From the NCBI RefSeq assembly GCF_004104055.1, contig NZ_QOVJ01000007.1, positions 62,001 to 126,000 on the forward strand: a stretch of 64,000 nucleotides of DNA, in the 5' to 3' direction. Position 1 is the stretch's first letter; every line of letters begins with the position of its first letter. The position numbers and the translations under genes are program-made. Of the stretch, positions 1 to 64,000 are shown in pieces. This stretch comes from Leeuwenhoekiella aestuarii. GTDB taxonomy: Bacteria > Bacteroidota > Bacteroidia > Flavobacteriales > Flavobacteriaceae. The notes below the pieces were generated by a model, which saw nothing but the letters and a program-made list of their open reading frames with translations, made no database searches and was not told where the DNA came from.

Positions 1-672
1 CCAGTCCCATTGTGGCTCGTTAACCGGACTTATATAATTTACTTCTAAACCATTTTTCTCTAATTGTTGAGCTACGTCTGCCAAGTACTTAGCAAAGTCA
101 CTATAATTCTTAGCTCGTAGATTAGATCTGTTTTTGTTACTGGTATAGGCCTTATTATTACGTGTAAATTTAACCGGCGGACTATTAGAAAAAAGCAAAA
201 GATCTTTAACTCCTCTTTGTTTTGCAGCATTTGCAAACCACACTTGTCCTTGATGCTTATCCCAATCATAAGTATCACCTTCTCCGTAAAAAGATTCAGC
301 TCTTCTCCACTCATCTTTTATACCACTTTCATCACCCTGTTCTGCGCTTCCTGCACCTAGGTTAAACCTCCAGAGACTCAAGCCTATTCCTTTAGGGTTA
401 CCAGAATTATCATTTTCTGTACTAAAAAGCAGATCTGCAATTTTCTCCCGTTTATACAAGGGCCAGTTTCTACCCACAAACTGTACAGACCAGGCATCAG
501 ATGCCCCAAAATTGTCTATATGCTGAAAGGTTGTTTTAGAATCTAAATATAGATTGATAGCAGTACTTTCACTTTGATCAAGGTTAAGGGATTTTTCCTT
601 CCAGCTTATTAAAAATGTAGCGCTTGCTATAGATGCAAGAACAACTAAAGAAATGAATACTTTTAATTTCAA
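1..672 (-). CDS. GH30-family glycoside hydrolase, C-terminus cut by window edge
   Basis: This is the first 224 codons of a secreted glycosidase that runs off the left edge. The N-terminus is a signal peptide (KLKVFISLVVLASIASA). The segment FGASDAW near residue 55 and the motif SPVNEPQW, with Glu219 as the likely acid/base, are typical of GH30 (clan A TIM barrel) and closest in feel to the subfamilies that hold endo-beta-1,6-galactanases and related enzymes. The nucleophile Glu lies beyond the window. No in-frame ATG precedes the signal peptide, so TTG at 672 is the likely start. The gene is divergent from the hybrid two-component gene at 888, which probably controls it. The family call is firm; substrate is inference (beta-1,6-linked glycan or related). 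Confidence 0.85.
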   Translation of the reverse strand, partial: MKLKVFISLVVLASIASATFLISWKEKSLNLDQSESTAINLYLDSKTTFQHIDNFGASDAWSVQFVGRNWPLYKREKIADLLFSTENDNSGNPKGIGLSLWRFNLGAGSAEQGDESGIKDEWRRAESFYGEGDTYDWDKHQGQVWFANAAKQRGVKDLLLFSNSPPVKFTRNNKAYTSNKNRSNLRAKNYSDFAKYLADVAQQLEKNGLEVNYISPVNEPQWDW

Positions 673-755
673 AATAATTCTTTTAATGAATCTTTTATAA
701 AACTAATAGGTCTATTAAACATATTGATTTTTATCTTTAACAATTTTCACTATTT

Positions 756-769
756 CGATTGAGTAAATT
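756..769. promoter_or_regulatory. Candidate LacI-like operator half-site shared with other glycan promoters
   Basis: CGATTGAGTAAATT matches the reverse complement of the site at 63701-63717 (CGATTGCGTAAATT) at 13 of 14 bases. It also shares TCGATTGAGT with the site at 63823. It lies in the 215-bp divergent region between the GH30 gene and the hybrid sensor gene, so it could control either. Confidence 0.45.
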
Positions 770-777
770 CGTGTACA

Positions 778-810
778 ATTTGTCTAAAATTGCGGTGTTA
801 ATTGTTCAAC
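778..810. promoter_or_regulatory. Candidate hybrid-sensor operator: TTGT direct repeats 22 bp apart
   Basis: Two copies of an AA-TTGT-(C/T)-type element begin at 780 and 802 (core TTGT), exactly 22 bp apart. The same element with the same spacing occurs upstream of the susC gene at 12924-12958. AraC-type DNA-binding domains of hybrid two-component systems commonly bind direct repeats about two helical turns apart. The site sits about 85-110 bp upstream of both divergent genes. The assignment is inference. Confidence 0.4.
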
Positions 811-887
811 CTTATTAATATTGATGAATAGCTGGGATATTTTTATAAATTGGTTACAAATTACACACTATATAATATCATTTTTAC

Positions 888-3800
888 ATGAAAAGAACTT
901 TAAGATTTATTCTATTTCTTTTTATAACAACGGTTGTATACTCTCAAAATGAAAAAGCAAATCTTAATGATCTCCATTTTCATTTAATAAATTCTCAAAA
1001 TGGTCTTTCTAACAATGTCATAAATGACATTACACAAGATTCTCTTGGCTTTATTTGGATAGCAACTTATGATGGTCTAAACCGGTATGATGGTTCTCAA
1101 TTTTTAAAATTCAGAAAAAATCTTGAAGATGATATAAATGGAGTTTCTAATAATTATATTCAGGAATTATTACTACTTCAAAATCAAAAATTACTCATTG
1201 CCACAGATGCCGGACTCAATGTTTACGATCTCAAATCAGAAACCTTTCATATATTTTCTACTGAAGAAGGTCTACTAGATAATAGTATTAGCGCCTTAGC
1301 TTTAGATAATAATCATAATCCTGTTATAGGTACGTATCGCGGTGGTGTACAAATCGCTTCAGATAATTTTACTTTCAACGAAATCAGATTTAAAGGTACT
1401 AAGAATCAGTTATCATCTAATGAAATTTCAGCTATTGAATCTCAGGGAAAATCTATTTATTGGGTAGGTACTTATCATAAAGGTCTCAATAAAGTAACTG
1501 TAACTGGTAATCAAGTAAAAACAGAAACTATTCAGCATCCTAAACTAAGTAATTCTACGATTACCGAACTGTATTTGGATTCTGAACAGAATTTATGGAT
1601 TGCCAGTACAAATGGTTTGTTTGTAATACAACCCAATGGTGAGTTGTTATATTTAAACAAAGCAACAACTAAAAGTCAAGGCTTAAGTGATAGCAATGTA
1701 CTAGCGATTCTTGACGATAACAAAGGAAAGCTTTACATAGGTACGCGCGATGGCGGTCTTAATATTCTTGAAAAAAAGACACTGCTAGATCAATCTTTAC
1801 CATTAAGCATTAATTGGTTTTTACCTAAAGAAGATGGCTCTAGTGTTTACGACCGATCAATTACCAGCCTTTTTATTGACAAGCATAACGCACTTTGGAT
1901 GGGCACTCCTACCGGTATAAACTATGTAGATTTAATGGGTGAGCCGGCTAAAAGGGTTCAAGAAACCGACGCTCAAAATTCTATAAGCAACAACAGGGTA
2001 AGTGCTCTCGCACTAAAGTCTGAAAATCAAATCTGGATAGGTACAGATGGTGAAGGTCTGGATCTCTATGACCTGAAGGAAGGTAAAATAGCTCATTACA
2101 GAACAATTGCTGGAAACCGAAACAGTTTAAGTAATAATAATGTTTTGACTCTATTACCTGAAAATAATGATATTATCTGGGTAGGAACCTATCAAGGAGG
2201 TATTAATAAAATAAATTATAAAACAGGCGAAGTCAAACATTACTTAGAAGGGTCGCAGCAAAATGGTAGTGATGTCAGAACTATTTTTAAATCAGAGAAT
2301 AATACAATTTGGGTAGGTACAAACCGAGGAGGTCTTTTTAAATACAATAGATCGGCAGATGCCTTTGAGTTTGTGGATAGTTTAGGAAAGTTAGATATTA
2401 GAGGTATTGATGAGCGTGAAGGCCATTTATGGCTAGCAACCTTTGGTTCTGGGTTAATTAAATTCAATAAGTCTAATGGCGAAGCAGAATACATCAATAG
2501 TAACAATGTAGAGGGTTTAAACACCGATATTTTTTTTGCAATCAAAATTAAAGCAGACGATAACATCTTATTAGGAACACGTTACAACGGTTTAAAACTT
2601 TATGATCCAATAAAAAACACTGTCGAAACTTATGGAGAAAAAGATGGGCTAAGTAATAATTCTATAAATAACCTGCTCATTGAAGATGATAAATATGTTT
2701 GGATTAGCACCTACAACGGGATTGACCGCTACAATCTAGGAACCGGTACATTTAGTGATTTTAACTTTTTAAGCAATATTCAAAATGAAGGTTTAGGTTC
2801 TATTTTAAGCAATGGCAATGGAAAAATTTTTATAGGAGGTTTAGAAGGATTACAAATTATCAATACTGCTGAATTAGATCGTCTGCAACAGAAAAAAGAC
2901 ATCGTTCTAAAACGACTTTCTGTTTTAAATAAACCAATATTACCTGGATGTAAAACCATACTAAAAAATGCGTTGCCATACGAAAATGAAATAGCACTCA
3001 GTTATTTTCAAAATTCATTTTCGTTCTATTTTACAGCTTTGCAATATCCTGTAAATAAAAACATTTTGTATTCTTATAAATTAGAAAATTATAATGATTA
3101 CTGGATAGATACTCAAGAAGGTATAGCCAACTTCACAGACGTACCTCCGGGAGATTACAACCTTCAAATCAAAACCAAATCAGGTGCTGGAACAGAAACA
3201 ACAAAGAATCTAGCGATCTATATCTCTCCTCCATTTTGGAAAACATCTCTAGCTTATATTTTCTATCTATTAGCATTTTGTACGATAATCTATTTAATAT
3301 TTCGATATTATTCTGAACGGTTAAAACTCAAAAACAAATTGATTCTTGAACAAGAACAAAGACGTTTAGAACATAATTTAAATGAAGAACGATTACGCTT
3401 TTTTACCGCTTTTTCTCACGAATTAAAAACTCCTTTGACATTAATTCTGGCTCCTCTTGATAACTTATTGAGTGAAGCACACAGCAGAAGCCTTAAAAAA
3501 CAGCTCAAACTCATTAACCGAAATGCTAAAAAACTCTCTGGAGCGATTGATAAACTATTAGAGTTTAGAAAATCTGAAGAAGGACTGAGCAAACTTATTA
3601 TAGGAGCTCACAATATTTCCTATCATTTAAAGAAATGGGTTAAGAGTTACGCTCCACTTGCTATAGACAAGAATATCAAACTTAAAACCGACATCGAAAA
3701 AAGCACAACTCTTTTTGAAGTGGATATCGAAAAATTAAAGGTTATAATTAATAATCTACTTTCAAATGCTATAAAATACTGTTCTCCTAATTGTGAAGTT

Positions 3801-4943
3801 ACTGTATGCTTCTATATTAATAAAGAGACCTTAGATATAACAGTAAGTGATAACGGTGCCGGTATAGCAGCTCAGGAATTACAGGATATTTTCAATTGGT
3901 ATTATAGATCTGAAACCAGTATTCAAAAAAATGGGACAGGTATAGGTCTTGCCCTTTCTAAACGCTTTGCTGAGTTGCACAATGGTAAACTCACAGTTAC
4001 AAGCATTCCTAACAAAAAAACCACATTTTCACTAGAAATACCTAAAGTTGTTTCTCAAGAAACTGTTACAGTAAGTGCTATTGCTTTAGAAGAAAATCAC
4101 ACCTATCAGACTTCAGAACTTAAACCAGATATAGACCACTCTGACCTACAGAAAGACAACAATAAATCTATCAATGCTTCTGAAGATAGACCCCTACTCT
4201 TAATAATAGATGACAACCCGGATATTCTTGATTTTTTAGATCAAATTTTAAAAACTGATTTTGATCTTATATTCGCTGAAGATGGTGAGAAAGGCATACA
4301 GAAGGCTACTAAGTTTATACCAGATCTAATAGTCTCAGATGTGATGATGCCTAAAAAGACAGGTATAGATCTGTGCAGAGCCTTGAAATGCAATTTACCT
4401 ACAAGCCATATCCCTATAATTCTTCTTACTGCAAAAGGCAATTCTGAAAGTTTAAAGACCGGATATGAAGAAGGTGCAGATGATTATATAGCTAAACCAT
4501 TTCAACCTCAACTATTAAAAACGCGCATCATAAATCTCATACGTAATCGTAAAGCGGTTCAACGTTTTATAAATAGTAAGCAAACCCCAGAAAAAGAAGA
4601 AGAAAAAACTTCTCCAGCTCTTAATAGAGAAAAAGAGTTTTTATCAAAACTAGATGCTATAATAAATGAAAATATAGGAGGTGATACTGAAAGCGTTTTT
4701 GATATTGCTCGCGATCTGGGAATGAGTCGTACTTCACTGTATAGAAAACTAAAGTCAATTACCGGTTATAGTATAAACGAATATATAAGAAACTTAAAGC
4801 TTGAGAAAGCCGCTGATTATATAGAAAATCACGGGTACTCTGTATCACAAGCAGCTTATGAAGTAGGCTTTAATAGCCCCAAGTATTTCAGGAAAATTTT
4901 TAAAGAAATGTACGGCAAACTACCTTCTGAGTTTAAGTCATAA
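888..4943 (+). CDS. Hybrid two-component system sensor/regulator (HTCS) of the first PUL
   Basis: A single 1351-residue protein senses a glycan fragment in the periplasm and controls transcription in the cytoplasm. In order it shows a signal peptide (1-19), about 12-14 Reg_prop beta-propeller repeats with WIGT/WVGT/WIAT blades (about 25-670), a Y_Y_Y domain (about 700-780), a membrane helix (about 785-805), a HisKA domain with H-box FSHELKTPL (His844), an HATPase with N box NNLLSNAIKY and G boxes DNGAGI and GTGIGLAL, a receiver with phospho-acceptor Asp1151 in SDVMMP, and a C-terminal AraC-type HTH (about 1265-1350). All signalling residues are present. It faces the GH30 gene and lies tail-to-tail with the susCD operon, so it is the likely activator of that PUL. 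Confidence 0.96.
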   Translation: MKRTLRFILFLFITTVVYSQNEKANLNDLHFHLINSQNGLSNNVINDITQDSLGFIWIATYDGLNRYDGSQFLKFRKNLEDDINGVSNNYIQELLLLQNQKLLIATDAGLNVYDLKSETFHIFSTEEGLLDNSISALALDNNHNPVIGTYRGGVQIASDNFTFNEIRFKGTKNQLSSNEISAIESQGKSIYWVGTYHKGLNKVTVTGNQVKTETIQHPKLSNSTITELYLDSEQNLWIASTNGLFVIQPNGELLYLNKATTKSQGLSDSNVLAILDDNKGKLYIGTRDGGLNILEKKTLLDQSLPLSINWFLPKEDGSSVYDRSITSLFIDKHNALWMGTPTGINYVDLMGEPAKRVQETDAQNSISNNRVSALALKSENQIWIGTDGEGLDLYDLKEGKIAHYRTIAGNRNSLSNNNVLTLLPENNDIIWVGTYQGGINKINYKTGEVKHYLEGSQQNGSDVRTIFKSENNTIWVGTNRGGLFKYNRSADAFEFVDSLGKLDIRGIDEREGHLWLATFGSGLIKFNKSNGEAEYINSNNVEGLNTDIFFAIKIKADDNILLGTRYNGLKLYDPIKNTVETYGEKDGLSNNSINNLLIEDDKYVWISTYNGIDRYNLGTGTFSDFNFLSNIQNEGLGSILSNGNGKIFIGGLEGLQIINTAELDRLQQKKDIVLKRLSVLNKPILPGCKTILKNALPYENEIALSYFQNSFSFYFTALQYPVNKNILYSYKLENYNDYWIDTQEGIANFTDVPPGDYNLQIKTKSGAGTETTKNLAIYISPPFWKTSLAYIFYLLAFCTIIYLIFRYYSERLKLKNKLILEQEQRRLEHNLNEERLRFFTAFSHELKTPLTLILAPLDNLLSEAHSRSLKKQLKLINRNAKKLSGAIDKLLEFRKSEEGLSKLIIGAHNISYHLKKWVKSYAPLAIDKNIKLKTDIEKSTTLFEVDIEKLKVIINNLLSNAIKYCSPNCEVTVCFYINKETLDITVSDNGAGIAAQELQDIFNWYYRSETSIQKNGTGIGLALSKRFAELHNGKLTVTSIPNKKTTFSLEIPKVVSQETVTVSAIALEENHTYQTSELKPDIDHSDLQKDNNKSINASEDRPLLLIIDDNPDILDFLDQILKTDFDLIFAEDGEKGIQKATKFIPDLIVSDVMMPKKTGIDLCRALKCNLPTSHIPIILLTAKGNSESLKTGYEEGADDYIAKPFQPQLLKTRIINLIRNRKAVQRFINSKQTPEKEEEKTSPALNREKEFLSKLDAIINENIGGDTESVFDIARDLGMSRTSLYRKLKSITGYSINEYIRNLKLEKAADYIENHGYSVSQAAYEVGFNSPKYFRKIFKEMYGKLPSEFKS

Positions 4944-4947
4944 AAAA

Positions 4948-4967
4948 AGGCGGTCAAAAGACCGCCT
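4948..4967 (-). terminator. Rho-independent terminator of the susCD operon
   Basis: A perfect 8-bp stem (AGGCGGTC / GACCGCCT) has a 4-base loop and is followed on the minus strand by seven T. It closes the minus-strand operon ending at 4993. The plus-strand side is followed by a weaker ATT-rich tract, so it may also end the sensor transcript. Confidence 0.88.
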
Positions 4968-4992
4968 ATTGATTAGAATATCTATAAAATTA

Positions 4993-6207
4993 TTATTCTG
5001 CAACAACAATATCCCAAGATCTAACATTGCAAAAACGTCCTGGATCACCATCTGCCTGAGTGGTAATTTGACCTACTGTAATATTCATTGCTTCATCTAC
5101 TGTAAAATTGAGTGTATAAGTATATTCACTTCCTAATGCAGTGTTGATTCTTTTATAAACCAGAACATCTTCAGAAGTATCTACATTAGAAACATCAGGC
5201 AAAGCTTCTCCTTTTGCAACAACAAAATAAGACCCACCTTCATCATCCAAGCTGTGATTTGTATCTCTTATAAGCACATTGAGTTTATATGATGCCGGTT
5301 CTACTGTAACACTTTGGTAAATTTTACCGTTGGTTATTGCTGGTGCACCCCAACCTGATTCAACATTAAATATATTTCCATTCCATTCATCCCAGCCTCC
5401 TTGACCGTTATGAATTTTAATGGGATCTGTAGTTGTCCAATCTTCAAGTACTCCCCATCTACCATCACGTGACTTAGCTTTAAAAGGAATTGATGCATTT
5501 GCTAGGATAGGTTTGGGTACAGGTTTAAAATCTACATATTCTGTATAAAAGGTATCTAATGCCTTTTCTTCTGGAAGAAAAAGGGTTCTATATTTATAAA
5601 TAGATTTTGGCTTAAAATCTTCAACGATACCTGCTTCATTCTCAATAGGTATAAATATCGTCTTTTGCTCGTCTTCATTACTAGTATAAAGAATTTCGGT
5701 TCCTATAACACCCGTAGTCAAATCCATACTGGCATAGTTTACGGTTAAACTATCTCTTATAAGATTATTAGATATAACCGGACGGTTGAACAATGAATTT
5801 TGATATCTATCACCATAAACCTCGGCAGGTGCGAAAACAGCTATTGACGGATTATTTTTGCTATCAAAAGTTCGTACTTCAAAATTGTAAACATTTTCAG
5901 GCAGATTGTCTATTATTACAGAAACTGTATCAATACCTTCACCCCTAGTTATAGGTAAGACCACAGAGTCCTTTTTAATGTTCCAATATATACGTACCTC
6001 TGTAACTTTAGGATCAGCTATAATAAGCCCCTTAATACGAACACGATCACGACCTGAATAGACCTTTAAAGAATCTATTTTACCAGTGTATGACACCTCA
6101 CCACCTTCAGTATATTTCAAATATTCATCCTCATCAGAACAGGACCATATAAACAGGCCTAGTACGAGGAATAAAAGACCTAAAAGCGTTTTATTTAATT
6201 TCATCAT
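4993..6207 (-). CDS. Surface lipoprotein, DUF4998 plus DUF5013-like C-terminus
   Basis: This is the last gene of the susCD operon and likely encodes a surface glycan-binding protein. The start chosen is the MMKLNK methionine at 6207, 10 bp after the preceding gene's stop and directly before a lipoprotein signal peptide with lipobox FIWSC. An upstream reading to 6270 would overlap the preceding gene and bury the signal. The N-terminal half (GGEVSYTGKID..., VRIYW, YNFEVRTFD) fits DUF4998. The C-terminal part (RWGVLEDWTTTDPIK, GWGAPAI, YKLNVLIRD) looks like the DUF5013 beta-sandwich. About 404 residues. Binding function is inferred from PUL context. Confidence 0.82.
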   Translation of the reverse strand: MMKLNKTLLGLLFLVLGLFIWSCSDEDEYLKYTEGGEVSYTGKIDSLKVYSGRDRVRIKGLIIADPKVTEVRIYWNIKKDSVVLPITRGEGIDTVSVIIDNLPENVYNFEVRTFDSKNNPSIAVFAPAEVYGDRYQNSLFNRPVISNNLIRDSLTVNYASMDLTTGVIGTEILYTSNEDEQKTIFIPIENEAGIVEDFKPKSIYKYRTLFLPEEKALDTFYTEYVDFKPVPKPILANASIPFKAKSRDGRWGVLEDWTTTDPIKIHNGQGGWDEWNGNIFNVESGWGAPAITNGKIYQSVTVEPASYKLNVLIRDTNHSLDDEGGSYFVVAKGEALPDVSNVDTSEDVLVYKRINTALGSEYTYTLNFTVDEAMNITVGQITTQADGDPGRFCNVRSWDIVVAE

Positions 6208-6217
6208 TATTCTAATT

Positions 6218-7420
6218 TTAAAAATTTGGATTTCCGTATACTTGTACTTCTGACACAGAAAAATATTCACCGCCTGCCCAGTTTTCTAAAGATTCTAGTC
6301 TAAGATATCTTACTGGTGGTGCGTCAATTGAAATTTCATAATCTGCACCATCTCTTGCTGCTATCAAGTCATCATTATTTTCTTGACCGTAAGGTAATCC
6401 CGAAGGTTTTACAACCTCATATTCTCCTATCAAAGTCCATCCAGATAAATCTCCATCATTCAGCTCATTAGCTCCCCATACTCTGAAATATCTCATTGCA
6501 CCTAAATAATAGTACAAGCGTTGTCCTCCAATAGGTTCTGAGAAATTCCAAATACGTAACCTACTTAACTTTGTAACACTACCTATATCAAATGTGACTA
6601 AATGCGAAGGTAAATCTAAATCTCTTTCAGTGAAAAATGCATCTAGATATGAGAGATATCCACTATCCCATAAATTTTCAACAGGATACCCATTTTCAGC
6701 ATCATTAGCTAGCCTTATTGCTCTAAAATCTGATTTTGGCATAAGCTGTTCAAAAAGTGGCTTAACGCTAGTAAATAAAGTATCGGTCACATTTAGCCAA
6801 CGGTCTCTCACCGCAATTGCAAAATCTTGACTTGTTGTATCAAAACCTCTAATAGCTTGATCTACCTCACTTATAGAGGTATAAATACTATTAGCAAGAG
6901 GTTCGTAATCACCATTTTGATTTTTCTGCATTACTAAAATTGCTATGTCATCTGCATTAGGGTTATCTGCCCGTATGCGAATACCTCCAAAATCAGGTTG
7001 TACCGATAAAGATTCTGCAACTCCATAAACAGGAGCAAGATCTGGGCTTACAGTAATAGACACAGGCTCTGATTCTGTCTCACTTCTGTTAACTGCATAT
7101 ACATTTACTGTCGTTTCTTCTAGACCGGCAAAACCTTCAAGCAACATAGAATTGCTGTAATAGGAAGATTTTACTTCCATCGCTGTACCATTTTCTAACG
7201 TATACCGTGCAACGATATATAATAAATCTTCATCTTTAGGAACGGTATAGGTAAGCCGTGCTTTACCTGGAAGATTTTGAACACTTAGATTAGTTACCTT
7301 GCCAGGAGCAATGCCGTTATTTTCAAGTGGAGCATTATCTGTATCCTCAGAACAACTTATTGAAACACAAATAAAAAGCCCACAAATAACTAAAAACCAG
7401 TAATTTAATTTTGTTTTCAT
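6218..7420 (-). CDS. Surface lipoprotein, DUF4959/DUF5126/DUF5000-type with discoidin-like end
   Basis: This 400-residue lipoprotein (signal peptide with lipobox SISCSE) is encoded third in the susCD operon, 16 bp after the susD stop. It has the layout of DUF4959-DUF5126-DUF5000 proteins: Ig/FN3-like strands at the N-terminus (APGKVTNLSVQNLPGKARLTY) and a C-terminal discoidin (F5/8 C)-like sandwich (HLVTFDIGSVTKLSRLRIW..., PPVRYLRLES, FSVSEVQVYG). Such proteins sit in the SusE/SusF position and hold glycan at the cell surface. The domain reading is by eye; ligand unknown. Confidence 0.82.
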   Translation of the reverse strand: MKTKLNYWFLVICGLFICVSISCSEDTDNAPLENNGIAPGKVTNLSVQNLPGKARLTYTVPKDEDLLYIVARYTLENGTAMEVKSSYYSNSMLLEGFAGLEETTVNVYAVNRSETESEPVSITVSPDLAPVYGVAESLSVQPDFGGIRIRADNPNADDIAILVMQKNQNGDYEPLANSIYTSISEVDQAIRGFDTTSQDFAIAVRDRWLNVTDTLFTSVKPLFEQLMPKSDFRAIRLANDAENGYPVENLWDSGYLSYLDAFFTERDLDLPSHLVTFDIGSVTKLSRLRIWNFSEPIGGQRLYYYLGAMRYFRVWGANELNDGDLSGWTLIGEYEVVKPSGLPYGQENNDDLIAARDGADYEISIDAPPVRYLRLESLENWAGGEYFSVSEVQVYGNPNF

Positions 7421-7436
7421 AATAATTATTTTTTGT

Positions 7437-9389
7437 TTACCACCCAGGAGCCTGAACTAAACTCGGGTTTTGAATTAAGGTGTTTTGATCTAAGGGCCAG
7501 AAATAATCTCTTGGAGCTATAAAGCGCTGCTGATATAATGTACGTATTTGATAATATGCCTGCTCAGTTGATTCAAAAACACTCCAACCTCTTATCGCTT
7601 CATTATATTCTGTAGCAGCCTTTTTCCATCTTCTTACATCCCAGTAATTCTTACCTTCAAAAACCATCTCAATATTACGCTCCCTATGAATAATTTCTCT
7701 CAAACCATCTTTTGTGGTGTATTTACTGGGGTTTGTTGAGTAGTTTGTCCAAGACTCTTCAACACCAGCTAAGCCAGCTCGTGCTCGTACAGCGTCTATA
7801 TACTGAAACGCTTCTGGAGTTGGGCCATTTACCTCATTTGAGACTTCGGCAAAAAGCAAATACAAATCTGCTAGCCTTATTTCTGGCCAAGCATAGTCTT
7901 TATAAGGAGTACCACCACTAAAAGTTTGTTCCCAATTAATTAATTTTTTGATATAATATCCCGTTACATTAAAATTAAATGCATCCGTATTTCCACCATA
8001 GTCTTTATTCTTAGCTTCATAGTGCCAACGCGCATCATTAGAACCACTATCAAACTTATAGAACACTGAACCATCAAAACCAAGATCTGCATAGAAACGT
8101 GGTTCTCTATCAAAATTCAAAACTGAAGTCCTATAGCCCAAAGCAATATTATACTGATCATCTTCACCCGCTTCTCTAATAGTTGTTATGTTTCCAAAAC
8201 TTATTGTTTTATCTTCTTCAATGGGTACTCCGTTTTTAGTATAAAACATCTGAGCAGTTTCTAAAGTAGGAGAAAGTGCTCTCCTGGCAACACCGGCATT
8301 AGTTGTATTATCAACTGCATTCATTGCCAATCGCTGAAGTTCGTACGTTCTACTATTAGGATTTGCCCAAATAATCTCTCTATTCCAGCGTTCTGTAACA
8401 GCTTGTCTGATATCTAATTTTGTTTGCGTAATAGGCTCAATATCAAAACTAACATCTTCCTTGTAAAAAATTTCAGCTCCATTTGCTTCAGCTACATCAA
8501 TCGCTTGTCTGATCGCATCTAAAGCACGCTGCCATTTAGCAGTATCATAAGTGGTATTAAAATATGAACTACCGTCCTTACCCACAAAGCTAGCCATGTC
8601 CTCATTACCATTAAATAAAGGACTCGCAGCCATTGTTAGCAATTCAGCTTTAACAGCTAATGCAATGGGTCTTGTAATTCGCCCCAAATCTTCTTGAGTA
8701 TCTGTGATCATTGGAGGTAATCCTACTGCTGCTTCGTCAAGAAGATTAGCTAAGTAGTCTACACTTGAATCTATAGGCTCTCTAGGAACTTGTATCTGAT
8801 CTTCAGATGCATCTACTGGAATTACTTCTCTCATAATAGGAATTGGACCATACATTCTCATCAGATAGTAATGATAATAAGCCTTTAAAAACTTCACTTC
8901 ACTTACCCAACGTAAACGCTCTGCTTCTCCTAAATCTGGAACCCGAGATATATTCTCTACATTTTCTAGAAATATATTACAGTGACGTATCCCGTCCCAA
9001 AGCTGGTACAAATCTGCAGGACCACCACCCTGATATCTGCCCTCCCAGGCATCCATATACGGGTTTGTAGATCGTTGCAAGTTGCGTGCAATGTCAAAAG
9101 CAAAGCTATTGAAGGAAGCATCTTGTGGAGGAATCCAAGTTTCATCCCCTGCTAGAAAAGCGATATTATAAATAGCATCTCCATTTTTAGGAATATATGC
9201 ATAACAGGTAAATAAATATTTCTCTGCCTCATTTCTTAGTTTAAAGGCTTGCTCAATAGTTGCAACATTATCTGGTACAACATCTAAGAAGGTTTCTTCA
9301 CAAGACTGAAATACGCCTGCGAATAACGCTATAACTGACAAGCCTAAAAATCTCAAAATCTTCAAGAATTTTAGTTGTAAAGTTTTCAT
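7437..9389 (-). CDS. susD: SusD/RagB-family glycan-binding lipoprotein
   Basis: This is the outer-membrane lipoprotein that caps the SusC channel and delivers glycan to it. The start at 9389 (MKTLQLKF) places a compact signal peptide before lipobox GVFQSC; starts at 9416 or 9422 are possible but give an over-long leader. The SusD helical fold is evident from ETFLDVVPDN at the mature N-terminus, YLFTCYAYIP, WDGIRHCNIFLENV, FLKAYYHYYLMRMYGPIPI and the C-terminal RERNIEMVFEGKNYWDVRRWK and FIAPRDYFWPLDQNTL. About 650 residues, usual for larger members. It follows susC by a few tens of bases, the standard pairing. Confidence 0.95.
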   Translation of the reverse strand: MKTLQLKFLKILRFLGLSVIALFAGVFQSCEETFLDVVPDNVATIEQAFKLRNEAEKYLFTCYAYIPKNGDAIYNIAFLAGDETWIPPQDASFNSFAFDIARNLQRSTNPYMDAWEGRYQGGGPADLYQLWDGIRHCNIFLENVENISRVPDLGEAERLRWVSEVKFLKAYYHYYLMRMYGPIPIMREVIPVDASEDQIQVPREPIDSSVDYLANLLDEAAVGLPPMITDTQEDLGRITRPIALAVKAELLTMAASPLFNGNEDMASFVGKDGSSYFNTTYDTAKWQRALDAIRQAIDVAEANGAEIFYKEDVSFDIEPITQTKLDIRQAVTERWNREIIWANPNSRTYELQRLAMNAVDNTTNAGVARRALSPTLETAQMFYTKNGVPIEEDKTISFGNITTIREAGEDDQYNIALGYRTSVLNFDREPRFYADLGFDGSVFYKFDSGSNDARWHYEAKNKDYGGNTDAFNFNVTGYYIKKLINWEQTFSGGTPYKDYAWPEIRLADLYLLFAEVSNEVNGPTPEAFQYIDAVRARAGLAGVEESWTNYSTNPSKYTTKDGLREIIHRERNIEMVFEGKNYWDVRRWKKAATEYNEAIRGWSVFESTEQAYYQIRTLYQQRFIAPRDYFWPLDQNTLIQNPSLVQAPGW

Positions 9390-9426
9390 TTCTATATTTT
9401 TTAAATTTTTCGACATAAGCAAATTT

Positions 9427-12400
9427 TTAGAAGTCTACGCGAAGACCTAGGTTATATACCGATTGAATAGGATAACCTAAACCGTTACCTCCCATTTCAG
9501 GATCCCATAATTTAAAAGAACTCCATACGGCAAGGTTCGTTCCGCTAAAATAAAAGCGAGCTGCTTTTAGCCCCAATTTGTTGGTTAATGATTCTGATAA
9601 ATTATAACCCGCTTCAACCGTTTTAAGTCTTAAAAATGCTCCATCACGTTTCCACCAAGTAGAAACCTGATTATTGTTCTCAATAAACGTATCTCCAAGT
9701 CTTGGCCAGAAGGCATAAGAATCACGGTTAGATTCTGACCAGTAGTCATCTGCAATAACCTGAAGAAGGCCATTTTGAGCAGAACCATTAATTACAAATG
9801 GCGCGATATTCTGAGGATTTATAAAGAATGAAGTTCGTGCCGCTCCTTGGAAGAATATGCTCAAATCAAATGCTTTATATCCTACAGTTCCACCAAAACC
9901 GTAAATAATCTCAGGAATAGTAGGGTATCCAATAGGAACTTTATCATTTTCTGTAATCACACCATCTCCATTAACATCACGATATTTTATGTCTCCTCCG
10001 GTGTATTCCCCAAACTGAGTAGGAGAGTTATCAACCTCATTTTGATCAACAAAAAGTCGTTCTGCAATATACCCATATACCTGACTTACATTCTGACCTA
10101 TTTGAGACCTGTAAGAGAGCTCATCAGGATAAGATACCTCATCATATTGTAAAATTTCGTTTGTAGAGTAAGTCATATTACCTCTGGCCTGTACAAACCA
10201 ATTATTACCTATTTGCTTATTATAATCTAAAGACAAATCCATACCTCTACTCTCCACTTCGCCAAAATTGGTTTGAGGTGTAGCGGTTAAACCAATTACA
10301 GAACCGATATTAGCTCGGGTTTGTAATATGTTATCTCTACGTTGTCTAAAAATGTCTACTGTGAAATTCAGCGATTTGTAGAACTCTAAATCAAGCCCTA
10401 TGTTAATTTGTTCTGATTCTTCCCATCCAATATTAGGGTTTGCATAACGAGAGGTGAATACCCCAGGTCTGTAATTTCCAAACTGCTCTCCAAAAGTGGC
10501 TCCATAATTCCCATCATTAAGGTTTACGTTAGAAAGGTAAAAGAACCTGTCATTTACGTTACCTATCTGATCATTACCTACAAGACCATAGGTACCTCTT
10601 ATTTTAAAGTTAGTTACAACGTTTTTGATGGGTTCCCAAAATTTCTCTTGAGATACACGATAAGCTAAACCAAATGATGGAAAAAATCCATATCTGTTGC
10701 CCAGCGCAAAACGCTCTGAACCGTTATACCCAAAATTGACTTCAGCTAAATATTTAGCATCATATCCATAAGTAAATCTACCAGATATACCATGGTTCCG
10801 GTTAGCTAAAGAATTTTGTACACTACCTGCATTACCTTGCTCAAAACTTGATAATAAATTAATAAGCGTACCAGAAACTGCATGCTTTTCATTAAATGTA
10901 CGATTATAGCTAATTGCAGCTTCCAGATAAATTCTTGAATCTAAAAGTTTATCTCCTTCTGAGTAGTTTAGAAATTCTGTACCGGTTTCTCCAATAGAAT
11001 TTGGGCCTCCGTCATTTAAAACATTGATATCCAATTCACCTGTTTCAGGGCTTATCCTAGATTCATAAAAGAATGGATTATACTGTCTGGATACCTGATA
11101 AAAACTATACCTTCTCAAATATCCCATCGCACGAGCCGTAAGCCCTTCGGTTATAAAGCCAAAATCTTGTTTTATTTCTAGTTGGGGCTGAATAGTAGAA
11201 GCCTTAGATGTCTGATAACCTCTAACCATTTCTGCATAAGGGTTTATAAGTAATGTATTGTCTCCAGAACGCGTTCTTGCCCCACCAAAAAGAGGATGCT
11301 CAATAAAAGGCAATTGACTAGCTGGATAAATCTTTGGAAATTTAACAGGGTTAGACCATAACGCAAGATTAAATATACGACCTCCACCACCTACGGGACC
11401 GTTATAGTCATCAAATTGACCATAAACTCTAATTATTCCTGTGGTTGTTGGTGTTAAATCAATATCAACATTACTACGTATGGAGTAATTTTTAAGTTTT
11501 ATATTACTATTGAAGTTATTGATCCCTTCAACATCAAGAACTCCGTTGTCAACATTATAGGTTCCAGATATGTAATATCTGGCATTTTCACCACCACCAC
11601 TGGCGCTTAAATTAATTCCTTGGTTAATTGTATAGTCTGATATTAAATCATCTATCCAGTTATTACTAGGATATAGTAAAGGGTTATCCCCAGCTGCAGT
11701 ACGCTCAATTTTACTCTGGCTATATGGCAAGATCGCATTAGGATTACGTGTCAACGCCGCTTCGTTTGCCAACTGCATATAGGTGATATTATCTGCAAAA
11801 TTAAAGTTTCGAGCGTTTGAAGATACTCGGGTTTCAGATCTAAAGTGAAATTTAGTTTTACCAGACTTACCCATTTTGGTTCGGATAACTACAACTCCGT
11901 TTGCCCCACGTGCACCATATACAGCAGATGCTGCGGCATCTTTTAATACAGAAAATGACTCTATATCGTCTGGTTGTAGTCTTGCCATATCATTTGTCGT
12001 AGATTCAATACCATCTATAAGTATTAAAGGATTTCTTTTTCCAGAACCAAATGTTCCTAATCCTCTAATAAAGAAGTCTGAATTATCTGCGCCAGGCTCA
12101 CCACTACGCTGAAAGGCAATCATACCAGAAACCCTACCTGCCATCATTGTTGTTAAGTTACTTGTTGGACCTTTCAACTCTGCAGGATTAATTGATGTAA
12201 TAGAGCTTACAAGGCTACTCTTCTTTTGATTAGTGTTAAAACCAATAACTACTGTTTCTTCTAAAGATTCTAAATCAGACTGAAGATTAACATCCATAGT
12301 ATTATTGGTCGAAACTTTTATCTCAATGGTTTTGAAACCAACGTATGAAAAAACCAAAGTCGCACCTTCAGAAACAGTAATAGAGTAATTCCCATCAAAA

Positions 12401-12612
12401 TCTGTCGAAGCTCCATTAGAAGTACCTTTCTCTAAGACTGTAACTCCCGGAAGCGGGGTTTTAGAATCGTCGGCAATAACAGTTCCGGTTATGGTCTTCT
12501 GAAAATTGAAATTACCATCATCACGAACTGAATGAGCCGCAAATGTCATAAAACCAGTGAGGAAAAAAAATATTCCAGTTATAGCTCTAATGTGTGTGTA
12601 AATTTTTGTCAT
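9427..12612 (-). CDS. susC: SusC/RagA-family TonB-dependent transporter
   Basis: This is the outer-membrane channel of the first PUL, importing oligosaccharides with energy from TonB. The 1061 residues show a signal peptide (about 1-30), a carboxypeptidase-regulatory-like domain (about 38-112, GTVIADDSKTPLPGVTVLEKGT... FSYVGFKTIEI), a plug (GRVSGMIAF, DFFIRGLGTFGSG, PLILIDGIE, SVLKDAAASAVYGARGANGVV) and a 22-strand barrel ending FSGTNLAVWSSFKLWDPE... YNLGLRVDF. It heads a four-gene minus-strand operon. Its promoter region carries two copies of a shared palindromic motif and a 22-bp-spaced direct repeat, so it is probably under dual control. Confidence 0.96.
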   Translation of the reverse strand: MTKIYTHIRAITGIFFFLTGFMTFAAHSVRDDGNFNFQKTITGTVIADDSKTPLPGVTVLEKGTSNGASTDFDGNYSITVSEGATLVFSYVGFKTIEIKVSTNNTMDVNLQSDLESLEETVVIGFNTNQKKSSLVSSITSINPAELKGPTSNLTTMMAGRVSGMIAFQRSGEPGADNSDFFIRGLGTFGSGKRNPLILIDGIESTTNDMARLQPDDIESFSVLKDAAASAVYGARGANGVVVIRTKMGKSGKTKFHFRSETRVSSNARNFNFADNITYMQLANEAALTRNPNAILPYSQSKIERTAAGDNPLLYPSNNWIDDLISDYTINQGINLSASGGGENARYYISGTYNVDNGVLDVEGINNFNSNIKLKNYSIRSNVDIDLTPTTTGIIRVYGQFDDYNGPVGGGGRIFNLALWSNPVKFPKIYPASQLPFIEHPLFGGARTRSGDNTLLINPYAEMVRGYQTSKASTIQPQLEIKQDFGFITEGLTARAMGYLRRYSFYQVSRQYNPFFYESRISPETGELDINVLNDGGPNSIGETGTEFLNYSEGDKLLDSRIYLEAAISYNRTFNEKHAVSGTLINLLSSFEQGNAGSVQNSLANRNHGISGRFTYGYDAKYLAEVNFGYNGSERFALGNRYGFFPSFGLAYRVSQEKFWEPIKNVVTNFKIRGTYGLVGNDQIGNVNDRFFYLSNVNLNDGNYGATFGEQFGNYRPGVFTSRYANPNIGWEESEQINIGLDLEFYKSLNFTVDIFRQRRDNILQTRANIGSVIGLTATPQTNFGEVESRGMDLSLDYNKQIGNNWFVQARGNMTYSTNEILQYDEVSYPDELSYRSQIGQNVSQVYGYIAERLFVDQNEVDNSPTQFGEYTGGDIKYRDVNGDGVITENDKVPIGYPTIPEIIYGFGGTVGYKAFDLSIFFQGAARTSFFINPQNIAPFVINGSAQNGLLQVIADDYWSESNRDSYAFWPRLGDTFIENNNQVSTWWKRDGAFLRLKTVEAGYNLSESLTNKLGLKAARFYFSGTNLAVWSSFKLWDPEMGGNGLGYPIQSVYNLGLRVDF

Positions 12613-12688
12613 ACTCCCCTAAATATTAAATTGTTTTTTGTTTAGTACCATTTTCATTGTTTGAGTATTTTTAAGTTAATAGAAGTGT

Positions 12689-12718
12689 GTGAAGTATTAC
12701 GAAATCGATATAGTCAAA
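12689..12718 (-). promoter_or_regulatory. Candidate susC promoter overlapping an operator
   Basis: On the minus strand, TTTG (12715-12718) is followed after 18 bp by TACTTCAC (12689-12696). This resembles the Bacteroidota -33 TTTG / -7 TAnnTTTG promoter with a good -33 and a partial -7. The palindromic motif at 12693-12707 lies between and over these elements, which fits a repressor that blocks the promoter. Confidence 0.45.
12693..12707. promoter_or_regulatory. LacI-like operator copy 1 upstream of susC (left arm of inverted repeat)
   Basis: AGTATTACGAAATCG is a perfect 15-base inverted repeat of 12866-12880, with arm starts 173 bp apart. Its core CGATTTCGTAAT (other strand) matches the motif found upstream of pckA and the second glycan locus. 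It overlaps the proposed promoter. Confidence 0.55.
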
Positions 12719-12865
12719 TACCTATAGCTCTTATTTTATTAGCCTATTAGTTTTTAACTTATGAATTAAAAAACTGATGTTATTAAAATGATAACAACAA
12801 CTAAGAAGCTGAACAAATTTTATAGAAAACCGATTTTTAGAGACTAAATCTGTATTAAAAAAAAA

Positions 12866-12880
12866 CGATTTCGTAATACT
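12866..12880. promoter_or_regulatory. LacI-like operator copy 2 upstream of susC (right arm of inverted repeat)
   Basis: CGATTTCGTAATACT is the exact reverse complement of 12693-12707. The 173-bp separation would allow repression by DNA looping with a tetrameric or paired regulator. The extended AAACGATTTCG is identical to the start of the site upstream of pckA. Confidence 0.55.
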
Positions 12881-12923
12881 ATAGAGCAATGTTAAAAATT
12901 TTAACGTCTTGTTCTCGGGTAGT

Positions 12924-12958
12924 AATTGTCACAATAAGGGTACTAAATTGTCCAAATA
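12924..12958. promoter_or_regulatory. Candidate HTCS operator upstream of susC: AATTGTC direct repeats 22 bp apart
   Basis: AATTGTCACAATA (12924-12936) and AATTGTCCAAATA (12946-12958) agree at 11 of 13 positions and are spaced 22 bp. The same element at the same spacing lies upstream of the hybrid sensor gene. It is about 310-345 bp upstream of susC, far for an activator, so the assignment is tentative. Confidence 0.42.
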
Positions 12959-13121
12959 GCATTAATAACTGTTTTTTAGACACTTATAAAATTAAAAGCT
13001 TATTAAACAGCGTATTTACTAAGCTTTTATCAAAAAAATGAATCTAAAATATGCAGGCTATATTAAACTTGATATACTAAAAATGAAATTGAAAATTTTC
13101 TTTTCCAAAATTTCTTAAAAA

Positions 13122-13155
13122 AATAGCCCTTACATTATTTACTGTAAGGGCTATT
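13122..13155 (-). terminator. Rho-independent terminator of the molybdo-oxidoreductase gene
   Basis: A 13-bp perfect stem (AATAGCCCTTACA / TGTAAGGGCTATT) with an 8-base loop is followed on the minus strand by a T-rich run. It lies 22 bp past the stop at 13178. Confidence 0.9.
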
Positions 13156-13177
13156 CTTAATTTTAATATTGAATCAA

Positions 13178-15499
13178 CTAAACCACTTCATCTACTTTTT
13201 TGATTTGTTTATGAATTTTCACTCTCACAGATTTACTAATTGGTGTTTGACTACGTTCTGCAAAATGATTGTACGGGACCAAAATATTAGTTTCGGGAAA
13301 ATATGAAGCGATATTCCCTTTTGGGATATTATAAGGTATCATTAGAAATTTATTCGCTTTCCGAAGTATGCCATCATATTCACTTGTGATATCAACCACA
13401 TCTAATTTTTGCAAACCAAGTTTATCCATATCCTTTTGGTTCATAAAAACTATACGACGTTCATTATAAACTCCACGATATCTATCGTTAAGGCCATAAA
13501 TTGTCGTGTTGAACTGGTCATGTGATCTAATGGTCATCAACATAAATTCATCTTCTGCTAAAGTATGCTGCGGTAACTTATTAACCGTAATTTGTGCTCT
13601 CCCTTCCGGAAGCATACTAAAATCAAGATTACGCACATTGTTAGGCAAATAATACCCGTGACCTTCAGAGCGCTTAGAAGTATCATTAAAGCCTTTAGCA
13701 ACGAGGTCAATATATTCTCTTATAATCCCATAATCTTCTCCCATTGCCTTCCAATTTACAGGATGGTTACCTTTAAAATAGGAATCGGCTATCTCGGCAA
13801 TTATAAGTGGTTCACTTTTTACATTTCCTGAAACTGGTTTTAGAATTCCTTTAGACTGACTCACTTTTCCCATACTATTTTCTACGGTAAAGTATTGCTG
13901 TTTTCCTTTCATATTATCTTTCTCAGAACGTCCTAGTGTTGGTAAGATCAAAGCCGTATTGCCAGTAACCAAATGGGTTCTATTAAGTTTTGTACTTATT
14001 TGTACTGAAAGCTCGCAGTTCTGTATGGCTTCAGCGGTATAATTTGTGTCTGAGGCGGCCATCAGGAAATTCCCACCTAGGCAAAAGAATGCTTTTGCTT
14101 TGCCGTCGTGCATCGCTTCCATAGACTCAACCACATCTAATCCTTTTTTGGTAGGCGGATCAAAATGCATAAATTCTTTTATCCGTGCATTCATCGCTTC
14201 GTCAACAAAATGCTGAATACCCACACTACGGTCACCTTGTACATTGCTATGACCTCTTACCGGACAGGTACCGGCCCCAGGTTTTCCTAAGGCTCCTTTT
14301 AATAATAACAGGTTTACAAACTCTCGTATATTTTCTACACCATTCTTATGTTGAGTTAATCCCATAGCCCAGCAAACAATAATTCGTTCAGAATTACGAA
14401 GCATTGCTACGGCTTTGTTTACATCAGATTCCTTTACACCGGCACGGGCTAACAGATCTGCTTCATCGTATTGCATTATACCCTCTAAAAAAGCATCATA
14501 TCCCGCGGTATATTTTTCTATAAAAGCATGGTCAAAAACCTTGTGATCTATAGAATCTAAAGTGGCTAACTTTTTAAGAATCAATTTCATCAGCGGAATA
14601 TCCTGATTAATATTTACAGGAAGATGCAAATCTGCCATCTGCACGCCACCACCAAGGGTGCCACTTAAATGCTGCGGATTTTTAAAATTCACCAACCCTG
14701 ACTCTTCCAGCGGATTGATACTAATTATCTTTCCTCCGTTATTTTTACATTTTTCCAGAGCAGACATCATACGCGGATGATTAGTTCCCGGATTTTGACC
14801 AGCAATGATGATTACTTCAGCTTCATATAAATCTTCTAAAACAGTTGACCCCTTACCTATTCCTAAAGTTTCACCCAGCGCTACACCACTAGACTCGTGG
14901 CACATATTGGAGCAGTCGGGCATATTATTAGTACCAAAAGCTCTAGCAAACATCCCGTATAAAAATGCAGCTTCATTGCTAGAGCGACCAGACGTATAAA
15001 AGATTGCTTCGTCAGGATGCTCTAATCTTTCAAGGTGTTTAGCGATTAAACCATAAGCTTCTGTCCAAGTAATTGGCTCATAGTGCACACTATTAGGCCT
15101 AAGAACTAATGGCTCTATCAAACGGCCAAATTTATTGAGTTCGTAGTCCGAAAGTTGAGATAATTCTTCAACCGTCCATTTTTTAAATAAACCAGCATCT
15201 GCCTTTGCAGTAGTTGCTTCATCAGCTAGTGCCTTGGCTCCATTTTCACAATATTCAGCTACCAGAGACCTGTTTTCAGGATCTGGCCACGCACAACTGG
15301 GACAATCAAAACCATCTTTCTGGTTCATTTTGAGCAATGCACCCATAGATCTTAAAACGCCCATTTCTTTAAAGCCGTGTTTCAGTGCTTCCTTAACCCC
15401 CAGCATTCCTGCTGCATCACGCACAGGTTCTCCTAATCTTATATTAGTAAATTCTTCAATTCCGGTTATAGATACATTTCTCTTAAAGTCGTTAGCCAT
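13178..15499 (-). CDS. FdhF/YdeP-family molybdopterin oxidoreductase
   Basis: This is a 773-residue molybdenum enzyme of the formate-dehydrogenase-alpha / YdeP group, predicted to carry a bis-guanylyl molybdopterin. Features seen: an N-terminal CPSCAWPDP cysteine motif (Cys66, Cys69), which in YdeP proteins replaces the usual four-Cys cluster motif; MCHESSGVAL (Cys200), at the place where formate dehydrogenases carry Sec/Cys-His; cofactor-binding segments (IFYTSGRSSNEAAFLYG, AGQNPGTNHPRM, GGNFLMAASD); and a C-terminal dinucleotide-binding domain (FMLMTIRSHDQFNTTIYGLNDRYRG). There is no signal peptide or Tat motif, so it is cytoplasmic. The true substrate of the YdeP family is not settled; formate is not proven. 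It is divergent from the cofactor operon that would supply it. Confidence 0.9.
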   Translation of the reverse strand: MANDFKRNVSITGIEEFTNIRLGEPVRDAAGMLGVKEALKHGFKEMGVLRSMGALLKMNQKDGFDCPSCAWPDPENRSLVAEYCENGAKALADEATTAKADAGLFKKWTVEELSQLSDYELNKFGRLIEPLVLRPNSVHYEPITWTEAYGLIAKHLERLEHPDEAIFYTSGRSSNEAAFLYGMFARAFGTNNMPDCSNMCHESSGVALGETLGIGKGSTVLEDLYEAEVIIIAGQNPGTNHPRMMSALEKCKNNGGKIISINPLEESGLVNFKNPQHLSGTLGGGVQMADLHLPVNINQDIPLMKLILKKLATLDSIDHKVFDHAFIEKYTAGYDAFLEGIMQYDEADLLARAGVKESDVNKAVAMLRNSERIIVCWAMGLTQHKNGVENIREFVNLLLLKGALGKPGAGTCPVRGHSNVQGDRSVGIQHFVDEAMNARIKEFMHFDPPTKKGLDVVESMEAMHDGKAKAFFCLGGNFLMAASDTNYTAEAIQNCELSVQISTKLNRTHLVTGNTALILPTLGRSEKDNMKGKQQYFTVENSMGKVSQSKGILKPVSGNVKSEPLIIAEIADSYFKGNHPVNWKAMGEDYGIIREYIDLVAKGFNDTSKRSEGHGYYLPNNVRNLDFSMLPEGRAQITVNKLPQHTLAEDEFMLMTIRSHDQFNTTIYGLNDRYRGVYNERRIVFMNQKDMDKLGLQKLDVVDITSEYDGILRKANKFLMIPYNIPKGNIASYFPETNILVPYNHFAERSQTPISKSVRVKIHKQIKKVDEVV

Positions 15500-15710
15500 T
15501 TTGATCTTTTAATTCGTTTACAATCAGAGAAGAAAGACGCTCTAATTCTCCCATTTATTTTCAATCAATTTAACCATAAAATATAGGGATGACTACTAAG
15601 AAAAAACTAAAAGCTTCAAAGAAAACAGTTCGCGATAAATTTGCGAGTTATTTCAAATTGATAAAAAGCTGTTAATAGCTGGTAATCCTTACCTAACTAC
15701 TAAAACATAT

Positions 15711-15734
15711 CGTTATATTCGCTAAGACATAACG
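15711..15734. promoter_or_regulatory. ModE box upstream of the molybdenum-cofactor operon
   Basis: Halves CGTTATATT (15711-15719) and ACATAACG (15727-15734) are separated by 7 bp. From memory, the E. coli modA operator has the same halves with a 7-bp spacer. The site ends 10 bp before the moeA start, where a bound repressor would block transcription or initiation. A ModE-like HTH protein is encoded second in the operon. The match is seen directly; binding is inference. Confidence 0.72.
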
Positions 15735-15744
15735 CTTTAAATAT

Positions 15745-16920
15745 ATGATTTCAGTAACCGAAGCTCAAGAAATTATTATTAAGAATGCAAAACAACTTGA
15801 TACTGTAACGGTTGATCTTGAAAATACGTTCGGATATTTTTTAGCTCAAGATCTAATGGCACCTATTAACCTTCCCTCCTTTAGACAATCTGCGATGGAC
15901 GGTTATGCATTTATTCATACCGGTAAAACTCAATTAAAAGTTGTAGGACAGGTACAAGCCGGCGATACTGAAACCCCTGACCTAAAGGAAGGAGAAGCAA
16001 TTCGTATTTTTACAGGAGCACCAGTTCCTGATGCTGCTGATACTGTTGTTATACAAGAACACACCACACGTCGTGGAGACGAACTCATTCTTGAAAGGTT
16101 ACCAAATAGAAAAGCTAATGTCAGACCCGTTGGTGAGCAAATTACCGAGGGGACTCTTGTACTTAAAAAAGGGCATCAGGTTAATGAGGCTACAATAGGT
16201 TTTATAGCAGGTCTCGGTCTTACGCACATTGAAGTTTACCGCAAACCTTCAGTGACAATTTTAACGACGGGTAATGAATTGCAAAAACCCGGTACCCCGT
16301 TAAAACCCAATCATATTTATGAAAGCAACGGGATAATGCTTAAAAATGCTTTAAGCCGAATAGGTATTACTGAGGTTCAAATCTCAAAAGCTGAAGATAC
16401 ACTAGCAGCCACTCAAGAAGCAGTTAAAAAAGCACTACAACATTCTGATGTTCTCTTGGTTTCAGGTGGAATTTCAGTAGGTGATTATGATTTTGTGCAA
16501 GAAGCATTACTGAATAATGGCGTTAAAGAACACTTTTATAAAGTAAATCAAAAACCCGGAAAACCATTATGGTTTGGTACAATTGAAAGTAGATCAGTTT
16601 TTGGCTTACCTGGTAATCCGGCTTCTAGCCTTACGGCTTTATATATTTATGTATTACCGCATTTACATAGCAGAATGGGTAGTTTAAAACCCTTCCTAAA
16701 TGAACGAAAAGCAGAACTTACTGAAGATATAAACAACAAGATTGGTAAAACCCTCTTCTTAAAAGCGGGTGTTTTAAATACTAAAATCACACCTTACACC
16801 GGGCAAGCGAGTTCTATGCTCAACACCTATGCTCTGAGCAATGCTTTACTTGTTGTACCAGAAACAGAAACTGCATTAAAGACAGGTGATCTGGTAAATT
16901 ATATAGATCTAAGCTTTTAA
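15745..16920 (+). CDS. moeA: Molybdopterin molybdenumtransferase MoeA
   Basis: It inserts molybdate into adenylylated molybdopterin in the last step of Moco synthesis. The 391 residues match the usual four-domain MoeA: an N-terminal part with PSFRQSAMDGYAF (about 45-57), domain II (GDTETPDLKEGEAIRIFTGAPVPD, TVVIQEHT), the MoCF-binding domain (ILTTGNEL, SNGIMLKNAL, VLLVSGGISVGDYDFV, VFGLPGNPASSL) and a C-terminal barrel. The start at 15745 fits the first family residues. It is the first gene of a tight eight-gene operon, 2 bp before the next gene. Confidence 0.96.
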   Translation: MISVTEAQEIIIKNAKQLDTVTVDLENTFGYFLAQDLMAPINLPSFRQSAMDGYAFIHTGKTQLKVVGQVQAGDTETPDLKEGEAIRIFTGAPVPDAADTVVIQEHTTRRGDELILERLPNRKANVRPVGEQITEGTLVLKKGHQVNEATIGFIAGLGLTHIEVYRKPSVTILTTGNELQKPGTPLKPNHIYESNGIMLKNALSRIGITEVQISKAEDTLAATQEAVKKALQHSDVLLVSGGISVGDYDFVQEALLNNGVKEHFYKVNQKPGKPLWFGTIESRSVFGLPGNPASSLTALYIYVLPHLHSRMGSLKPFLNERKAELTEDINNKIGKTLFLKAGVLNTKITPYTGQASSMLNTYALSNALLVVPETETALKTGDLVNYIDLSF

Positions 16921-16922
16921 AT

Positions 16923-17264
16923 ATGAAACAAGTGAGAAGCAGAATTTGGATTGAACAAGAAGGAGAAGTTTTCTTAGGCTATGGTCGAGTAATCTTACTA
17001 AAAAAAGTAGCCGAAACACGATCTATAAGTGCTGCGGCAAAAGCCATCGGTATGTCTTATAAAAAGGCATGGAATCTTATAAATACAATGAACACCAGCT
17101 CATCACAACCGCTCGTAATTACAAATACTGGCGGTAAAGATGGTGGCGGAACAGCTGTTACAGATTATGGCCACAAAATGATAGAAGAATTTGAAACGCT
17201 AAATAAAGCGTGTGAAGCATTTTTAAATGAAAAATTTAATACGCTAAAAGAGGTCAAAAGCTAG
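16923..17264 (+). CDS. ModE-like winged-helix regulator, DNA-binding domain only
   Basis: This 113-residue protein corresponds to the ModE N-terminal winged-helix domain: FLGYGRVILLKKVAETRSISAAAKAIGMSYKKAWNLI, then the beta wing GGKDGGGTAVTDYG. ModE of E. coli continues into two Mop/TOBE domains that bind molybdate; they are absent here. How it senses molybdenum is therefore unclear: through another protein, or not at all. It lies between moeA and mobA with 2-bp and 4-bp gaps, and a ModE box precedes the operon, so autoregulation is likely. Confidence 0.88.
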   Translation: MKQVRSRIWIEQEGEVFLGYGRVILLKKVAETRSISAAAKAIGMSYKKAWNLINTMNTSSSQPLVITNTGGKDGGGTAVTDYGHKMIEEFETLNKACEAFLNEKFNTLKEVKS

Positions 17265-17268
17265 TTTT

Positions 17269-17841
17269 ATGAATGCTTTAGCTAACATACCAGCTTATAT
17301 TTTATGTGGAGGAAAAAGCTCCCGTATGGGCAGAGATAAAGGTTTAGTAACACTTCAAGATAAGCCGATTATCACAAACATTATCAGCTCTTTAGAAAAA
17401 ATTACAATTAATATTTTTTTAGTTACGGATAATCAGGATTACTTGAGTTTGGGATTTCCATTACTTAGTGACAATTATAAAGGCAGAGGTCCATTGGGAG
17501 GTATTCAAACAGCGCTCAATCATACACAAACTGAAAAGGTTTTTATGCTGAGTTGTGATATTCCACTACTAACTGTAGATACACTATATACCCTTTTGAA
17601 AAAGGCAGAAAATGATACCAAAATATCTTTTGCAACCTCTGGTAAAAACTGGCATCCTTTAGTCGGGATTTATTCAAAAAGCCTTTTATCAGCTATAGAA
17701 AATGCTATAGAAAATGACCGTTTAAAACTTATAGATTTTATAAAAGAACACCCGTATCAGGAGATCGAAATAGAAGACTCTAAGTCACTAACCAACATTA
17801 ATTCTCCTGAAGAATTGAAACAACTGGAGCAAATTGAATAG
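17269..17841 (+). CDS. mobA: Molybdenum cofactor guanylyltransferase MobA
   Basis: It transfers GMP from GTP to Mo-molybdopterin, giving the guanylyl form needed by DMSO-reductase/FDH-type enzymes such as the neighbouring YdeP-like protein. The nucleotidyltransferase signature LCGGKSSRMGRDKG (about 12-25) is intact, followed by PLLSDNYKGRGPLGGI and the metal-binding MLSCDIPLL. 190 residues, normal for the family. It begins 4 bp after the ModE-like gene. Confidence 0.94.
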   Translation: MNALANIPAYILCGGKSSRMGRDKGLVTLQDKPIITNIISSLEKITINIFLVTDNQDYLSLGFPLLSDNYKGRGPLGGIQTALNHTQTEKVFMLSCDIPLLTVDTLYTLLKKAENDTKISFATSGKNWHPLVGIYSKSLLSAIENAIENDRLKLIDFIKEHPYQEIEIEDSKSLTNINSPEELKQLEQIE

Positions 17842-17842
17842 T

Positions 17843-18082
17843 ATGAAAATTACTCTAAAATATTTTGGACAATTGGTTGACGTGATGGGTAATCACGAAG
17901 AAACCCGTGAGATTGAGGTGAAGAATTCTAATGAATTACTAGAGCAAATGAAACAGAATAACCCTATAAGTCACATTCCGTTTCAACTGGCAATAAATGA
18001 TGTCCTGATAAATCAGGAAGAGTCCAAAAAATTGAATGACGGTGATGTGATTGCATTATTACCTCCTTATGCAGGTGGTTAA
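17843..18082 (+). CDS. moaD: Molybdopterin synthase small subunit MoaD
   Basis: This ubiquitin-like sulfur carrier is thiocarboxylated at its C-terminal Gly-Gly and donates sulfur to MoaE for molybdopterin formation. The 79 residues start KITLKYFGQL and end LLPPYAGG, the required di-glycine tail. I take ATG 17843 as the start, one base after the mobA stop; a TTG at 17834 inside mobA is less likely. Confidence 0.93.
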   Translation: MKITLKYFGQLVDVMGNHEETREIEVKNSNELLEQMKQNNPISHIPFQLAINDVLINQEESKKLNDGDVIALLPPYAGG

Positions 18083-18091
18083 CTAACTAAT

Positions 18092-19144
18092 ATGAGTAGA
18101 TATCAACGCCAAATAATACTTCCTCAAATAGGAGAACAAGGTCAGCAAAAACTGACTGAAGCCAGAGTGCTTGTTATTGGCACTGGAGGTCTCGGTTGTG
18201 CTCTACTACCCTATCTGGTTGCCTCCGGAATTGGAAACTTAGGAATTGTAGATGGTGATCGTGTTGAAGAATCTAATCTACACAGGCAGATCTTATTTTC
18301 TAATAATTCTATCGGAAAGTTTAAAGCTGAAGAAGCTCAAGTTTTTCTAAACAACCAAAATCCGGCTTGCAACATAACTGTCTATACTGAATATTTAACG
18401 GCTGAAAATGCATTACAACTATTTGAAAAATATGATATTATTGTTGATGCAACAGATCGTATAGCGATTAGATACCTTATAAATGATGCCGCTGTATTAA
18501 CAGGAAAACCTTTTGTTTATGGAAGCATCCACCGGTTTGAAGGCCAGGTTTCAGTATTTAATTATAGGAATGGTCCTACGTATCGTTGCTTATTCCCCAA
18601 AGCTGTTGAAGTGCCCAGTTGTGCTGAAGCAGGAGTTTTAGGAACGAGTGTAGGTTTGATAGGATTGATGCAGGCACAAGAAGTAATGAAAATCATTTTA
18701 GGCACTGAGAACGTGCTTTCAGGAGAATTACTGTTATATAATACGCTTACTGCCAGTCAGCACAAGTTTCAATTCTCTAAAAATGAACAGATTAAAATTA
18801 CACACGCATTTTTAGATACTGAATATACTTCAGAAAAAATAGAACCAAAGCCATTCCATTCGAGTCTATTAGAAAAGTATAAATTGATAGATGTTCGGGA
18901 ATTGAATGAACACCCACGAATACAATATCACAATATTCTTGAGCTGCCCCTATCTAATTTTAAAGAAACAATGAATCAATTGGATAAAGAGCAAGCCTAT
19001 TTAGTCTTCTGCAAAAGCGGATTACGAGCAGCAAAAGCTGTCACTATTTTACAAGAATATAATTTTAAAAATACCAGAGCACTTCAAGAGAGTGCTTCTC
19101 AATTAGAAGTATTAATCACTAACTCTTCAGTTTTAAAACAGTAA
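18092..19144 (+). CDS. moeB: MoeB-like adenylyltransferase with C-terminal rhodanese domain
   Basis: It adenylates the C-terminus of MoaD to allow sulfur loading. The ThiF/MoeB domain (about 1-230) has the ATP-binding loop VIGTGGLGCALLPYL, the acidic DGDRVEESNLHRQ and the crossover region PSCAEAGVLGTSVGLIG. The last 100 residues are a rhodanese module with active-site CKSGLRA, which could supply sulfur directly. Oddity: the usual CxxC of the first zinc pair is TYRC here, and no second CxxC is visible, so the structural zinc site of E. coli MoeB seems lost. Two genes after mobA. Confidence 0.93.
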   Translation: MSRYQRQIILPQIGEQGQQKLTEARVLVIGTGGLGCALLPYLVASGIGNLGIVDGDRVEESNLHRQILFSNNSIGKFKAEEAQVFLNNQNPACNITVYTEYLTAENALQLFEKYDIIVDATDRIAIRYLINDAAVLTGKPFVYGSIHRFEGQVSVFNYRNGPTYRCLFPKAVEVPSCAEAGVLGTSVGLIGLMQAQEVMKIILGTENVLSGELLLYNTLTASQHKFQFSKNEQIKITHAFLDTEYTSEKIEPKPFHSSLLEKYKLIDVRELNEHPRIQYHNILELPLSNFKETMNQLDKEQAYLVFCKSGLRAAKAVTILQEYNFKNTRALQESASQLEVLITNSSVLKQ

Positions 19145-19146
19145 TA

Positions 19147-19575
19147 ATGAAAAAAGTATTTATAAGCGGTCCCATATCCAGCGATTTTATAGGAGAATCT
19201 ATTGCTAAACATCAGACAAAAACCAGTATAGGTGCGCATAACATATTTTTAGGTCAGGTACGTGCAGATGAAGTTGAAGGCAAAAAAGTAGCTGCAATTG
19301 AATATACCTGCTATGAAGAATTGGCAAATACAAAACTGCATGAGATTCGGGAAGAGGCTTTTGAAAAGTTCGATTTGATTTGTATGCACATTTATCACAG
19401 TCTGGGTACTATCAAAACCGGCGAAGTATGCTTCTTTGTTTTTGTTTCCGCAAAGCGTAGAAATGAAGTTTATGCCGCAACAGAATGGTTAGTCAATCAA
19501 GTAAAAGATCGTACACCTATTTATGGGAAAGAGATCTTTGAAGATGCAACTCACCAGTGGAAAGTGAACAGCTAA
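19147..19575 (+). CDS. moaE: Molybdopterin synthase catalytic subunit MoaE
   Basis: With MoaD it converts cyclic pyranopterin monophosphate to molybdopterin. The 142 residues contain the family landmarks GAHNIFLGQVRADEV, AIEYTCYEELA, HIYHSLGTIKTGE and the C-terminal active-site region RTPIYGKEIFE with the conserved lysine. It starts 2 bp after moeB. Confidence 0.95.
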   Translation: MKKVFISGPISSDFIGESIAKHQTKTSIGAHNIFLGQVRADEVEGKKVAAIEYTCYEELANTKLHEIREEAFEKFDLICMHIYHSLGTIKTGEVCFFVFVSAKRRNEVYAATEWLVNQVKDRTPIYGKEIFEDATHQWKVNS

Positions 19576-19615
19576 TTTAAAGGATTTTGGTAAACAACAA
19601 ATACAGAATAAGATT

Positions 19616-20533
19616 ATGGTAGATATCACCCATAAAATAAACACGCTACGCACAGCAACTGCGCAAGCAACAGTCACGGTGAGCAAAATCGAAACGATTG
19701 AGGCTCTTCAAAAAAATTCAGTCCCAAAAGGCAATGTTTTTGAGATGGCCAAAACCGCCGGACTTTTTGCGGTTAAGAATACACATACCAGCATCCCGGA
19801 TTGTCACCCGATACCTATTGAATACACTGCTGTTGATTATAAAATTGAAGGTTTAAACGTTTTTATAGAGATAACCATAAAAACGGTTTACAAAACGGGC
19901 GTAGAAGTTGAGGCTATGCACGGAGCATCGGTAATTGCGCTTACGATGTACGATATGCTAAAACCCATAGATAAAGGTATCGAGATCAAGAATGTAAAAC
20001 TTCTCCATAAAAAAGGAGGTAAAAGCAGTTTTAAAGATCAGAATCCGTCGCGCTTGAGTGCACATATTATTGTATGTTCAGACTCTATTTCTGAAGGAAA
20101 AAAAGAAGATAAAGCCGGGAAAGCTATTATTGAAAACCTTCAGTCTCATGATGTGCAAATTCAGGGGTATGAGATTATTCCAGACGATTTGCAAACCATA
20201 CGTGACAAAGCAATAGAACTTTCAGAGACCGTAAACCTACTTATATATACAGGCGGTACTGGCTTAAGCATTCGCGATGTAACACCAGAAGCTCTAGACC
20301 CTATTCTTGAACGACGCATTCCCGGGGTCGAAGAAGCCATTCGCAAATATGGTCAGGATCGCATGCCGTATGCGATGCTTTCGCGAAGCGTAGTGGGAAC
20401 TTTAGGCAATTGTCTGGTACTTGCACTCCCCGGCTCTACTAACGGCGTAAAAGAATCTATGGATGCTGTTTTTCCGCATTTATTGCATGTCTTTAAAATC
20501 TTAAGGGGCGCTCAACACAACAAAAATGAATAA
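19616..20533 (+). CDS. moaCB: Bifunctional MoaC-MoaB fusion protein
   Basis: The N-terminal 140 residues are MoaC (cyclic pyranopterin monophosphate synthase: MVDITHK, KGNVFEMAKTAGLFAVKNT, PDCHPIPI, GVEVEAMHGASVIALTMYDM with the catalytic lysine region KGG). The C-terminal 150 residues are MoaB/MogA (molybdopterin adenylylation: VCSDSISEGKKEDKAG, LIYTGGTGLSIRDVTPEA, LALPGSTNGVKE). The fusion joins an early and a late step of Moco synthesis and is known in several Bacteroidota. It overlaps moaA by 8 bp, so the two are translationally linked. Confidence 0.95.
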   Translation: MVDITHKINTLRTATAQATVTVSKIETIEALQKNSVPKGNVFEMAKTAGLFAVKNTHTSIPDCHPIPIEYTAVDYKIEGLNVFIEITIKTVYKTGVEVEAMHGASVIALTMYDMLKPIDKGIEIKNVKLLHKKGGKSSFKDQNPSRLSAHIIVCSDSISEGKKEDKAGKAIIENLQSHDVQIQGYEIIPDDLQTIRDKAIELSETVNLLIYTGGTGLSIRDVTPEALDPILERRIPGVEEAIRKYGQDRMPYAMLSRSVVGTLGNCLVLALPGSTNGVKESMDAVFPHLLHVFKILRGAQHNKNE

Positions 20534-21533
20534 CGTAACCTCAATATTAACAGATACACACGGCAGAACGCATAACTATTTGCGCATTTCGCTCAGCGAA
20601 AAGTGCAATTTACGTTGCACGTATTGTATGCCTCACGACGGGATACCGTTGAGTCCGCGGGCAAATCTTATGACTGCAGATGAGATCGAAGCATTTGCTA
20701 AAGTTTTTGTAGCAAATGGTGTTGATAAAATAAGGCTAACCGGTGGTGAACCACTTGTTCGTAAAGATTTTAGTGATATTCTCAGACGCTTATCAAACCT
20801 GCCCGTAAGACTATCTATTACTACAAATGCATTGTTAACGCATCGTTATATTGAGAATTTTAAACGTTATGGCTTAAATGATATCAATGTAAGTTTAGAT
20901 AGCTTAGATGCTGAAAAATTCAAGTTAATCACTCGTAGAGATCAGTACAAAAAGGCTTTTGAAAATATTAACCAACTCGTAACGGAAGGTTTTCATGTAA
21001 AGATCAATGCAGTTTTGATGAAAGACTTTAACGAGGACGAGATTGTAGATTTTATCAAACTCACTAAAAATCAAGATATCAATGTGCGTTTTATTGAGTT
21101 TATGCCTTTTGACGGAAACGAATGGAACAAAAATAAATTGGTTAGTGAAGCTGAAATCATAAATCGAGTAACAAACTATTTTGGCATTGAAGCTTTAAAG
21201 CCGCTAGCAAATGAGCAAAATTTTACGGCTCGTAATTTTAAGATTGAAGGTTTTAAAGGAAGTTTTGGGATCATAAGTTCGGTGACCAATCCCTTTTGTG
21301 ACAGTTGCAACCGTATCAGACTTACAGCAGATGGAAAATTAAAAAACTGTCTTTTTTCTAATGAAGAAACAAATCTTCTGAAAGCTTTCCGCAAAGGCGA
21401 AAAACTAGAAGATCTCATAGACCTAGCCCTCAATAATAAGAAAGCTGTACGCGCCGGGATGACTGATTTTAATCAATTGACCAATCCTGATTTGCACAAC
21501 AATAACCGCAGTATGATCGCGATTGGCGGGTAA
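20526..21533 (+). CDS. moaA: GTP 3',8-cyclase MoaA (radical SAM)
   Basis: It performs the first step of Moco synthesis, converting GTP to the 3',8-cyclic intermediate. The 335 residues carry the radical SAM triad CNLRCTYC (Cys27, Cys31, Cys34), the SAM-binding RLTGGEPL, the second cluster (CDSCNRIRLTADGKLKNC) and the C-terminal Gly-Gly (IGG end) essential in MoaA. It is the last gene of the operon. Confidence 0.97.
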   Translation: MNNVTSILTDTHGRTHNYLRISLSEKCNLRCTYCMPHDGIPLSPRANLMTADEIEAFAKVFVANGVDKIRLTGGEPLVRKDFSDILRRLSNLPVRLSITTNALLTHRYIENFKRYGLNDINVSLDSLDAEKFKLITRRDQYKKAFENINQLVTEGFHVKINAVLMKDFNEDEIVDFIKLTKNQDINVRFIEFMPFDGNEWNKNKLVSEAEIINRVTNYFGIEALKPLANEQNFTARNFKIEGFKGSFGIISSVTNPFCDSCNRIRLTADGKLKNCLFSNEETNLLKAFRKGEKLEDLIDLALNNKKAVRAGMTDFNQLTNPDLHNNNRSMIAIGG

Positions 21534-21550
21534 ATTAAAACTTACTTTAA

Positions 21551-22129
21551 TTAAGCTAACGCCCTATTTACTAATTCTAAAGTTTTATCATTTAGAGGAA
21601 GTTTTAAAGCTTCTGCCTGACCCCTTTTGGACATCTTTAACCAGGTTTTTTGAATGATATTTATGACTTTTTCTCCTTTATGTTTTGACGCAAAATCTTC
21701 AAAATAGTACTGTAGAAAAACCAGGCAGATCACATCTTCTAAAGTTTGAGTTTCTTCATCTTTTTTTATGAGTTTTTTCTTGATCAAAAACTGAACTCGA
21801 TCAATAAAGTCTTTTTCAAAATCTAACTGCTCTAAGATATTGGTTGTAAGCTTAGCGTGCATTTTTTTTAGATCTTCCCGCCATTTTAAATAGCCTATAC
21901 GATCCATAGGGTAATCTTCCCGTGGACTTTTCCAACGACAAATATGCTGTGCTCGTGCGGCAATTTGTAGTTCTTTTGAAGCTTTAGGCTCAAATAAAAG
22001 TAATTGCCGCGTCATTCTTTCAGAATATAAAAGCTCTTTAGGATAGCTTTTTCCTTCAACAAGTTCTCTATTAGAATCTTGAGAATTTTCTTTATCTATT
22101 GCCTTTATAGCTTGTTGAAATTTTGTCAT
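21551..22129 (-). CDS. DUF4202 family protein
   Basis: A 192-residue cytoplasmic protein whose N-terminus (FQQAIKAIDKENSQD) and core (RMTRQLLLFEP, LQIAARAQHICRWKSPREDYPMDRIGYLKWR, VICLVFLQYYFEDFA) are characteristic of DUF4202. The conserved HICRW and acidic residues suggest a metal-dependent HD-like helical fold, but no function is established. I chose the methionine at 22129; a start at 22171 adds 14 unconserved residues. It converges on moaA with an 17-bp gap. Confidence 0.85.
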   Translation of the reverse strand: MTKFQQAIKAIDKENSQDSNRELVEGKSYPKELLYSERMTRQLLLFEPKASKELQIAARAQHICRWKSPREDYPMDRIGYLKWREDLKKMHAKLTTNILEQLDFEKDFIDRVQFLIKKKLIKKDEETQTLEDVICLVFLQYYFEDFASKHKGEKVINIIQKTWLKMSKRGQAEALKLPLNDKTLELVNRALA

Positions 22130-22412
22130 GCTCAAATATATATTTTGGTTTTCGAATTGATTTAAAATCAAGACGTAATTGTTTAATAGCGCTGATATGG
22201 ATCAAAGTTATTCATTGTTAAGTAAAGAACTAAATAAAGCTAAAAATCAGAAGAATATTATTATCTATAACTTCTCATTTACTTTTTATAGGTTCTAGTT
22301 GCCGAATATTATTCTAAAATTAAAACCTGTTAATCTATTACTAAACCTGCTTACTTTTATAGAACAGCTTTAAGATGTTGTATTTTTAATCTGTTTAAAA
22401 ATCAATATTCGC

Positions 22413-24146
22413 ATGTCAAAGAAAAAGCTCAATCAACTCGAAGCAACTGCAATTTGTGGTAATGATATTAGCTCCTCTTGCCTTTATGTATCTGCATTGG
22501 CCATTGTTTATGCCGGACAATATGCATGGATATCTCTTTTAATAGTTGCGGGAGTTCTTTTCTTTTTTAGAAAAATTTATGGGGAAGTTGTTGGCGCATT
22601 ACCTTTAAATGGCGGCGCATATAACGCCCTTTTAAATACAACCAAAAAATCTACAGCTTCTCTTGCTGCAGCACTCACCGTGCTAAGCTATATGGCAACC
22701 TGTGTCATCTCTGCAACCGAAGCGATCAAATATGTTCATAGCATCTGGGAATTTATCCCGGTTATCCCGGTAACCATAGGCCTTATGCTGATTTTTATGG
22801 GACTTGTAATTCTGGGAATCGGGGAATCTTCTAAGGTAGCTATCGCAATCTTTCTGTTTCATCTTACCTCACTTACTTTACTTTGTGGTTTCTGTATTTA
22901 TTTCTTTTTAACCGAAGGTTTTGACACCCTAATTCAAAATTTTAATCATCCTATTAAAACTAGTATTACAACAGCATTATTCTTAGGTTTTTCTGCAGCG
23001 ATGCTGGGTATAAGTGGTTTTGAAAGCTCGGCAAATTATGTGGAAGAGCAGAAAAAAGGGGTCTTTCCAAAAACGCTACGCAACATGTGGATTGTGGTAA
23101 CCATCTTCAATCCGTTGATTGCGTTTTTAGCATTAGCGATTATTCCTATCAATACAGTAGTAGATAATCAAGATGCCTTACTATCGTATTTAGGTAGACT
23201 TTCTGGTGGAAACTGGCTATCTCTAATTGTAGGTATAGATGCGGCTCTGGTACTTAGTGGAGCGGTGTTAACATCATTTGTAGGTGTTGGGGGGCTGATG
23301 GAGCGTATGGCATTAGATCGAATTCTTCCTAGTCCTTTATTAAAGAAAAATGCGAAAGGAAGCTCCTATATTATTTTTATTCTTTTCTTTGGTCTTTGCG
23401 CTTCAATACTGTTAGTTACCGGTGGAGACCTTGCTCAGCTTGCGGGTATTTACACCATTGCCTTTTTGCTTGTAATGGTCTTGTTCGGTATAGGTACGGT
23501 ACTTTTAAAGATAAAAAGAAGTCAGCTTCCCAGACCAGAACGCTCTTCATGGATAGGTCTTTTTATTGCAATTGCAGCTGTTACTGCAGCAATTATAGGT
23601 AACGTCATTCTCAATCCCGGTTATCTCATTATATTCTTTGAATACCTCATTCCTACATTGTTTGTAGTGTTTTTTATGCTGTATCGCGTAAGTATATTCA
23701 AGGCTTTTTTAAAACTATTGGATTATGTTTTTCCTGACGGCGGAAAGCTTTTTGCTCGTTTAAACCGAAAAACAAAAGAACTTCTCAAGAAAGTAAATAG
23801 TCAGCAATTTGTGTTTTTCACAAAAAACGATAACATCGCTACGCTCAACAAGGTTATGCAGTATGTATCTCATAACGAACCTACAAAACGACTAAAAATA
23901 GTAAGTGTAGGAGATTCTGAAGAAATAGAAGCTTCAACGCTGCCCGGTGACATTAAGGTATTAGACCGGGCCTATCCTGAAATTGATATTGAATACATAG
24001 TAGAGCCCGGTACATTTTGTCCTGAAAAAATAAATGAATTATCAAAACGCTGGAATATACCAACTAATTTTATGTTTATAGGCTCACCTAACGAAGATTC
24101 CGTCTTTTCAGTCGAAGAATTAGGAGAAGTTAGGCTGATAATCTAA
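22413..24146 (+). CDS. APC-superfamily amino-acid permease with cytoplasmic C-terminal domain
   Basis: About 12 membrane helices (residues 15-435) follow the APC fold. The first helix has the broken GxG-like substrate motif (ATAICGNDISSSCLYVSAL), and LPLNGGAYNALLNTT is the conserved loop after helix 2. The last 130 residues are soluble and look like a small alpha/beta (USP-like) domain, perhaps regulatory. Substrate unknown; amino acid or related is inference. Its stop overlaps the convergent glycogen synthase stop by 4 bases. Confidence 0.88.
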   Translation: MSKKKLNQLEATAICGNDISSSCLYVSALAIVYAGQYAWISLLIVAGVLFFFRKIYGEVVGALPLNGGAYNALLNTTKKSTASLAAALTVLSYMATCVISATEAIKYVHSIWEFIPVIPVTIGLMLIFMGLVILGIGESSKVAIAIFLFHLTSLTLLCGFCIYFFLTEGFDTLIQNFNHPIKTSITTALFLGFSAAMLGISGFESSANYVEEQKKGVFPKTLRNMWIVVTIFNPLIAFLALAIIPINTVVDNQDALLSYLGRLSGGNWLSLIVGIDAALVLSGAVLTSFVGVGGLMERMALDRILPSPLLKKNAKGSSYIIFILFFGLCASILLVTGGDLAQLAGIYTIAFLLVMVLFGIGTVLLKIKRSQLPRPERSSWIGLFIAIAAVTAAIIGNVILNPGYLIIFFEYLIPTLFVVFFMLYRVSIFKAFLKLLDYVFPDGGKLFARLNRKTKELLKKVNSQQFVFFTKNDNIATLNKVMQYVSHNEPTKRLKIVSVGDSEEIEASTLPGDIKVLDRAYPEIDIEYIVEPGTFCPEKINELSKRWNIPTNFMFIGSPNEDSVFSVEELGEVRLII

Positions 24147-25678
24147 TAGGTGTATAATTTACTGTAGTACTCCTTAATAGAATTTTCCCAAGAAAAACGT
24201 ACCGCTTTCGCTTTGCGTCTCATTTTATTCCATTTGACTCTATCCTCAAAATAAACATCCATACAACTATCAAAAGAGGCTACCATATTTGCAATTGTAT
24301 CTGTAATGTTTTCACCTTTAAATGAAAAGCCATTCTTACCCGTATCTATCGTATCAATCAAACCGCCGGTGTGATGTACTAAGCATAAAACTCCGTTACG
24401 CATGGCGAGCATCTGGCTTATTCCGCAAGGTTCAAAAAGACTAGGCATAAAATAAAGATCAGATTCCAGGTAGATAGAATCTATAATATCTTCAGATTGG
24501 CCGTTTATAAAAATAAAATTAGGGTGCTCATAACTAATCTCTCGCATAAGCATTTCATATTCTGGTTCTCCAGTTCCCAACAAAATAAATATACCGTTAC
24601 GCGCTTCTAGTTTTGTTAAGATCTCTTTGAGTGCTTCGGGTTGTTTTTTGAAGAAATAGAATTTTTGCTCGGTCATTCTGGCAACACTAGAAACCACAAA
24701 ACTAGGTGGGTTCTCAATAAGGTTTACTACCTTTTCGCCTGTATTCGCAAGAATATCTGCTTTGTATTTTTTAGACTCTTCCTGTATCCATTTAAATAAT
24801 TGACGAAGAATATTAGGATATAATTTTCCCTTTTGAGCGACGCGCATATTGTGATAATTTACACCATTTAGTATTCCGTGTAAGCGTCCTTCTGCAAAAG
24901 CCCTCTTCAAGTCTTCTTCAAGACTTTCACCTCCAATAAATTCTGGTTTATGGCTGGGCTTCATAATATCTTGCATATACGATGGGCTCACCGTATGTAC
25001 TTCATCAGCAAGGCGAATGCCTACTGCCATCAGGTTGATGCAGTCGTTATAACGATCATCTTTTACAATCTCATACTCGTAGCCGACTTCCGGAAAAAAA
25101 TTATTTAAAGATGCAAAATTGTCATTCAGCGGACGTATGCCTTGCAAGCTCAAATTATGTATACTGTAAACAAACCAACTCTGTTTTAATATAGCATAAT
25201 CTTGATGAAATTTCCTATGAAACAATAGCAACGCCGTGTGCCAGTCGTGTAAATGAATAACATCTATGTTATCAAAAATATTCTGTTTAATAGCCTGTGC
25301 TACTGCTGTATTAAAAATGAAATACTTAATGGTGTCTGTAAAAAAAGGCTCTTCAGGATCATCGTTGTAAATATGAGCGATATTACCTTCTACAATTTCT
25401 GGATGATGTATTACATAATGTGCAATGCCAATAAATTCTTTCTTAGGCTTAACCTCATAAAGTTCTGCTACAGTCTCTTCCCCTCTAATATTGAATTTAA
25501 GTTCTGTTATTAAACGCCCATTTTTATGGAGTCTATTATAGGCTGGCACAATAACATGTACCTGATCTTCAGTTGCAGCAATTTGCCGGGGTATGTCTCT
25601 TACAACATCTGCCATACCTCCCGCTTTACAATCTGCAAGGGCGTCATTTTCAGCAGAAACAAATAAAAAATTCCTCAT
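24143..25678 (-). CDS. glgA: Glycogen synthase (GT5)
   Basis: It transfers glucose from ADP- or UDP-glucose to a growing alpha-1,4-glucan. The 511 residues have the GT-B layout: an N-terminal loop CKAGGMADVVRDIP (family KxGGL motif), VHVIVPAYNRL, IDVIHLHDWHTALL, a linker with SPSYMQDI, and a C-terminal nucleotide-sugar site with EPCGISQMLAMRNG and HHTGGLIDTI. Length and motifs are normal. It is preceded by a 413-bp A/T-rich leader and shares 4 bases with the convergent permease stop. Confidence 0.92.
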   Translation of the reverse strand: MRNFLFVSAENDALADCKAGGMADVVRDIPRQIAATEDQVHVIVPAYNRLHKNGRLITELKFNIRGEETVAELYEVKPKKEFIGIAHYVIHHPEIVEGNIAHIYNDDPEEPFFTDTIKYFIFNTAVAQAIKQNIFDNIDVIHLHDWHTALLLFHRKFHQDYAILKQSWFVYSIHNLSLQGIRPLNDNFASLNNFFPEVGYEYEIVKDDRYNDCINLMAVGIRLADEVHTVSPSYMQDIMKPSHKPEFIGGESLEEDLKRAFAEGRLHGILNGVNYHNMRVAQKGKLYPNILRQLFKWIQEESKKYKADILANTGEKVVNLIENPPSFVVSSVARMTEQKFYFFKKQPEALKEILTKLEARNGIFILLGTGEPEYEMLMREISYEHPNFIFINGQSEDIIDSIYLESDLYFMPSLFEPCGISQMLAMRNGVLCLVHHTGGLIDTIDTGKNGFSFKGENITDTIANMVASFDSCMDVYFEDRVKWNKMRRKAKAVRFSWENSIKEYYSKLYTY

Positions 25679-26091
25679 TAGTTGATTTTGATCTGTTAGA
25701 AATTTTCATATCAAAAATTTGGGCCTTTGATATATTTTTAATTTACACCCTTAATAATTAATAATTAATAAATCGATACTCAATTATTCATTATTCTTCA
25801 TAATATTCATTTTATATTTGAATTTTAGAATATGTATTTCAAAACCTTTCTTTAACTATATAAACTTTATAAAATTATTATTTATAATATTAATTAAAGG
25901 TTAATTCTAAATTTAAAATCAACAAAAACATCACATATTTTATGCTTGTATAAAAACATTCTTATTAGATGTGGTTTTTGACTAAGAATAGTAGATTTTA
26001 TGAGTCTAACTAATGATCTTTACAGCTGAAAAATTGAGTTTTAACGAAACGCTAATACCTCAATTTATATTTTGAGTGTAAATTTCAAAAT
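25679..26091. other. 413-bp intergenic region between glgA and the MscS gene
   Basis: This divergent promoter region is very A/T rich (many TAATTAAT runs). I see no open reading frame, strong dyad or RNA-like structure. A TATATTTTG element near 26062 resembles the -7 promoter box of the plus-strand MscS gene. Confidence 0.4.
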
Positions 26092-27897
26092 ATGAAAACT
26101 AACCAAAGCAGCTTTCTCCTTATCCTATTGTTAAATCTTTGTTTTCTAAGTGGTATTGCCCAAGATTCTACACAAACAACATCTGGTAAAGATTTACCCT
26201 CAAGTAAGCCCACAGTACCAGAAGACGGGCGGTATTTACCCAATGCAATTAAAGAATACAATGAAGCTTATTTCGTTTTAAACAGACTCAATATACCTAT
26301 AGGCTTACCTCCTAATACATTCAATTTTCAGTCTCCACAAGCCACTTTAGAACACTTTATAGTAAGTTCTCGCAATGGTAATTTTGAAGATGCCGCATAT
26401 GCCTTAAACCTTAATCTATTACCAGATAACTTAACTAAAGAACAAGCTGAAACACTAGCTGAAAAATTATATTTTGTACTCAATCAACGTGTCAAAATAG
26501 ACTGGGGAGGTTTGTCTGATCGTCCAGATGGTCAAATAGATATGAGTACAAACACCAATCAAGCTATCGCCGGTAAACCAATGCGTAGTGTAGTTTTTGG
26601 TGAAATTGATCTGGATGGAAAAGATGTTGTTTTGCGTATGCAGCGTGTAAAGTATAAAGAGTTTGGAGCCTTCTGGTTGATCTCTGCAAACACTGTTGAA
26701 AATATAGATAGCCTATATGCTGTTTACGGTCCACGTGAATTAGACCGAATGATGCCAGACTGGGCACGTATACGGTTTCTTAATATGCCTATTTGGAAAG
26801 TTGTAGGAACGCTGATTCTTATTATACTAAGTTACTTTTTGGGTAAATTGAGTTTATTTATTTTACGCAGAATGTTTAGGAAATCTGATAAAGTCTGGGT
26901 AAAAACCATTGCAAAACGTTTGGCTACTCCAGCCGGCTGGGCAATTGGCGTTTTATTCTTTTACATAGCTCTAAATAAGCTCATTTCTTTTGGAGGTTCT
27001 TTTGCAAGCACCCTATACGCAATTCTTTTAATTGCTGTAATAGGTACGATTACCTGGTTTATTATGCGCTTTATTGATTCATTTATGGTCTATGTAGCCG
27101 AAACCAAAATAGGCGACGCAAACCCCGAGGAAAATAACGAAGCTAGAATGATGATGACTTATATATCTGTAGCGCGCAGAGTGATCACGTTTGTAGTAAT
27201 TATTGTGGGAGCTTCAGTTATACTATCTCAATTCAGGTCTTTAGAAAAACTGGGGATTTCTTTAATAGCTTCCGCAGGTTTAGCAACAGTAATTCTTGGT
27301 GTGGCTGCACAAAGCACTTTAGGTAATATTATTGCGGGTATACAAATCGCAATTACACGCCCCGCACGTATAGGTGACACTGTAATAATAAAAGACGATT
27401 GGGGCTATGTGGAAGACATTAGATTTACTTATATGGTCGTACGAACCTGGGATTTGAGACGCTTAGTTGTGCCTTTGAAATATGTAATTTCTAATACTTT
27501 TGAAAACTGGTCGATGACCAGCGCACATCAAGTAAGACCAATTGTTATCTATGCAGATTATAAAATTAATGTGGAAGATGTACGCAGTAAATTTTATGAA
27601 TTGTTAGAAGATGAAGAAGATTGGGATCGCGATACACCACCCAGCGTTCAGGTTGTAGATGTTACCGAAAATTCAATCAAGTTAAGAGCGTTATGTAGTG
27701 CTAAAGATGCTTCTGCCACGTGGGATTTACACTGTATCCTACGCGAAAAGCTTATTAAATATATTTCTACATTAGAAGACGGTAGGCACCTTTCTAAATC
27801 GCGTATTCAGTTTGAAAATAAGTTGGTAACAAATATAGATTCTAAACCTAAAAAGAGAGCGAAAAACGAAAAAAAGGACGAGCCATCTAAAGATTAG
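26092..27897 (+). CDS. MscS-family mechanosensitive channel with periplasmic N-terminal domain
   Basis: This 601-residue inner-membrane channel probably relieves osmotic pressure. It has a signal peptide (about 1-23), a roughly 200-residue periplasmic region, membrane helices (about 235-260, 280-300, 310-335, 365-390), and the MscS pore helix and beta domain (LGISLIASAGLATVILGVAAQSTLGNIIAGIQIAITRPARIGDTV, then EDIRFTYMVVRTWDLRRLVVPL). The C-terminal tail is lysine-rich. It stands alone and runs towards yebC. Confidence 0.92.
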   Translation: MKTNQSSFLLILLLNLCFLSGIAQDSTQTTSGKDLPSSKPTVPEDGRYLPNAIKEYNEAYFVLNRLNIPIGLPPNTFNFQSPQATLEHFIVSSRNGNFEDAAYALNLNLLPDNLTKEQAETLAEKLYFVLNQRVKIDWGGLSDRPDGQIDMSTNTNQAIAGKPMRSVVFGEIDLDGKDVVLRMQRVKYKEFGAFWLISANTVENIDSLYAVYGPRELDRMMPDWARIRFLNMPIWKVVGTLILIILSYFLGKLSLFILRRMFRKSDKVWVKTIAKRLATPAGWAIGVLFFYIALNKLISFGGSFASTLYAILLIAVIGTITWFIMRFIDSFMVYVAETKIGDANPEENNEARMMMTYISVARRVITFVVIIVGASVILSQFRSLEKLGISLIASAGLATVILGVAAQSTLGNIIAGIQIAITRPARIGDTVIIKDDWGYVEDIRFTYMVVRTWDLRRLVVPLKYVISNTFENWSMTSAHQVRPIVIYADYKINVEDVRSKFYELLEDEEDWDRDTPPSVQVVDVTENSIKLRALCSAKDASATWDLHCILREKLIKYISTLEDGRHLSKSRIQFENKLVTNIDSKPKKRAKNEKKDEPSKD

Positions 27898-27946
27898 TAA
27901 ACTTTATTAGGAAAAGGTAATAACATTATCTGAAGAAAAAATTTTA

Positions 27947-28714
27947 TTATTCTTCTTCATCATTTAAAGCAAACTCTAATTCTTCCGTGAATTCTAAGGT
28001 GTGGAAAACATTTTGTACATCATCATCTTCTTCAAATTTCTCTATGAGATTCAATATTTTCCGTGCTTGATCAACTGGTAATTCAATTGTATTTAAAGGA
28101 ATACGTTGCAATTCGGCATTTTTAGTTTCGATATTCAGTTCTTCAAGATGTTGAGACATTTTGCCAAAATCTGTAAACTGCGTATATACTACAAATACTT
28201 CCTCATGATTTTCAAAAGACTCCGCCCCGCCTTCAATAAGCTCCAATTGAAGCATTTCAAAATCCCGTTTAATTTTAGTCTTATCTAATGTGAAAACTCC
28301 TTTACGACCAAATAGAAATTCAAGCGAACCATTAGTTCCCAAACTTCCTCCATTTTTAGAAAAAATCGAACGTATTGATGCTATAGTTCGATTAGAATTA
28401 TCTGTGGTGCATTCTATAAAAAATGCGATTCCGTTGGGACCATAACCTTCAAAGGTGAGTTGCTCATAAGAATCAGCATCTGTGCCAGATGCTTTCTTTA
28501 TTGCTCGTTCTATAGTATCCTTAGGCATATTTACTCCCTTAGCATTTTGTATAGCATTTCGCAAAGTCGGATTAGAATCTGGATCCCCGTTTTGATTATT
28601 TTCCTTAATAGCTACCGTGATCTCTTTGATCGCTCTGGTAAATTCTTTTGCTCTTTTTTTATCCTGAGCTCCTTTGCGGTGTTTTATATTAGCCCATTTA
28701 CTATGTCCTGCCAT
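27947..28714 (-). CDS. yebC: YebC/PmpR (TACO1) family regulatory protein
   Basis: This 255-residue member of a near-universal family is linked to transcriptional control and, more recently, to relieving ribosome stalling. It opens with the signature MAGHSKWANIKHRKGAQDKKR, followed by NPTLRNAIQNAKGVNMPKDTIERAIKK and YEQLTFEGYGPNGIAFFIECTTDN. The acidic C-terminus is usual. It is a single-gene unit. Confidence 0.96.
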   Translation of the reverse strand: MAGHSKWANIKHRKGAQDKKRAKEFTRAIKEITVAIKENNQNGDPDSNPTLRNAIQNAKGVNMPKDTIERAIKKASGTDADSYEQLTFEGYGPNGIAFFIECTTDNSNRTIASIRSIFSKNGGSLGTNGSLEFLFGRKGVFTLDKTKIKRDFEMLQLELIEGGAESFENHEEVFVVYTQFTDFGKMSQHLEELNIETKNAELQRIPLNTIELPVDQARKILNLIEKFEEDDDVQNVFHTLEFTEELEFALNDEEE

Positions 28715-28895
28715 TTCAATTATATTTTATGTCTAAAATCAATATAAAAGATTGTATACAGATCGCCAGTATTTTAACCCTTTTTTAAATTTTATAGGGA
28801 TGGATATAGCTTATATAACTCTTCGGGGCAAGCCCGGGAAGCATTAAACTGAACACTATATTTTTAACATGAAATAAGTCTCGAAGCATTTAAAT

Positions 28896-28908
28896 CTCGA
28901 TTATCGAG
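28896..28908. promoter_or_regulatory. 13-bp dyad upstream of the Crp/Fnr-type gene
   Basis: CTCGATTATCGAG is a perfect dyad with a single central base. It ends 31 bp before the start of the Crp/Fnr-family gene, so it could be an autoregulatory site. There is no other support. Confidence 0.3.
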
Positions 28909-28939
28909 TAATAAACATTTTTAACGCTATTTTTAAGCT

Positions 28940-29575
28940 ATGGAAGAATTACTGAATCTCAATTACGCACATCTTTTTGAAACAGAACTTTTAAAAGAAA
29001 TTTCTGAAGCTGGAATCTTAAAAGAGGCTAAAGAAGGAGAAATGCTTATGGATATTGGTCAGTATATCACGGCTATGCCCTTACTCATTAGTGGTGCTAT
29101 TAAAATACTGAGAGAAGATCAAAACGGTGACGAACTTTTACTCTATTTTCTTGAAAAAGGAGATACCTGTGCACTCACGCTCTCATTTACCCGTGGTCAA
29201 AGAAAAAGCGAAATACGCGCCATTGCAGAATTAGATACGGTACTGATTATGATTCCTATTCAAAAAATGGAAGAATGGAGTTCTAAATATAAATCCTGGC
29301 GCAATTTTATTTTTGACAGCTATCAGAACAGACTTGAAGAAATGCTGGACACCTTAGACAGTATCGCATTTATGCGTATGGATGAGCGCTTATTAAAGTA
29401 TTTAAGAGATAAGCAAAACCTTACCCAGCTTGACGAAATACACAGCACACATCAAGACATTGCTTATGAGATGCATACCTCTAGAGTAGTAATCTCACGA
29501 TTACTTAAAAAATTAGAATTAGAAGGAAAGCTAAAAATTAACCGAAATAAAATAGAATTACTAGACTTAAACTAG
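28940..29575 (+). CDS. Crp/Fnr-family transcriptional regulator
   Basis: 211 residues: an N-terminal cyclic-nucleotide-binding-like barrel (about 20-120, GEMLMDIGQYITAMPLLISGAIKI...GDELLLYFLEKGDTCALTL) and a C-terminal winged helix (about 150-205, STHQDIAYEMHTSRVVISRLLKKLELEG). No four-cysteine iron-sulfur motif is present, so it is not an FNR-type oxygen sensor. The effector is unknown; genes of this type in Bacteroidota often act on respiratory or stress genes. Its stop overlaps the stop of the convergent pabB-like gene by 4 bases. Confidence 0.9.
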   Translation: MEELLNLNYAHLFETELLKEISEAGILKEAKEGEMLMDIGQYITAMPLLISGAIKILREDQNGDELLLYFLEKGDTCALTLSFTRGQRKSEIRAIAELDTVLIMIPIQKMEEWSSKYKSWRNFIFDSYQNRLEEMLDTLDSIAFMRMDERLLKYLRDKQNLTQLDEIHSTHQDIAYEMHTSRVVISRLLKKLELEGKLKINRNKIELLDLN

Positions 29576-30864
29576 CTGTCTAAAGCCTCCCGCATTGCCT
29601 TAGCTTTAAGTAAGCACTCTTCATATTCATTTTGAGGTAACGCCATTGCCGTGATCGCACTCCCCACAGAAAAAGATACGTAAGGTTTTTCAGAATTATA
29701 CAAAATACTACGAATTACTACATTAAAATCAAAGTCACCTTCTGGAGTAAAATATCCTATAGAGCCACTATACAAACCCCTTTTAGAATTTTCTAATGCC
29801 TCTATAATTTGTAATGCAGAAATTTTAGGTGCGCCAGTCATACTTCCCATAGGATATGCCTTTTTTATAAATTCAACAGGTTCTACTTCTTCATCAATTA
29901 TTGAAGTTATAGTTGAGATCATCTGATGTACTTGCTTGTAAGAGTATACCTTGCACAATTCTTCAACTTCCACACTACCTTTCTTAGCAAGCTTAGACAG
30001 ATCATTACGTACCAGGTCAGTGATCATAATATTTTCGGTACGCTCTTTTGGATCTTTAGCAAGTTGTTCGGCGAGTTTTAGATCTTCAATAGGATCGATA
30101 CTTCTACGCGCTGTTCCTTTTATGGGTTGGCTGATGAGTTGGTTTCCTCTTTTGGCCAAAAAGCGTTCTGGAGAAGAGCATAACGCGTAGTGCCCGTTAA
30201 GTCTCATATAAGCTGCAAATGGTGCCCTAGAAAGTGAATTGAGTTTTTTAAAACAAGAAATAGGATTGATTTTTTCTTCTGTATAAAATTCCTGGCAAAA
30301 ATTAGCCTCATAAATATCTCCACGTTTGATATGATCTAGCATTTTAGATACCTGCTCACAATACATTTTTTTGCTGAATCGCCTTTTTATTTTAGGGGCA
30401 GGTAAAGGCTTTACTACATTTTTACAAGAAGGAGATTTGAAAATATTTTGAAAATCTATTTCTATTTCACCCACATAAAGAGGTAAATATAAAAACTCAA
30501 TAATCCCCTCTTTTATTCGTATCAATTTTTTAGGTTGAAAGAAACAAAGGTCCGGAAAACCGAGTTCATCATTATTTTGAGAATGTAGATCTTCCAGTTC
30601 GTTTTTTAGATCGTAAGAAAGGTATCCTAGTATCCAATCCTTACGTTTATTACGAAAGTTAGCGAGTTGTGAAAATGCATTTCCTACTGAAGCCTTAAGT
30701 AAATGCTCTGCTCCTATACCCAACAAAACATCAAAACTTCCGTAAATATCTTTATGTGTATTTGCGGTAAATAAGCAACTTACCGGCTCATCTTCAATCC
30801 AATCCAGAAGAAGATTGATTATGTCACAATTCAGCGGAAGCTTTTTAGATTTTACAATTCGCAT
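29572..30864 (-). CDS. pabB: Aminodeoxychorismate/anthranilate synthase component I family
   Basis: This chorismate-binding enzyme probably makes 4-amino-4-deoxychorismate for folate. The 430 residues include the catalytic region GDIYEANFCQEFY (usually GDIYQVN), ERFLAKRGNQLISQPIKGTARR, ERTENIMITDLVRNDLSK and the C-terminal GSMTGAPKISALQIIE, SIGYFTPEGDFDFNVVIRS. No amidotransferase partner is nearby, which fits PabB better than TrpE, but the exact role is inferred. It reads towards the Crp/Fnr gene. Confidence 0.88.
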   Translation of the reverse strand: MRIVKSKKLPLNCDIINLLLDWIEDEPVSCLFTANTHKDIYGSFDVLLGIGAEHLLKASVGNAFSQLANFRNKRKDWILGYLSYDLKNELEDLHSQNNDELGFPDLCFFQPKKLIRIKEGIIEFLYLPLYVGEIEIDFQNIFKSPSCKNVVKPLPAPKIKRRFSKKMYCEQVSKMLDHIKRGDIYEANFCQEFYTEEKINPISCFKKLNSLSRAPFAAYMRLNGHYALCSSPERFLAKRGNQLISQPIKGTARRSIDPIEDLKLAEQLAKDPKERTENIMITDLVRNDLSKLAKKGSVEVEELCKVYSYKQVHQMISTITSIIDEEVEPVEFIKKAYPMGSMTGAPKISALQIIEALENSKRGLYSGSIGYFTPEGDFDFNVVIRSILYNSEKPYVSFSVGSAITAMALPQNEYEECLLKAKAMREALDS

Positions 30865-30897
30865 AGATTTGCGAAATTACAGTTTAGCGCATAAAAA

Positions 30898-30919
30898 AAC
30901 CGCTAATTTCTTAGCGGTT
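30898..30919 (-). terminator. Terminator after the csbD gene
   Basis: The stem AACCGCTAA / TTAGCGGTT with a 4-base loop is followed on the minus strand by seven T. It sits 22 bp beyond the csbD stop and insulates the pabB-like gene. Confidence 0.88.
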
Positions 30920-30940
30920 CTGTAATTAATTGAAAAACAA

Positions 30941-31126
30941 TTACTGCTTGTCAATCCAGTCTTTAAGTTCTTCTTTAGTTTTTCCGGTTTTTTCTTGAAG
31001 CTTACCAAGCATCTGGTCAAATTTACCTTCAGCGTGTGTTGTATCATCATCAGTCACATCACCGTACTCTTCTTTAAATTTTCCTTTTACTTGTTTCCAT
31101 TTTCCTTCTAATTGATCACTATTCAT
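30941..31126 (-). CDS. CsbD family stress protein
   Basis: This 61-residue hydrophilic protein matches CsbD throughout: QLEGKWKQVKGKFKEEYGDVTDDD followed by EGKFDQMLGKLQEKTGKTKEELKDW. Members are induced by general stress in many bacteria; the molecular role is unknown. It has its own terminator and stands alone. Confidence 0.92.
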   Translation of the reverse strand: MNSDQLEGKWKQVKGKFKEEYGDVTDDDTTHAEGKFDQMLGKLQEKTGKTKEELKDWIDKQ

Positions 31127-31245
31127 AGCTTTGACTTTTTAATTATTAATTATACCTAAAATTAGTCTGAAGCATAGACTATTTGCGCCAATAAAACGCT
31201 AATCTTTGCTTGACAAGCGTTAAATTTGCTTAAAACTATTATCTC

Positions 31246-31785
31246 ATGATCAAATTGCTTTTACCACTGCTCGCCATTTTTATCCTTTCTTGTAAAGACA
31301 AGCCGAAGGAAACTGCGATGGCCAATAGTGATCCTCAGGAAGCTATCTATTACCTTATAAGACATTCCGACAAAGAACGAGGCCCAAATGCTGGTGATGA
31401 TCCTGCTCTAACAGAAATTGGAGAAGCACGAGCAAAATTCTGGGCAGATGAATTAAAAGATGTTGATTTTGATGCGGTTTATAGCACTAATTTTAAAAGA
31501 ACAAAAAGCACTGCCCTACCTACAGCAAATCAAAATGATTTACAAATAAAGCTTTATGACCCTACCAATCTATATAACACAGAATTTCAACAGGAAACAG
31601 CAGGGAAAACTGTTTTGATCGTAGGTCATAGTAATACCACTCCAGCTTTTGTAAATGCTATTGTGGGTGAAAACAAATATGATGAGATTGATGACTCTAA
31701 ATATGGTTATCTATATGTTGTAAAAGTAGATAATGGCAACACCGAAGTTGAAATAAAAGATTTTAACAGCTGGAGCCAAGAGTAA
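31246..31785 (+). CDS. Histidine phosphatase (SixA-like) lipoprotein
   Basis: 179 residues with a lipoprotein signal peptide (lipobox FILSC, Cys16) and a histidine-phosphatase fold: YLIRHSDKERG (phospho-accepting His40), ALTEIGEARA, VYSTNFKRTKSTALP and GHSNTTPAF with the second catalytic His. Being a lipoprotein it would act in the periplasm or at the outer membrane. Substrate unknown; related short members dephosphorylate proteins (SixA) or small phosphates. Confidence 0.88.
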   Translation: MIKLLLPLLAIFILSCKDKPKETAMANSDPQEAIYYLIRHSDKERGPNAGDDPALTEIGEARAKFWADELKDVDFDAVYSTNFKRTKSTALPTANQNDLQIKLYDPTNLYNTEFQQETAGKTVLIVGHSNTTPAFVNAIVGENKYDEIDDSKYGYLYVVKVDNGNTEVEIKDFNSWSQE

Positions 31786-31810
31786 ATCACCTTTGGGAAA
31801 CCCTCCCTAT

Positions 31811-32560
31811 TTATTTTTGATTTTCAGAAACGGTAACATCTTGTAGTTCTATTTTAGAAAGCAAATCAAGCTCACCATTTGCAAATAAACTATCAAGGCT
31901 TTCTAATGGCGGAAATTGTTCTTTAGGTTTAAAATTGCGGTAATCCACAAATCGAATTCCTTCGATTTCTCTTATGTTGTATGCTTCTCTAAAACGCGTT
32001 CCTCCTTCATTTACGTGATAGTTATAAGCTAAAAAATCTACAGTAAAATGTTTGGTATTTATCCAATACATATATTCATCTTCAAAATCCTCTCCACCAC
32101 CTTCTTGACTAAAGGTTACTTGAATCTCATAATAGGTTTTTCCGTTTATTGTAGTCTCTCCAATCTTTTTAGCATTTACCGCTTCGGCATCTAAGCCATA
32201 CGGTAGCACCGAAAAATAATGCACAGAGTTTACATTTCCGGAAAGTGAGCTGATTAGCGAGTCTGCAACAGGCACTTCTTTTTCATTAATAAAACGTTTA
32301 AAATCAGAATTGGTAAGTTGATCCAACGTATCTTTAAAAGCGGGATCGGTACTACGTTCTAAACGGTATAAACCGTTATTGCGTTTCGCTCTGTAGTATT
32401 TATCCCTAAATTTAAATGTAATTGTAGACGTATCAATAGTTTTACCCCCAACTTGAGAAATTGCTTTTTGTATGATGGTATCTGCATCAAGTTTTTTAGG
32501 GTCTTCTTTACAGGAAAAGATAAATAAAGCGCTTAATATATAAAGAATTCTATATTTCAT
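31811..32560 (-). CDS. DUF6503-family lipoprotein
   Basis: About 249 residues from the methionine at 32560, chosen because it directly precedes the signal peptide with lipobox FIFSC. The body is beta-rich (TITFKFRDKYYRAKRNNGLYRLERS, INGKTYYEIQVTFSQEGGGEDFEDEYMYWINTKHFTVDFLAY, NIREIEGIRFVDYRNFKP), which fits DUF6503, a Bacteroidota family with a LolA/LolB-like layout. Function is not known. A single-gene unit facing the histidine phosphatase. Confidence 0.8.
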   Translation of the reverse strand: MKYRILYILSALFIFSCKEDPKKLDADTIIQKAISQVGGKTIDTSTITFKFRDKYYRAKRNNGLYRLERSTDPAFKDTLDQLTNSDFKRFINEKEVPVADSLISSLSGNVNSVHYFSVLPYGLDAEAVNAKKIGETTINGKTYYEIQVTFSQEGGGEDFEDEYMYWINTKHFTVDFLAYNYHVNEGGTRFREAYNIREIEGIRFVDYRNFKPKEQFPPLESLDSLFANGELDLLSKIELQDVTVSENQK

Positions 32561-32668
32561 TTTTAATTGATTTAAGGGTAGCGACAATAAATTTATTGCA
32601 CGTTTTAGGGTTATTTAACCACAAAATTAAAGCAATTAAAAGCAATAGCAGTCCAACTAAGAAATTAG

Positions 32669-32676
32669 TATTTTTG
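32669..32676 (+). promoter_or_regulatory. Candidate -7 element directly in front of smpB
   Basis: TATTTTTG matches the Bacteroidota -7 consensus TAnnTTTG and ends 7 bp before the smpB ATG. No clear -33 TTTG is visible at the right distance. If real, the transcript would be nearly leaderless. Confidence 0.3.
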
Positions 32677-32683
32677 CAGTGTT

Positions 32684-33148
32684 ATGAAACAGACCAATAC
32701 AATTAATATCAAAAACAAGAAGGCTCGATTTGAATATGAGATTCTTGATAAATATATCGCCGGTATCAAACTTGCCGGCACCGAAATTAAATCGATTAGA
32801 GAAGGTAAAGCTTCTATCGCAGAAAGTTTTTGCGAGTTTGAGGGCGATGAACTTTTTGTGATCAATATGACCATTCAAGAGTATTCCCACGCAACCTATT
32901 TTAATCACAATCCTAAGAGTAGTCGTAAATTATTACTCAACCGCCGTGAACTCAATAAACTGCTTAAAGAAGTGCGTAACAGCGGTCTCACAATTGTACC
33001 ATTACGTTTATTTATAAACGATCGCGGTCTGGCTAAAATGCAAATTGCACTAGCTAAGGGTAAAAAATTATACGATAAGCGTGAAGCTATTAAAGATCGG
33101 GACTCTAAGAAAAGATTAGGTCAAATTAAAAAAGCTTTTAACAATTAG
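32684..33148 (+). CDS. smpB: SsrA-binding protein SmpB
   Basis: It binds tmRNA and brings it to stalled ribosomes. 154 residues with the family core NKKARFEYEILDKYIAGIKLAGTEIKSIREGKASI, SFCEFEGDELFVINMTIQEY, RKLLLNRRELNKL and the lysine-rich C-terminal tail KLYDKREAIKDRDSKKRLG that enters the mRNA channel. No tmRNA gene is recognisable in the window. Confidence 0.97.
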   Translation: MKQTNTINIKNKKARFEYEILDKYIAGIKLAGTEIKSIREGKASIAESFCEFEGDELFVINMTIQEYSHATYFNHNPKSSRKLLLNRRELNKLLKEVRNSGLTIVPLRLFINDRGLAKMQIALAKGKKLYDKREAIKDRDSKKRLGQIKKAFNN

Positions 33149-33263
33149 TGCAACACTTAAAAAGTAGTGAGCGTCTTTAAAGAAAATTACTTCGGAAAAA
33201 TTAAAGAATAATATACTAGCTTTTAGCTAACTGTAATTTAATCTCCGAGCAAAAACTTCTCTT

Positions 33264-35723
33264 ATGACCCAAAAGCTACTTGTTTTCTTAGCGTTATGTT
33301 TATGTTTTAACGGTTACTGCCAAATCACCGGGCTAGTCACAAATAATGACAACGAACCTCTACCCTACGTAAATATTTATTTAAAAAATTCTGCTACCGG
33401 AACGACAACTAACGGTGACGGAAACTACTCACTATCACTTTCTAAAACCGGAAAACACACAGTAATTTTTCAGTTTTTAGGATATAAAACAAAAGAAGTT
33501 GATATCAATATTGATCAATTTCCATATGAACTCAATACAGTTTTAGCTGAAGAAACTACTTCGCTTGATGAAGTAGTTGTAGATGCAAAAGGTAATCCTG
33601 CAGATCGTATCATCAGAGAAGTAATCAATAAAAAACCTGAAATCTTAAAAAAGCAAAATGCTTATAGAGCCGACTTTTATTCCAGAGGTTTGTGGCGTGT
33701 AGAAAATGCTCCTGAGAAGTTTTTAGGTCAGGAAATAGGTGATTTAGGTGGTGGGCTTGACTCTACTAGAACCGGTATAGTTTATTTGAGTGAGACTATT
33801 TCTAAAATTGCATATCAAGCTCCTGATGATTTTAAAGAAACGATTACTGCGAGTAAAGTGAGCGGTAACGATAATGGTTTTAGCTTTAACAGTGCTCAGG
33901 AAGCTGATTATTCTTTTTACAATAATACGCTTGAGATCAATTCTCAATTGGTCTCTCCTATAGCTGATAATGCGTTTAATTACTACAATTATAAGCTCTT
34001 GGGTGCTTTTCGCGAAGGAGAGAAACTCATCAATAAAATTGAAGTCACACCAAAACGTAAAAATGATCGCAATTTTGAAGGAATCATTTATGTTGTAGAA
34101 GACGATTGGCAATTGTATGGTGCAGACCTTAAAACTACAGGAGCTGCGATACAAGTACCGTTTGTTGAGGAATTGGTTTTTAAGCACAATTTTAAATACG
34201 ATGCCGATAAAGAACTCTGGGTTAAAATTTCACAAAGTATAGACTTTAGCTTTAAACTTCTAGGTTTTGGTGGTAACGGAAGATTTACTGCTGTATACAG
34301 CAACTATAACTTTGAACCCCAATTTGAAAAGTCGAGTTTTACTAATGAAGTGTTGAGCTTTCAGCCTGAAGCCAATAAAAAAGACAGCTTATTTTGGCAA
34401 AAAATACGTCCGGTGCCTTTAACTTTAGAAGAACGCTCTGATTATGTAGTAAAGGATAGTCTGCAAGAAATACGCGATTCTAAACCGTATAAAGATTCTA
34501 TTGATGGGGTAAGTAACAAATTCAGCTTAACAGACCCTTTGTTGGGGTACTCATACACCAATACTTATGAGCGCTGGCGTGTGGGATATAAAGGTCCGTT
34601 ACCAGAACTTCGTTTCAATACCGTACAGGGATTTAATGCCTCTACAGGTTTATTTTATAGTACCTGGACTGAAGATTACAAACAAGTTACTTATGTTAGT
34701 CTAGATGCCAATTATGGAATAGATGATGGCCGTTTACGTTTTACGGGGAGTTTAACGAAACGTTTTAATAGAATTTCAAACAGAAGTATAGGCATCTCGG
34801 GAGGTACAAAAGTTCAACAGTTTAATGCAAGAGAACCTATTTCACCTTTAATAAATAGTATTTCTTCATTATTTTGGGAGCGTAATTATATGAAAGTATA
34901 TGATCTTGATTATGCCCGACTATTTTATAGTGAAGAACTTTTTAATGGATTCAAATTCTATGCAAACGCTTCTTATGAAAAGCGTTCGCCGCTCTTTAAC
35001 ACGACAGATCAGGTGTGGATCAAAAACCGTGTTGACTATACCTCAAACAATCCATTAGCACCTGAAGATTTTAATACTGTAGCAATACAAACACATCAAC
35101 TAGGTAAATTCAATGCACGAGCTGTTATTAATTTTGATCAAAAATATATGAGTTATCCAGATGGAAAATTCAATATTGATGAATCTAAATATCCAACGCT
35201 AACCCTCGATGTCGAGCAAACCTTTGCAGCTTCAAATAGTGATTATAATTTTACACAGTTTGCGGCACAGCTTAAACAAGAGTTTGATATATCAAATAAA
35301 GGAAGTTTTGGTTATAATTTACGGGGTGGTACATTCTTAAATTCAAATAACATTAGTTTTGTAGATTACCAGCATTTCTCAGGCAATCAAACCCGACTTA
35401 ATCTAGAAGGGCGACATCTTAATAGTTTTAATCTGTTGCCCTATTATGATTTTAGTACAAACAACAGCTATTTTGAAGGACATCTGGAACATAATTTTAA
35501 AGGTTTTGTTCTTGGTAAAATACCTGGAATACGAGCTTTAAATGCAAATCTTATACTTGGAGGTCACAGTTTATTAACACAGGAAAACAAACCCTATTAT
35601 GAGTTTTCTGCGGGTATAGGTAATCTTGGTTTTGGTAAGCTTAAATTTTTAAGAATAGATTACGTTCGCTCTATTAACGGTCCCAATAAAGACGGTGCAT
35701 TTATGTTCGGGCTGAGTTTTTAG
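33264..35723 (+). CDS. DUF5686 / carboxypeptidase-regulatory-like outer-membrane protein
   Basis: This 819-residue exported protein has a signal peptide (1-19), a CarboxypepD_reg-like domain (about 20-105, ITGLVTNNDNEPLPYVNIYLKNSATGTTT... FLGYKTKEV) and a long DUF5686 region predicted to form a beta-barrel, ending in an aromatic C-terminus (GAFMFGLSF) typical of outer-membrane proteins. It resembles TonB-dependent receptors but lacks a plug. Function unknown. It is followed 41 bp later by a small lipoprotein gene. Confidence 0.88.
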   Translation: MTQKLLVFLALCLCFNGYCQITGLVTNNDNEPLPYVNIYLKNSATGTTTNGDGNYSLSLSKTGKHTVIFQFLGYKTKEVDINIDQFPYELNTVLAEETTSLDEVVVDAKGNPADRIIREVINKKPEILKKQNAYRADFYSRGLWRVENAPEKFLGQEIGDLGGGLDSTRTGIVYLSETISKIAYQAPDDFKETITASKVSGNDNGFSFNSAQEADYSFYNNTLEINSQLVSPIADNAFNYYNYKLLGAFREGEKLINKIEVTPKRKNDRNFEGIIYVVEDDWQLYGADLKTTGAAIQVPFVEELVFKHNFKYDADKELWVKISQSIDFSFKLLGFGGNGRFTAVYSNYNFEPQFEKSSFTNEVLSFQPEANKKDSLFWQKIRPVPLTLEERSDYVVKDSLQEIRDSKPYKDSIDGVSNKFSLTDPLLGYSYTNTYERWRVGYKGPLPELRFNTVQGFNASTGLFYSTWTEDYKQVTYVSLDANYGIDDGRLRFTGSLTKRFNRISNRSIGISGGTKVQQFNAREPISPLINSISSLFWERNYMKVYDLDYARLFYSEELFNGFKFYANASYEKRSPLFNTTDQVWIKNRVDYTSNNPLAPEDFNTVAIQTHQLGKFNARAVINFDQKYMSYPDGKFNIDESKYPTLTLDVEQTFAASNSDYNFTQFAAQLKQEFDISNKGSFGYNLRGGTFLNSNNISFVDYQHFSGNQTRLNLEGRHLNSFNLLPYYDFSTNNSYFEGHLEHNFKGFVLGKIPGIRALNANLILGGHSLLTQENKPYYEFSAGIGNLGFGKLKFLRIDYVRSINGPNKDGAFMFGLSF

Positions 35724-35764
35724 CATTATTAGAATTTGTAATTTTAGACTTCAAAAACAATAAA

Positions 35765-36145
35765 ATGCGTTACTTCTTATCTCTATTAACCTGTAGTTTG
35801 TTACTCTCTTGCAAATCAGATAAAAGTTTAGAATTAAGCGTTATTGAGGGGTTTCCGTCTGAAATTTTGGGATGCAGTTGTTATTATGCCACTTCAGAAG
35901 AAAACTTCAAAAACCAGCGCTTTATTTACTTAGATAGCTATGAGGCCACGCCGGCTTTTATTAGTATTGCAGATACGCTCGTTCCTATTGATCCCAAATC
36001 TAACTTAAACTATAAAGTTGAATTTGATATTGAGAAGGAAGTTCAATTAGATCAAGAGTTATTTCACAGAGAAGGTACACTTAAGGTAACTGCTGCTGAC
36101 GGTTCAATTTATACAACTCCTATTTATGGGGAATGTGGTTGCTAA
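35765..36145 (+). CDS. Small cysteine-containing lipoprotein of unknown function
   Basis: 126 residues with a lipoprotein signal (lipobox LLLSC, Cys16). The mature part contains CSCYYATSEENFKNQRFIYLD and ends YGECGC; two CxC pairs could form disulfides or bind metal. I do not recognise a family. It lies between the DUF5686 gene and the DinB gene, possibly co-transcribed (41-bp and 9-bp gaps). Confidence 0.75.
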   Translation: MRYFLSLLTCSLLLSCKSDKSLELSVIEGFPSEILGCSCYYATSEENFKNQRFIYLDSYEATPAFISIADTLVPIDPKSNLNYKVEFDIEKEVQLDQELFHREGTLKVTAADGSIYTTPIYGECGC

Positions 36146-36154
36146 TTACTTTCT

Positions 36155-36667
36155 ATGGAAAAATTAAAACAACCTGAAGTATGGCTAAGAGGTCCAGTTG
36201 AAAATATTCCTGTATTACTGCAGCCTGTTGCCTTTGCTTTATTGCAAACAAAAGAAGAATTGCATTTTTGGCTTAGTGAATTTCCTCAGGAAAAACTTTG
36301 GAAAAAGCCTTCAGGACGTGCAAGTGTTGCGTTTCATTTACAACATTTAACCGGTGTTTTAGATCGAATGCTTACCTATGCTAAAGCAGAAAAATTAAGT
36401 GAAGATCAATTTCAATATTTAAAACTCGAAGGAGTTCAAAATAATGCATTATCAATAAAAGAACTTTTGAAAGCTTTTGAAGATAAAGTTGAAGAAGCTA
36501 TAAGCTTTTTAAAAACTATAGATTCAGAAACTCTCACGGAAACCCGAATTGTTGGAAGAAAAGAATTACCAACCACTTTATTTGGTTTACTCTCTCATGC
36601 CGGTGAGCACAGCCAGCGCCATCTTGGCCAGCTACTTGTAACGGTGAGTTTTTTAAAATCAGACTAA
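36155..36667 (+). CDS. DinB-family protein
   Basis: 170 residues of the DinB/DUF664 four-helix bundle, which usually binds a divalent metal through three histidines. Candidate ligands are His in VAFHLQHLTGVLDRML and in LLSHAGEHSQRHLGQL. Members act as bacillithiol- or mycothiol-dependent transferases or have unknown roles. It starts 9 bp after the small lipoprotein gene and its stop overlaps the convergent response-regulator stop by 4 bases. Confidence 0.87.
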   Translation: MEKLKQPEVWLRGPVENIPVLLQPVAFALLQTKEELHFWLSEFPQEKLWKKPSGRASVAFHLQHLTGVLDRMLTYAKAEKLSEDQFQYLKLEGVQNNALSIKELLKAFEDKVEEAISFLKTIDSETLTETRIVGRKELPTTLFGLLSHAGEHSQRHLGQLLVTVSFLKSD

Positions 36668-37311
36668 TTGTTTACTATTTTATTCTTTAAAGCATACAAA
36701 ACCAGACCTATTCTACTACGAACTTCCAGTTTTCTAAATAAAGTATCCCGGTAATTATCTATTGTTTTAGGACTTAGACACATTTCGCTAGCAATTTGCT
36801 TGTAAGTCTTATCAGAACAGGCAAGCTCCATAAACTCTAATTCCCGCTGAGAAAAATTATCTTGAAGTTCGTCCTCATCTTTCCTGGAAACCCCTTTTAA
36901 TAAAGCCGTAGTTACGTTGTCTGTATAAAAGTGGCCTTTACTTATCACCTCTTTAAGAGCCAAGTGTAAAGTATCTGGGTGAATGTCTTTTAATAAATAA
37001 CCCTTGCTTCCTGCCTTAAGCATATTGATAATGGTTTCTTCTTCATCATCCATAGATAAGGTTATCGTTTTTATGTTGGGATGATTTTCATTTAGCCAGT
37101 TCAAGGTTTCAAAACCATTCATTACTGGCATATTGATATCTAATAAAATAATATCAGGTTCTTTAGACGTCTGGCACATTTTACCAATTAGATCATTACC
37201 ATTACGAGCCATAAAAGCTACCTCAAACCCCTCAAAACTATTAATGAGCCCCTGCAGCGATTGAGCAAAGAGTATGTGGTCATCAACAACCCCCACTACG
37301 TAATTATTCAT
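36664..37311 (-). CDS. NarL/LuxR-type response regulator
   Basis: 215 residues: receiver domain with acidic pair DD (10-11), phospho-acceptor Asp58 in LLDINMP and a conserved Lys in GYLLKDI, then a GerE-type HTH (about 150-210, FSQRELEFMELACSDKTYKQIASEMCLSPKTIDNYRDTLFRKL). It follows the sensor kinase gene by 42 bp and is its likely partner. Targets are unknown. Confidence 0.93.
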   Translation of the reverse strand: MNNYVVGVVDDHILFAQSLQGLINSFEGFEVAFMARNGNDLIGKMCQTSKEPDIILLDINMPVMNGFETLNWLNENHPNIKTITLSMDDEEETIINMLKAGSKGYLLKDIHPDTLHLALKEVISKGHFYTDNVTTALLKGVSRKDEDELQDNFSQRELEFMELACSDKTYKQIASEMCLSPKTIDNYRDTLFRKLEVRSRIGLVLYALKNKIVNN

Positions 37312-37353
37312 AATAAAATTTGGTTAGTTAATACTTGTATTTTACAAAGGTAG

Positions 37354-38163
37354 TTATAATTCTTTCATGTTTCGCTTTAAATACCTGATTACTAAAATAG
37401 TACCTTTTTCTTTTACAGAATGCAGACTATATTCAGCGTTAATAAGAGCTGCCCTACTTTTCATATTTACCAAACCCGAACTAACAGCTATCAAATTTAT
37501 GTCAAAGCCGATACCATTATCTTCTGCTTTTATCAAAATTTCGTGTTCACTGAACTCAAAATCTATATTTAAAAGAGATGCTTTAGCGTGTTTTATGACA
37601 TTGTTTAAAAACTCCTGTATAATTCTAAAAAGTATAAGCGCATCGTCTTGGGGTGGTTGCCAAATCGCACCTGAAGTATTAAGAGTAGTATCTAGAATCT
37701 TTAAACGTTCTAATCTGTTTAGTTCATTTTTTGTGCTTTCAATCAGCCCTATTTGATTAATTACCTCTCTATTTAAGTTGCGAGATAGCGATCGTATTTC
37801 TTGCAACGATTTACCTATTAAACCTTTAATTTCAATTAACCGTTCTTCATCTCTATAATTAGATGTATTTGTGAGAATATTGAGTTCTAAGTTTGCAACA
37901 GATAGCAATTGCCCTATGTTATCATGCAATTCCCAGCTTACATTCTTTAGCGTGGTTTCCTGTATCTCAAGCTGTGTACGTGCAACCTCTTCCTGATATC
38001 TCAAAATTGCTTCATTACGCTCTGTGATGAATTTTATTTTTCGCTTTTGAAAAACTGTAAATAAAATGAAAACTAAAATTAAAAATGCAAGCAGCACCAG
38101 TGAGCACACAAAAATGAGTAGCTCAAAAGATTCTTGTAAATCATAAAATTTTATAGGATTCAT
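37354..38163 (-). CDS. HisKA_3-type sensor histidine kinase
   Basis: 269 residues: one N-terminal membrane helix (about 14-38), a coiled linker, the dimerisation and phospho-acceptor box SWELHDNIGQLLSVANLEL (His80) and an HATPase domain (DNGIGFDINL). It lacks an extracellular sensor domain, so it may read the membrane or a partner. The membrane-protein gene directly upstream (3-bp gap) is a candidate input. It forms a pair with the NarL-type regulator. Confidence 0.92.
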   Translation of the reverse strand: MNPIKFYDLQESFELLIFVCSLVLLAFLILVFILFTVFQKRKIKFITERNEAILRYQEEVARTQLEIQETTLKNVSWELHDNIGQLLSVANLELNILTNTSNYRDEERLIEIKGLIGKSLQEIRSLSRNLNREVINQIGLIESTKNELNRLERLKILDTTLNTSGAIWQPPQDDALILFRIIQEFLNNVIKHAKASLLNIDFEFSEHEILIKAEDNGIGFDINLIAVSSGLVNMKSRAALINAEYSLHSVKEKGTILVIRYLKRNMKEL

Positions 38164-38166
38164 CGC

Positions 38167-38832
38167 TTAAAGTGAGTTGTTATCAACAGGATGCTCTATC
38201 GTAAAACGATCTGCCCTAACAAAAGCAATAGCAAAGCAACAATATTGAATACAATTGATTAAAAATAATACGATGCTTAAAATTATAGGATTCTCTTGAA
38301 GAAAAAACAAATAAGTTATATAAAACGGTAAGAATGTAACACAGTAAACTAATATGCCAAACGAAACCCAGAAATAGGGAGACTTTGTTATGTGCATCAC
38401 GACTTCTCTATTGAGCATTTCAACAAAATAAAAAGAAACTGAAATAATAAGAAATAGAGTTCCTAAAGAAAAAGAATATGTCAAATAATCTACAAGAAAC
38501 TGTTCTAAAAAAACAGCATCTATAAGCCAGAATGAAACATAAACAAAAAATAATATCTTGATTATTCTTTTGCGTATAAGAGACTTTAGTACCGAATGAT
38601 ACCACGCAATAAAAAATGCAAAGTTTACTAATACATAAACATTATAGACCGGTGTGTTTACAAATCCAAAAAGATCATAACACACACCGGCAAAAATTTC
38701 TGTTATTAGAACATAAATCAGGAAGAATAAAACATACTTAAATTTAAAATCTTTAATCTCTTTATATCTAAGAAATCCTATCACGATCGCAATAAACTCT
38801 AAATACTGAGAATATGAGCTCAATTCCTGCAT
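38167..38832 (-). CDS. Integral membrane protein of unknown function, upstream of the kinase
   Basis: 221 residues with about six or seven hydrophobic helices (LEFIAIVIGFLRY, YVLFFLIYVLITEIFAGV, VYVLVNFAFFIAWY, ILFFVYVSFWLIDAV, LGTLFLIISVSFYFV, FWVSFGILVYCVTFLPF, SIVLFLINCIQYCCFAIAF). No family is recognised. The 3-bp gap to the kinase gene and the same arrangement as sensor-kinase pairs suggest a role in signal input; that is inference. Confidence 0.78.
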   Translation of the reverse strand: MQELSSYSQYLEFIAIVIGFLRYKEIKDFKFKYVLFFLIYVLITEIFAGVCYDLFGFVNTPVYNVYVLVNFAFFIAWYHSVLKSLIRKRIIKILFFVYVSFWLIDAVFLEQFLVDYLTYSFSLGTLFLIISVSFYFVEMLNREVVMHITKSPYFWVSFGILVYCVTFLPFYITYLFFLQENPIILSIVLFLINCIQYCCFAIAFVRADRFTIEHPVDNNSL

Positions 38833-38845
38833 ATGATTCTAGCTT

Positions 38846-39352
38846 CTATTGGTAATCTTCTGGAGGTGGCTTTCTCAAGTGCCCCATATTAAGCGGTGCA
38901 ATCTCTAGATCTTCATTACTTTGTAAAAAGGAATTGTAATTTATCAATCCGGCTTTTTCAACTGTTTTCATTCCAGTAGGAACTATAAACAGTGTTGAGT
39001 AGCCTGCTACTTCCTCATTAGAATGGTCTTTAGGATAAGCACCATAATATACTCTCAATCCATTTACTTTTGATCCTTTTTCTGCTGCTTGTGATTTAGC
39101 ATAAGCTATATATTGCTCCAGATCTTCTATAGACCACCAACTCGATCTACTATCAGGCATTCCTATAGTTTTATTAATGGCATCAACTCGAGTCTCAGTA
39201 AATGTTCGGTCTAGTATTTTTGCTTCTTCAATTGAAATTACTCCCTTAGGAGGCTTTGCAGACTGGTCTTTTTGATCCATACAACCATTTGAAAGAACCA
39301 AAGTAAATGTTACCAAAACAAGCCATGTTCTGTTTAAAAGTTTACGATTCAT
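38846..39352 (-). CDS. Hypothetical lipoprotein heading the two-component operon
   Basis: 168 residues, with an N-terminal signal and lipobox VLSNGC. The mature part (GVISIEEAKILDRTFTETRVDAI, WWSIEDLEQYIAYAKSQAAEKG, GLRVYYGAYP, YSTLFIVPTG) contains no domain I can name. It is 13 bp upstream of the membrane-protein gene, so the four genes 39352 to 36664 probably form one transcript. It could be a periplasmic signal-binding component. Confidence 0.75.
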   Translation of the reverse strand: MNRKLLNRTWLVLVTFTLVLSNGCMDQKDQSAKPPKGVISIEEAKILDRTFTETRVDAINKTIGMPDSRSSWWSIEDLEQYIAYAKSQAAEKGSKVNGLRVYYGAYPKDHSNEEVAGYSTLFIVPTGMKTVEKAGLINYNSFLQSNEDLEIAPLNMGHLRKPPPEDYQ

Positions 39353-39428
39353 AATTAAAAAATAATTTAGATTTCTAAAATAAACTATTTTAAATATAAG
39401 AACCTACTATTCAATAAAATAGGGTGAA

Positions 39429-39452
39429 AACCCCCTTAATTGAGAGGGGGTT
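39429..39452. other. GC-rich hairpin in a divergent intergenic region
   Basis: AACCCCCT and GGGGGTT pair around a short A/T loop, strongly stable for this A/T-rich sequence. About 25 bp further, AAAAAGG / CCTTTTT forms a second, terminator-like hairpin (about 39466-39490). The 215-bp region between 39352 and 39568 may contain a short RNA or leader. No homology is known to me. Confidence 0.35.
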
Positions 39453-39567
39453 CTCAGGAATAAAAAAAAAGGGTTTTTAAGCAACCTTTTTCAGGTTTTT
39501 ACTTCTAATTATCAGTTACTTATAAGCATATATTTGGGTAAGACAAAAAATCAAATTCTCCATTTGT

Positions 39568-40167
39568 ATGCTTTACGAAGCCCTTGAAATATTACGTGAG
39601 CAAGTAGCGATCTATATAAATGATTCTGGTCTGGGCTCAGACAAGGTTTCTCTAGATTCTATTACTCATTTTATAGATAATCCTAATACGGATGATGAAG
39701 AGTTAGACAACAAGGTCATCTTATCACTTCTCAATCTACAGGAAGAAAGTTCTCTTAAAAATCAACGCAATTTTGCGGTTCAAAATGGGAATCCTGTCTA
39801 TAAGAACAATCCTGTACACCTTAATGCATACGTACTTTTTACATGCAATCGCAATGATTATGCATTCTCTTTGAGATCTCTGGCTGCGGTTATAGAATAC
39901 TTTCAGGGGAAGAAAATATTCAACCACAAAAACACAGTTTTTACACGCAATACCCAAATAATGCAGGCTGTAAAAGAGTTTAATTTTACCATAGAACTTT
40001 ATACTCCATCTTTTGAGGAATTAAACTACATCTGGAGTATGCTAGGTGGTAAAGCCTATCCTGCAGCAGTTTACAAAATCAATTTAATCAATATTGAAAG
40101 AGAACATATTGCAAATCAAGGCGCATTACTTACACAAATTAATACGACTTATATAGATATCAATTAA
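39568..40167 (+). CDS. Pvc16/DUF4255-type protein of a contractile injection system
   Basis: 199 residues of the DUF4255 (Pvc16 N-terminal) family, which forms the terminator cap on the tube of extracellular contractile injection systems. Landmarks: MLYEALEILREQVAIYI, VILSLLNLQEESSLKN, NPVHLNAYVLFTCNRNDYAFSLRSLAAVIEYFQGKKIF and a C-terminal WSMLGGKAYPAAVYKI. None of the sheath, tube, spike or baseplate genes are near. Its stop and the next ATG overlap (TAATG). Confidence 0.85.
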   Translation: MLYEALEILREQVAIYINDSGLGSDKVSLDSITHFIDNPNTDDEELDNKVILSLLNLQEESSLKNQRNFAVQNGNPVYKNNPVHLNAYVLFTCNRNDYAFSLRSLAAVIEYFQGKKIFNHKNTVFTRNTQIMQAVKEFNFTIELYTPSFEELNYIWSMLGGKAYPAAVYKINLINIEREHIANQGALLTQINTTYIDIN

Positions 40168-40331
40168 TGAGTGTTCAAATGATATATCGTCCACTTTTTA
40201 AGATTGATATTTATCATCACTATTTTCTAGATGATGGTACAGTTTCTTTTGATGAAAACTCTATTCTTAAACAAAAGCAACTTGCTAAATATAACTGGCA
40301 AACATTTGGTCATGTAAAACCTACTAAATAG
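40167..40331 (+). pseudogene. Truncated 54-residue ORF, remnant of a longer gene
   Basis: It starts on the TAATG overlap with the DUF4255 gene (YRPLFKIDIYHHYFLDDGTVSFDE...) and stops at TAG 40329. The reading frame of the ATPase (+2) opens one base earlier, at 40328, without any ATG, GTG or TTG until 40415. The exact abutment of two open frames suggests a frameshift or deletion scar here. I do not recognise the N-terminal fragment's family; it may be a broken injection-system gene. Confidence 0.5.
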
Positions 40332-40444
40332 GTGATGCTCAAGTAGAACAACGGGTATTTGCTTGGCAATATTTTGATGCCGAAGCTGTACTCATCAAAA
40401 ATCAAGTTATTCAATTGAAAAAACCTCTTCAGGAAGAACCTATA

Positions 40445-41308
40445 ATGAGTGGACAACTCGTTTTAGAAACAGACTATGTACAGCTTCTAATTACAGGAAA
40501 AATACCAGACCCTGAATTGAGTATAGAATTCCCTGCTAAAAAATTAGAAACAACGCTCACGTGGGATGATCTTATTTTAGCTGAAAAAACAAAAAGGGAG
40601 ATTGAAGAATTAGAGATCTGGTTAAAACACAATCAAACACTTAGCGAGAAACACGATAATCGTAAAAAATTTAAGCCTGGTTATACTGCTTTATTTTATG
40701 GCCCACCGGGAACAGGAAAAACTCTAACAGCAAGTCTCCTTGGGAAATATACCGGTAAGCCGGTATATCGTATAGACCTCTCTGTTGCCGTTTCTAAGTT
40801 TATAGGAGAAACCGAAAAAAACCTTTCTAAACTTTTTGACCGTGCACGCTACAAAGAATGGATCCTCTTTTTTGATGAAGCTGACGCTATTTTCGGAAAA
40901 CGTACTCAAGTACGTGACGCTCACGATAAGTATGCAAATCAAGAAGTTTCTTATTTGCTACAGCGACTTGAAGAACACCCGGGATTAGTAATTTTAGCTT
41001 CTAATTTTAAATCAAACATAGATGCAGCCTTTACACGCAGGTTTCAGTCTATAATACACTATACCACGCCAGATTATATATCAAGACTTAAACTTTGGCA
41101 AAATTCTTTACCTAACAAGTTGAGTTTTAGCAAAGAAGTAGATTTATCACTAATGGCTAAAACGTATGACATCACCGGCGCTAATATTAATAATGTTATG
41201 CACTATTGTTGTCTTCAAGCTTTAAACAACAAAACAAGTAAGATTACTCATTCAAACATTATTAAAGGTCTTAAACGCGAATATCTTAAAGAAGATAAAA
41301 TGTTTTAA
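40445..41308 (+). CDS. Contractile-injection-system AAA+ ATPase, N-terminally truncated
   Basis: About 287 residues from ATG 40445 (AGGAAG 8 bp upstream), or 297 from TTG 40415. The AAA module is complete: Walker A YGPPGTGKTLTA, Walker B WILFFDEADAIFGKR, sensor/second region (EVSYLLQRLEEHPGLVILASN) and arginine finger FTRRFQSI. The short lead LETDYVQLLITGKIPDPELSIEFPAKKLETTLTWDDLILA matches the region before the AAA domain in these ATPases, but the normal roughly 130-residue N-terminal part is missing. Coding potential continues back to 40328 (QRVFAWQYFDAEAVL), consistent with truncation by deletion. It may still be expressed. Confidence 0.72.
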   Translation: MSGQLVLETDYVQLLITGKIPDPELSIEFPAKKLETTLTWDDLILAEKTKREIEELEIWLKHNQTLSEKHDNRKKFKPGYTALFYGPPGTGKTLTASLLGKYTGKPVYRIDLSVAVSKFIGETEKNLSKLFDRARYKEWILFFDEADAIFGKRTQVRDAHDKYANQEVSYLLQRLEEHPGLVILASNFKSNIDAAFTRRFQSIIHYTTPDYISRLKLWQNSLPNKLSFSKEVDLSLMAKTYDITGANINNVMHYCCLQALNNKTSKITHSNIIKGLKREYLKEDKMF

Positions 41309-41439
41309 GATCAATAAAACTTTTAAAGTCTAGTAGTATATATACAGTTTCAAAAAAAGCTCCATTAAAACTGAGATTTTAAATAAGTAATTATAGTATA
41401 CTAAAAAATATATTGATGAATGTGTAGCTAGGTGTATCG

Positions 41440-41976
41440 CTAGATAAAAAAAGAATTAGCATTCTCCTTTAAAAAGTGAAGGGCTTTAGACATTTGATTT
41501 TCTACAGTCTTTATTGAAATCCCCAAGTCAACAGCAATTTCTTTATACTTTTTTTTCTGAATCTTATTTTTAATAAAAACCTCTTTGCACCGTGGTGGTA
41601 GCTTATCTATAAGATTATTTAGCTTTTCTAAATCGCGATCTCTTTCACTAGTATCCTCTTTTTGCGCACTTGCGATAACCTCCCATCGAATATTATCAAG
41701 AAAATCAAACTTTATCTTTTGTTTTCTTATATGTTGTAAGAATTGATTGTGACAAGAACGGAATAAATAGCTCTTTAATGAAGTCGTTATTAAAATTGTG
41801 TCTCTTTTCTCCCAAAAATTAATCATCGTCTCCTGTACTATGTCCTCTGCCAGACTGGGATCATTACAAAGTTTTAATACGTAATTACACAACCATGTAT
41901 AATATGTTGAAAACAAATATTTATACGCAGCAGTATCTCCTTTACGTAACTTTTTTAATAATTTTTTATCGTCCAT
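41440..41976 (-). CDS. ECF RNA polymerase sigma factor (Bacteroidota type)
   Basis: 178 residues with region 2 (LFSTYYTWLCNYVLKLCNDPSLAEDIVQETMINFWEKRD) and region 4 (DKLPPRCKEVFIKNKIQKKKYKEIAVDLGISIKTVENQMSKAL), as in FecI-like sigma factors. It is divergent from the FecR-like anti-sigma gene, sharing a 98-bp promoter region. That is unusual, since sigma and FecR genes are usually co-directional. It should transcribe the downstream TonB-receptor operon. Confidence 0.93.
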   Translation of the reverse strand: MDDKKLLKKLRKGDTAAYKYLFSTYYTWLCNYVLKLCNDPSLAEDIVQETMINFWEKRDTILITTSLKSYLFRSCHNQFLQHIRKQKIKFDFLDNIRWEVIASAQKEDTSERDRDLEKLNNLIDKLPPRCKEVFIKNKIQKKKYKEIAVDLGISIKTVENQMSKALHFLKENANSFFI

Positions 41977-42028
41977 TTAGTATATCATAATTTCTAAATT
42001 AATAAAAATTTAAAATAGATAGGGGTTT

Positions 42029-42059
42029 TTTGTCAAAATTGTATCATATAGTTGACAAA
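42029..42059. promoter_or_regulatory. 8-bp inverted repeat between sigma and anti-sigma genes
   Basis: TTTGTCAA (42029-42036) and TTGACAAA (42052-42059) form perfect 8-bp arms 15 bp apart, 16 bp before the anti-sigma start. A candidate operator or a symmetric divergent promoter; the TTTG at the edge could itself be a -33 box. Confidence 0.4.
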
Positions 42060-42074
42060 CTGACTATATCAACA

Positions 42075-43238
42075 ATGAAATCAGAAATAATACTTATCGA
42101 TAAGTTTTTAAAAGGGACTATTTCCAGTAAGGAAAAGCTTGAATTAAAAAAATGGGTTCTTGAAGATCCTGATCATTTAGAGCTCTTTAAAAAGAAGATA
42201 GAAAAATATAATCCGGATAGCTCGATAAATTTTGACGCCGAAAAGGCTTATCAAAAATTTATAACAGCTACAAAAGCTAAGAAGCAAACACCTAGATTAG
42301 CGTATCGCATACTAAAGTATGCTGCCATCTTTGGTTTGTTATTTACAATAGGTTATCAAGTGAATGAGTACACTAACGAAGAATTTGTAAATGGGCAAGT
42401 GGCGAAACCTGAAAATGCTTTTGATTCAACAGATCAAATTGTCATAACACTTGCTGATGGTTCCCAAAGAGTGCTGAGTGCAAAAGATGAGAACCAGATT
42501 AGAGATAAAAACGGAAACATCGTTGCTAAGAATAACAATAATTCCCTGTCGTTCGTATCAAATGAATCTTCAACTTCAGAAGAGTTAATTTACAACGAAA
42601 TATATATTCCCTACGGCGAAAAATTTAAGATCGTCTTGTCAGATGGCACAACAGTACATCTAAATTCTGGTTCCAAGTTGCGTTTTCCGCAGCAATTTGT
42701 GAATTCAACAGCAGAGCGAAAAGTATTCCTCGAGGGCGAAGGTTTCTTTGAGGTGACCAAAAATGCTAAAAAGCCTTTCATTGTTAATGCGAATGATATA
42801 GACGTTAAAGTTTTAGGAACCAAATTCAATCTTTCATCATATGATACTAACGAGTCTGTAACTGCGACGTTGGTGGAGGGAGCCGTAAGTGTTTATAGAA
42901 ATAGTGCTCCGGAAGAAGAATTGAGATTATCCCCAAGCTATCAGGCTTCTTATAATAAAAAGGATGGCAAGCTTGATAAAGCCGTGGTAGATACAGAAAT
43001 CTATACCGCCTGGATGCAGGACAAATTAATTGTAAATAATCTAAAATTTTCAGAAATCCTGGTAAAACTGGAGCGCCTTTACGATGTGAAATTCATCAAT
43101 AAAGCTAAAAATCTGGATGATGAAGTTTTTAAAGGAGAATTTAATAACGAGGACTTGGAAACAGTCTTAAAGACCATTGCGTTAAGCACACCGTTCAACT
43201 ATGAAAAAAACAATAATGTTATAACAATATCTAATTAG
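42075..43238 (+). CDS. FecR-family anti-sigma factor
   Basis: 387 residues from ATG 42075 (KSEIILIDKFLKGTISSKEKLELKKW is the usual start of the cytoplasmic domain). A membrane helix follows (about 90-107), then FecR (IYIPYGEKFKIVLSDGTTVHLNSGSKLRFP... RKVFLEGEGFFEVTKNAKKPF, VKVLGTKFNLSSY) and a C-terminal STN-like segment (LERLYDVKFINKAK). It relays ligand binding by the TonB receptor to the sigma factor. An upstream TTG at 42030 in the same frame is less likely. Confidence 0.93.
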   Translation: MKSEIILIDKFLKGTISSKEKLELKKWVLEDPDHLELFKKKIEKYNPDSSINFDAEKAYQKFITATKAKKQTPRLAYRILKYAAIFGLLFTIGYQVNEYTNEEFVNGQVAKPENAFDSTDQIVITLADGSQRVLSAKDENQIRDKNGNIVAKNNNNSLSFVSNESSTSEELIYNEIYIPYGEKFKIVLSDGTTVHLNSGSKLRFPQQFVNSTAERKVFLEGEGFFEVTKNAKKPFIVNANDIDVKVLGTKFNLSSYDTNESVTATLVEGAVSVYRNSAPEEELRLSPSYQASYNKKDGKLDKAVVDTEIYTAWMQDKLIVNNLKFSEILVKLERLYDVKFINKAKNLDDEVFKGEFNNEDLETVLKTIALSTPFNYEKNNNVITISN

Positions 43239-43244
43239 AAAAGA

Positions 43245-43275
43245 AAAAGGAAGTGCTGCGAACACCCCCTTTTTT
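43245..43275 (+). terminator. Imperfect terminator or attenuator after the anti-sigma gene
   Basis: AAAAGG and CCTTTT pair around an inner GTG/CAC stem with an internal mismatch and a 7-base loop, ending in a T run. It lies just after the stop at 43238 and before the TonB-receptor gene, which probably has its own sigma-dependent promoter. Confidence 0.45.
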
Positions 43276-43324
43276 ATAATAGATCATCAGTAATAATTCT
43301 AACAATCTAAACACACCTAAAATT

Positions 43325-46300
43325 ATGAAAAATCATGGAAGAAACCTTGTTCTTCTAAAACAGGAACTTGGAAAAAAAATGAACTTTAAAATGAAAATAA
43401 GTTTAGTCTTAACATTTTTTGCTTTATTTCAATTATCTGCAAATACGGTTTTATCACAAGATAAAATTGAATTTGATGTCAAAGAGGTTCAGCTGCAAAA
43501 AGTATTGGATGAGATTGAGTCACAATCTGATTACAGTTTTTTTTACAACGTCAACGAAATCGATGTAGCTAGGAAAATTTCTTATTCTGCTAAGAAAGAG
43601 AATATTGAGAATGTGCTTAAAAATCTTTCTGATATAGCCCATTTTAATTTTGTCTTCAACGGAAAGCAAATTGTCCTGACCAAAAAAGAACAGTTCAGTT
43701 CTAATCCTGTTTCAATGCAATCTGTTGTAAATGGAGTAGTCAAAGACGATGGAGGATACCCGTTGCCTGGAGCTAATATCCTGGTTAAAGGAACCACCAT
43801 AGGTGCTACAACAGATTTTGATGGAAATTTTACAATTGAGGTTCCCGCAGATAAGAATATTCTGGTAATATCTTATGTAGGCTTTAAAACAACTGAAGTA
43901 GACATTACGGGTAAAAACACGATTGATATTCAATTAGAAGCCGCTGCTGCCCAACTTGACGATGTTGTTCTTGTAGGATCAAGAGGTAAACCCAGAACAG
44001 ATGTTAACCGTCCGGTACCGGTAGACGTGGTAGAGGCTAAAGAATTGGCTCTGACAGGTCAAACAGATTTAGGTCAGCAAATTCAATTCTCTTCCCCATC
44101 ATTCAACTCTGCAAAATATGGTGTTAACGGTACCACAAACTATGCAGAACCTGCAACTTTAAAAGGGATGTCTCCTGACCAATCTTTAGTATTAATCAAT
44201 GGGAAAAGAAGACATCAGTTTTCAACACTGAATTTAAATGTTTCTCCAGGTTTAGGTACCATTGTTACAGATATCAACTCCATCCCATCTGGTGCGCTTA
44301 GCAGAATTGAAGTATTGCGTGACGGTGGAGCTGCACAGTACGGTTCAGACGCAATATCAGGTATAATCAATTTAAACTTAAATAAATCAGTAGGAGAAGG
44401 TACGTATATTGGTACAGCTGGTATTCATAAGGAAGGCGATGGTGTTACTTTTAAGCACAGTATCAATTACGGTTTTGGTTTAGGTAAAGAGGGTAGTTAT
44501 TTAAACACAACCTTAGAGATGTTTACCTTTTCTGGAACTAACAGGTCTGATACTTATACAGGAAGAATATATCCCGTTACACCAGATGACTACGATCAAA
44601 CGGGCCCTACTCCAGACTTTCCGTATGATACAGCTAATCCAAGAGAAGATAGAGGTTATTACCCACAGGGAGATGTTGTTGTAGGTAATTATGGTTCAAA
44701 TGAGAATGATACTTATCAGGCATTTTACAACGCAGGATTGCCAATAGGTACAAAAGATTGGAAATTATACAGTTTTGGAGGAGTATCAAGAAAAGATATT
44801 TTAGCCTACGGTTTTTTTAGAGCACCTTCCAATTTTGGAAATTCGGCTTTAGGTATTTTTCCTGATGGTTTTGTACCAGAACTTCCAGGTTCTTCTGTAG
44901 ATGTTTCAACCGTGGTAGGTGTAGATAGAGTTACACGAGAAGGTTGGAACTATGACTTAAGCCTTAGTTACGGTAGAAACTATCTGGATCTTTTTGCTAA
45001 TAACACGGTGAATCCCTCGATGGGTACTGCATCACCCACAGAATTTAAAGTGGGAAGGTATGACTTTAGACAAACAATAGGTGAATTCAACATGTCTAAA
45101 GCGCTTAGCGAAACCTTTAACTTAGCCTTTGGAACACAGTATCGTACAGATAGATTTTTGTTAAAGCAAGGTTCTCCCGAATCCTTTGAAGTTGGACCGT
45201 TAGCAACAGAAGGTAAAGCAATAGGATCAAGTGCAAGACCAGGTATCGCAGATATTGATGAAAATGATTTATCAAGAAGCAATTTTGCTATGTACGTTGA
45301 CGTCGAAAAAGATTTTTCTGAAAAGTTATTAGTTGCAGCAGCTGTTCGTTATGAAAATTACAGTGATTTTGGAGGTAACTTATCCGGTAAACTGGCAGGG
45401 CGTTATAAATTAACTGAAAACCTAGCATTAAGAGGTTCTTACAACAGAGGTTTTAGAGCTCCATCTGTAGCACAGATAGGTAACCGGGTAAATACGTCTA
45501 CAGTACAAAATGATGTAATCGTGATTACTAAGCAAGTATCTAGTGACGACCCTAGATTGGCTCAATTAGGTGTTAAAGATCCAGAGGCAGAAATTTCAAA
45601 TAACTATAACGTAGGTGTTACTGCTAAATTACTTGGAGGTAAGTTACTGTTTACTGCAGATGCTTTCCGCATAGATATTAATGATCGAATTGTTATTACC
45701 GAAAGATTGGATACAGGTGATTTTCCAGCAGTTGCTGCGCTGTTTCCCGAAGCGAGTGAAATTCGTTTCTTCACAAATGCAATTAGTACCAAAACAACCG
45801 GTGTAGATATTGTAGCAGCTTACAAAGAGCGATTTTCAGAGAAAAGTAATTTCTCAGGGAGTTTAGCTTTGACCTTAAACCAAACAGAGGTTGTAAGTCA
45901 ACAAGCTGCACCTGCTGAGCTTACCGCTGGCGGTGATCCTGATTTTAAACTACTAGGTGAGGTTGCAACCCAATTAATAGAAGTAGCACAGCCACGATAC
46001 AAACTTTTGGCCAGCCTTAATTACAATACAGGTAGATTTGGTTTTATAGGTCGTATGACACACTTTGGAGAAGTTCAGGCAGCAAGTGGTGGTTTATCCC
46101 TGGAAGATCCTAACGTAATTGAAAGTGATTCGGGAGATAGACTAGTACAGGTATTTAGTGATAAAGCGCTAGTCGATTTATCAATCTCATTTAGATTTAG
46201 TGACAATTTCACATGGTCTATAGGTAGCAACAATATTTTTGATACGTATCCAGATAAGTGGAATAACACAAGAGATGGTGCTATAGGTCAGGCCTCTAAC

Positions 46301-46393
46301 TATTCAAGTGGTCAGATCCCATATTCTAGAAATTCAAATCAGTTTGGATTTAATGGAGCATACTATTATACAAGTTTGAACATTAATTTTTAA
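43325..46393 (+). CDS. TonB-dependent receptor with signalling STN domain
   Basis: 1022 residues: a long leader with signal peptide (MKISLVLTFFALFQLSANTVLS), an STN domain (about 45-115, IEFDVKEVQLQKVLDEIESQSDYSFFYNVNEID...), a carboxypeptidase-like domain (about 130-205), a plug (FSSPSFNSAKYGVNGTTNYAEPATLKGMSPDQSLVLINGKRRHQ... DGGAAQYGSDAISG) and a barrel ending YYTSLNINF. The STN domain is used in FecA-type sensing through FecR and the sigma factor encoded upstream. There is no SusD partner, so a small ligand, not a polymer, is likely. The downstream genes suggest a carboxylic acid. Confidence 0.92.
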   Translation: MKNHGRNLVLLKQELGKKMNFKMKISLVLTFFALFQLSANTVLSQDKIEFDVKEVQLQKVLDEIESQSDYSFFYNVNEIDVARKISYSAKKENIENVLKNLSDIAHFNFVFNGKQIVLTKKEQFSSNPVSMQSVVNGVVKDDGGYPLPGANILVKGTTIGATTDFDGNFTIEVPADKNILVISYVGFKTTEVDITGKNTIDIQLEAAAAQLDDVVLVGSRGKPRTDVNRPVPVDVVEAKELALTGQTDLGQQIQFSSPSFNSAKYGVNGTTNYAEPATLKGMSPDQSLVLINGKRRHQFSTLNLNVSPGLGTIVTDINSIPSGALSRIEVLRDGGAAQYGSDAISGIINLNLNKSVGEGTYIGTAGIHKEGDGVTFKHSINYGFGLGKEGSYLNTTLEMFTFSGTNRSDTYTGRIYPVTPDDYDQTGPTPDFPYDTANPREDRGYYPQGDVVVGNYGSNENDTYQAFYNAGLPIGTKDWKLYSFGGVSRKDILAYGFFRAPSNFGNSALGIFPDGFVPELPGSSVDVSTVVGVDRVTREGWNYDLSLSYGRNYLDLFANNTVNPSMGTASPTEFKVGRYDFRQTIGEFNMSKALSETFNLAFGTQYRTDRFLLKQGSPESFEVGPLATEGKAIGSSARPGIADIDENDLSRSNFAMYVDVEKDFSEKLLVAAAVRYENYSDFGGNLSGKLAGRYKLTENLALRGSYNRGFRAPSVAQIGNRVNTSTVQNDVIVITKQVSSDDPRLAQLGVKDPEAEISNNYNVGVTAKLLGGKLLFTADAFRIDINDRIVITERLDTGDFPAVAALFPEASEIRFFTNAISTKTTGVDIVAAYKERFSEKSNFSGSLALTLNQTEVVSQQAAPAELTAGGDPDFKLLGEVATQLIEVAQPRYKLLASLNYNTGRFGFIGRMTHFGEVQAASGGLSLEDPNVIESDSGDRLVQVFSDKALVDLSISFRFSDNFTWSIGSNNIFDTYPDKWNNTRDGAIGQASNYSSGQIPYSRNSNQFGFNGAYYYTSLNINF

Positions 46394-46432
46394 AAATTCT
46401 AATTGCGTTGTTTGAGTTAGATTGTTTGTAGA

Positions 46433-46456
46433 AAGTGGCTCCTACGGGGGCCACTT
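46433..46456 (+). terminator. Hairpin between the receptor and transporter genes
   Basis: A 7-bp stem AAGTGGC / GCCACTT with a 10-base G/C-rich loop lies 40 bp after the receptor stop, followed by CTTTAAAATT. The T run is weak, so it may attenuate rather than stop transcription into the transporter genes. Confidence 0.45.
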
Positions 46457-46466
46457 CTTTAAAATT

Positions 46467-47372
46467 ATGGAAAAAACAATATTCCTTTTTGCATTTTTAC
46501 TAATAGGCATACTCTGTAAAAAATACAGCGTAACGCCCAAAGGCCTAGGCGGAAAACTCAACAAACTGCTTATTCATTTTTTTATACCTATACTAACCTT
46601 ACGATATCTACCGGAGATTGAATTTTCTAAAAAACACATCTGGCTAATTATATCGCCCTGGATTATATACGGTTTTTCCTTTCTCTTTTTTGAACTGATT
46701 AATTTGTTTAAGCCTATTGAAAGAAAAACTCGAGCCGTGCTCATAATGACTTCCGGAATAGGAAGTATTTCATTTGCAGGCTTCCCTATTTTTGAGATGT
46801 TTTTAGGATCAAAAGGTCTTGCAATGGGTATTATTCTTTCTCTTGCAGGTACATTTGTGGTCTGTAATACGATAGGTGTTTTTACCGGTTTTTGGTACGC
46901 CCAAAAACAAACAAGCCCTGCGAAGCTCATTAAGGATATTGTTGTATTTCCACCCTTTTTGGCAATGGTGCTGGCATTTATACTGCTATTTACCAATACC
47001 AAATTTGCTGATTTTATAAATGAAACACTTACCATACTAGCAAAACCGTTTTCATTTTTGGCTTTGTTCACCATTGGGCTTAACGTCAGTATGAAATCTG
47101 TAAAACGCAATAAAAACTTTTTCCTTTTGGGACAATCTTATAAACTTATAATAGCTCCACTTCTAGTATTTTTACTTTTCCTTTTTTTGGGAGAACATAA
47201 TACGTTAGTTGCAAAGGTATGTGTACTTGGTGCCGGTCTTGGATCTATGAATACAATTGCAATCGTTGCTGCAGAACTTGGTTTAAAACCAGATTTATCA
47301 TTTTTAATGCCCGGCCTGGGTATACCCATATCTATTTTGACCGTAATTCTAATTTACTTTTTAATCTACTAA
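46467..47372 (+). CDS. AEC-family transporter
   Basis: About 301 residues from ATG 46467 (EKTIFLFAFLLIGILCKKYSV), with around ten membrane helices. The AEC (auxin efflux carrier-like) family in bacteria often moves organic acids such as malate. Landmarks: GLGGKLNKLLIHFFIPILTLRYL, MTSGIGSISFAGFPIFEMFLGSKGLAMGIILSLAGTF, LVAKVCVLGAGLGSMNTIAIVAAELGL. An upstream in-frame start at 46422 would overlap a hairpin. It is 2 bp from the SLC13 gene. Substrate is inference. Confidence 0.87.
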   Translation: MEKTIFLFAFLLIGILCKKYSVTPKGLGGKLNKLLIHFFIPILTLRYLPEIEFSKKHIWLIISPWIIYGFSFLFFELINLFKPIERKTRAVLIMTSGIGSISFAGFPIFEMFLGSKGLAMGIILSLAGTFVVCNTIGVFTGFWYAQKQTSPAKLIKDIVVFPPFLAMVLAFILLFTNTKFADFINETLTILAKPFSFLALFTIGLNVSMKSVKRNKNFFLLGQSYKLIIAPLLVFLLFLFLGEHNTLVAKVCVLGAGLGSMNTIAIVAAELGLKPDLSFLMPGLGIPISILTVILIYFLIY

Positions 47373-47373
47373 C

Positions 47374-48843
47374 ATGAATACAAAGAAAATAATTGGACTC
47401 ATTCTTGGTCCACTCGCCTTTTTTCTGATTTACTTTTTCATCCATCCTGAAGGACTTTCTAAGGAGGGAGTTGCAATTTTGGCAGGTACTGCTTGGGTGG
47501 CTATCTGGTGGATAACCGAGGCTTTACCCATTTCAATAACAGCTTTGTTACCCTTGGTACTGTTTCCGCTATCTGGCGGTTTGGACCTGGAAACAACGGC
47601 AGCTTCCTTTGGACATAAATATATATTTCTGTATATGGGTGGCTTTATAATTGCCATTGCTATTGAAAAATGGAACCTCCACAAGCGTATTGCGTTAAAT
47701 ATCATCAATATTATAGGCTCCAACGTGCGTATGATCATTTTGGGATTTATGTGTGCTACGGCCTTTTTATCTATGTGGATTTCCAATACTGCAACATCGG
47801 TCATGATGCTGCCTATAGGCGTTGCCATAATAAAGCAATTGCAGGATAACCCTGATACTGTTGAAGATGAGAACCAGACTTTTGGTAAGGCGCTTATGCT
47901 TGCCATCGCTTACAGCGCATCAATTGGCGGTGTTGCGACACTCATAGGTACGCCTCCCAATTTGGTGCTAGCCGGGGTTATTTCAGATACCTATGGGTAT
48001 GAAATAACATTTATGCAGTGGTTCATGTTTGGCTTGCCCATTTCCCTAATACTGTTATTTATTTGTTGGGTATATCTTACGCGGTCTGCTTTTACTTTCA
48101 AGCAAAAGAAGTTTCCGGGAGGCAAAACAGAAATTAAACGCTTATTGAATAATTTAGGTAAGATCAGCTATGAAGAAAAAATGGTCGCCTTGGTTTTTGG
48201 ACTTACTGCTTTCTGCTGGATTACAAGATCTTATCTGTTACAGGCAATTTTCCCCGCTCTTGATGATACAATTATAGCGGTATTTTTTTCTATAGTATTG
48301 TTTCTTATTCCTAATAAGAAAAGAACCAGAACTTTGATTAATTGGGATGAAGCGGTAAAAATGCCGTGGGGAATCATCTTACTTTTTGGAGGTGGCATGG
48401 CTCTCGCGCAAGGTTTTGAATCCAGTGGGTTAGCTATATGGATAGGTTCTCAAATGGGAAGTCTTTCCGGGCTTCATCTATTTTTATTGTTACTCATCCT
48501 GATAGCAGCCGTTAATTTTTTGACCGAGATTACTTCAAACCTGGCCACTACGGCCATGTTGTTGCCCGTTTTGGCACCTATGGCTTTAAAAATAGATGTA
48601 CATCCTTTTGTGTTAATGGTAGGTGCGGCTGTTGCAGCTTCCTGTGCATTTATGTTACCCGTTGCCACACCGCCTAATGCGGTAGTTTTTGGTTCGGGTT
48701 ATCTGAGAATACCGGATATGGTGAATAAAGGGTTTTTAATGAACATTATTTCTATAGTTATACTCACGCTATTTACGTATTTCCTGCTTCCGGAATTATG
48801 GGACATGGCAATAGATAGTTTCCCTAAGCATTTGGAGAAATAA
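47374..48843 (+). CDS. SLC13/DASS-family anion transporter
   Basis: 489 residues, about 11-12 helices, with both SNT motifs of DASS carriers: WISNTATSVMMLPIG (about 132-146) and EITSNLATTAMLLPVLAP (about 385-402). The family takes up di- and tricarboxylates or sulfate. Together with the tartrate/D-malate dehydrogenase encoded next but one, a C4-dicarboxylate substrate is likely. It is 6 bp from the hydrolase gene. Confidence 0.92.
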   Translation: MNTKKIIGLILGPLAFFLIYFFIHPEGLSKEGVAILAGTAWVAIWWITEALPISITALLPLVLFPLSGGLDLETTAASFGHKYIFLYMGGFIIAIAIEKWNLHKRIALNIINIIGSNVRMIILGFMCATAFLSMWISNTATSVMMLPIGVAIIKQLQDNPDTVEDENQTFGKALMLAIAYSASIGGVATLIGTPPNLVLAGVISDTYGYEITFMQWFMFGLPISLILLFICWVYLTRSAFTFKQKKFPGGKTEIKRLLNNLGKISYEEKMVALVFGLTAFCWITRSYLLQAIFPALDDTIIAVFFSIVLFLIPNKKRTRTLINWDEAVKMPWGIILLFGGGMALAQGFESSGLAIWIGSQMGSLSGLHLFLLLLILIAAVNFLTEITSNLATTAMLLPVLAPMALKIDVHPFVLMVGAAVAASCAFMLPVATPPNAVVFGSGYLRIPDMVNKGFLMNIISIVILTLFTYFLLPELWDMAIDSFPKHLEK

Positions 48844-48849
48844 AAAGTT

Positions 48850-49743
48850 ATGATATTCAAAGCATTTAAAAATCATATTAAACAGGTTAACGGTGTTGAA
48901 ATAAACTATGTTATTGGTGGTAGTGGTCCGCCTTTACTTTTATTGCATGGCTATCCGCAGACGTACTGCATCTGGCATAAAATTGCAGACCAACTCGCAA
49001 ACGCGTTTACGGTTGTTGCGTCAGATTTAAGAGGTTACGGGGATAGTGGTAATCCACCGACTGAAGCCGATCATTCCCCCTATTCAAAACGCGAAATGGG
49101 CAAGGATCAGATTTTATTGATGCAATCTCTTGGGTTTGATCAATTCTATTTGGCCGGTCATGACCGTGGCGGTAGAGTGGGTCATCGTATGGCTTTAGAT
49201 TATCCTGAAGTTATATTGAAAATGGCGGTTCTGGACATTGCACCTACTTATACTATGTACAAAACAACCGATATGGGATTTGCAAAGGCCTACTACCATT
49301 GGTTTTTCCTGATTCAACCTTATGATATTCCAGAAAAAATGATAGGCGCAGACCCTGAGTATTTCCTGAACAAAAAATTGGGTCAATGGGGCAGAGATGA
49401 AACGGCAATAACTAAGGAAGCAAGACAACACTATTTACGCTGCTTTACTCCTGAGACTATACATTCCAGTTGTGAAGATTATAGAGCTTCGGCAACAATA
49501 GATCTGGAGCTGGATCAATTTGATATTGATACGGGTAAAAAATTAGTCTGTCCTGTTCTCTGTCTTTGGGGCGAAAAAGCGTTTGTTGGCCGAAAATATA
49601 ATGTTATCGAAGAATGGAAAATCTGGTCAGATGATGTGACTGGATTGGGTTTGCCCTGTGGTCATTATTTGCCCGAAGAAGCTCCTGCTGAAACAACGAA
49701 CGCTTTGATTAACTTTTTTAAACCTTTAAAACCGAAGAATTAG
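48850..49743 (+). CDS. Alpha/beta hydrolase with full fluoroacetate-dehalogenase active site
   Basis: 297 residues without signal peptide, so cytoplasmic. The active site is that of fluoroacetate (haloacetate) dehalogenases: nucleophile Asp105 with carboxylate-binding Arg106 and Arg109 (GHDRGGRV), Asp129, halide-site His150-Trp151 (YHWFF), Tyr211 and general base His272 (CGHYLPEE). These match the spacing of the well-studied enzyme RPA1163 (110/111/114/134/155/156/219/280). The HGYP oxyanion loop is also present. Alternatives are an epoxide hydrolase or ester hydrolase; the cap-domain Tyr pair of epoxide hydrolases is not clearly present. It lies between a dicarboxylate carrier and a tartrate/D-malate dehydrogenase. 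Confidence 0.88.
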   Translation: MIFKAFKNHIKQVNGVEINYVIGGSGPPLLLLHGYPQTYCIWHKIADQLANAFTVVASDLRGYGDSGNPPTEADHSPYSKREMGKDQILLMQSLGFDQFYLAGHDRGGRVGHRMALDYPEVILKMAVLDIAPTYTMYKTTDMGFAKAYYHWFFLIQPYDIPEKMIGADPEYFLNKKLGQWGRDETAITKEARQHYLRCFTPETIHSSCEDYRASATIDLELDQFDIDTGKKLVCPVLCLWGEKAFVGRKYNVIEEWKIWSDDVTGLGLPCGHYLPEEAPAETTNALINFFKPLKPKN

Positions 49744-49744
49744 C

Positions 49745-50803
49745 ATGAAAAAGTATGAAGTTGCAGTAATACCGGGAGATGGAATAGGAAAAGAAGTCGT
49801 ACCTGAATCAATTAGACTTCTCAATACCGTAGCGGTTCAGTGTGGTTTTGAAATTTCATATAAACATTATGACTATTCTTGTGAATACTATAAAAACCAC
49901 GGAAAAATGATGGATGATGACGGCCTGAAAAAACTGAGAGATAGTGATGGTATCTTTCTCGGGGCTGTTGGTTATCCCGGAGTTCCGGATCATGTTTCCC
50001 TTTGGGGCTTACTTGTTCCTATTCGAAGAACCTTTCAGCAATATGTAAATCTCAGACCTGTAAAACTGCTCAAGGGAGTTGACTCTCCGTTGAAGAATCC
50101 CGGAAACATAGATTTCTACATTGTTCGGGAGAATAATGAGGGTGAGTATTCGTCAATTGGAGGAAGGTTGAATGAAGGTACTGAACACGAATTGGTCGTG
50201 CAGGAAAGCATATTCACAAAACGAGGAGTTGACCGGGTAATGAAGTATGCGTACGAATTAGCAAACAAAAGAAACAAGAAATTGACCAGTGCTACCAAGT
50301 CTAATGGTATTATTCACACCATGCCCTATTGGGACGAGCGCTTTAAGGCCATAGGTAAATTGTATCCAGACGTAGTACAATCGCAGTTTCACATTGATAT
50401 TCTGACCGCTCATTTTGTAACAAGGCCTCACGAATTTGATGTAGTTGTAGCAAGCAATCTTTTTGGTGATATCCTTTCCGATTTAGGGCCGGCTGTTATA
50501 GGTGGTATGGGCATTGCTCCTGGGGCTAATTTAAACCCGGAGAAAGAGTTTCCGAGTATGTTTGAACCCGTACACGGCAGCGCACCAGATATTGCCGGTA
50601 AGAATGTTGCAAATCCCATCGCTTCTGTTTGGACTGCGGCGATGATGTTGACGCATTTTGGTGAATATGAAGCTGCTGCATTAGTCGAAAATGCGATAGA
50701 ACAGCTAACGGCTGAGGGTAATGTTTTAACACCTGATTTAGGCGGAAATGCTTCAACCGTAGAGGTAACTGATGCGTTAATTCAAAATATAATAACTAAA
50801 TAA
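49745..50803 (+). CDS. Tartrate/D-malate dehydrogenase (decarboxylating type)
   Basis: This 352-residue member of the isocitrate/isopropylmalate dehydrogenase superfamily is closest to tartrate dehydrogenase (TtuC) and D-malate dehydrogenase (DmlA). Landmarks: the N-terminal IPGDGIGKEVVPE, the catalytic and substrate site LRPVKLLKG and VRENNEGEYSSIGGR, the metal site FGDILSDLGPAVIGGMGIAPGANL and the NAD motif FEPVHGSAPDIAGK. Such enzymes oxidise tartrate to oxaloglycolate or D-malate to pyruvate with NAD. Isopropylmalate dehydrogenase is unlikely given the VRENNEGEYS motif and the absence of leu genes. It follows the hydrolase by 2 bp. Confidence 0.88.
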   Translation: MKKYEVAVIPGDGIGKEVVPESIRLLNTVAVQCGFEISYKHYDYSCEYYKNHGKMMDDDGLKKLRDSDGIFLGAVGYPGVPDHVSLWGLLVPIRRTFQQYVNLRPVKLLKGVDSPLKNPGNIDFYIVRENNEGEYSSIGGRLNEGTEHELVVQESIFTKRGVDRVMKYAYELANKRNKKLTSATKSNGIIHTMPYWDERFKAIGKLYPDVVQSQFHIDILTAHFVTRPHEFDVVVASNLFGDILSDLGPAVIGGMGIAPGANLNPEKEFPSMFEPVHGSAPDIAGKNVANPIASVWTAAMMLTHFGEYEAAALVENAIEQLTAEGNVLTPDLGGNASTVEVTDALIQNIITK

Positions 50804-51031
50804 TTTTAGTTGTTTAGTAGACATCTTGCATTAATACTCCTTTGCCCAACCTGAATTTTGTGCTGCAGTAGAAAAGTGTTGATACTGATTTTATGGTTGG
50901 TAAAAATAATCAAAACCCGTCTTGCAGGATGCGCTTCCAGAAGACTTATTTAGAGATTCCTTCCAAAATGAATAGGGGTATTTACCAAAAACTGCATCCT
51001 ATAATAAAGAGATGAACAAAGAATATTGGGT

Positions 51032-51051
51032 TTAGCAAACGATTTCGCTAA
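51032..51051. promoter_or_regulatory. LacI-like operator upstream of pckA
   Basis: TTAGCAAACGATTTCGCTAA is a 20-bp dyad (TTAGC-n-AA / TT-n-GCTAA) ending 33 bp before pckA. Its AAACGATTTCG is identical to the second copy upstream of susC, and its other strand matches the site at 63823 (TAGCGAAATCG). The position fits control of pckA transcription. Confidence 0.58.
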
Positions 51052-51084
51052 TCAACTATACCTGAATAATTAAAAACACTTCTT

Positions 51085-52704
51085 ATGATAGATCAAGTAA
51101 AATCGAATAAATCTCCATCTTTAGTAGAATATGGAATTACACACAAAAATATACACTATCAATTAAGTGCTGAGCAACTGCATGAAATCACAATTGACAA
51201 GGGTATGGGCAAAGAATCCTCTCTTGGAGCTCTTGCTGTAAATACGGGAGAGTTCACCGGTAGATCACCTATGGATCGTTTTATTGTGAAAGATGATATA
51301 ACTGCAAATAGAGTGTGGTGGGGCGACATTAATATTCCTTTTAATAGTGATGCTTTTGATGCGCTGCATGAAAAAGTAATTCAATATCTGAATGAGAAAG
51401 AACTCTTTGTTCGAGATGCTTATGCCTGTGCAGAAAAAGAATATAGATTAAACATTAGGGTAATCAATGAATATCCGTGGTCTAACATGTTTGCGTATAA
51501 TATGTTTTTAAGACCCACTGAAGACGAACTAAAGGATTTTGACCCGGAGTGGACGGTTATCAATGCTCCCGGTTTTATGGCTGATCCCGAAGTAGATGGC
51601 ACCAGACAACACAATTTTGCGATATTAAATTTCACCAAGAAAATTGCATTAATTGGAGGAACCGGGTATACCGGTGAAATCAAAAAAGGTATTTTCTCAG
51701 CATTGAATTTCATTTTACCCGTTTACAGGGATGCACTGCCCATGCATTGTTCTGCAAATGTGGGAGAGGATGGCGATACCGCAATCTTTTTTGGCCTTTC
51801 GGGTACCGGGAAGACTACGCTGTCTACAGACCAAAACCGGAAGCTAATCGGTGACGATGAGCACGGCTGGACTTCAGAAAACGGTGTTTTTAATTTTGAA
51901 GGCGGTTGCTATGCAAAAGTGATCAATCTTTCTAAAGAGCAGGAACCCGAGATATATGGTGCGATTAAGAAAGGTGCTATTTTAGAAAATGTAATTATGG
52001 ATGAAAATGGAGTAGTCGATTTTGAAGATACATCGATTACTCAAAATACACGTGTGAGTTACCCTATACATCACATTGACAATATTCAAATCCCCTCTGT
52101 AGCAGGAACTCCAAAAAATATCTTTTTCCTGACCGCAGATGCTTTTGGCGTTTTACCCCCGGTTTCTAAACTGACCGCGAGTCAGGCTGCTTATCATTTT
52201 ATTTCTGGATACACAGCGAAAGTTGCCGGAACAGAAGCTGGAGTTGTTGAGCCACAGCCCTCCTTTTCAGCATGTTTTGGTGCCCCGTTTATGCCTTTAC
52301 ACCCCACGAAGTATGCTGAAATGTTAAATGAGAAAATCAAGCGCAGTGGTGCAAATGTTTGGTTAATCAATACCGGATGGACCGGGGGTGCCTACGGCGT
52401 AGGTACTCGTATAAAACTAAAATATACACGAGCTATGATTAATGCAATTCTTGATGGAAGCATTGATCCTGAATATAAATATGAGAATTATCATATTCAT
52501 TCCGTATTTGGAGTTGCGCAACCCAGAACCTGTCCCGGAGTTCCGGATCTTTTATTGAGTCCCCGTAAAACCTGGGATGATGATGCAGCATATTATAAGG
52601 CCGCATTTAAACTGTCAAATGCATTCCGTAAAAACTTTGAAAAATTTGAATCCTACGCTAATGAAGACATTCGACGAGGAGGTCCGCAGCGTTTTGATTT
52701 TTGA
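51085..52704 (+). CDS. pckA: Phosphoenolpyruvate carboxykinase (ATP)
   Basis: It converts oxaloacetate and ATP to phosphoenolpyruvate and CO2, the entry to gluconeogenesis. 539 residues with the substrate motif EFTGRSPMDRF, Walker A-like GLSGTGKTTLS (about 237-247), metal site IGDDEHGW, FEGGCYAKVI and C-terminal CPGVPDLLLSPRKTW. Length is normal. It is separated by 281 bp from the dehydrogenase gene and has its own candidate operator, so it is likely a separate transcript, though useful for C4-acid growth. Confidence 0.97.
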   Translation: MIDQVKSNKSPSLVEYGITHKNIHYQLSAEQLHEITIDKGMGKESSLGALAVNTGEFTGRSPMDRFIVKDDITANRVWWGDINIPFNSDAFDALHEKVIQYLNEKELFVRDAYACAEKEYRLNIRVINEYPWSNMFAYNMFLRPTEDELKDFDPEWTVINAPGFMADPEVDGTRQHNFAILNFTKKIALIGGTGYTGEIKKGIFSALNFILPVYRDALPMHCSANVGEDGDTAIFFGLSGTGKTTLSTDQNRKLIGDDEHGWTSENGVFNFEGGCYAKVINLSKEQEPEIYGAIKKGAILENVIMDENGVVDFEDTSITQNTRVSYPIHHIDNIQIPSVAGTPKNIFFLTADAFGVLPPVSKLTASQAAYHFISGYTAKVAGTEAGVVEPQPSFSACFGAPFMPLHPTKYAEMLNEKIKRSGANVWLINTGWTGGAYGVGTRIKLKYTRAMINAILDGSIDPEYKYENYHIHSVFGVAQPRTCPGVPDLLLSPRKTWDDDAAYYKAAFKLSNAFRKNFEKFESYANEDIRRGGPQRFDF

Positions 52705-53160
52705 TTTGAATTTTCTTTCATCCCTTGATAATTTTTAGAAAGAGGTAACCTAAATTATTTTAGACAGCCTGTTTCTTTCTATTATTATTATTATTATTGA
52801 ATAACTGCTTTTAGTGAAATCACAAATTATTCAGGACAGACTATACCTCTTTTAAGTTAGTAATATCGTGACCTTGTAGTGGCAAACTGTTTATAGACAG
52901 GTATGGTTTAGAAAGCTAATTATGATATTTAAATAGCTCTGTAGGGTCTTGATCTACACGTAAAAAAGTGAACATCGATTTATGGTAGGTCTATCAAAAT
53001 AATCTAAAACAGTACCAAAGTAGCAGGCTTATCTTAGAGAACACCAACCGCCTGTGCTTATGGTATAGGAAAAAATCGATACGTACTTTCTAGAAAGTGA
53101 TACCTTAGGCTTTTAAAATAAATATTTCTTTACACTATGCATCTGCTCACTTAACTTCAA
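52705..53160. other. 456-bp non-coding region downstream of pckA
   Basis: I see no gene here. It contains a six-copy ATT microsatellite (52781-52798) and a 14-bp palindrome ACTTTCTAGAAAGT (53085-53098). Every frame is interrupted. The stretch could be a decayed gene, but I cannot identify a parent family. Confidence 0.4.
52781..52798. repeat. (ATT)6 microsatellite
   Basis: Six tandem ATT units in the non-coding region after pckA. It might vary in copy number; no gene expression is obviously tied to it. Confidence 0.7.
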
Positions 53161-53196
53161 AAAAAGCCCTTTGAATAGCTATTCAAAGGGCTTTTT
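53161..53196. terminator. Bidirectional terminator between pckA and the GH31 gene
   Basis: A 36-base perfect palindrome (AAAAAGCCCTTTGAATAG and its complement) folds into a long stem with A and T runs on both sides. It lies 22 bp past the stop of the minus-strand GH31 gene and can also end plus-strand transcripts. Confidence 0.9.
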
Positions 53197-53218
53197 AATT
53201 TTAGGTTAAAGACTGTAT

Positions 53219-55672
53219 CTAAAGCTTTACCTCAACAGCAGCCCCTGAATAATCTACGATTTGAGGTGTAGAAACCGAACCGTCTGCTCCTATTTTTACA
53301 ATTTGAAATTTACGCTCCTGAAGCATTCCGTCAAAATTCCCATTACGATCTGCGATCTCAAGAGTTTGGTTAGCATCATTCCACGTAAATGAGATGGTAG
53401 AATAGGCTCCGTTCTCGTAGTTATAGTTATCAAATTCATCTTCATACAGGCTAAAACTTCCGTCTGCCCCTTCATAAACACGAATTTCCAGATTGTCCCA
53501 GGGCTTTTCTTCGGCATACTGCACTTCAGGACCTATGGGCAAAATGCTTCCGGCTTTTACATACAGCGGAATTGTATTTATAGTTGTTTCTTTTGCGATT
53601 TCCTGACCGCCTTCAAACTTTTCGTTCGTCCAGTAATCATACCATGCGCTTCCCTCGGGTAAATACACCGTTGCCGATTTGGTCTCCGTAAAATCAACTA
53701 TTGGGTATCCTTCGGCTCCTCGTTCTTTGCCTTTATTCCAGCCGGTTTCTTCATCTACTTTTATAATTTTCTCAGGCGTGTATTGTGCTTCGAGTACCGG
53801 CGCTACAAGAATCGCATCACCAAACATATACTCCTCTTTAAGATCCCAGGTTTTTTTATCCTGCGGGAAATCCATCACTAGAGCGCGCATAAAACTATCC
53901 TGATTGTGGGTGACCTCCCATGAAGTCGTGTAGATATAGGGAAGTAAACTGTAGCGTAATTCGATTGCATTCTGAATGGCATCGTAAATAGCATCGCCTT
54001 TTTCGCCAAAATGATAAATCTCGCGCTTCATCTCAGTACCGTGCGAACGCATCATTGGGGTAAACGCCCCGTATTGCATCCAACGCACATATAATTCCTG
54101 AAACAATGGATTTACAGAAGCTGTGCCGTCATTCCAAGACTTGTTGTAAGCCCCCGCGAAAAACCCACCAATGTCTGTATTGAAATTGGGATTACCGGTA
54201 AGTGTAAAATTCAGACCGGCAGGAATCTGGTTGCGCAAAGACTCCCAGGATGAACCTAAATCGCCCGACCATACATTGGCCCCATAACGTTGTTGTCCGG
54301 CAAAACCCGAGCGTGTAAGGATAAACACCCGCTTATCTGACGACTGCTCACGCTGATGATCATAAACACCTCCTACCGTCTCCAGCGGAAAAGCGTTACG
54401 CACCTTGCGGAAAGAGCCCAGATAGGTCTCATTGTTGTAATCTTCATCCTTGATATCTAAATGATCAGGCTCGGTAGAATCCATCCACCAACCGTCTATA
54501 CCTAAAGAAAATAAATTCTTGCTTAAATATTCCCAATAAATATCACGCGCCTCCGGATTGTACGGATCGTAAACCTGTACGCCGGAAGGATAATTCATAT
54601 CAGGTGGCCAACCTTCTTTACCCGACTGTGGCCAGGTCTGGAAATCCATTAACATATTTTTTTCTTTCAGTTCTTTAAACTGAGGCGTTTCGGGACCAAA
54701 AGAGGACCAAATTGAAATGATAAGATGCGCATTAAGCCCGTGAACATCGTCAACAAATTTTTGAGGGTCCGGAAATGCGGGGTTTCCAAAATCCATCGCG
54801 TTCCAATGGTAATTATCACCCCAATATTGCCAGTCCTGAATAATTCCATCTAGCGGAACTCCCAATTCCCGATGCTTTTGCACCACCCCTACGGTTTCTT
54901 CCTGACTTTTATAGCGCTCCCGGCTTTGCCAAAAACCATAAGTCCAAAGCGGAACCATAGGAACTTCACCGGTAAGATCACGCATTTCTGCAATAACGGC
55001 ATCAGCATTGTCGCCCGCCATCACATAATAATCAATACCATCACCTACCTGAGAAGAAAAAGAAGTTTCTGCAGTATCATCTTTAAACGTGGTTGGTGAA
55101 TAATTATCCCAAAAAACGCCATAGCCTTTTGGCGATTGAAAAAAGGTCGAAAAATCCCAGGTATTATTTTGAACCATTTCTACTTCTTGATTGCGTTGAG
55201 ACATTTTACCATTTTGCAAAATCCCCAGACCGTAAATGGGTTCGTCGGCTTCTAAAGTCCAGCCTTGTTTAACGGTAAATGTTTCGTTCCCATTATCTAC
55301 AAAAGGTTTAAAAGAACTTGTGCTTTCACTTAGCAAAAGACTTCCGTCCGGTTTAAAAAAACGTATCGAATGGGTTAGCGTATCTAGCTCCACACGCAAT
55401 TCTGCCGTGGTCAAAGCAAAGCCGTTTTCCATGTCTTGGACTCCAAAAGAAACCTCTTCTGGTTTTTTGATTACGGAAAGACTCTTTTTTTCAAAAGGAT
55501 GTCCTTCAAGATGTTTCTGAATACGAACTATAGAAGGAGAAACAAATTCAATACGCACATTTGTAGAATCGATTTGCGTTTTTACGCCAGAATTAAATGT
55601 TTCATAGGATTGGCGAGCACAGCTCGTAAAGATTAAAAAAGCGCTTAGTGCACCTAAAAAAATAGATTTCAT
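53219..55672 (-). CDS. GH31 alpha-xylosidase/alpha-glucosidase-type lipoprotein
   Basis: 817 residues: signal peptide with lipobox FTSC (Cys18), an N-terminal beta-sandwich, and a TIM barrel with nucleophile Asp398 (GWWMDSTEPD) and acid/base Asp471 (WSGDLGSSW). The motifs EPIYGLG, PLWTYGFWQSRERYKSQEE and WPPDMNYPSG are typical of the XylS/xyloglucan alpha-xylosidase branch, so removal of xylose from xyloglucan oligosaccharides is likely; alpha-glucosidase remains possible. The PA14 insert of some alpha-xylosidases is not seen. It is last in a minus-strand cluster, 119 bp after the FG-GAP gene. Confidence 0.88.
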   Translation of the reverse strand: MKSIFLGALSAFLIFTSCARQSYETFNSGVKTQIDSTNVRIEFVSPSIVRIQKHLEGHPFEKKSLSVIKKPEEVSFGVQDMENGFALTTAELRVELDTLTHSIRFFKPDGSLLLSESTSSFKPFVDNGNETFTVKQGWTLEADEPIYGLGILQNGKMSQRNQEVEMVQNNTWDFSTFFQSPKGYGVFWDNYSPTTFKDDTAETSFSSQVGDGIDYYVMAGDNADAVIAEMRDLTGEVPMVPLWTYGFWQSRERYKSQEETVGVVQKHRELGVPLDGIIQDWQYWGDNYHWNAMDFGNPAFPDPQKFVDDVHGLNAHLIISIWSSFGPETPQFKELKEKNMLMDFQTWPQSGKEGWPPDMNYPSGVQVYDPYNPEARDIYWEYLSKNLFSLGIDGWWMDSTEPDHLDIKDEDYNNETYLGSFRKVRNAFPLETVGGVYDHQREQSSDKRVFILTRSGFAGQQRYGANVWSGDLGSSWESLRNQIPAGLNFTLTGNPNFNTDIGGFFAGAYNKSWNDGTASVNPLFQELYVRWMQYGAFTPMMRSHGTEMKREIYHFGEKGDAIYDAIQNAIELRYSLLPYIYTTSWEVTHNQDSFMRALVMDFPQDKKTWDLKEEYMFGDAILVAPVLEAQYTPEKIIKVDEETGWNKGKERGAEGYPIVDFTETKSATVYLPEGSAWYDYWTNEKFEGGQEIAKETTINTIPLYVKAGSILPIGPEVQYAEEKPWDNLEIRVYEGADGSFSLYEDEFDNYNYENGAYSTISFTWNDANQTLEIADRNGNFDGMLQERKFQIVKIGADGSVSTPQIVDYSGAAVEVKL

Positions 55673-55791
55673 GGGTTACCTGTCTCAAGTTAATTTTAGA
55701 AAGCCGTAAAACCGACTGATTTTAAATGTAATTTACACATTTAAAAATTAACTGCAAGAGTTTATGTTGAAATCTAATTATTTACGAAAGT

Positions 55792-58700
55792 TTAGGCTTT
55801 GATTTTGAAGATGGTTAGGGGCCTGTTATTATTGGCTATCAATAAATAGCTTTCGTTGCCTATATTCATCTGCTTCATATGCTTTGCATTGAGGTCATTA
55901 TAAAAACTGATGTCTTTATACGGCTTCAACCCACCTTTTGAATCTCCCAGCAATACGTAGCCCACGTTTGAATCGTATTTAACCGTTTCTACTTCAGCTT
56001 CGTGAATAGCGCCTATTCCAACAACATCCAGGTGACCATCTTTATTTATATCACTAAATGCAAACGACATCGTTGGCCCCAGCTGCGCGACAACCGGCAG
56101 GTGTTTAATTCTAAAATCACCATTCCCTAAATTTTCCAAATAAACCGACTCAAATTCGGTAGCTTGTTTGTGATACGAATTAGCAATCTGCTCGCTGCCG
56201 TAAATATCAGTTAGTGTAGAATTGGCAAACTCCTTATAGGTTTTGATTTTTTCGCTTACAAAAGAATTCTGCATCGTAGAACATTCTTTACCGCGAACGG
56301 GCACCAGACTGCCTTTGTACACCTTACTCAAAATCATATCGTAATTGGCATCTCCGTCAAAATTGTTACCGTAGATATGCAGCGGCTTTTCTGAGGAGGG
56401 ATGAAACTTATTATTTGCACCCAGGTTTCCTACGAAATAATCCAGATCCCCATCCTGGTCAAAATCAATTTCAGCAATGCTATTCCACCAGCCGAATGTC
56501 TCTTTTAACGCTTCTATTTCTGAAGGCTGAAAGCTTCCGTTTTGATTCTCAAAGACCGTAATGGGCATCCACTCCCCTGCTACCAACAAATCGGGATCGC
56601 CGTCCCCGTCGTAATCAGACAAAAGCAGGTCATTGATCAATCCCGCTTCAGCAAAATCTGGTGCAACCGTTTTGGTAACATCTACAAATTTTCCACTTTG
56701 GTTTTCTAAAATATAAGAGCGTGGAGACAACGGGTATTTACCGGGAACAATTCTTCCTCCTACAATTAAATCCAAATCACCGTCCTGATCGTAATCTAAA
56801 GAAACAACCGCTTTAGATCCTGTTAGCATTTTTGGCAAAGCCGAAGAAGCGCTAAAACTTCCCGTACCATCATTCAGATAGAGCCGGTCTTGTAGTTTGC
56901 TATCATTTTCCGCAAGCTCATAACCGCTGCTGGCGACATATAAATCCAAATCCCCATCCCCGTCTGCATCAAAAAAATGCGCTCCATTATCTTCATAGGC
57001 TTTATCTGACTCAAAAGCGGCTTGTGGAATTTGTTCAAATTTTCCATCCTTTTGCTGAATGAACAACTGAGCTGCCTGGCCGGAACCACCACCCAGAAAT
57101 ACGTCTTCAAGTCCGTCATTATTTACATCTGCCACTTCAAAAGCCGGACCTTGCTGCGATTGTTTTTGCGGTAATAATACCTGCCGTGAAAAATCATTAA
57201 AATCATTTTCTTCATGCGCATAGGCCAAACCAAGCTCTCGCGGATCTATACGTTCGAAATGTTCTGGACGTTCATTAGGCGTTTCAACTGAATTTGTGGC
57301 TTCAGCCTCAGATAAGCTGAGGATTTGATTGGCCTGAATATTTTCTAAAACCGAAACTTTCCCGGTATTCCAAACCACTTCTATTTTTGAGATTTGCTCT
57401 TCTTCTCCTACGCCAAAATTCAAAACCGGGGAAACGGAAGATTGATATCCCCGCGATAAGTAGAGTTCCTGATACTGCTGTGTGCTATCTGTAAACACTT
57501 TTACCTTAGAACCTATTGCCAGTGGATTTTTGGCATCGCCCTTGAGCTTAAGACTTATGTAATTTGCGGTGGAATTGTTGCGGTAAATACCAGCCTCATC
57601 CTCCAGATTGTTTACTACCAGATCCAGATCACCATCGTTATCTAAATCCCCGTAAGCAACCCCATTTGAATTCACCGCCTGAGTAAAACCCCAGTCCTCG
57701 ATCACTTTTTTAAAGGAAAGGTCTTTGTTGTTTTTAAAAGCATAATTCTGAAGCTTGTCTGAAGGCATTTCCTTGAGAATGCTGTCAATAGGCATTTGCT
57801 CCAGCGAACCCTCGTTGGCATCGAGAAACCTGCCAAAATCCTGATTGGCAATCTCGCGTTTAATTCCGTTTGTGATGAAAATATCTTTAAAGCCATCGCC
57901 GTCAAAATCGGCAATGAGTGGCGCCCAGCTCCAGTCGGTTTTTGACACTCCGGAAACCTGAGCGATATCGGTAAAATACCCATTCCCGTTGTTCAAATTA
58001 AGAACGTTGGACATATACGGGTAATGGAAGCCGGCCTCAACAATCCACCAGAATCCTTCGGTGTTCATACTGGCCATATTTTGCTTTCCACGCTGATGAT
58101 CTTCCGCAGACATATCTAAAACCAGTAAATCGGGTAAAAAGTCGTTGTTGATATCGGCAAAATCTGAGCCCATACTGCTGTACGAGATGTGCTTCATTTT
58201 GGTATTGAGGTCATTAGCAAACGTCCCGTTTTTATTGTTGATGTACAGCTTATCGGGCGTGATGAAGTCGTTAGCCACAAAAATATCGGGCCAGCCGTCA
58301 TTATTAAAATCTCCGATAGAAGCACTCAAACTGAATTCTTTGTTGATTAAACCGCTACCCGGAGTTACATCGGTAAAACTTTTGCCGTCATTGCGGTACA
58401 GGTGATCTGAAGTTTGCGGGTAAAATTGCTCGTCGTTGACAATGGCATTGAGGTCAACCGAATTTAAAAAGTCATCGCGATGGTTGATCAAATACATATC
58501 AAGATCGCCATCCTGATCATAATCCAGAAAATACACCTGAATTGAAAAACCATCGTCAGCCAGGCCCCATTTGGCAGCTTCTTCGGTAAAGGTGCCGTCT
58601 TTTTGATTGATATACAGCTTGTTTCGGCGTTCTAAACTGTTATCCAGAGAAGCCGATTTACAGACGTAAATATCCAGCCAGCCATCAGCATTAATATCGA

Positions 58701-59079
58701 TCATCGTGACCCCTGTCGTCCAGCCTTCGGCATCTGCCACACCGGCTGCTTCAGTAATATCGTCAAATTTAAAATCTCCTTTATTCAGGTAAAGCTTATT
58801 CGAATTTTGGTTTGAAGTGAAATACACATCTTCCAAACCATCATTATTTACGTCACCTATAGCTACACCGCCTCCATTATACATATCGTAATAATTAAGA
58901 ATGTTGAAAGCCGCCGTTTCGGTCACGGTATTTTTAAAATGAATCCCGGAGTCTTCATTTGAGATTTCGGTAAAAAGCGTTTCAGCCGTGCTCGTCTTTT
59001 TCTGAAAACCCGAGTCATTACAGGAGTACATTGTCCCTGCAAACGCAACCACAACAAAAAAATAAGTCAAGCGCATCAT
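55792..59079 (-). CDS. FG-GAP/VCBS repeat protein with ASPIC/UnbV domain (CRTAC1-like)
   Basis: A 1095-residue exported protein with signal peptide and SCND lipobox-like sequence. It has many FG-GAP/VCBS repeats with Ca-binding DxDxDG loops (DYDQDGDLD, DFDGDGFKD, DADGDGDLD), an ASPIC/UnbV module in the middle (about 510-590, NYISLKLKGDAKNPLAIGSKVKV, GYQSSVSPVLNFGVGEEEQISKIEVVW) and a second set of repeats. Such proteins are common in Bacteroidota glycan loci; a surface binding or scaffold role is inferred. It lies 30 bp downstream of the acetylesterase gene. Confidence 0.87.
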   Translation of the reverse strand: MMRLTYFFVVVAFAGTMYSCNDSGFQKKTSTAETLFTEISNEDSGIHFKNTVTETAAFNILNYYDMYNGGGVAIGDVNNDGLEDVYFTSNQNSNKLYLNKGDFKFDDITEAAGVADAEGWTTGVTMIDINADGWLDIYVCKSASLDNSLERRNKLYINQKDGTFTEEAAKWGLADDGFSIQVYFLDYDQDGDLDMYLINHRDDFLNSVDLNAIVNDEQFYPQTSDHLYRNDGKSFTDVTPGSGLINKEFSLSASIGDFNNDGWPDIFVANDFITPDKLYINNKNGTFANDLNTKMKHISYSSMGSDFADINNDFLPDLLVLDMSAEDHQRGKQNMASMNTEGFWWIVEAGFHYPYMSNVLNLNNGNGYFTDIAQVSGVSKTDWSWAPLIADFDGDGFKDIFITNGIKREIANQDFGRFLDANEGSLEQMPIDSILKEMPSDKLQNYAFKNNKDLSFKKVIEDWGFTQAVNSNGVAYGDLDNDGDLDLVVNNLEDEAGIYRNNSTANYISLKLKGDAKNPLAIGSKVKVFTDSTQQYQELYLSRGYQSSVSPVLNFGVGEEEQISKIEVVWNTGKVSVLENIQANQILSLSEAEATNSVETPNERPEHFERIDPRELGLAYAHEENDFNDFSRQVLLPQKQSQQGPAFEVADVNNDGLEDVFLGGGSGQAAQLFIQQKDGKFEQIPQAAFESDKAYEDNGAHFFDADGDGDLDLYVASSGYELAENDSKLQDRLYLNDGTGSFSASSALPKMLTGSKAVVSLDYDQDGDLDLIVGGRIVPGKYPLSPRSYILENQSGKFVDVTKTVAPDFAEAGLINDLLLSDYDGDGDPDLLVAGEWMPITVFENQNGSFQPSEIEALKETFGWWNSIAEIDFDQDGDLDYFVGNLGANNKFHPSSEKPLHIYGNNFDGDANYDMILSKVYKGSLVPVRGKECSTMQNSFVSEKIKTYKEFANSTLTDIYGSEQIANSYHKQATEFESVYLENLGNGDFRIKHLPVVAQLGPTMSFAFSDINKDGHLDVVGIGAIHEAEVETVKYDSNVGYVLLGDSKGGLKPYKDISFYNDLNAKHMKQMNIGNESYLLIANNNRPLTIFKIKA

Positions 59080-59109
59080 AAAATATTCAATTAATGGGTT
59101 TTGTGCGAG

Positions 59110-61062
59110 TTATAACTCAATTCTAAAAGGTGAAGCCGGTAGACCTTCCTTATTGTATAAATTGGGATTATCAGGGTTGTCGGCCCAGGCATAGCGTAAA
59201 TATTTTGGTTCGGGGATTTCATCGCTCCAAACGATAACGCGGTCGCCTTCAATTTTTGCATGCGCCCGCACAAATTTACCGTCTTCCCCTGCCAGCGCAA
59301 ATTCGCTCAGAGGTTCGCCATCATTACTTACCAGACCACTTCCTGTATGTTCAAAATTCAAAATCACTTTACCATCTTCAACGGTAGCGTTTTCATAAAT
59401 AGGCCCTGAATACACTAAATCTTCATCATAGGCCAACTTCAATCCGGCAAGGGCCATACGCTCCCCCACGTCTTTTTTATTGTCCGGGTGAATGTCATTC
59501 CATTCGCCCAAATCAATATTTACCGTCATCGCCGTATTGGAATTCTGTAAAGCTTTAAGTTGCGACTCCCTCAATTCGGCCCAACTGCTTTCTTCCGGTA
59601 AATAGGAAACATCCATAAAATTAGGCAACTGTGCATATATAAAAGGTGCTTCGGGCTGCTGCAAAACACTGCGCAAGCCTGAAATTAAAGCCATCATATA
59701 TTCATCGTAAGCTTGAGGATTACCCGTGTTGCTTTCGCCCTGATACCACAAAATACCTTTGACCGGTAATTGCACATAAGGCGCTATCATCCCGTTGTAT
59801 AAGGCAGCAGGCTCATTTTGTGGATTAATGCGACGCACCGGTTCTCCCATTAAGTTATTTCGCGAACGAACAAAAGGTTTAAACACCTCACCTACTTTAT
59901 ACTGCCAGTAGCCTTTAAGGTCAACAGTATCCTGCCCGGTAAAAATATAATAGGGTTTATCAGGAACAAAACCTCCCTTGCCATTATAATTGGTGACTTT
60001 GATCGTAAACGTATTCTTTCCGGGCTTTAATAAAGTATCCGGCACATCATAGCGGCGTTGCGGGTATTGATAGGTTTTATTCCCCACCAATACGCTATTG
60101 ATATACACTTCGTCAGCATCTACAATACGCCCCATAAACAGTCGGGCTTTTTTGCCGACCATAGACTTTGGGATTTCTACTTCTCTGCGATACCAGACGA
60201 CGCCGTTTAGATCCTTAATTCCCTGATCTTCCCAGTAACCCGGAATATTAATTCGTCTCCAGTTTTTAGGTTCAAAATTTACATCATACCAGGGAAGCGC
60301 TCCTGTCAAACCCTTATCCCTGATTTCTTTAGGGCCGGAATTAACGGGTTGAAATTGCTTCTGGCGGTTTATAAACGCAGTATCTTTATTTTCTTCAATG
60401 ATCTCAAGTTTTTCAGGAAAATTGGTATAGCCTTCTTCGGGAATCCAGGCTTCAATGGGAGTACCCCCCACACTGGCATTGATTAACCCAATTGGAATCT
60501 GGTATTTCTCATAGATTTTTTTAGCAAAGAAATAAGCTACCGCTGAAAAAGGGCGGACTTCCTCCCCCACAGCTTTTTGCCATTCACCTCCGGTAAGATC
60601 TTCCTCAGGACCGGACAAAACAGGAGTGGTAGGAACTTTGAAATGTCTGATGTTGGGATTATTTGCAGTAGCAATTTCTTCCGCGTAGCGCACATCGTGA
60701 ATATCAAGCTGATGCACCATATTAGACTGGCCGGTACACAACCACACGTCTCCAATTAAAATATCATCAATTTCGAGCTGGTTATTACCCGAAATACGCA
60801 TTTGAAAAGGTCCGCCTGCTTTCATTTCAGGGAGTTCTATGCTCCATTTTCCATCTTTAGCAGTGGTGGTTTTATACTGCTTTCCTTTAAACGAAAGTGT
60901 GATTTTTTCGCCGGGATCTGCCCAGCCCCAAACCGGCACTCTAGCATCCCGCTGCAACACCATCCCGTCACTTATTAAAACAGGTAATTTTACTTCAGCC
61001 TGTACCGAAAGACTCAAGCATAAAATAAAAAAGGTGATGCCGGTTATTCTTTTAAACTTCAT
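59110..61062 (-). CDS. SIAE-type carbohydrate acetylesterase (CE20-like) with inserted jelly-roll
   Basis: 650 residues with signal peptide. The SGNH-type esterase core has the nucleophile motif CTGQSNM (Ser113), GVGGTPIEAW-like SVGGTPIEAW, GILWYQGESNT and a C-terminal Asp-x-x-His region (WNDIHPDNK). A GH2-like sugar-binding jelly-roll is inserted (about 265-375, WRRINIPGYWEDQGI... VVWYRREVEIPKSMVGKKARLFMGRIVDADEVYINSVLVG). This layout is known from sialate O-acetylesterase relatives, including plant-glycan esterases (CE20) working with xyloglucan enzymes. Deacetylation of xyloglucan or xylan is inferred from the GH31 and GH3 neighbours. It follows the GH3 gene by 7 bp. Confidence 0.88.
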   Translation of the reverse strand: MKFKRITGITFFILCLSLSVQAEVKLPVLISDGMVLQRDARVPVWGWADPGEKITLSFKGKQYKTTTAKDGKWSIELPEMKAGGPFQMRISGNNQLEIDDILIGDVWLCTGQSNMVHQLDIHDVRYAEEIATANNPNIRHFKVPTTPVLSGPEEDLTGGEWQKAVGEEVRPFSAVAYFFAKKIYEKYQIPIGLINASVGGTPIEAWIPEEGYTNFPEKLEIIEENKDTAFINRQKQFQPVNSGPKEIRDKGLTGALPWYDVNFEPKNWRRINIPGYWEDQGIKDLNGVVWYRREVEIPKSMVGKKARLFMGRIVDADEVYINSVLVGNKTYQYPQRRYDVPDTLLKPGKNTFTIKVTNYNGKGGFVPDKPYYIFTGQDTVDLKGYWQYKVGEVFKPFVRSRNNLMGEPVRRINPQNEPAALYNGMIAPYVQLPVKGILWYQGESNTGNPQAYDEYMMALISGLRSVLQQPEAPFIYAQLPNFMDVSYLPEESSWAELRESQLKALQNSNTAMTVNIDLGEWNDIHPDNKKDVGERMALAGLKLAYDEDLVYSGPIYENATVEDGKVILNFEHTGSGLVSNDGEPLSEFALAGEDGKFVRAHAKIEGDRVIVWSDEIPEPKYLRYAWADNPDNPNLYNKEGLPASPFRIEL

Positions 61063-61069
61063 GTGTTTT

Positions 61070-63337
61070 TTAGTTTACTGCAAATTCTACTTCAGCCATT
61101 TTAGAAGCCCCTAATGTCTCACTGCGTTTCATAGGGCTTGATCCCCCTACATATAGTCTGAATTTACCGGGTTCAATAATTTTAGACCCGTCTTCCTGAA
61201 CAACCTGAAAACTTTCAGGCTTAATCTCAAATGTAACTTTTTCAGAAGCACCGGGTTCTAGTGTAACACGGCGGGTATTTATAAATTGAGAATTCGGCAC
61301 GCGTACCGAAGCTTCCAAATCAGAAATATAAACCTGCACCACTTCGTCTGACTTTATTTTTCCGTTATTCTTAACGGTTACCTCGAGACTTACAGACTCT
61401 TCTGCAGAAAGTTCTGTCTTATCAAGAGTAGCGTCGCTGTATTCAAATTGGGTATAGCTAAGTCCAAATCCAAACGGATACATCGGCTCTTCATTCATAT
61501 ATTTATACGTGCGGCCTTCCATAGAATAATCATCATAAGCAGGCAACTGATCTAAAGATTTTGGAAACGTAATAGGTAATCTACCGGATGGTGAAACATC
61601 GCCAAAAAGTACATCTGCAATTGCAGTACCTCCTTCTTCACCGGGATACCATACATAAAGCACGGCATCTGCCAGTTCCTGAACTTTGGAAAGATCTACC
61701 GGACTTCCACCGGTTACAATGGCAATAAGTGGTTTGCGATCTTCGGGGTTTCTATCTGCCATCGCTCTTAGATCTTCCAGATATTGAATTTGATTAGGTG
61801 GTAAACCATAGTCTAAACGATCACCCGCAGTATCTGAATCTATAGAGTCACCCTCTTCGCCCTGAAGCGTACTTGAAAGACCCAAAACCACCAGCGTCAC
61901 ATCGCTGTTCGCGGCATTACCGGTCGCATAATTAATGGGATTTCTCGAGTCTTTATTCAACATCGCGCCCTGGCGGTATTGCAACTGACTCGTGGGACTG
62001 ATTGCTGCGCTGATACCTTCTAAAATGGTAACCATATTAGAGTTTACGCCGTAATAATTGCCTAAAAGCACTTCGGTACTTGTAGCATTAGGTCCGGTAA
62101 GAAAATATTTGGGAAGGTCTTTCTTTAGCGGAAGAATTCCGTCATTTTTTAAAAGCACGATGCTTTTTTGAGCAGATTCGCGTGCCAAAGCACGGTGTTC
62201 GTCATTATTTACTACATCAAGCGAAAGCGAATCGTATTTGTTGCTTCCTCTTGGGTCTAATAGTCCCAGCTTGAAACGTGTCTTGAGCAAGAGCGCTAAC
62301 TGCTCATCTATTTCCGCTTCGGTGATCAGGCCCTGCTGAACAGCTTCAGGCAATGCACTATACGTGTCACCACAGTTTAAACTTACTCCGCTTTTTACTG
62401 CCATAGCCGCAGCACCGGCTTTAGAAGGCGCGGTACCGTGCCCACCCTGACCTTTTGCTAAATATAAATCTACTAAAGCCGCACAATCGCTCAGAATGTG
62501 TCCATCAAAATTCCAATTTTTTCGCAATACCTCATCCAGTAAATACTTATTCGTACAGCAGGGTTCACCATTAGTACTGTTGTAAGCGCACATTACAGCT
62601 TCAACATTTTCATTTACCAGCGCTTCAAAAGCCGGTAAATAGGTTTCGTATATATCTTTTAAGCTTGCCGTAGCATTAAATTCATGACGCAATTGTTCAG
62701 GGCCGCTGTGTACAGCGAAGTGTTTGGCGCAGGCAGCAGTTTTCAAATGGTCAGGATCATCGCCTTGCAGGCCTTTGACAAAAGCAACTCCTATTAAAGA
62801 CATTAAATACGGATCTTCACCGTAGGTCTCCTGTCCTCTCCCCCAACGCGGATCTCTAAATATGTTGATATTGGGTGTCCAGAAACTCAGACCATTATAT
62901 CGATTGTATAATCCTTTTTCACTGGTTGCATTATATAAGGCCCGTGCCTCGTCTGATATTGCATTGGAGATACGATAAGCCAGATCTGCATCAAAGGTGG
63001 CTCCTATTCCTATCGCCTGAGGAAAAACCGTAGCTGCAGAAGCCCTTCCAACCCCGTGAAGCGCCTCATTCCAATAATCGTAAGGCGGAATATTTAAACG
63101 CTCTATAGCCGGAGTACTATTCATCATCTGAGCTGCTTTTTCTTCAAGAGATAATCTCGAAATCAAATCGGCTACGCGCTCATCTACAGATAAAGAAGTA
63201 TCATAAAAAGGAAAGTCAGGGTTTGATATTTCCTCCTTTTCAATCGTTTGCGATGACCTGTTTTGATCAGTATTACAAGACAGGATAATCAGACACATAA
63301 TTAGAAGAGCCGCACGATAGGAAGAAAAATAACTCAT
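61070..63337 (-). CDS. GH3 beta-xylosidase-type lipoprotein
   Basis: 755 residues, lipoprotein signal with lipobox ILSC (Cys21). The GH3 sequence is of the plant-type xylan beta-xylosidase / arabinofuranosidase branch: YDYWNEALHGVGRA, FWTPNINIFRDPRWGRGQETYGEDP, KHFAVHSGPE and nucleophile Asp284 in ILSDCAAL. The C-terminal fibronectin-like domain follows (PLYPFGFGLSYTQFEYS-like YPFGFGLSYTQFEY, then SLEVTVKNNGKIKSDEVVQVYI). It heads the minus-strand cluster and has a LacI-like operator 47 bp upstream. Substrate xylo-oligosaccharide is likely; beta-glucosidase is the alternative. Confidence 0.92.
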   Translation of the reverse strand: MSYFSSYRAALLIMCLIILSCNTDQNRSSQTIEKEEISNPDFPFYDTSLSVDERVADLISRLSLEEKAAQMMNSTPAIERLNIPPYDYWNEALHGVGRASAATVFPQAIGIGATFDADLAYRISNAISDEARALYNATSEKGLYNRYNGLSFWTPNINIFRDPRWGRGQETYGEDPYLMSLIGVAFVKGLQGDDPDHLKTAACAKHFAVHSGPEQLRHEFNATASLKDIYETYLPAFEALVNENVEAVMCAYNSTNGEPCCTNKYLLDEVLRKNWNFDGHILSDCAALVDLYLAKGQGGHGTAPSKAGAAAMAVKSGVSLNCGDTYSALPEAVQQGLITEAEIDEQLALLLKTRFKLGLLDPRGSNKYDSLSLDVVNNDEHRALARESAQKSIVLLKNDGILPLKKDLPKYFLTGPNATSTEVLLGNYYGVNSNMVTILEGISAAISPTSQLQYRQGAMLNKDSRNPINYATGNAANSDVTLVVLGLSSTLQGEEGDSIDSDTAGDRLDYGLPPNQIQYLEDLRAMADRNPEDRKPLIAIVTGGSPVDLSKVQELADAVLYVWYPGEEGGTAIADVLFGDVSPSGRLPITFPKSLDQLPAYDDYSMEGRTYKYMNEEPMYPFGFGLSYTQFEYSDATLDKTELSAEESVSLEVTVKNNGKIKSDEVVQVYISDLEASVRVPNSQFINTRRVTLEPGASEKVTFEIKPESFQVVQEDGSKIIEPGKFRLYVGGSSPMKRSETLGASKMAEVEFAVN

Positions 63338-63383
63338 AGATATTAAAATTTAAAGTGAAAGAAGGAAATGATGTTTAAAGCAT

Positions 63384-63400
63384 TTACGCAATCGGTTGCA
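63384..63400. promoter_or_regulatory. LacI-like operator upstream of the GH3 gene
   Basis: TTACGCAATCGGTTGCA contains the dyad GCAAyCGrTTGC with central CG, the hallmark of LacI-family operators. It starts 47 bp before the GH3 start, and the adjoining TTTG on the minus strand (63399-63402) could be its -33 box. Confidence 0.6.
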
Positions 63401-63700
63401 AACTAAAAATAATTTAGCATTTTACCACCATTTTTGAGAACATAATATTATCTAAAGAGAAAATTATCATCTTATCAATTTTAACTAGCACTATTAAATC
63501 GTTTAAAAATTTAGCTTCTATAGTGTAGATCAAACACTTTAAATCGTAAAAATTTACCAATCTGAGAACTAGTTCTAATAAATAAAAAGTGGTTAACACC
63601 TAATTCTTTATTGAATTTAAGAATAAACAAACTTTATAAAATACTGAAAATCAAAATTTTATTAATTTTATATAAATCCTAAAAAATATTAACACAAAAT

Positions 63701-63717
63701 TTACGCAATCGGTTGTG
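63701..63717. promoter_or_regulatory. LacI-like operator overlapping the promoter of the right-edge gene
   Basis: TTACGCAATCGGTTGTG is identical to the site at 63384 over the first 15 bases. It overlaps the proposed -33 box of the plus-strand gene. Confidence 0.6.
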
Positions 63718-63743
63718 TGGTACGTGAGATTTATATACATTTG
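63712..63743 (+). promoter_or_regulatory. Promoter of the right-edge gene
   Basis: GTTG (63712-63715) is followed after 20 bp by TACATTTG (63736-63743), a full match to the -7 consensus TAnnTTTG. Transcription would start near 63750, giving a leader of about 185 bases. Confidence 0.55.
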
Positions 63744-63822
63744 AAAATAATGCATATAGTACTAAAGACAATAACTGTCCTTATTACATTTTATTTTTCT
63801 TAATTATTCCAAATTATACTAA

Positions 63823-63839
63823 TAGCGAAATCGATTGAG
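63823..63839. promoter_or_regulatory. Third LacI-like operator, in the leader of the right-edge gene
   Basis: TAGCGAAATCGATTGAG shares TAGCGAAATCG with the pckA site and TCGATTGAG with the site at 755. It lies about 80 bp downstream of the proposed transcription start, where a bound repressor could act as a roadblock. Confidence 0.52.
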
Positions 63840-63935
63840 TTTAAATTAAATGTTAATATTTTCTGAAGTATTGTATACAGAAACATCAATTCAAATTAAC
63901 TCAAATGACTAATTAATTCAATCAAACTAAGTTTT

Positions 63936-64000
63936 ATGGAAAGCATTTTACTTTTTCAGAAGAAAACGCTCAGGTATCTTGGGCTGTTCTTCTTAAGTGT
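63936..64000 (+). CDS. Start of an exported protein, probably a TonB-dependent receptor
   Basis: Only 21 codons are in the window: MESILLFQKKTLRYLGLFFLS, a basic then hydrophobic run that looks like a signal peptide. Its position, divergent from the GH3/SIAE/GH31 cluster and behind two operators, suggests the SusC-like transporter of this locus; that is inference. The reading frame continues past the right edge. Confidence 0.5.
   Translation, partial: MESILLFQKKTLRYLGLFFLS

Follow-up and report, generated by a model that had tools for sequence, protein, structure and literature searches.

We analysed a window of 64,000 nucleotides from Leeuwenhoekiella aestuarii, meaning the whole stretch under study. 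The genes and candidate sites that concern us here are listed below; the two matrices and the model named with the sites are described further on.

747..766, no strand: weak, poorly palindromic site at 756 (6.9 bits, rank 7 with the 15-site matrix)
888..4943, plus strand: hybrid two-component sensor with an AraC-type HTH (domain scan)
4993-6270: DUF4998/DUF5013 gene (domain scan)
9427..12612, minus strand: SusC of the first PUL (domain scan)
12697..12716, no strand: probable LacI-type half-operator upstream of the first PUL's susC (rank 5 with both matrices, E 0.11)
12857..12876, no strand: probable LacI-type half-operator upstream of the first PUL's susC (rank 4 with both matrices, E 0.02)
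51031..51050, no strand: candidate LacI-type operator TTTAGCAAACGATTTCGCTA (rank 3 with the 25-site matrix, rank 6 with the 15-site matrix, E 0.08)
51085..52704, plus strand: pckA2, a second ATP-type PEP carboxykinase of 539 aa (PF01293; paralogue on C1)
53219..55672, minus strand: GH31 glycoside hydrolase (domain scan)
55792..59079, minus strand: FG-GAP/ASPIC-UnbV protein of 1095 aa (domain scan)
59110..61062, minus strand: SASA-type carbohydrate esterase, in the same operon as GH3 (domain scan)
61070..63337, minus strand: GH3 glycoside hydrolase that opens the leftward operon of a xylan-type locus
63384..63403, no strand: candidate LacI-type operator TTACGCAATCGGTTGCAAAC upstream of GH3 (rank 2 with both matrices and the model)
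63701..63720, no strand: candidate LacI-type operator TTACGCAATCGGTTGTGTGG (rank 1 with both matrices and the sequence-only model)
63823..63842, no strand: candidate LacI-type operator TAGCGAAATCGATTGAGTTT, nearer the start of the xylan-type susC (rank 3 with the 15-site matrix, rank 6 with the 25-site matrix)
63936..64000, plus strand: start of the xylan-type SusC (TonB-dependent receptor), which continues into L118

The sensor at 888..4943 is presumably the first PUL's own regulator. A GH30 gene that a preliminary description had placed in this PUL was not found among the 14 proteins first scanned, and the gene at 4993-6270 proved to be the DUF4998/DUF5013 gene. Domain scans of 17 further proteins confirmed gene names that had earlier been taken from length. 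The candidate operators at 63384 and 63701, and probably also that at 63823, lie between the GH3 gene and the susC of the xylan-type locus. The one at 63701..63720 overlaps the upstream part of the likely susC promoter, which, when the sequence is read against the consensus, would consist of TTG at 63713-63715 and TACATTTG at 63736-63743. The candidate at 51031..51050 lies about 45 bp ahead of the pckA2 start codon.

All seven palindrome cores of the preliminary description are present as written, but some of their coordinates were off by up to 8 bases. The exact core starts are 756(+), 12696(-), 12866(+), 51040(+), 63382(-), 63699(-) and 63821(-), and all seven cores fall in noncoding DNA, which by a mechanical ORF rule makes up 8.5% of the window. 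With a matrix trained only on 15 LacI-locus sites, all outside the window, the seven sites take ranks 1-7 in the window. The best two reach 23.8 and 19.8 bits and the third 13.2; the other four (6.9-11.2 bits) could be reached under a Markov null for the whole window, whose maxima average 11.4 and go up to 17.4. A second, 20 bp matrix was made from 25 sites outside the window, namely the 15 LacI-locus sites and ten pckA codon sites of the genus. It puts six of the sites at ranks 1-6 among all window positions, all noncoding (22.5, 18.1, 17.2, 16.4, 14.4 and 14.1 bits), where chance in noncoding DNA of the same make-up would give 0.04 at 12 bits or more, and no coding position in the window reaches 12 bits. 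A sequence-only model of the same 25 sites gives these six E 0.006-0.24 in a search of the window, the E-values being rough, to about fivefold; its best other window matches are 63241 inside GH3 (E 0.25) and 43553 (E 0.41). Such ranks are no blind test, the sites having been picked by mutual likeness, though the training sites are independent. The site at 756 is not supported as an operator: it has no match with the sequence-only model up to E 10 and falls outside the top 14 of the 25-site matrix.

The window sites fall into at least two sub-types, CGATTGCG and CGATTTCG. An even palindrome of 16-22 nt with central CG is found at 63384 and 63701, as it is at the pckA codon sites and the sites upstream of LacI genes; at 12697 and 12857 the palindrome is weaker, asymmetric and nearer to half-sites. 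Could the three weaker sites (12697, 12857 and 51031) be half-sites that arose by chance? Their 9.85-11.2 bits with the 15-site matrix are within reach of the null, and the two sites of the first PUL are without a comparative test, as the stretches of the congeners G009 and G002 that were searched hold no region homologous to them. On the other hand, all three are noncoding and score 14.4-17.2 bits with the 25-site matrix, above the level at which so few are expected, and the pckA2 site is more palindromic in two congeners. We regard chance as unlikely. Six of the seven palindromes look, from these comparisons, like real binding sites for sugar-sensing LacI-type repressors. That the sites might be LacI-type operators, as first proposed, is supported by relatives, whose LacI genes and adjoining operons carry the same palindrome.

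No LacI regulator is encoded in the window, in agreement with the preliminary description. The nearest of the genome's six LacI genes, several of which have similar sites nearby, is 41 kb to the right (G000:C7:166668-167708, G000 being the own genome). It adjoins GH67, SDR, UxuA and GH115 genes, with a glucuronyl esterase and GH43 beyond, so that it stands in an operon with uronate/xylan catabolic genes, as expected of a UxuR-like regulon. A near-perfect palindrome, TTACGCAACCGATTGCGTTA, lies between this LacI gene and GH67, and a second, weaker site lies in the LacI promoter. The window sites in the gap between GH3 and susC match this operator. Nine congeners with a LacI orthologue have like sites nearby (G001, G002, G003, G004, G005, G007, G009, G011 and G012): before GH67 in seven of the nine (G002, G003, G004, G005, G007, G009 and G012) and before a SusC-type gene in G001, G007 and G011. 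At the C7 locus and in these nine congeners the sites are linked to the LacI gene by autoregulation or by the position of targets. Like sites also stand before GH10 in G002 and before GH43-CBM6 in G009.

The window sites themselves are partly conserved. In G009, 63701 lies inside a perfectly conserved block of 40 nt, 63384 is conserved, and 63823 is retained although its flanks have diverged; G002 has a like site in the GH3/SusC gap, on another contig. We suggest that LacI-family regulators use the palindromes as operators, built from the half-site CG(A/C)AA flanking a central CG, and that 63384, 63701 and probably 63823 would be operators of the LacI encoded on C7, forming a glucuronoxylan regulon. 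This LacI would repress by covering the susC and GH3 promoters, and would let go upon binding a sugar derived from xylan or uronate. Binding, the direction of control, the effector and the pairing of sites with individual proteins are what we infer from these patterns.

Through the site before pckA2, the same LacI protein or a sister of it would control the second PEP carboxykinase. Both congeners that have pckA2, G002 and G009, carry the site, which reads AAACGTTT there; in both the flanks are well conserved too, so conservation of this site says little. In G002, pckA2 is 7 kb from the LacI gene. When codons are compared, pckA2 has no intragenic palindrome. The core pckA of most Flavobacteriaceae examined does have one: CGnAAnCGnTTnCG lies inside codons 8-12, at nucleotides 23-36. 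The connection of glycan use with pckA drawn in the preliminary description finds support in the pckA2 site and, far more strongly, in the palindrome of core pckA across the family.

This palindrome was followed in a table of 68 rows of Flavobacteriaceae genomes, 63 of them with pckA identity of at least 60%. At that threshold it is present in 40 of the 49 tabulated genomes with LacI genes against 2 of the 14 without (30 of 39 LacI-bearing genomes when ten rows of the own genus are left out). The 60% cut-off removed five MalR-like genomes without the site (G141, G161, G163, G180 and G200), by which the MalR-like count changed from 15/22 to 15/17. Multi-LacI genomes supply 18 rows, ten of them from the own genus, and 20 of the 39 LacI-less genomes were used. 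Left out were fragments (G078, G090, the second piece of G114, G151, G212), second pckA copies (G115, G139, G138, G159, G216, G225, G239), genomes without pckA (G099, G100, G102, G116) and genomes without a match (G070, G087, G134, G250). Own-family rows were also left out for G002 and G009, whose pckA1 sites are matched by the sequence-only model, for G006 (a copy without the site), for G015 (50% identity) and for G016 (no pckA). A tree-corrected test of site against LacI gave about 3.6 versus 0.3 of 5 supported independent pairs and is underpowered. There are exceptions in both directions: the intact site is absent from the LacI-bearing clade of G013, G023, G115 and G249, and two LacI-less genomes retain it.

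The codons tell a similar story. NCG codons occupy positions 8, 10 and 12 in 83/90 cases in single-LacI and 45/49 in multi-LacI genomes, against 16% and 14%, respectively, in the remainder of pckA. In LacI-less genomes the figure is 11/33 versus 10% elsewhere, so inheritance or coding may explain part of the bias. The residues over the palindrome vary (TKTISL, SKSISL, TQSIAL, AKTFSL) while the palindrome persists. Within 320 bp upstream of the LacI gene, the palindrome is found in 26 of the 42 single-LacI genomes examined, a count without a chance control. The sequences themselves show the sites, how they are conserved, the biased codons and the association with LacI genes, and from them a link between LacI and pckA is well supported.

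Which LacI would act at pckA is another question. A MalR-like LacI as the specific pckA regulator was suggested by 12 single-LacI genomes and failed on 30 more; the site is present in 15 of 17 MalR-like and 10 of 14 other single-LacI genomes (p 0.24). Most members of the own genus have AACTTAATCGATTTAGT as the site in the MalR promoter, so pckA1 could be read by MalR or by another of the own LacI proteins.

The preliminary description suggested one CcpA/Cra-like catabolite regulator, and a single global LacI that binds all seven sites would coordinate glycan capture with gluconeogenesis. The shared core and the sites at both pckA copies and at PUL genes speak for it, as do further palindromes: G000 and G021 have one between gltB and a BBP2 porin gene, G000 has one among the early codons of glpK, G024 has one ahead of an E1 dehydrogenase, and G020, G021 and G024 have one ahead of an AsnC-type gene. 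Among these targets in central metabolism pckA is conserved, gltB/BBP2 is seen in two genomes, the AsnC-type gene in three, and the others are single cases. However, six LacI genes are present in the genome, the strong window sites are consistent with a local xylan/hexuronate regulator, the two first-PUL sites have no regulator assigned to them and no counterpart in the congener stretches searched, and presence of the pckA site did not depend on which kind of LacI a genome has. In the genome scan that had been proposed, 150 of 2667 first-look candidates of the own genome were scored and at least 17 distinct sites at E <=10 were found, many of the matches lying before receptor, glycosidase or LacI genes, and the 17 suggest a small set. 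A regulator common to all the sites is quite improbable.

Two further leads were set aside. A single regulon could not be built on one perfect pattern: the own genome has 7 copies of CGnAAnCGnTTnCG versus 25 of its reversed control (a poor control owing to its GC pairs), so perfect sites are few. The model match in a sodium:solute symporter gene (C3:361318), which recurs in G009 and G005, was taken as coding conservation because it lies about 340 nt inside the coding sequence.

Other readings of the pckA palindrome rank lower than a LacI operator. The codons might be kept for the N-terminal peptide TKTIS or for reasons of codon usage; TKTIS is common, and the NCG codons of LacI-less genomes could be counted in favour. 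Nevertheless, the LacI-less G062, G076 and G093 have TKTIS but spell it with different codons at two or all three positions, while LacI-bearing genomes change residues and keep bases, and we give this reading little probability. Least probable of all is an mRNA hairpin that acts on translation: the palindrome is transcribed close to the start codon, pairing of its arms CGAAA and TTTCG would leave a 4-nt loop and both arms are changed in G022 and G276 (one genus), but an arm mismatch (CGAAA with TTGCG) occurs in 6 of 42 matches across 40 loci, LacI genes have the same palindrome upstream of them, and it is mostly missing from LacI-less genomes. The constant CG of the would-be loop is weak evidence, since CG belongs to the search pattern.

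We return to the LacI operator. If this reading is correct, core pckA would be tied to a LacI regulator through an operator written into codons 8-12. A TAnnTTTG box is found 28-42 nt ahead of the pckA ATG in 32 of 40 cases; the own genome's pckA1 has no exact box within 110 nt, and the same is true of five others of the 40. The codon site would lie some 50 nt past the likely transcription start, and a repressor sitting there would stand in the way of elongation. PurR at purB acts by a block of elongation, and purB is the nearest precedent. We consider it probable that LacI operators stand at the xylan locus, pckA2 and core pckA, with LacI control of each. We also lean, somewhat less firmly, towards a wider proposal: that PEP carboxykinase of Flavobacteriaceae is governed by a LacI sugar regulator through pckA codons 8-12, that this site tends to vanish with LacI, and that the extra copy is wired upstream, making the system a Bacteroidota counterpart of PckR/Cra.

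CcpA links sugar supply to central carbon genes. So does FruR/Cra (PMC4052901); the likeness of both to the present case is one of logic, and lineage, motif and probably effector differ. PckR, GapR and GluR are LacI-family global regulators of Alphaproteobacteria, with pckA in the PckR and GapR regulons, according to PMC4052901. There, too, a LacI-family protein is tied to central carbon genes through a palindrome, in another phylum; here the core pckA site is intragenic, the targets seem few and the regulator resembles the LacI of a sugar locus. Operators within coding regions, such as those of LacI in lacZ and PurR in purB, are less than 1% of the sites in PMC4052901. These share with pckA a LacI-family operator inside a gene, whereas in pckA many genera of one family have it at the same place, codons 8-12.

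Within Bacteroidota, the LacI proteins UxuR, KdgR, UxaR and UxmR of Bacteroides control glucuronate, galacturonate or mannuronate genes (PMC3878776), and the LacI-family UxuR2 of Algoriphagus controls hexuronate genes (PMC5507952). The C7 LacI, in its UxuA/GH67 operon, resembles them in gene neighbourhood as a candidate regulator of hexuronate genes. The available text of PMC3878776 has no occurrence of pckA and that of PMC5507952 has one, about HexR in Gammaproteobacteria. Xylan PULs of Gramella flava, likewise of Flavobacteriaceae, hold lacI, susC-susD, GH10, GH43 and GH67, with susC/susD induced on xylan; in its available part PMC5306329 describes no operator, and carboxykinase has 0 occurrences. 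In the literature searched, where most subscription papers are absent, we recognised no LacI operator in flavobacterial pckA.

The joining of polysaccharide use to central metabolism is little described for non-gut Bacteroidota in that literature. The probable operator inside pckA has kept its bases across many genera of one family of polysaccharide degraders. Operator scans confined to upstream DNA would miss intragenic sites such as that in pckA codons 8-12.

One minor observation concerns the FG-GAP/ASPIC-UnbV protein of the window. In G002, a protein of equal length and domains adjoins the LacI gene.

The palindromes in the window are predicted, from sequence, to be real operators that probably belong to at least two regulators. 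The preliminary description had suggested one catabolite-type LacI regulator behind all seven, and of such a single regulator there is no proof. Its seven cores are all present, at coordinates slightly different from those it gave, and all fall in noncoding DNA, which makes up 8.5% of the window:

756: weak, poorly palindromic core
12697 and 12857: upstream of susC (9427-12612) of the first polysaccharide utilization locus (PUL)
51031: upstream of pckA2 (51085-52704), a second PEP carboxykinase gene
63384, 63701 and 63823: at the xylan-type locus, between a leftward GH3 operon and a rightward SusC-SusD pair
leftward operon: GH3, SASA esterase, FG-GAP/ASPIC-UnbV, GH31
rightward genes: SusC-SusD, then GH43, esterases, GH3, GH127, GH95

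Since these cores had been selected by their resemblance to one another, an independent source of the motif was sought. Six LacI genes are encoded in the 4.43 Mb genome, all of them outside the window. The closest (contig C7, 166668-167708) precedes genes for GH67, a short-chain dehydrogenase, UxuA and GH115; farther on come a glucuronyl esterase and GH43. The LacI-GH67 gap contains TTACGCAACCGATTGCGTTA, and a second, weaker site lies in the LacI gene's own promoter. Orthologues in nine congeners have similar sites close by, seven before GH67 and three before a SusC-type gene (one has both). When a matrix of 15 LacI-locus sites from outside the window is used, the seven palindromes take ranks 1-7 in the window; the top two are far over chance and the weakest four, on score alone, are not. 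If ten codon sites from pckA genes of the genus are added (25 sites), six of the palindromes rank 1-6, all noncoding, with 0.04 matches expected at 12 bits or more. With this larger matrix the neighbouring 60 kb (L117-L119) gives two matches (12.5 and 13.8 bits), both within ORFs. A sequence model finds these six palindromes at E 0.006-0.24; site 756 fails there, and its membership of the set is not borne out. No comparative support for 12697 and 12857 was found in the relatives' stretches searched.

The predicted link between LacI and pckA goes past what the preliminary description saw. The core copy, pckA1 on contig C1, has CGAAAACGATTTCG within codons 8-12, a palindrome common to most Flavobacteriaceae examined that persists through amino acid changes. 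Among 63 genomes (pckA identity at least 60%), an intact site occurs in 15 of the 17 whose only LacI is MalR-like, 10 of the 14 whose only LacI is of another kind, 15 of the 18 that have more than one LacI (10/10 in the own genus, 5/8 in other genera) and 2 of the 14 that lack LacI. NCG occupies the three site codons in 83/90, 45/49 and 11/33 cases for single, several and no LacI, and 16%, 14% and 10% of codons in the remainder of pckA. LacI-less genomes are scattered over the pckA tree. In 26 of the 42 single-LacI genomes examined, the LacI gene itself has the same palindrome at most 320 bp upstream, and these LacIs have two HTH types. This sharing may be why the kind of LacI does not matter for the pckA site; a MalR-like LacI, tried as its predictor, failed on the counts given.

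Several results speak against the association. A tree-corrected test is not significant, the sample being too small; one LacI-bearing clade is without the codon site, two LacI-less genomes retain it, and the codon bias partly persists where LacI is absent. The MalR promoter site differs in most of the own genus: in eight of its genomes it is AACTTAATCGATTTAGT (L121:9695-9715; congeners L328, L329, L331, L332, L334, L335, L338, L342), and pckA1 there retains a CGAAAACG-type site.

In 32 of 40 pckA genes a TAnnTTTG box stands 28-42 nt 5' of the start codon; none was found before the own genome's pckA1. If this box is the promoter, the codon site would lie about 50 nt into the transcript. A second pckA in one relative (G021; L217:5054-5119) also has this palindrome in its early codons, and a UBA7954 pckA (L047) is without the codon site and has ACGCAAACGTTTTCGTTAC upstream in its place.

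The pckA of the window, the second copy, is found in only two of 12 congeners (G002 and G009). Both keep its upstream site, in more palindromic form, and in G002 7 kb separate it from the orthologue of the C7 LacI gene. It is 78% identical to pckA of other genera (G013, G018, G023) versus 69% to its own core copy; it was either transferred or anciently duplicated.

At the xylan-type locus, G009 retains all three sites between GH3 and SusC. Similar sites occur in the SusC/GH3 gap of G002 (on a different contig), beside a SusC in G005, before GH10 in G002 and before GH43-CBM6 in G009. Site 63701 overlaps the initial part of TTG-N20-TACATTTG, which presumably corresponds to the flavobacterial promoter consensus.

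LacI-type regulators would most likely repress the xylan-type locus by covering promoters and pckA by blocking elongation, both being most likely relieved by sugars; what the sequences show is the sites, how they are conserved and that they are associated with LacI. Within-gene operators have precedent: PMC4052901 places under 1% of its catalogued LacI-family sites in coding regions, lacZ and purB included, and predicts such regulators for pckA in Alphaproteobacteria. No flavobacterial account of such a LacI-pckA mechanism was found in the literature searched.

A model scan of the own genome, with 150 of 2667 first-look candidates scored, gave at least 17 distinct sites at E ≤10. The 17 listed include window sites 63701, 63384 and 12859, the LacI-GH67 and pckA1 sites, two additional SusC-type promoters (C3, C4), a DUF4249-TonB receptor pair (C12), a GH28 gene beside another LacI on C10 together with a GH88 gene 13 kb off, and the early codons of glpK; sites 51031, 12697 and 63823 are absent from them. 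Others among the 17 fall inside coding sequence or precede genes of no obvious bearing on the subject, an M28 peptidase gene for example. The perfect pattern is rarer in this genome than a reversed-pattern control. The C10 set (L122, L364), with similar sites at both GH28 and GH88, is probably a pectin/uronate regulon. The glpK-like FGGY kinase gene (C9:13781; L225:5778), with its LacI-type palindrome at codons about 16-21, comes after a glycerol-3-phosphate oxidase-like gene.

LacI-type palindromes were also seen between gltB (glutamate synthase) and a BBP2 porin gene in the own genome (C2:384599; L220:5596) and in G021 (C10:153562; L213:5562), and upstream of an AsnC/Lrp-type gene in G024 (L200:5198), G020 (L208:494) and G021 (L215:4932), close to the 3' end of one gene, an M14 carboxypeptidase in G021 and G024. 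At 39568-41308 the window has a Pvc16_N-domain gene and an AAA ATPase gene, a pairing that we take to be as in contractile injection systems.
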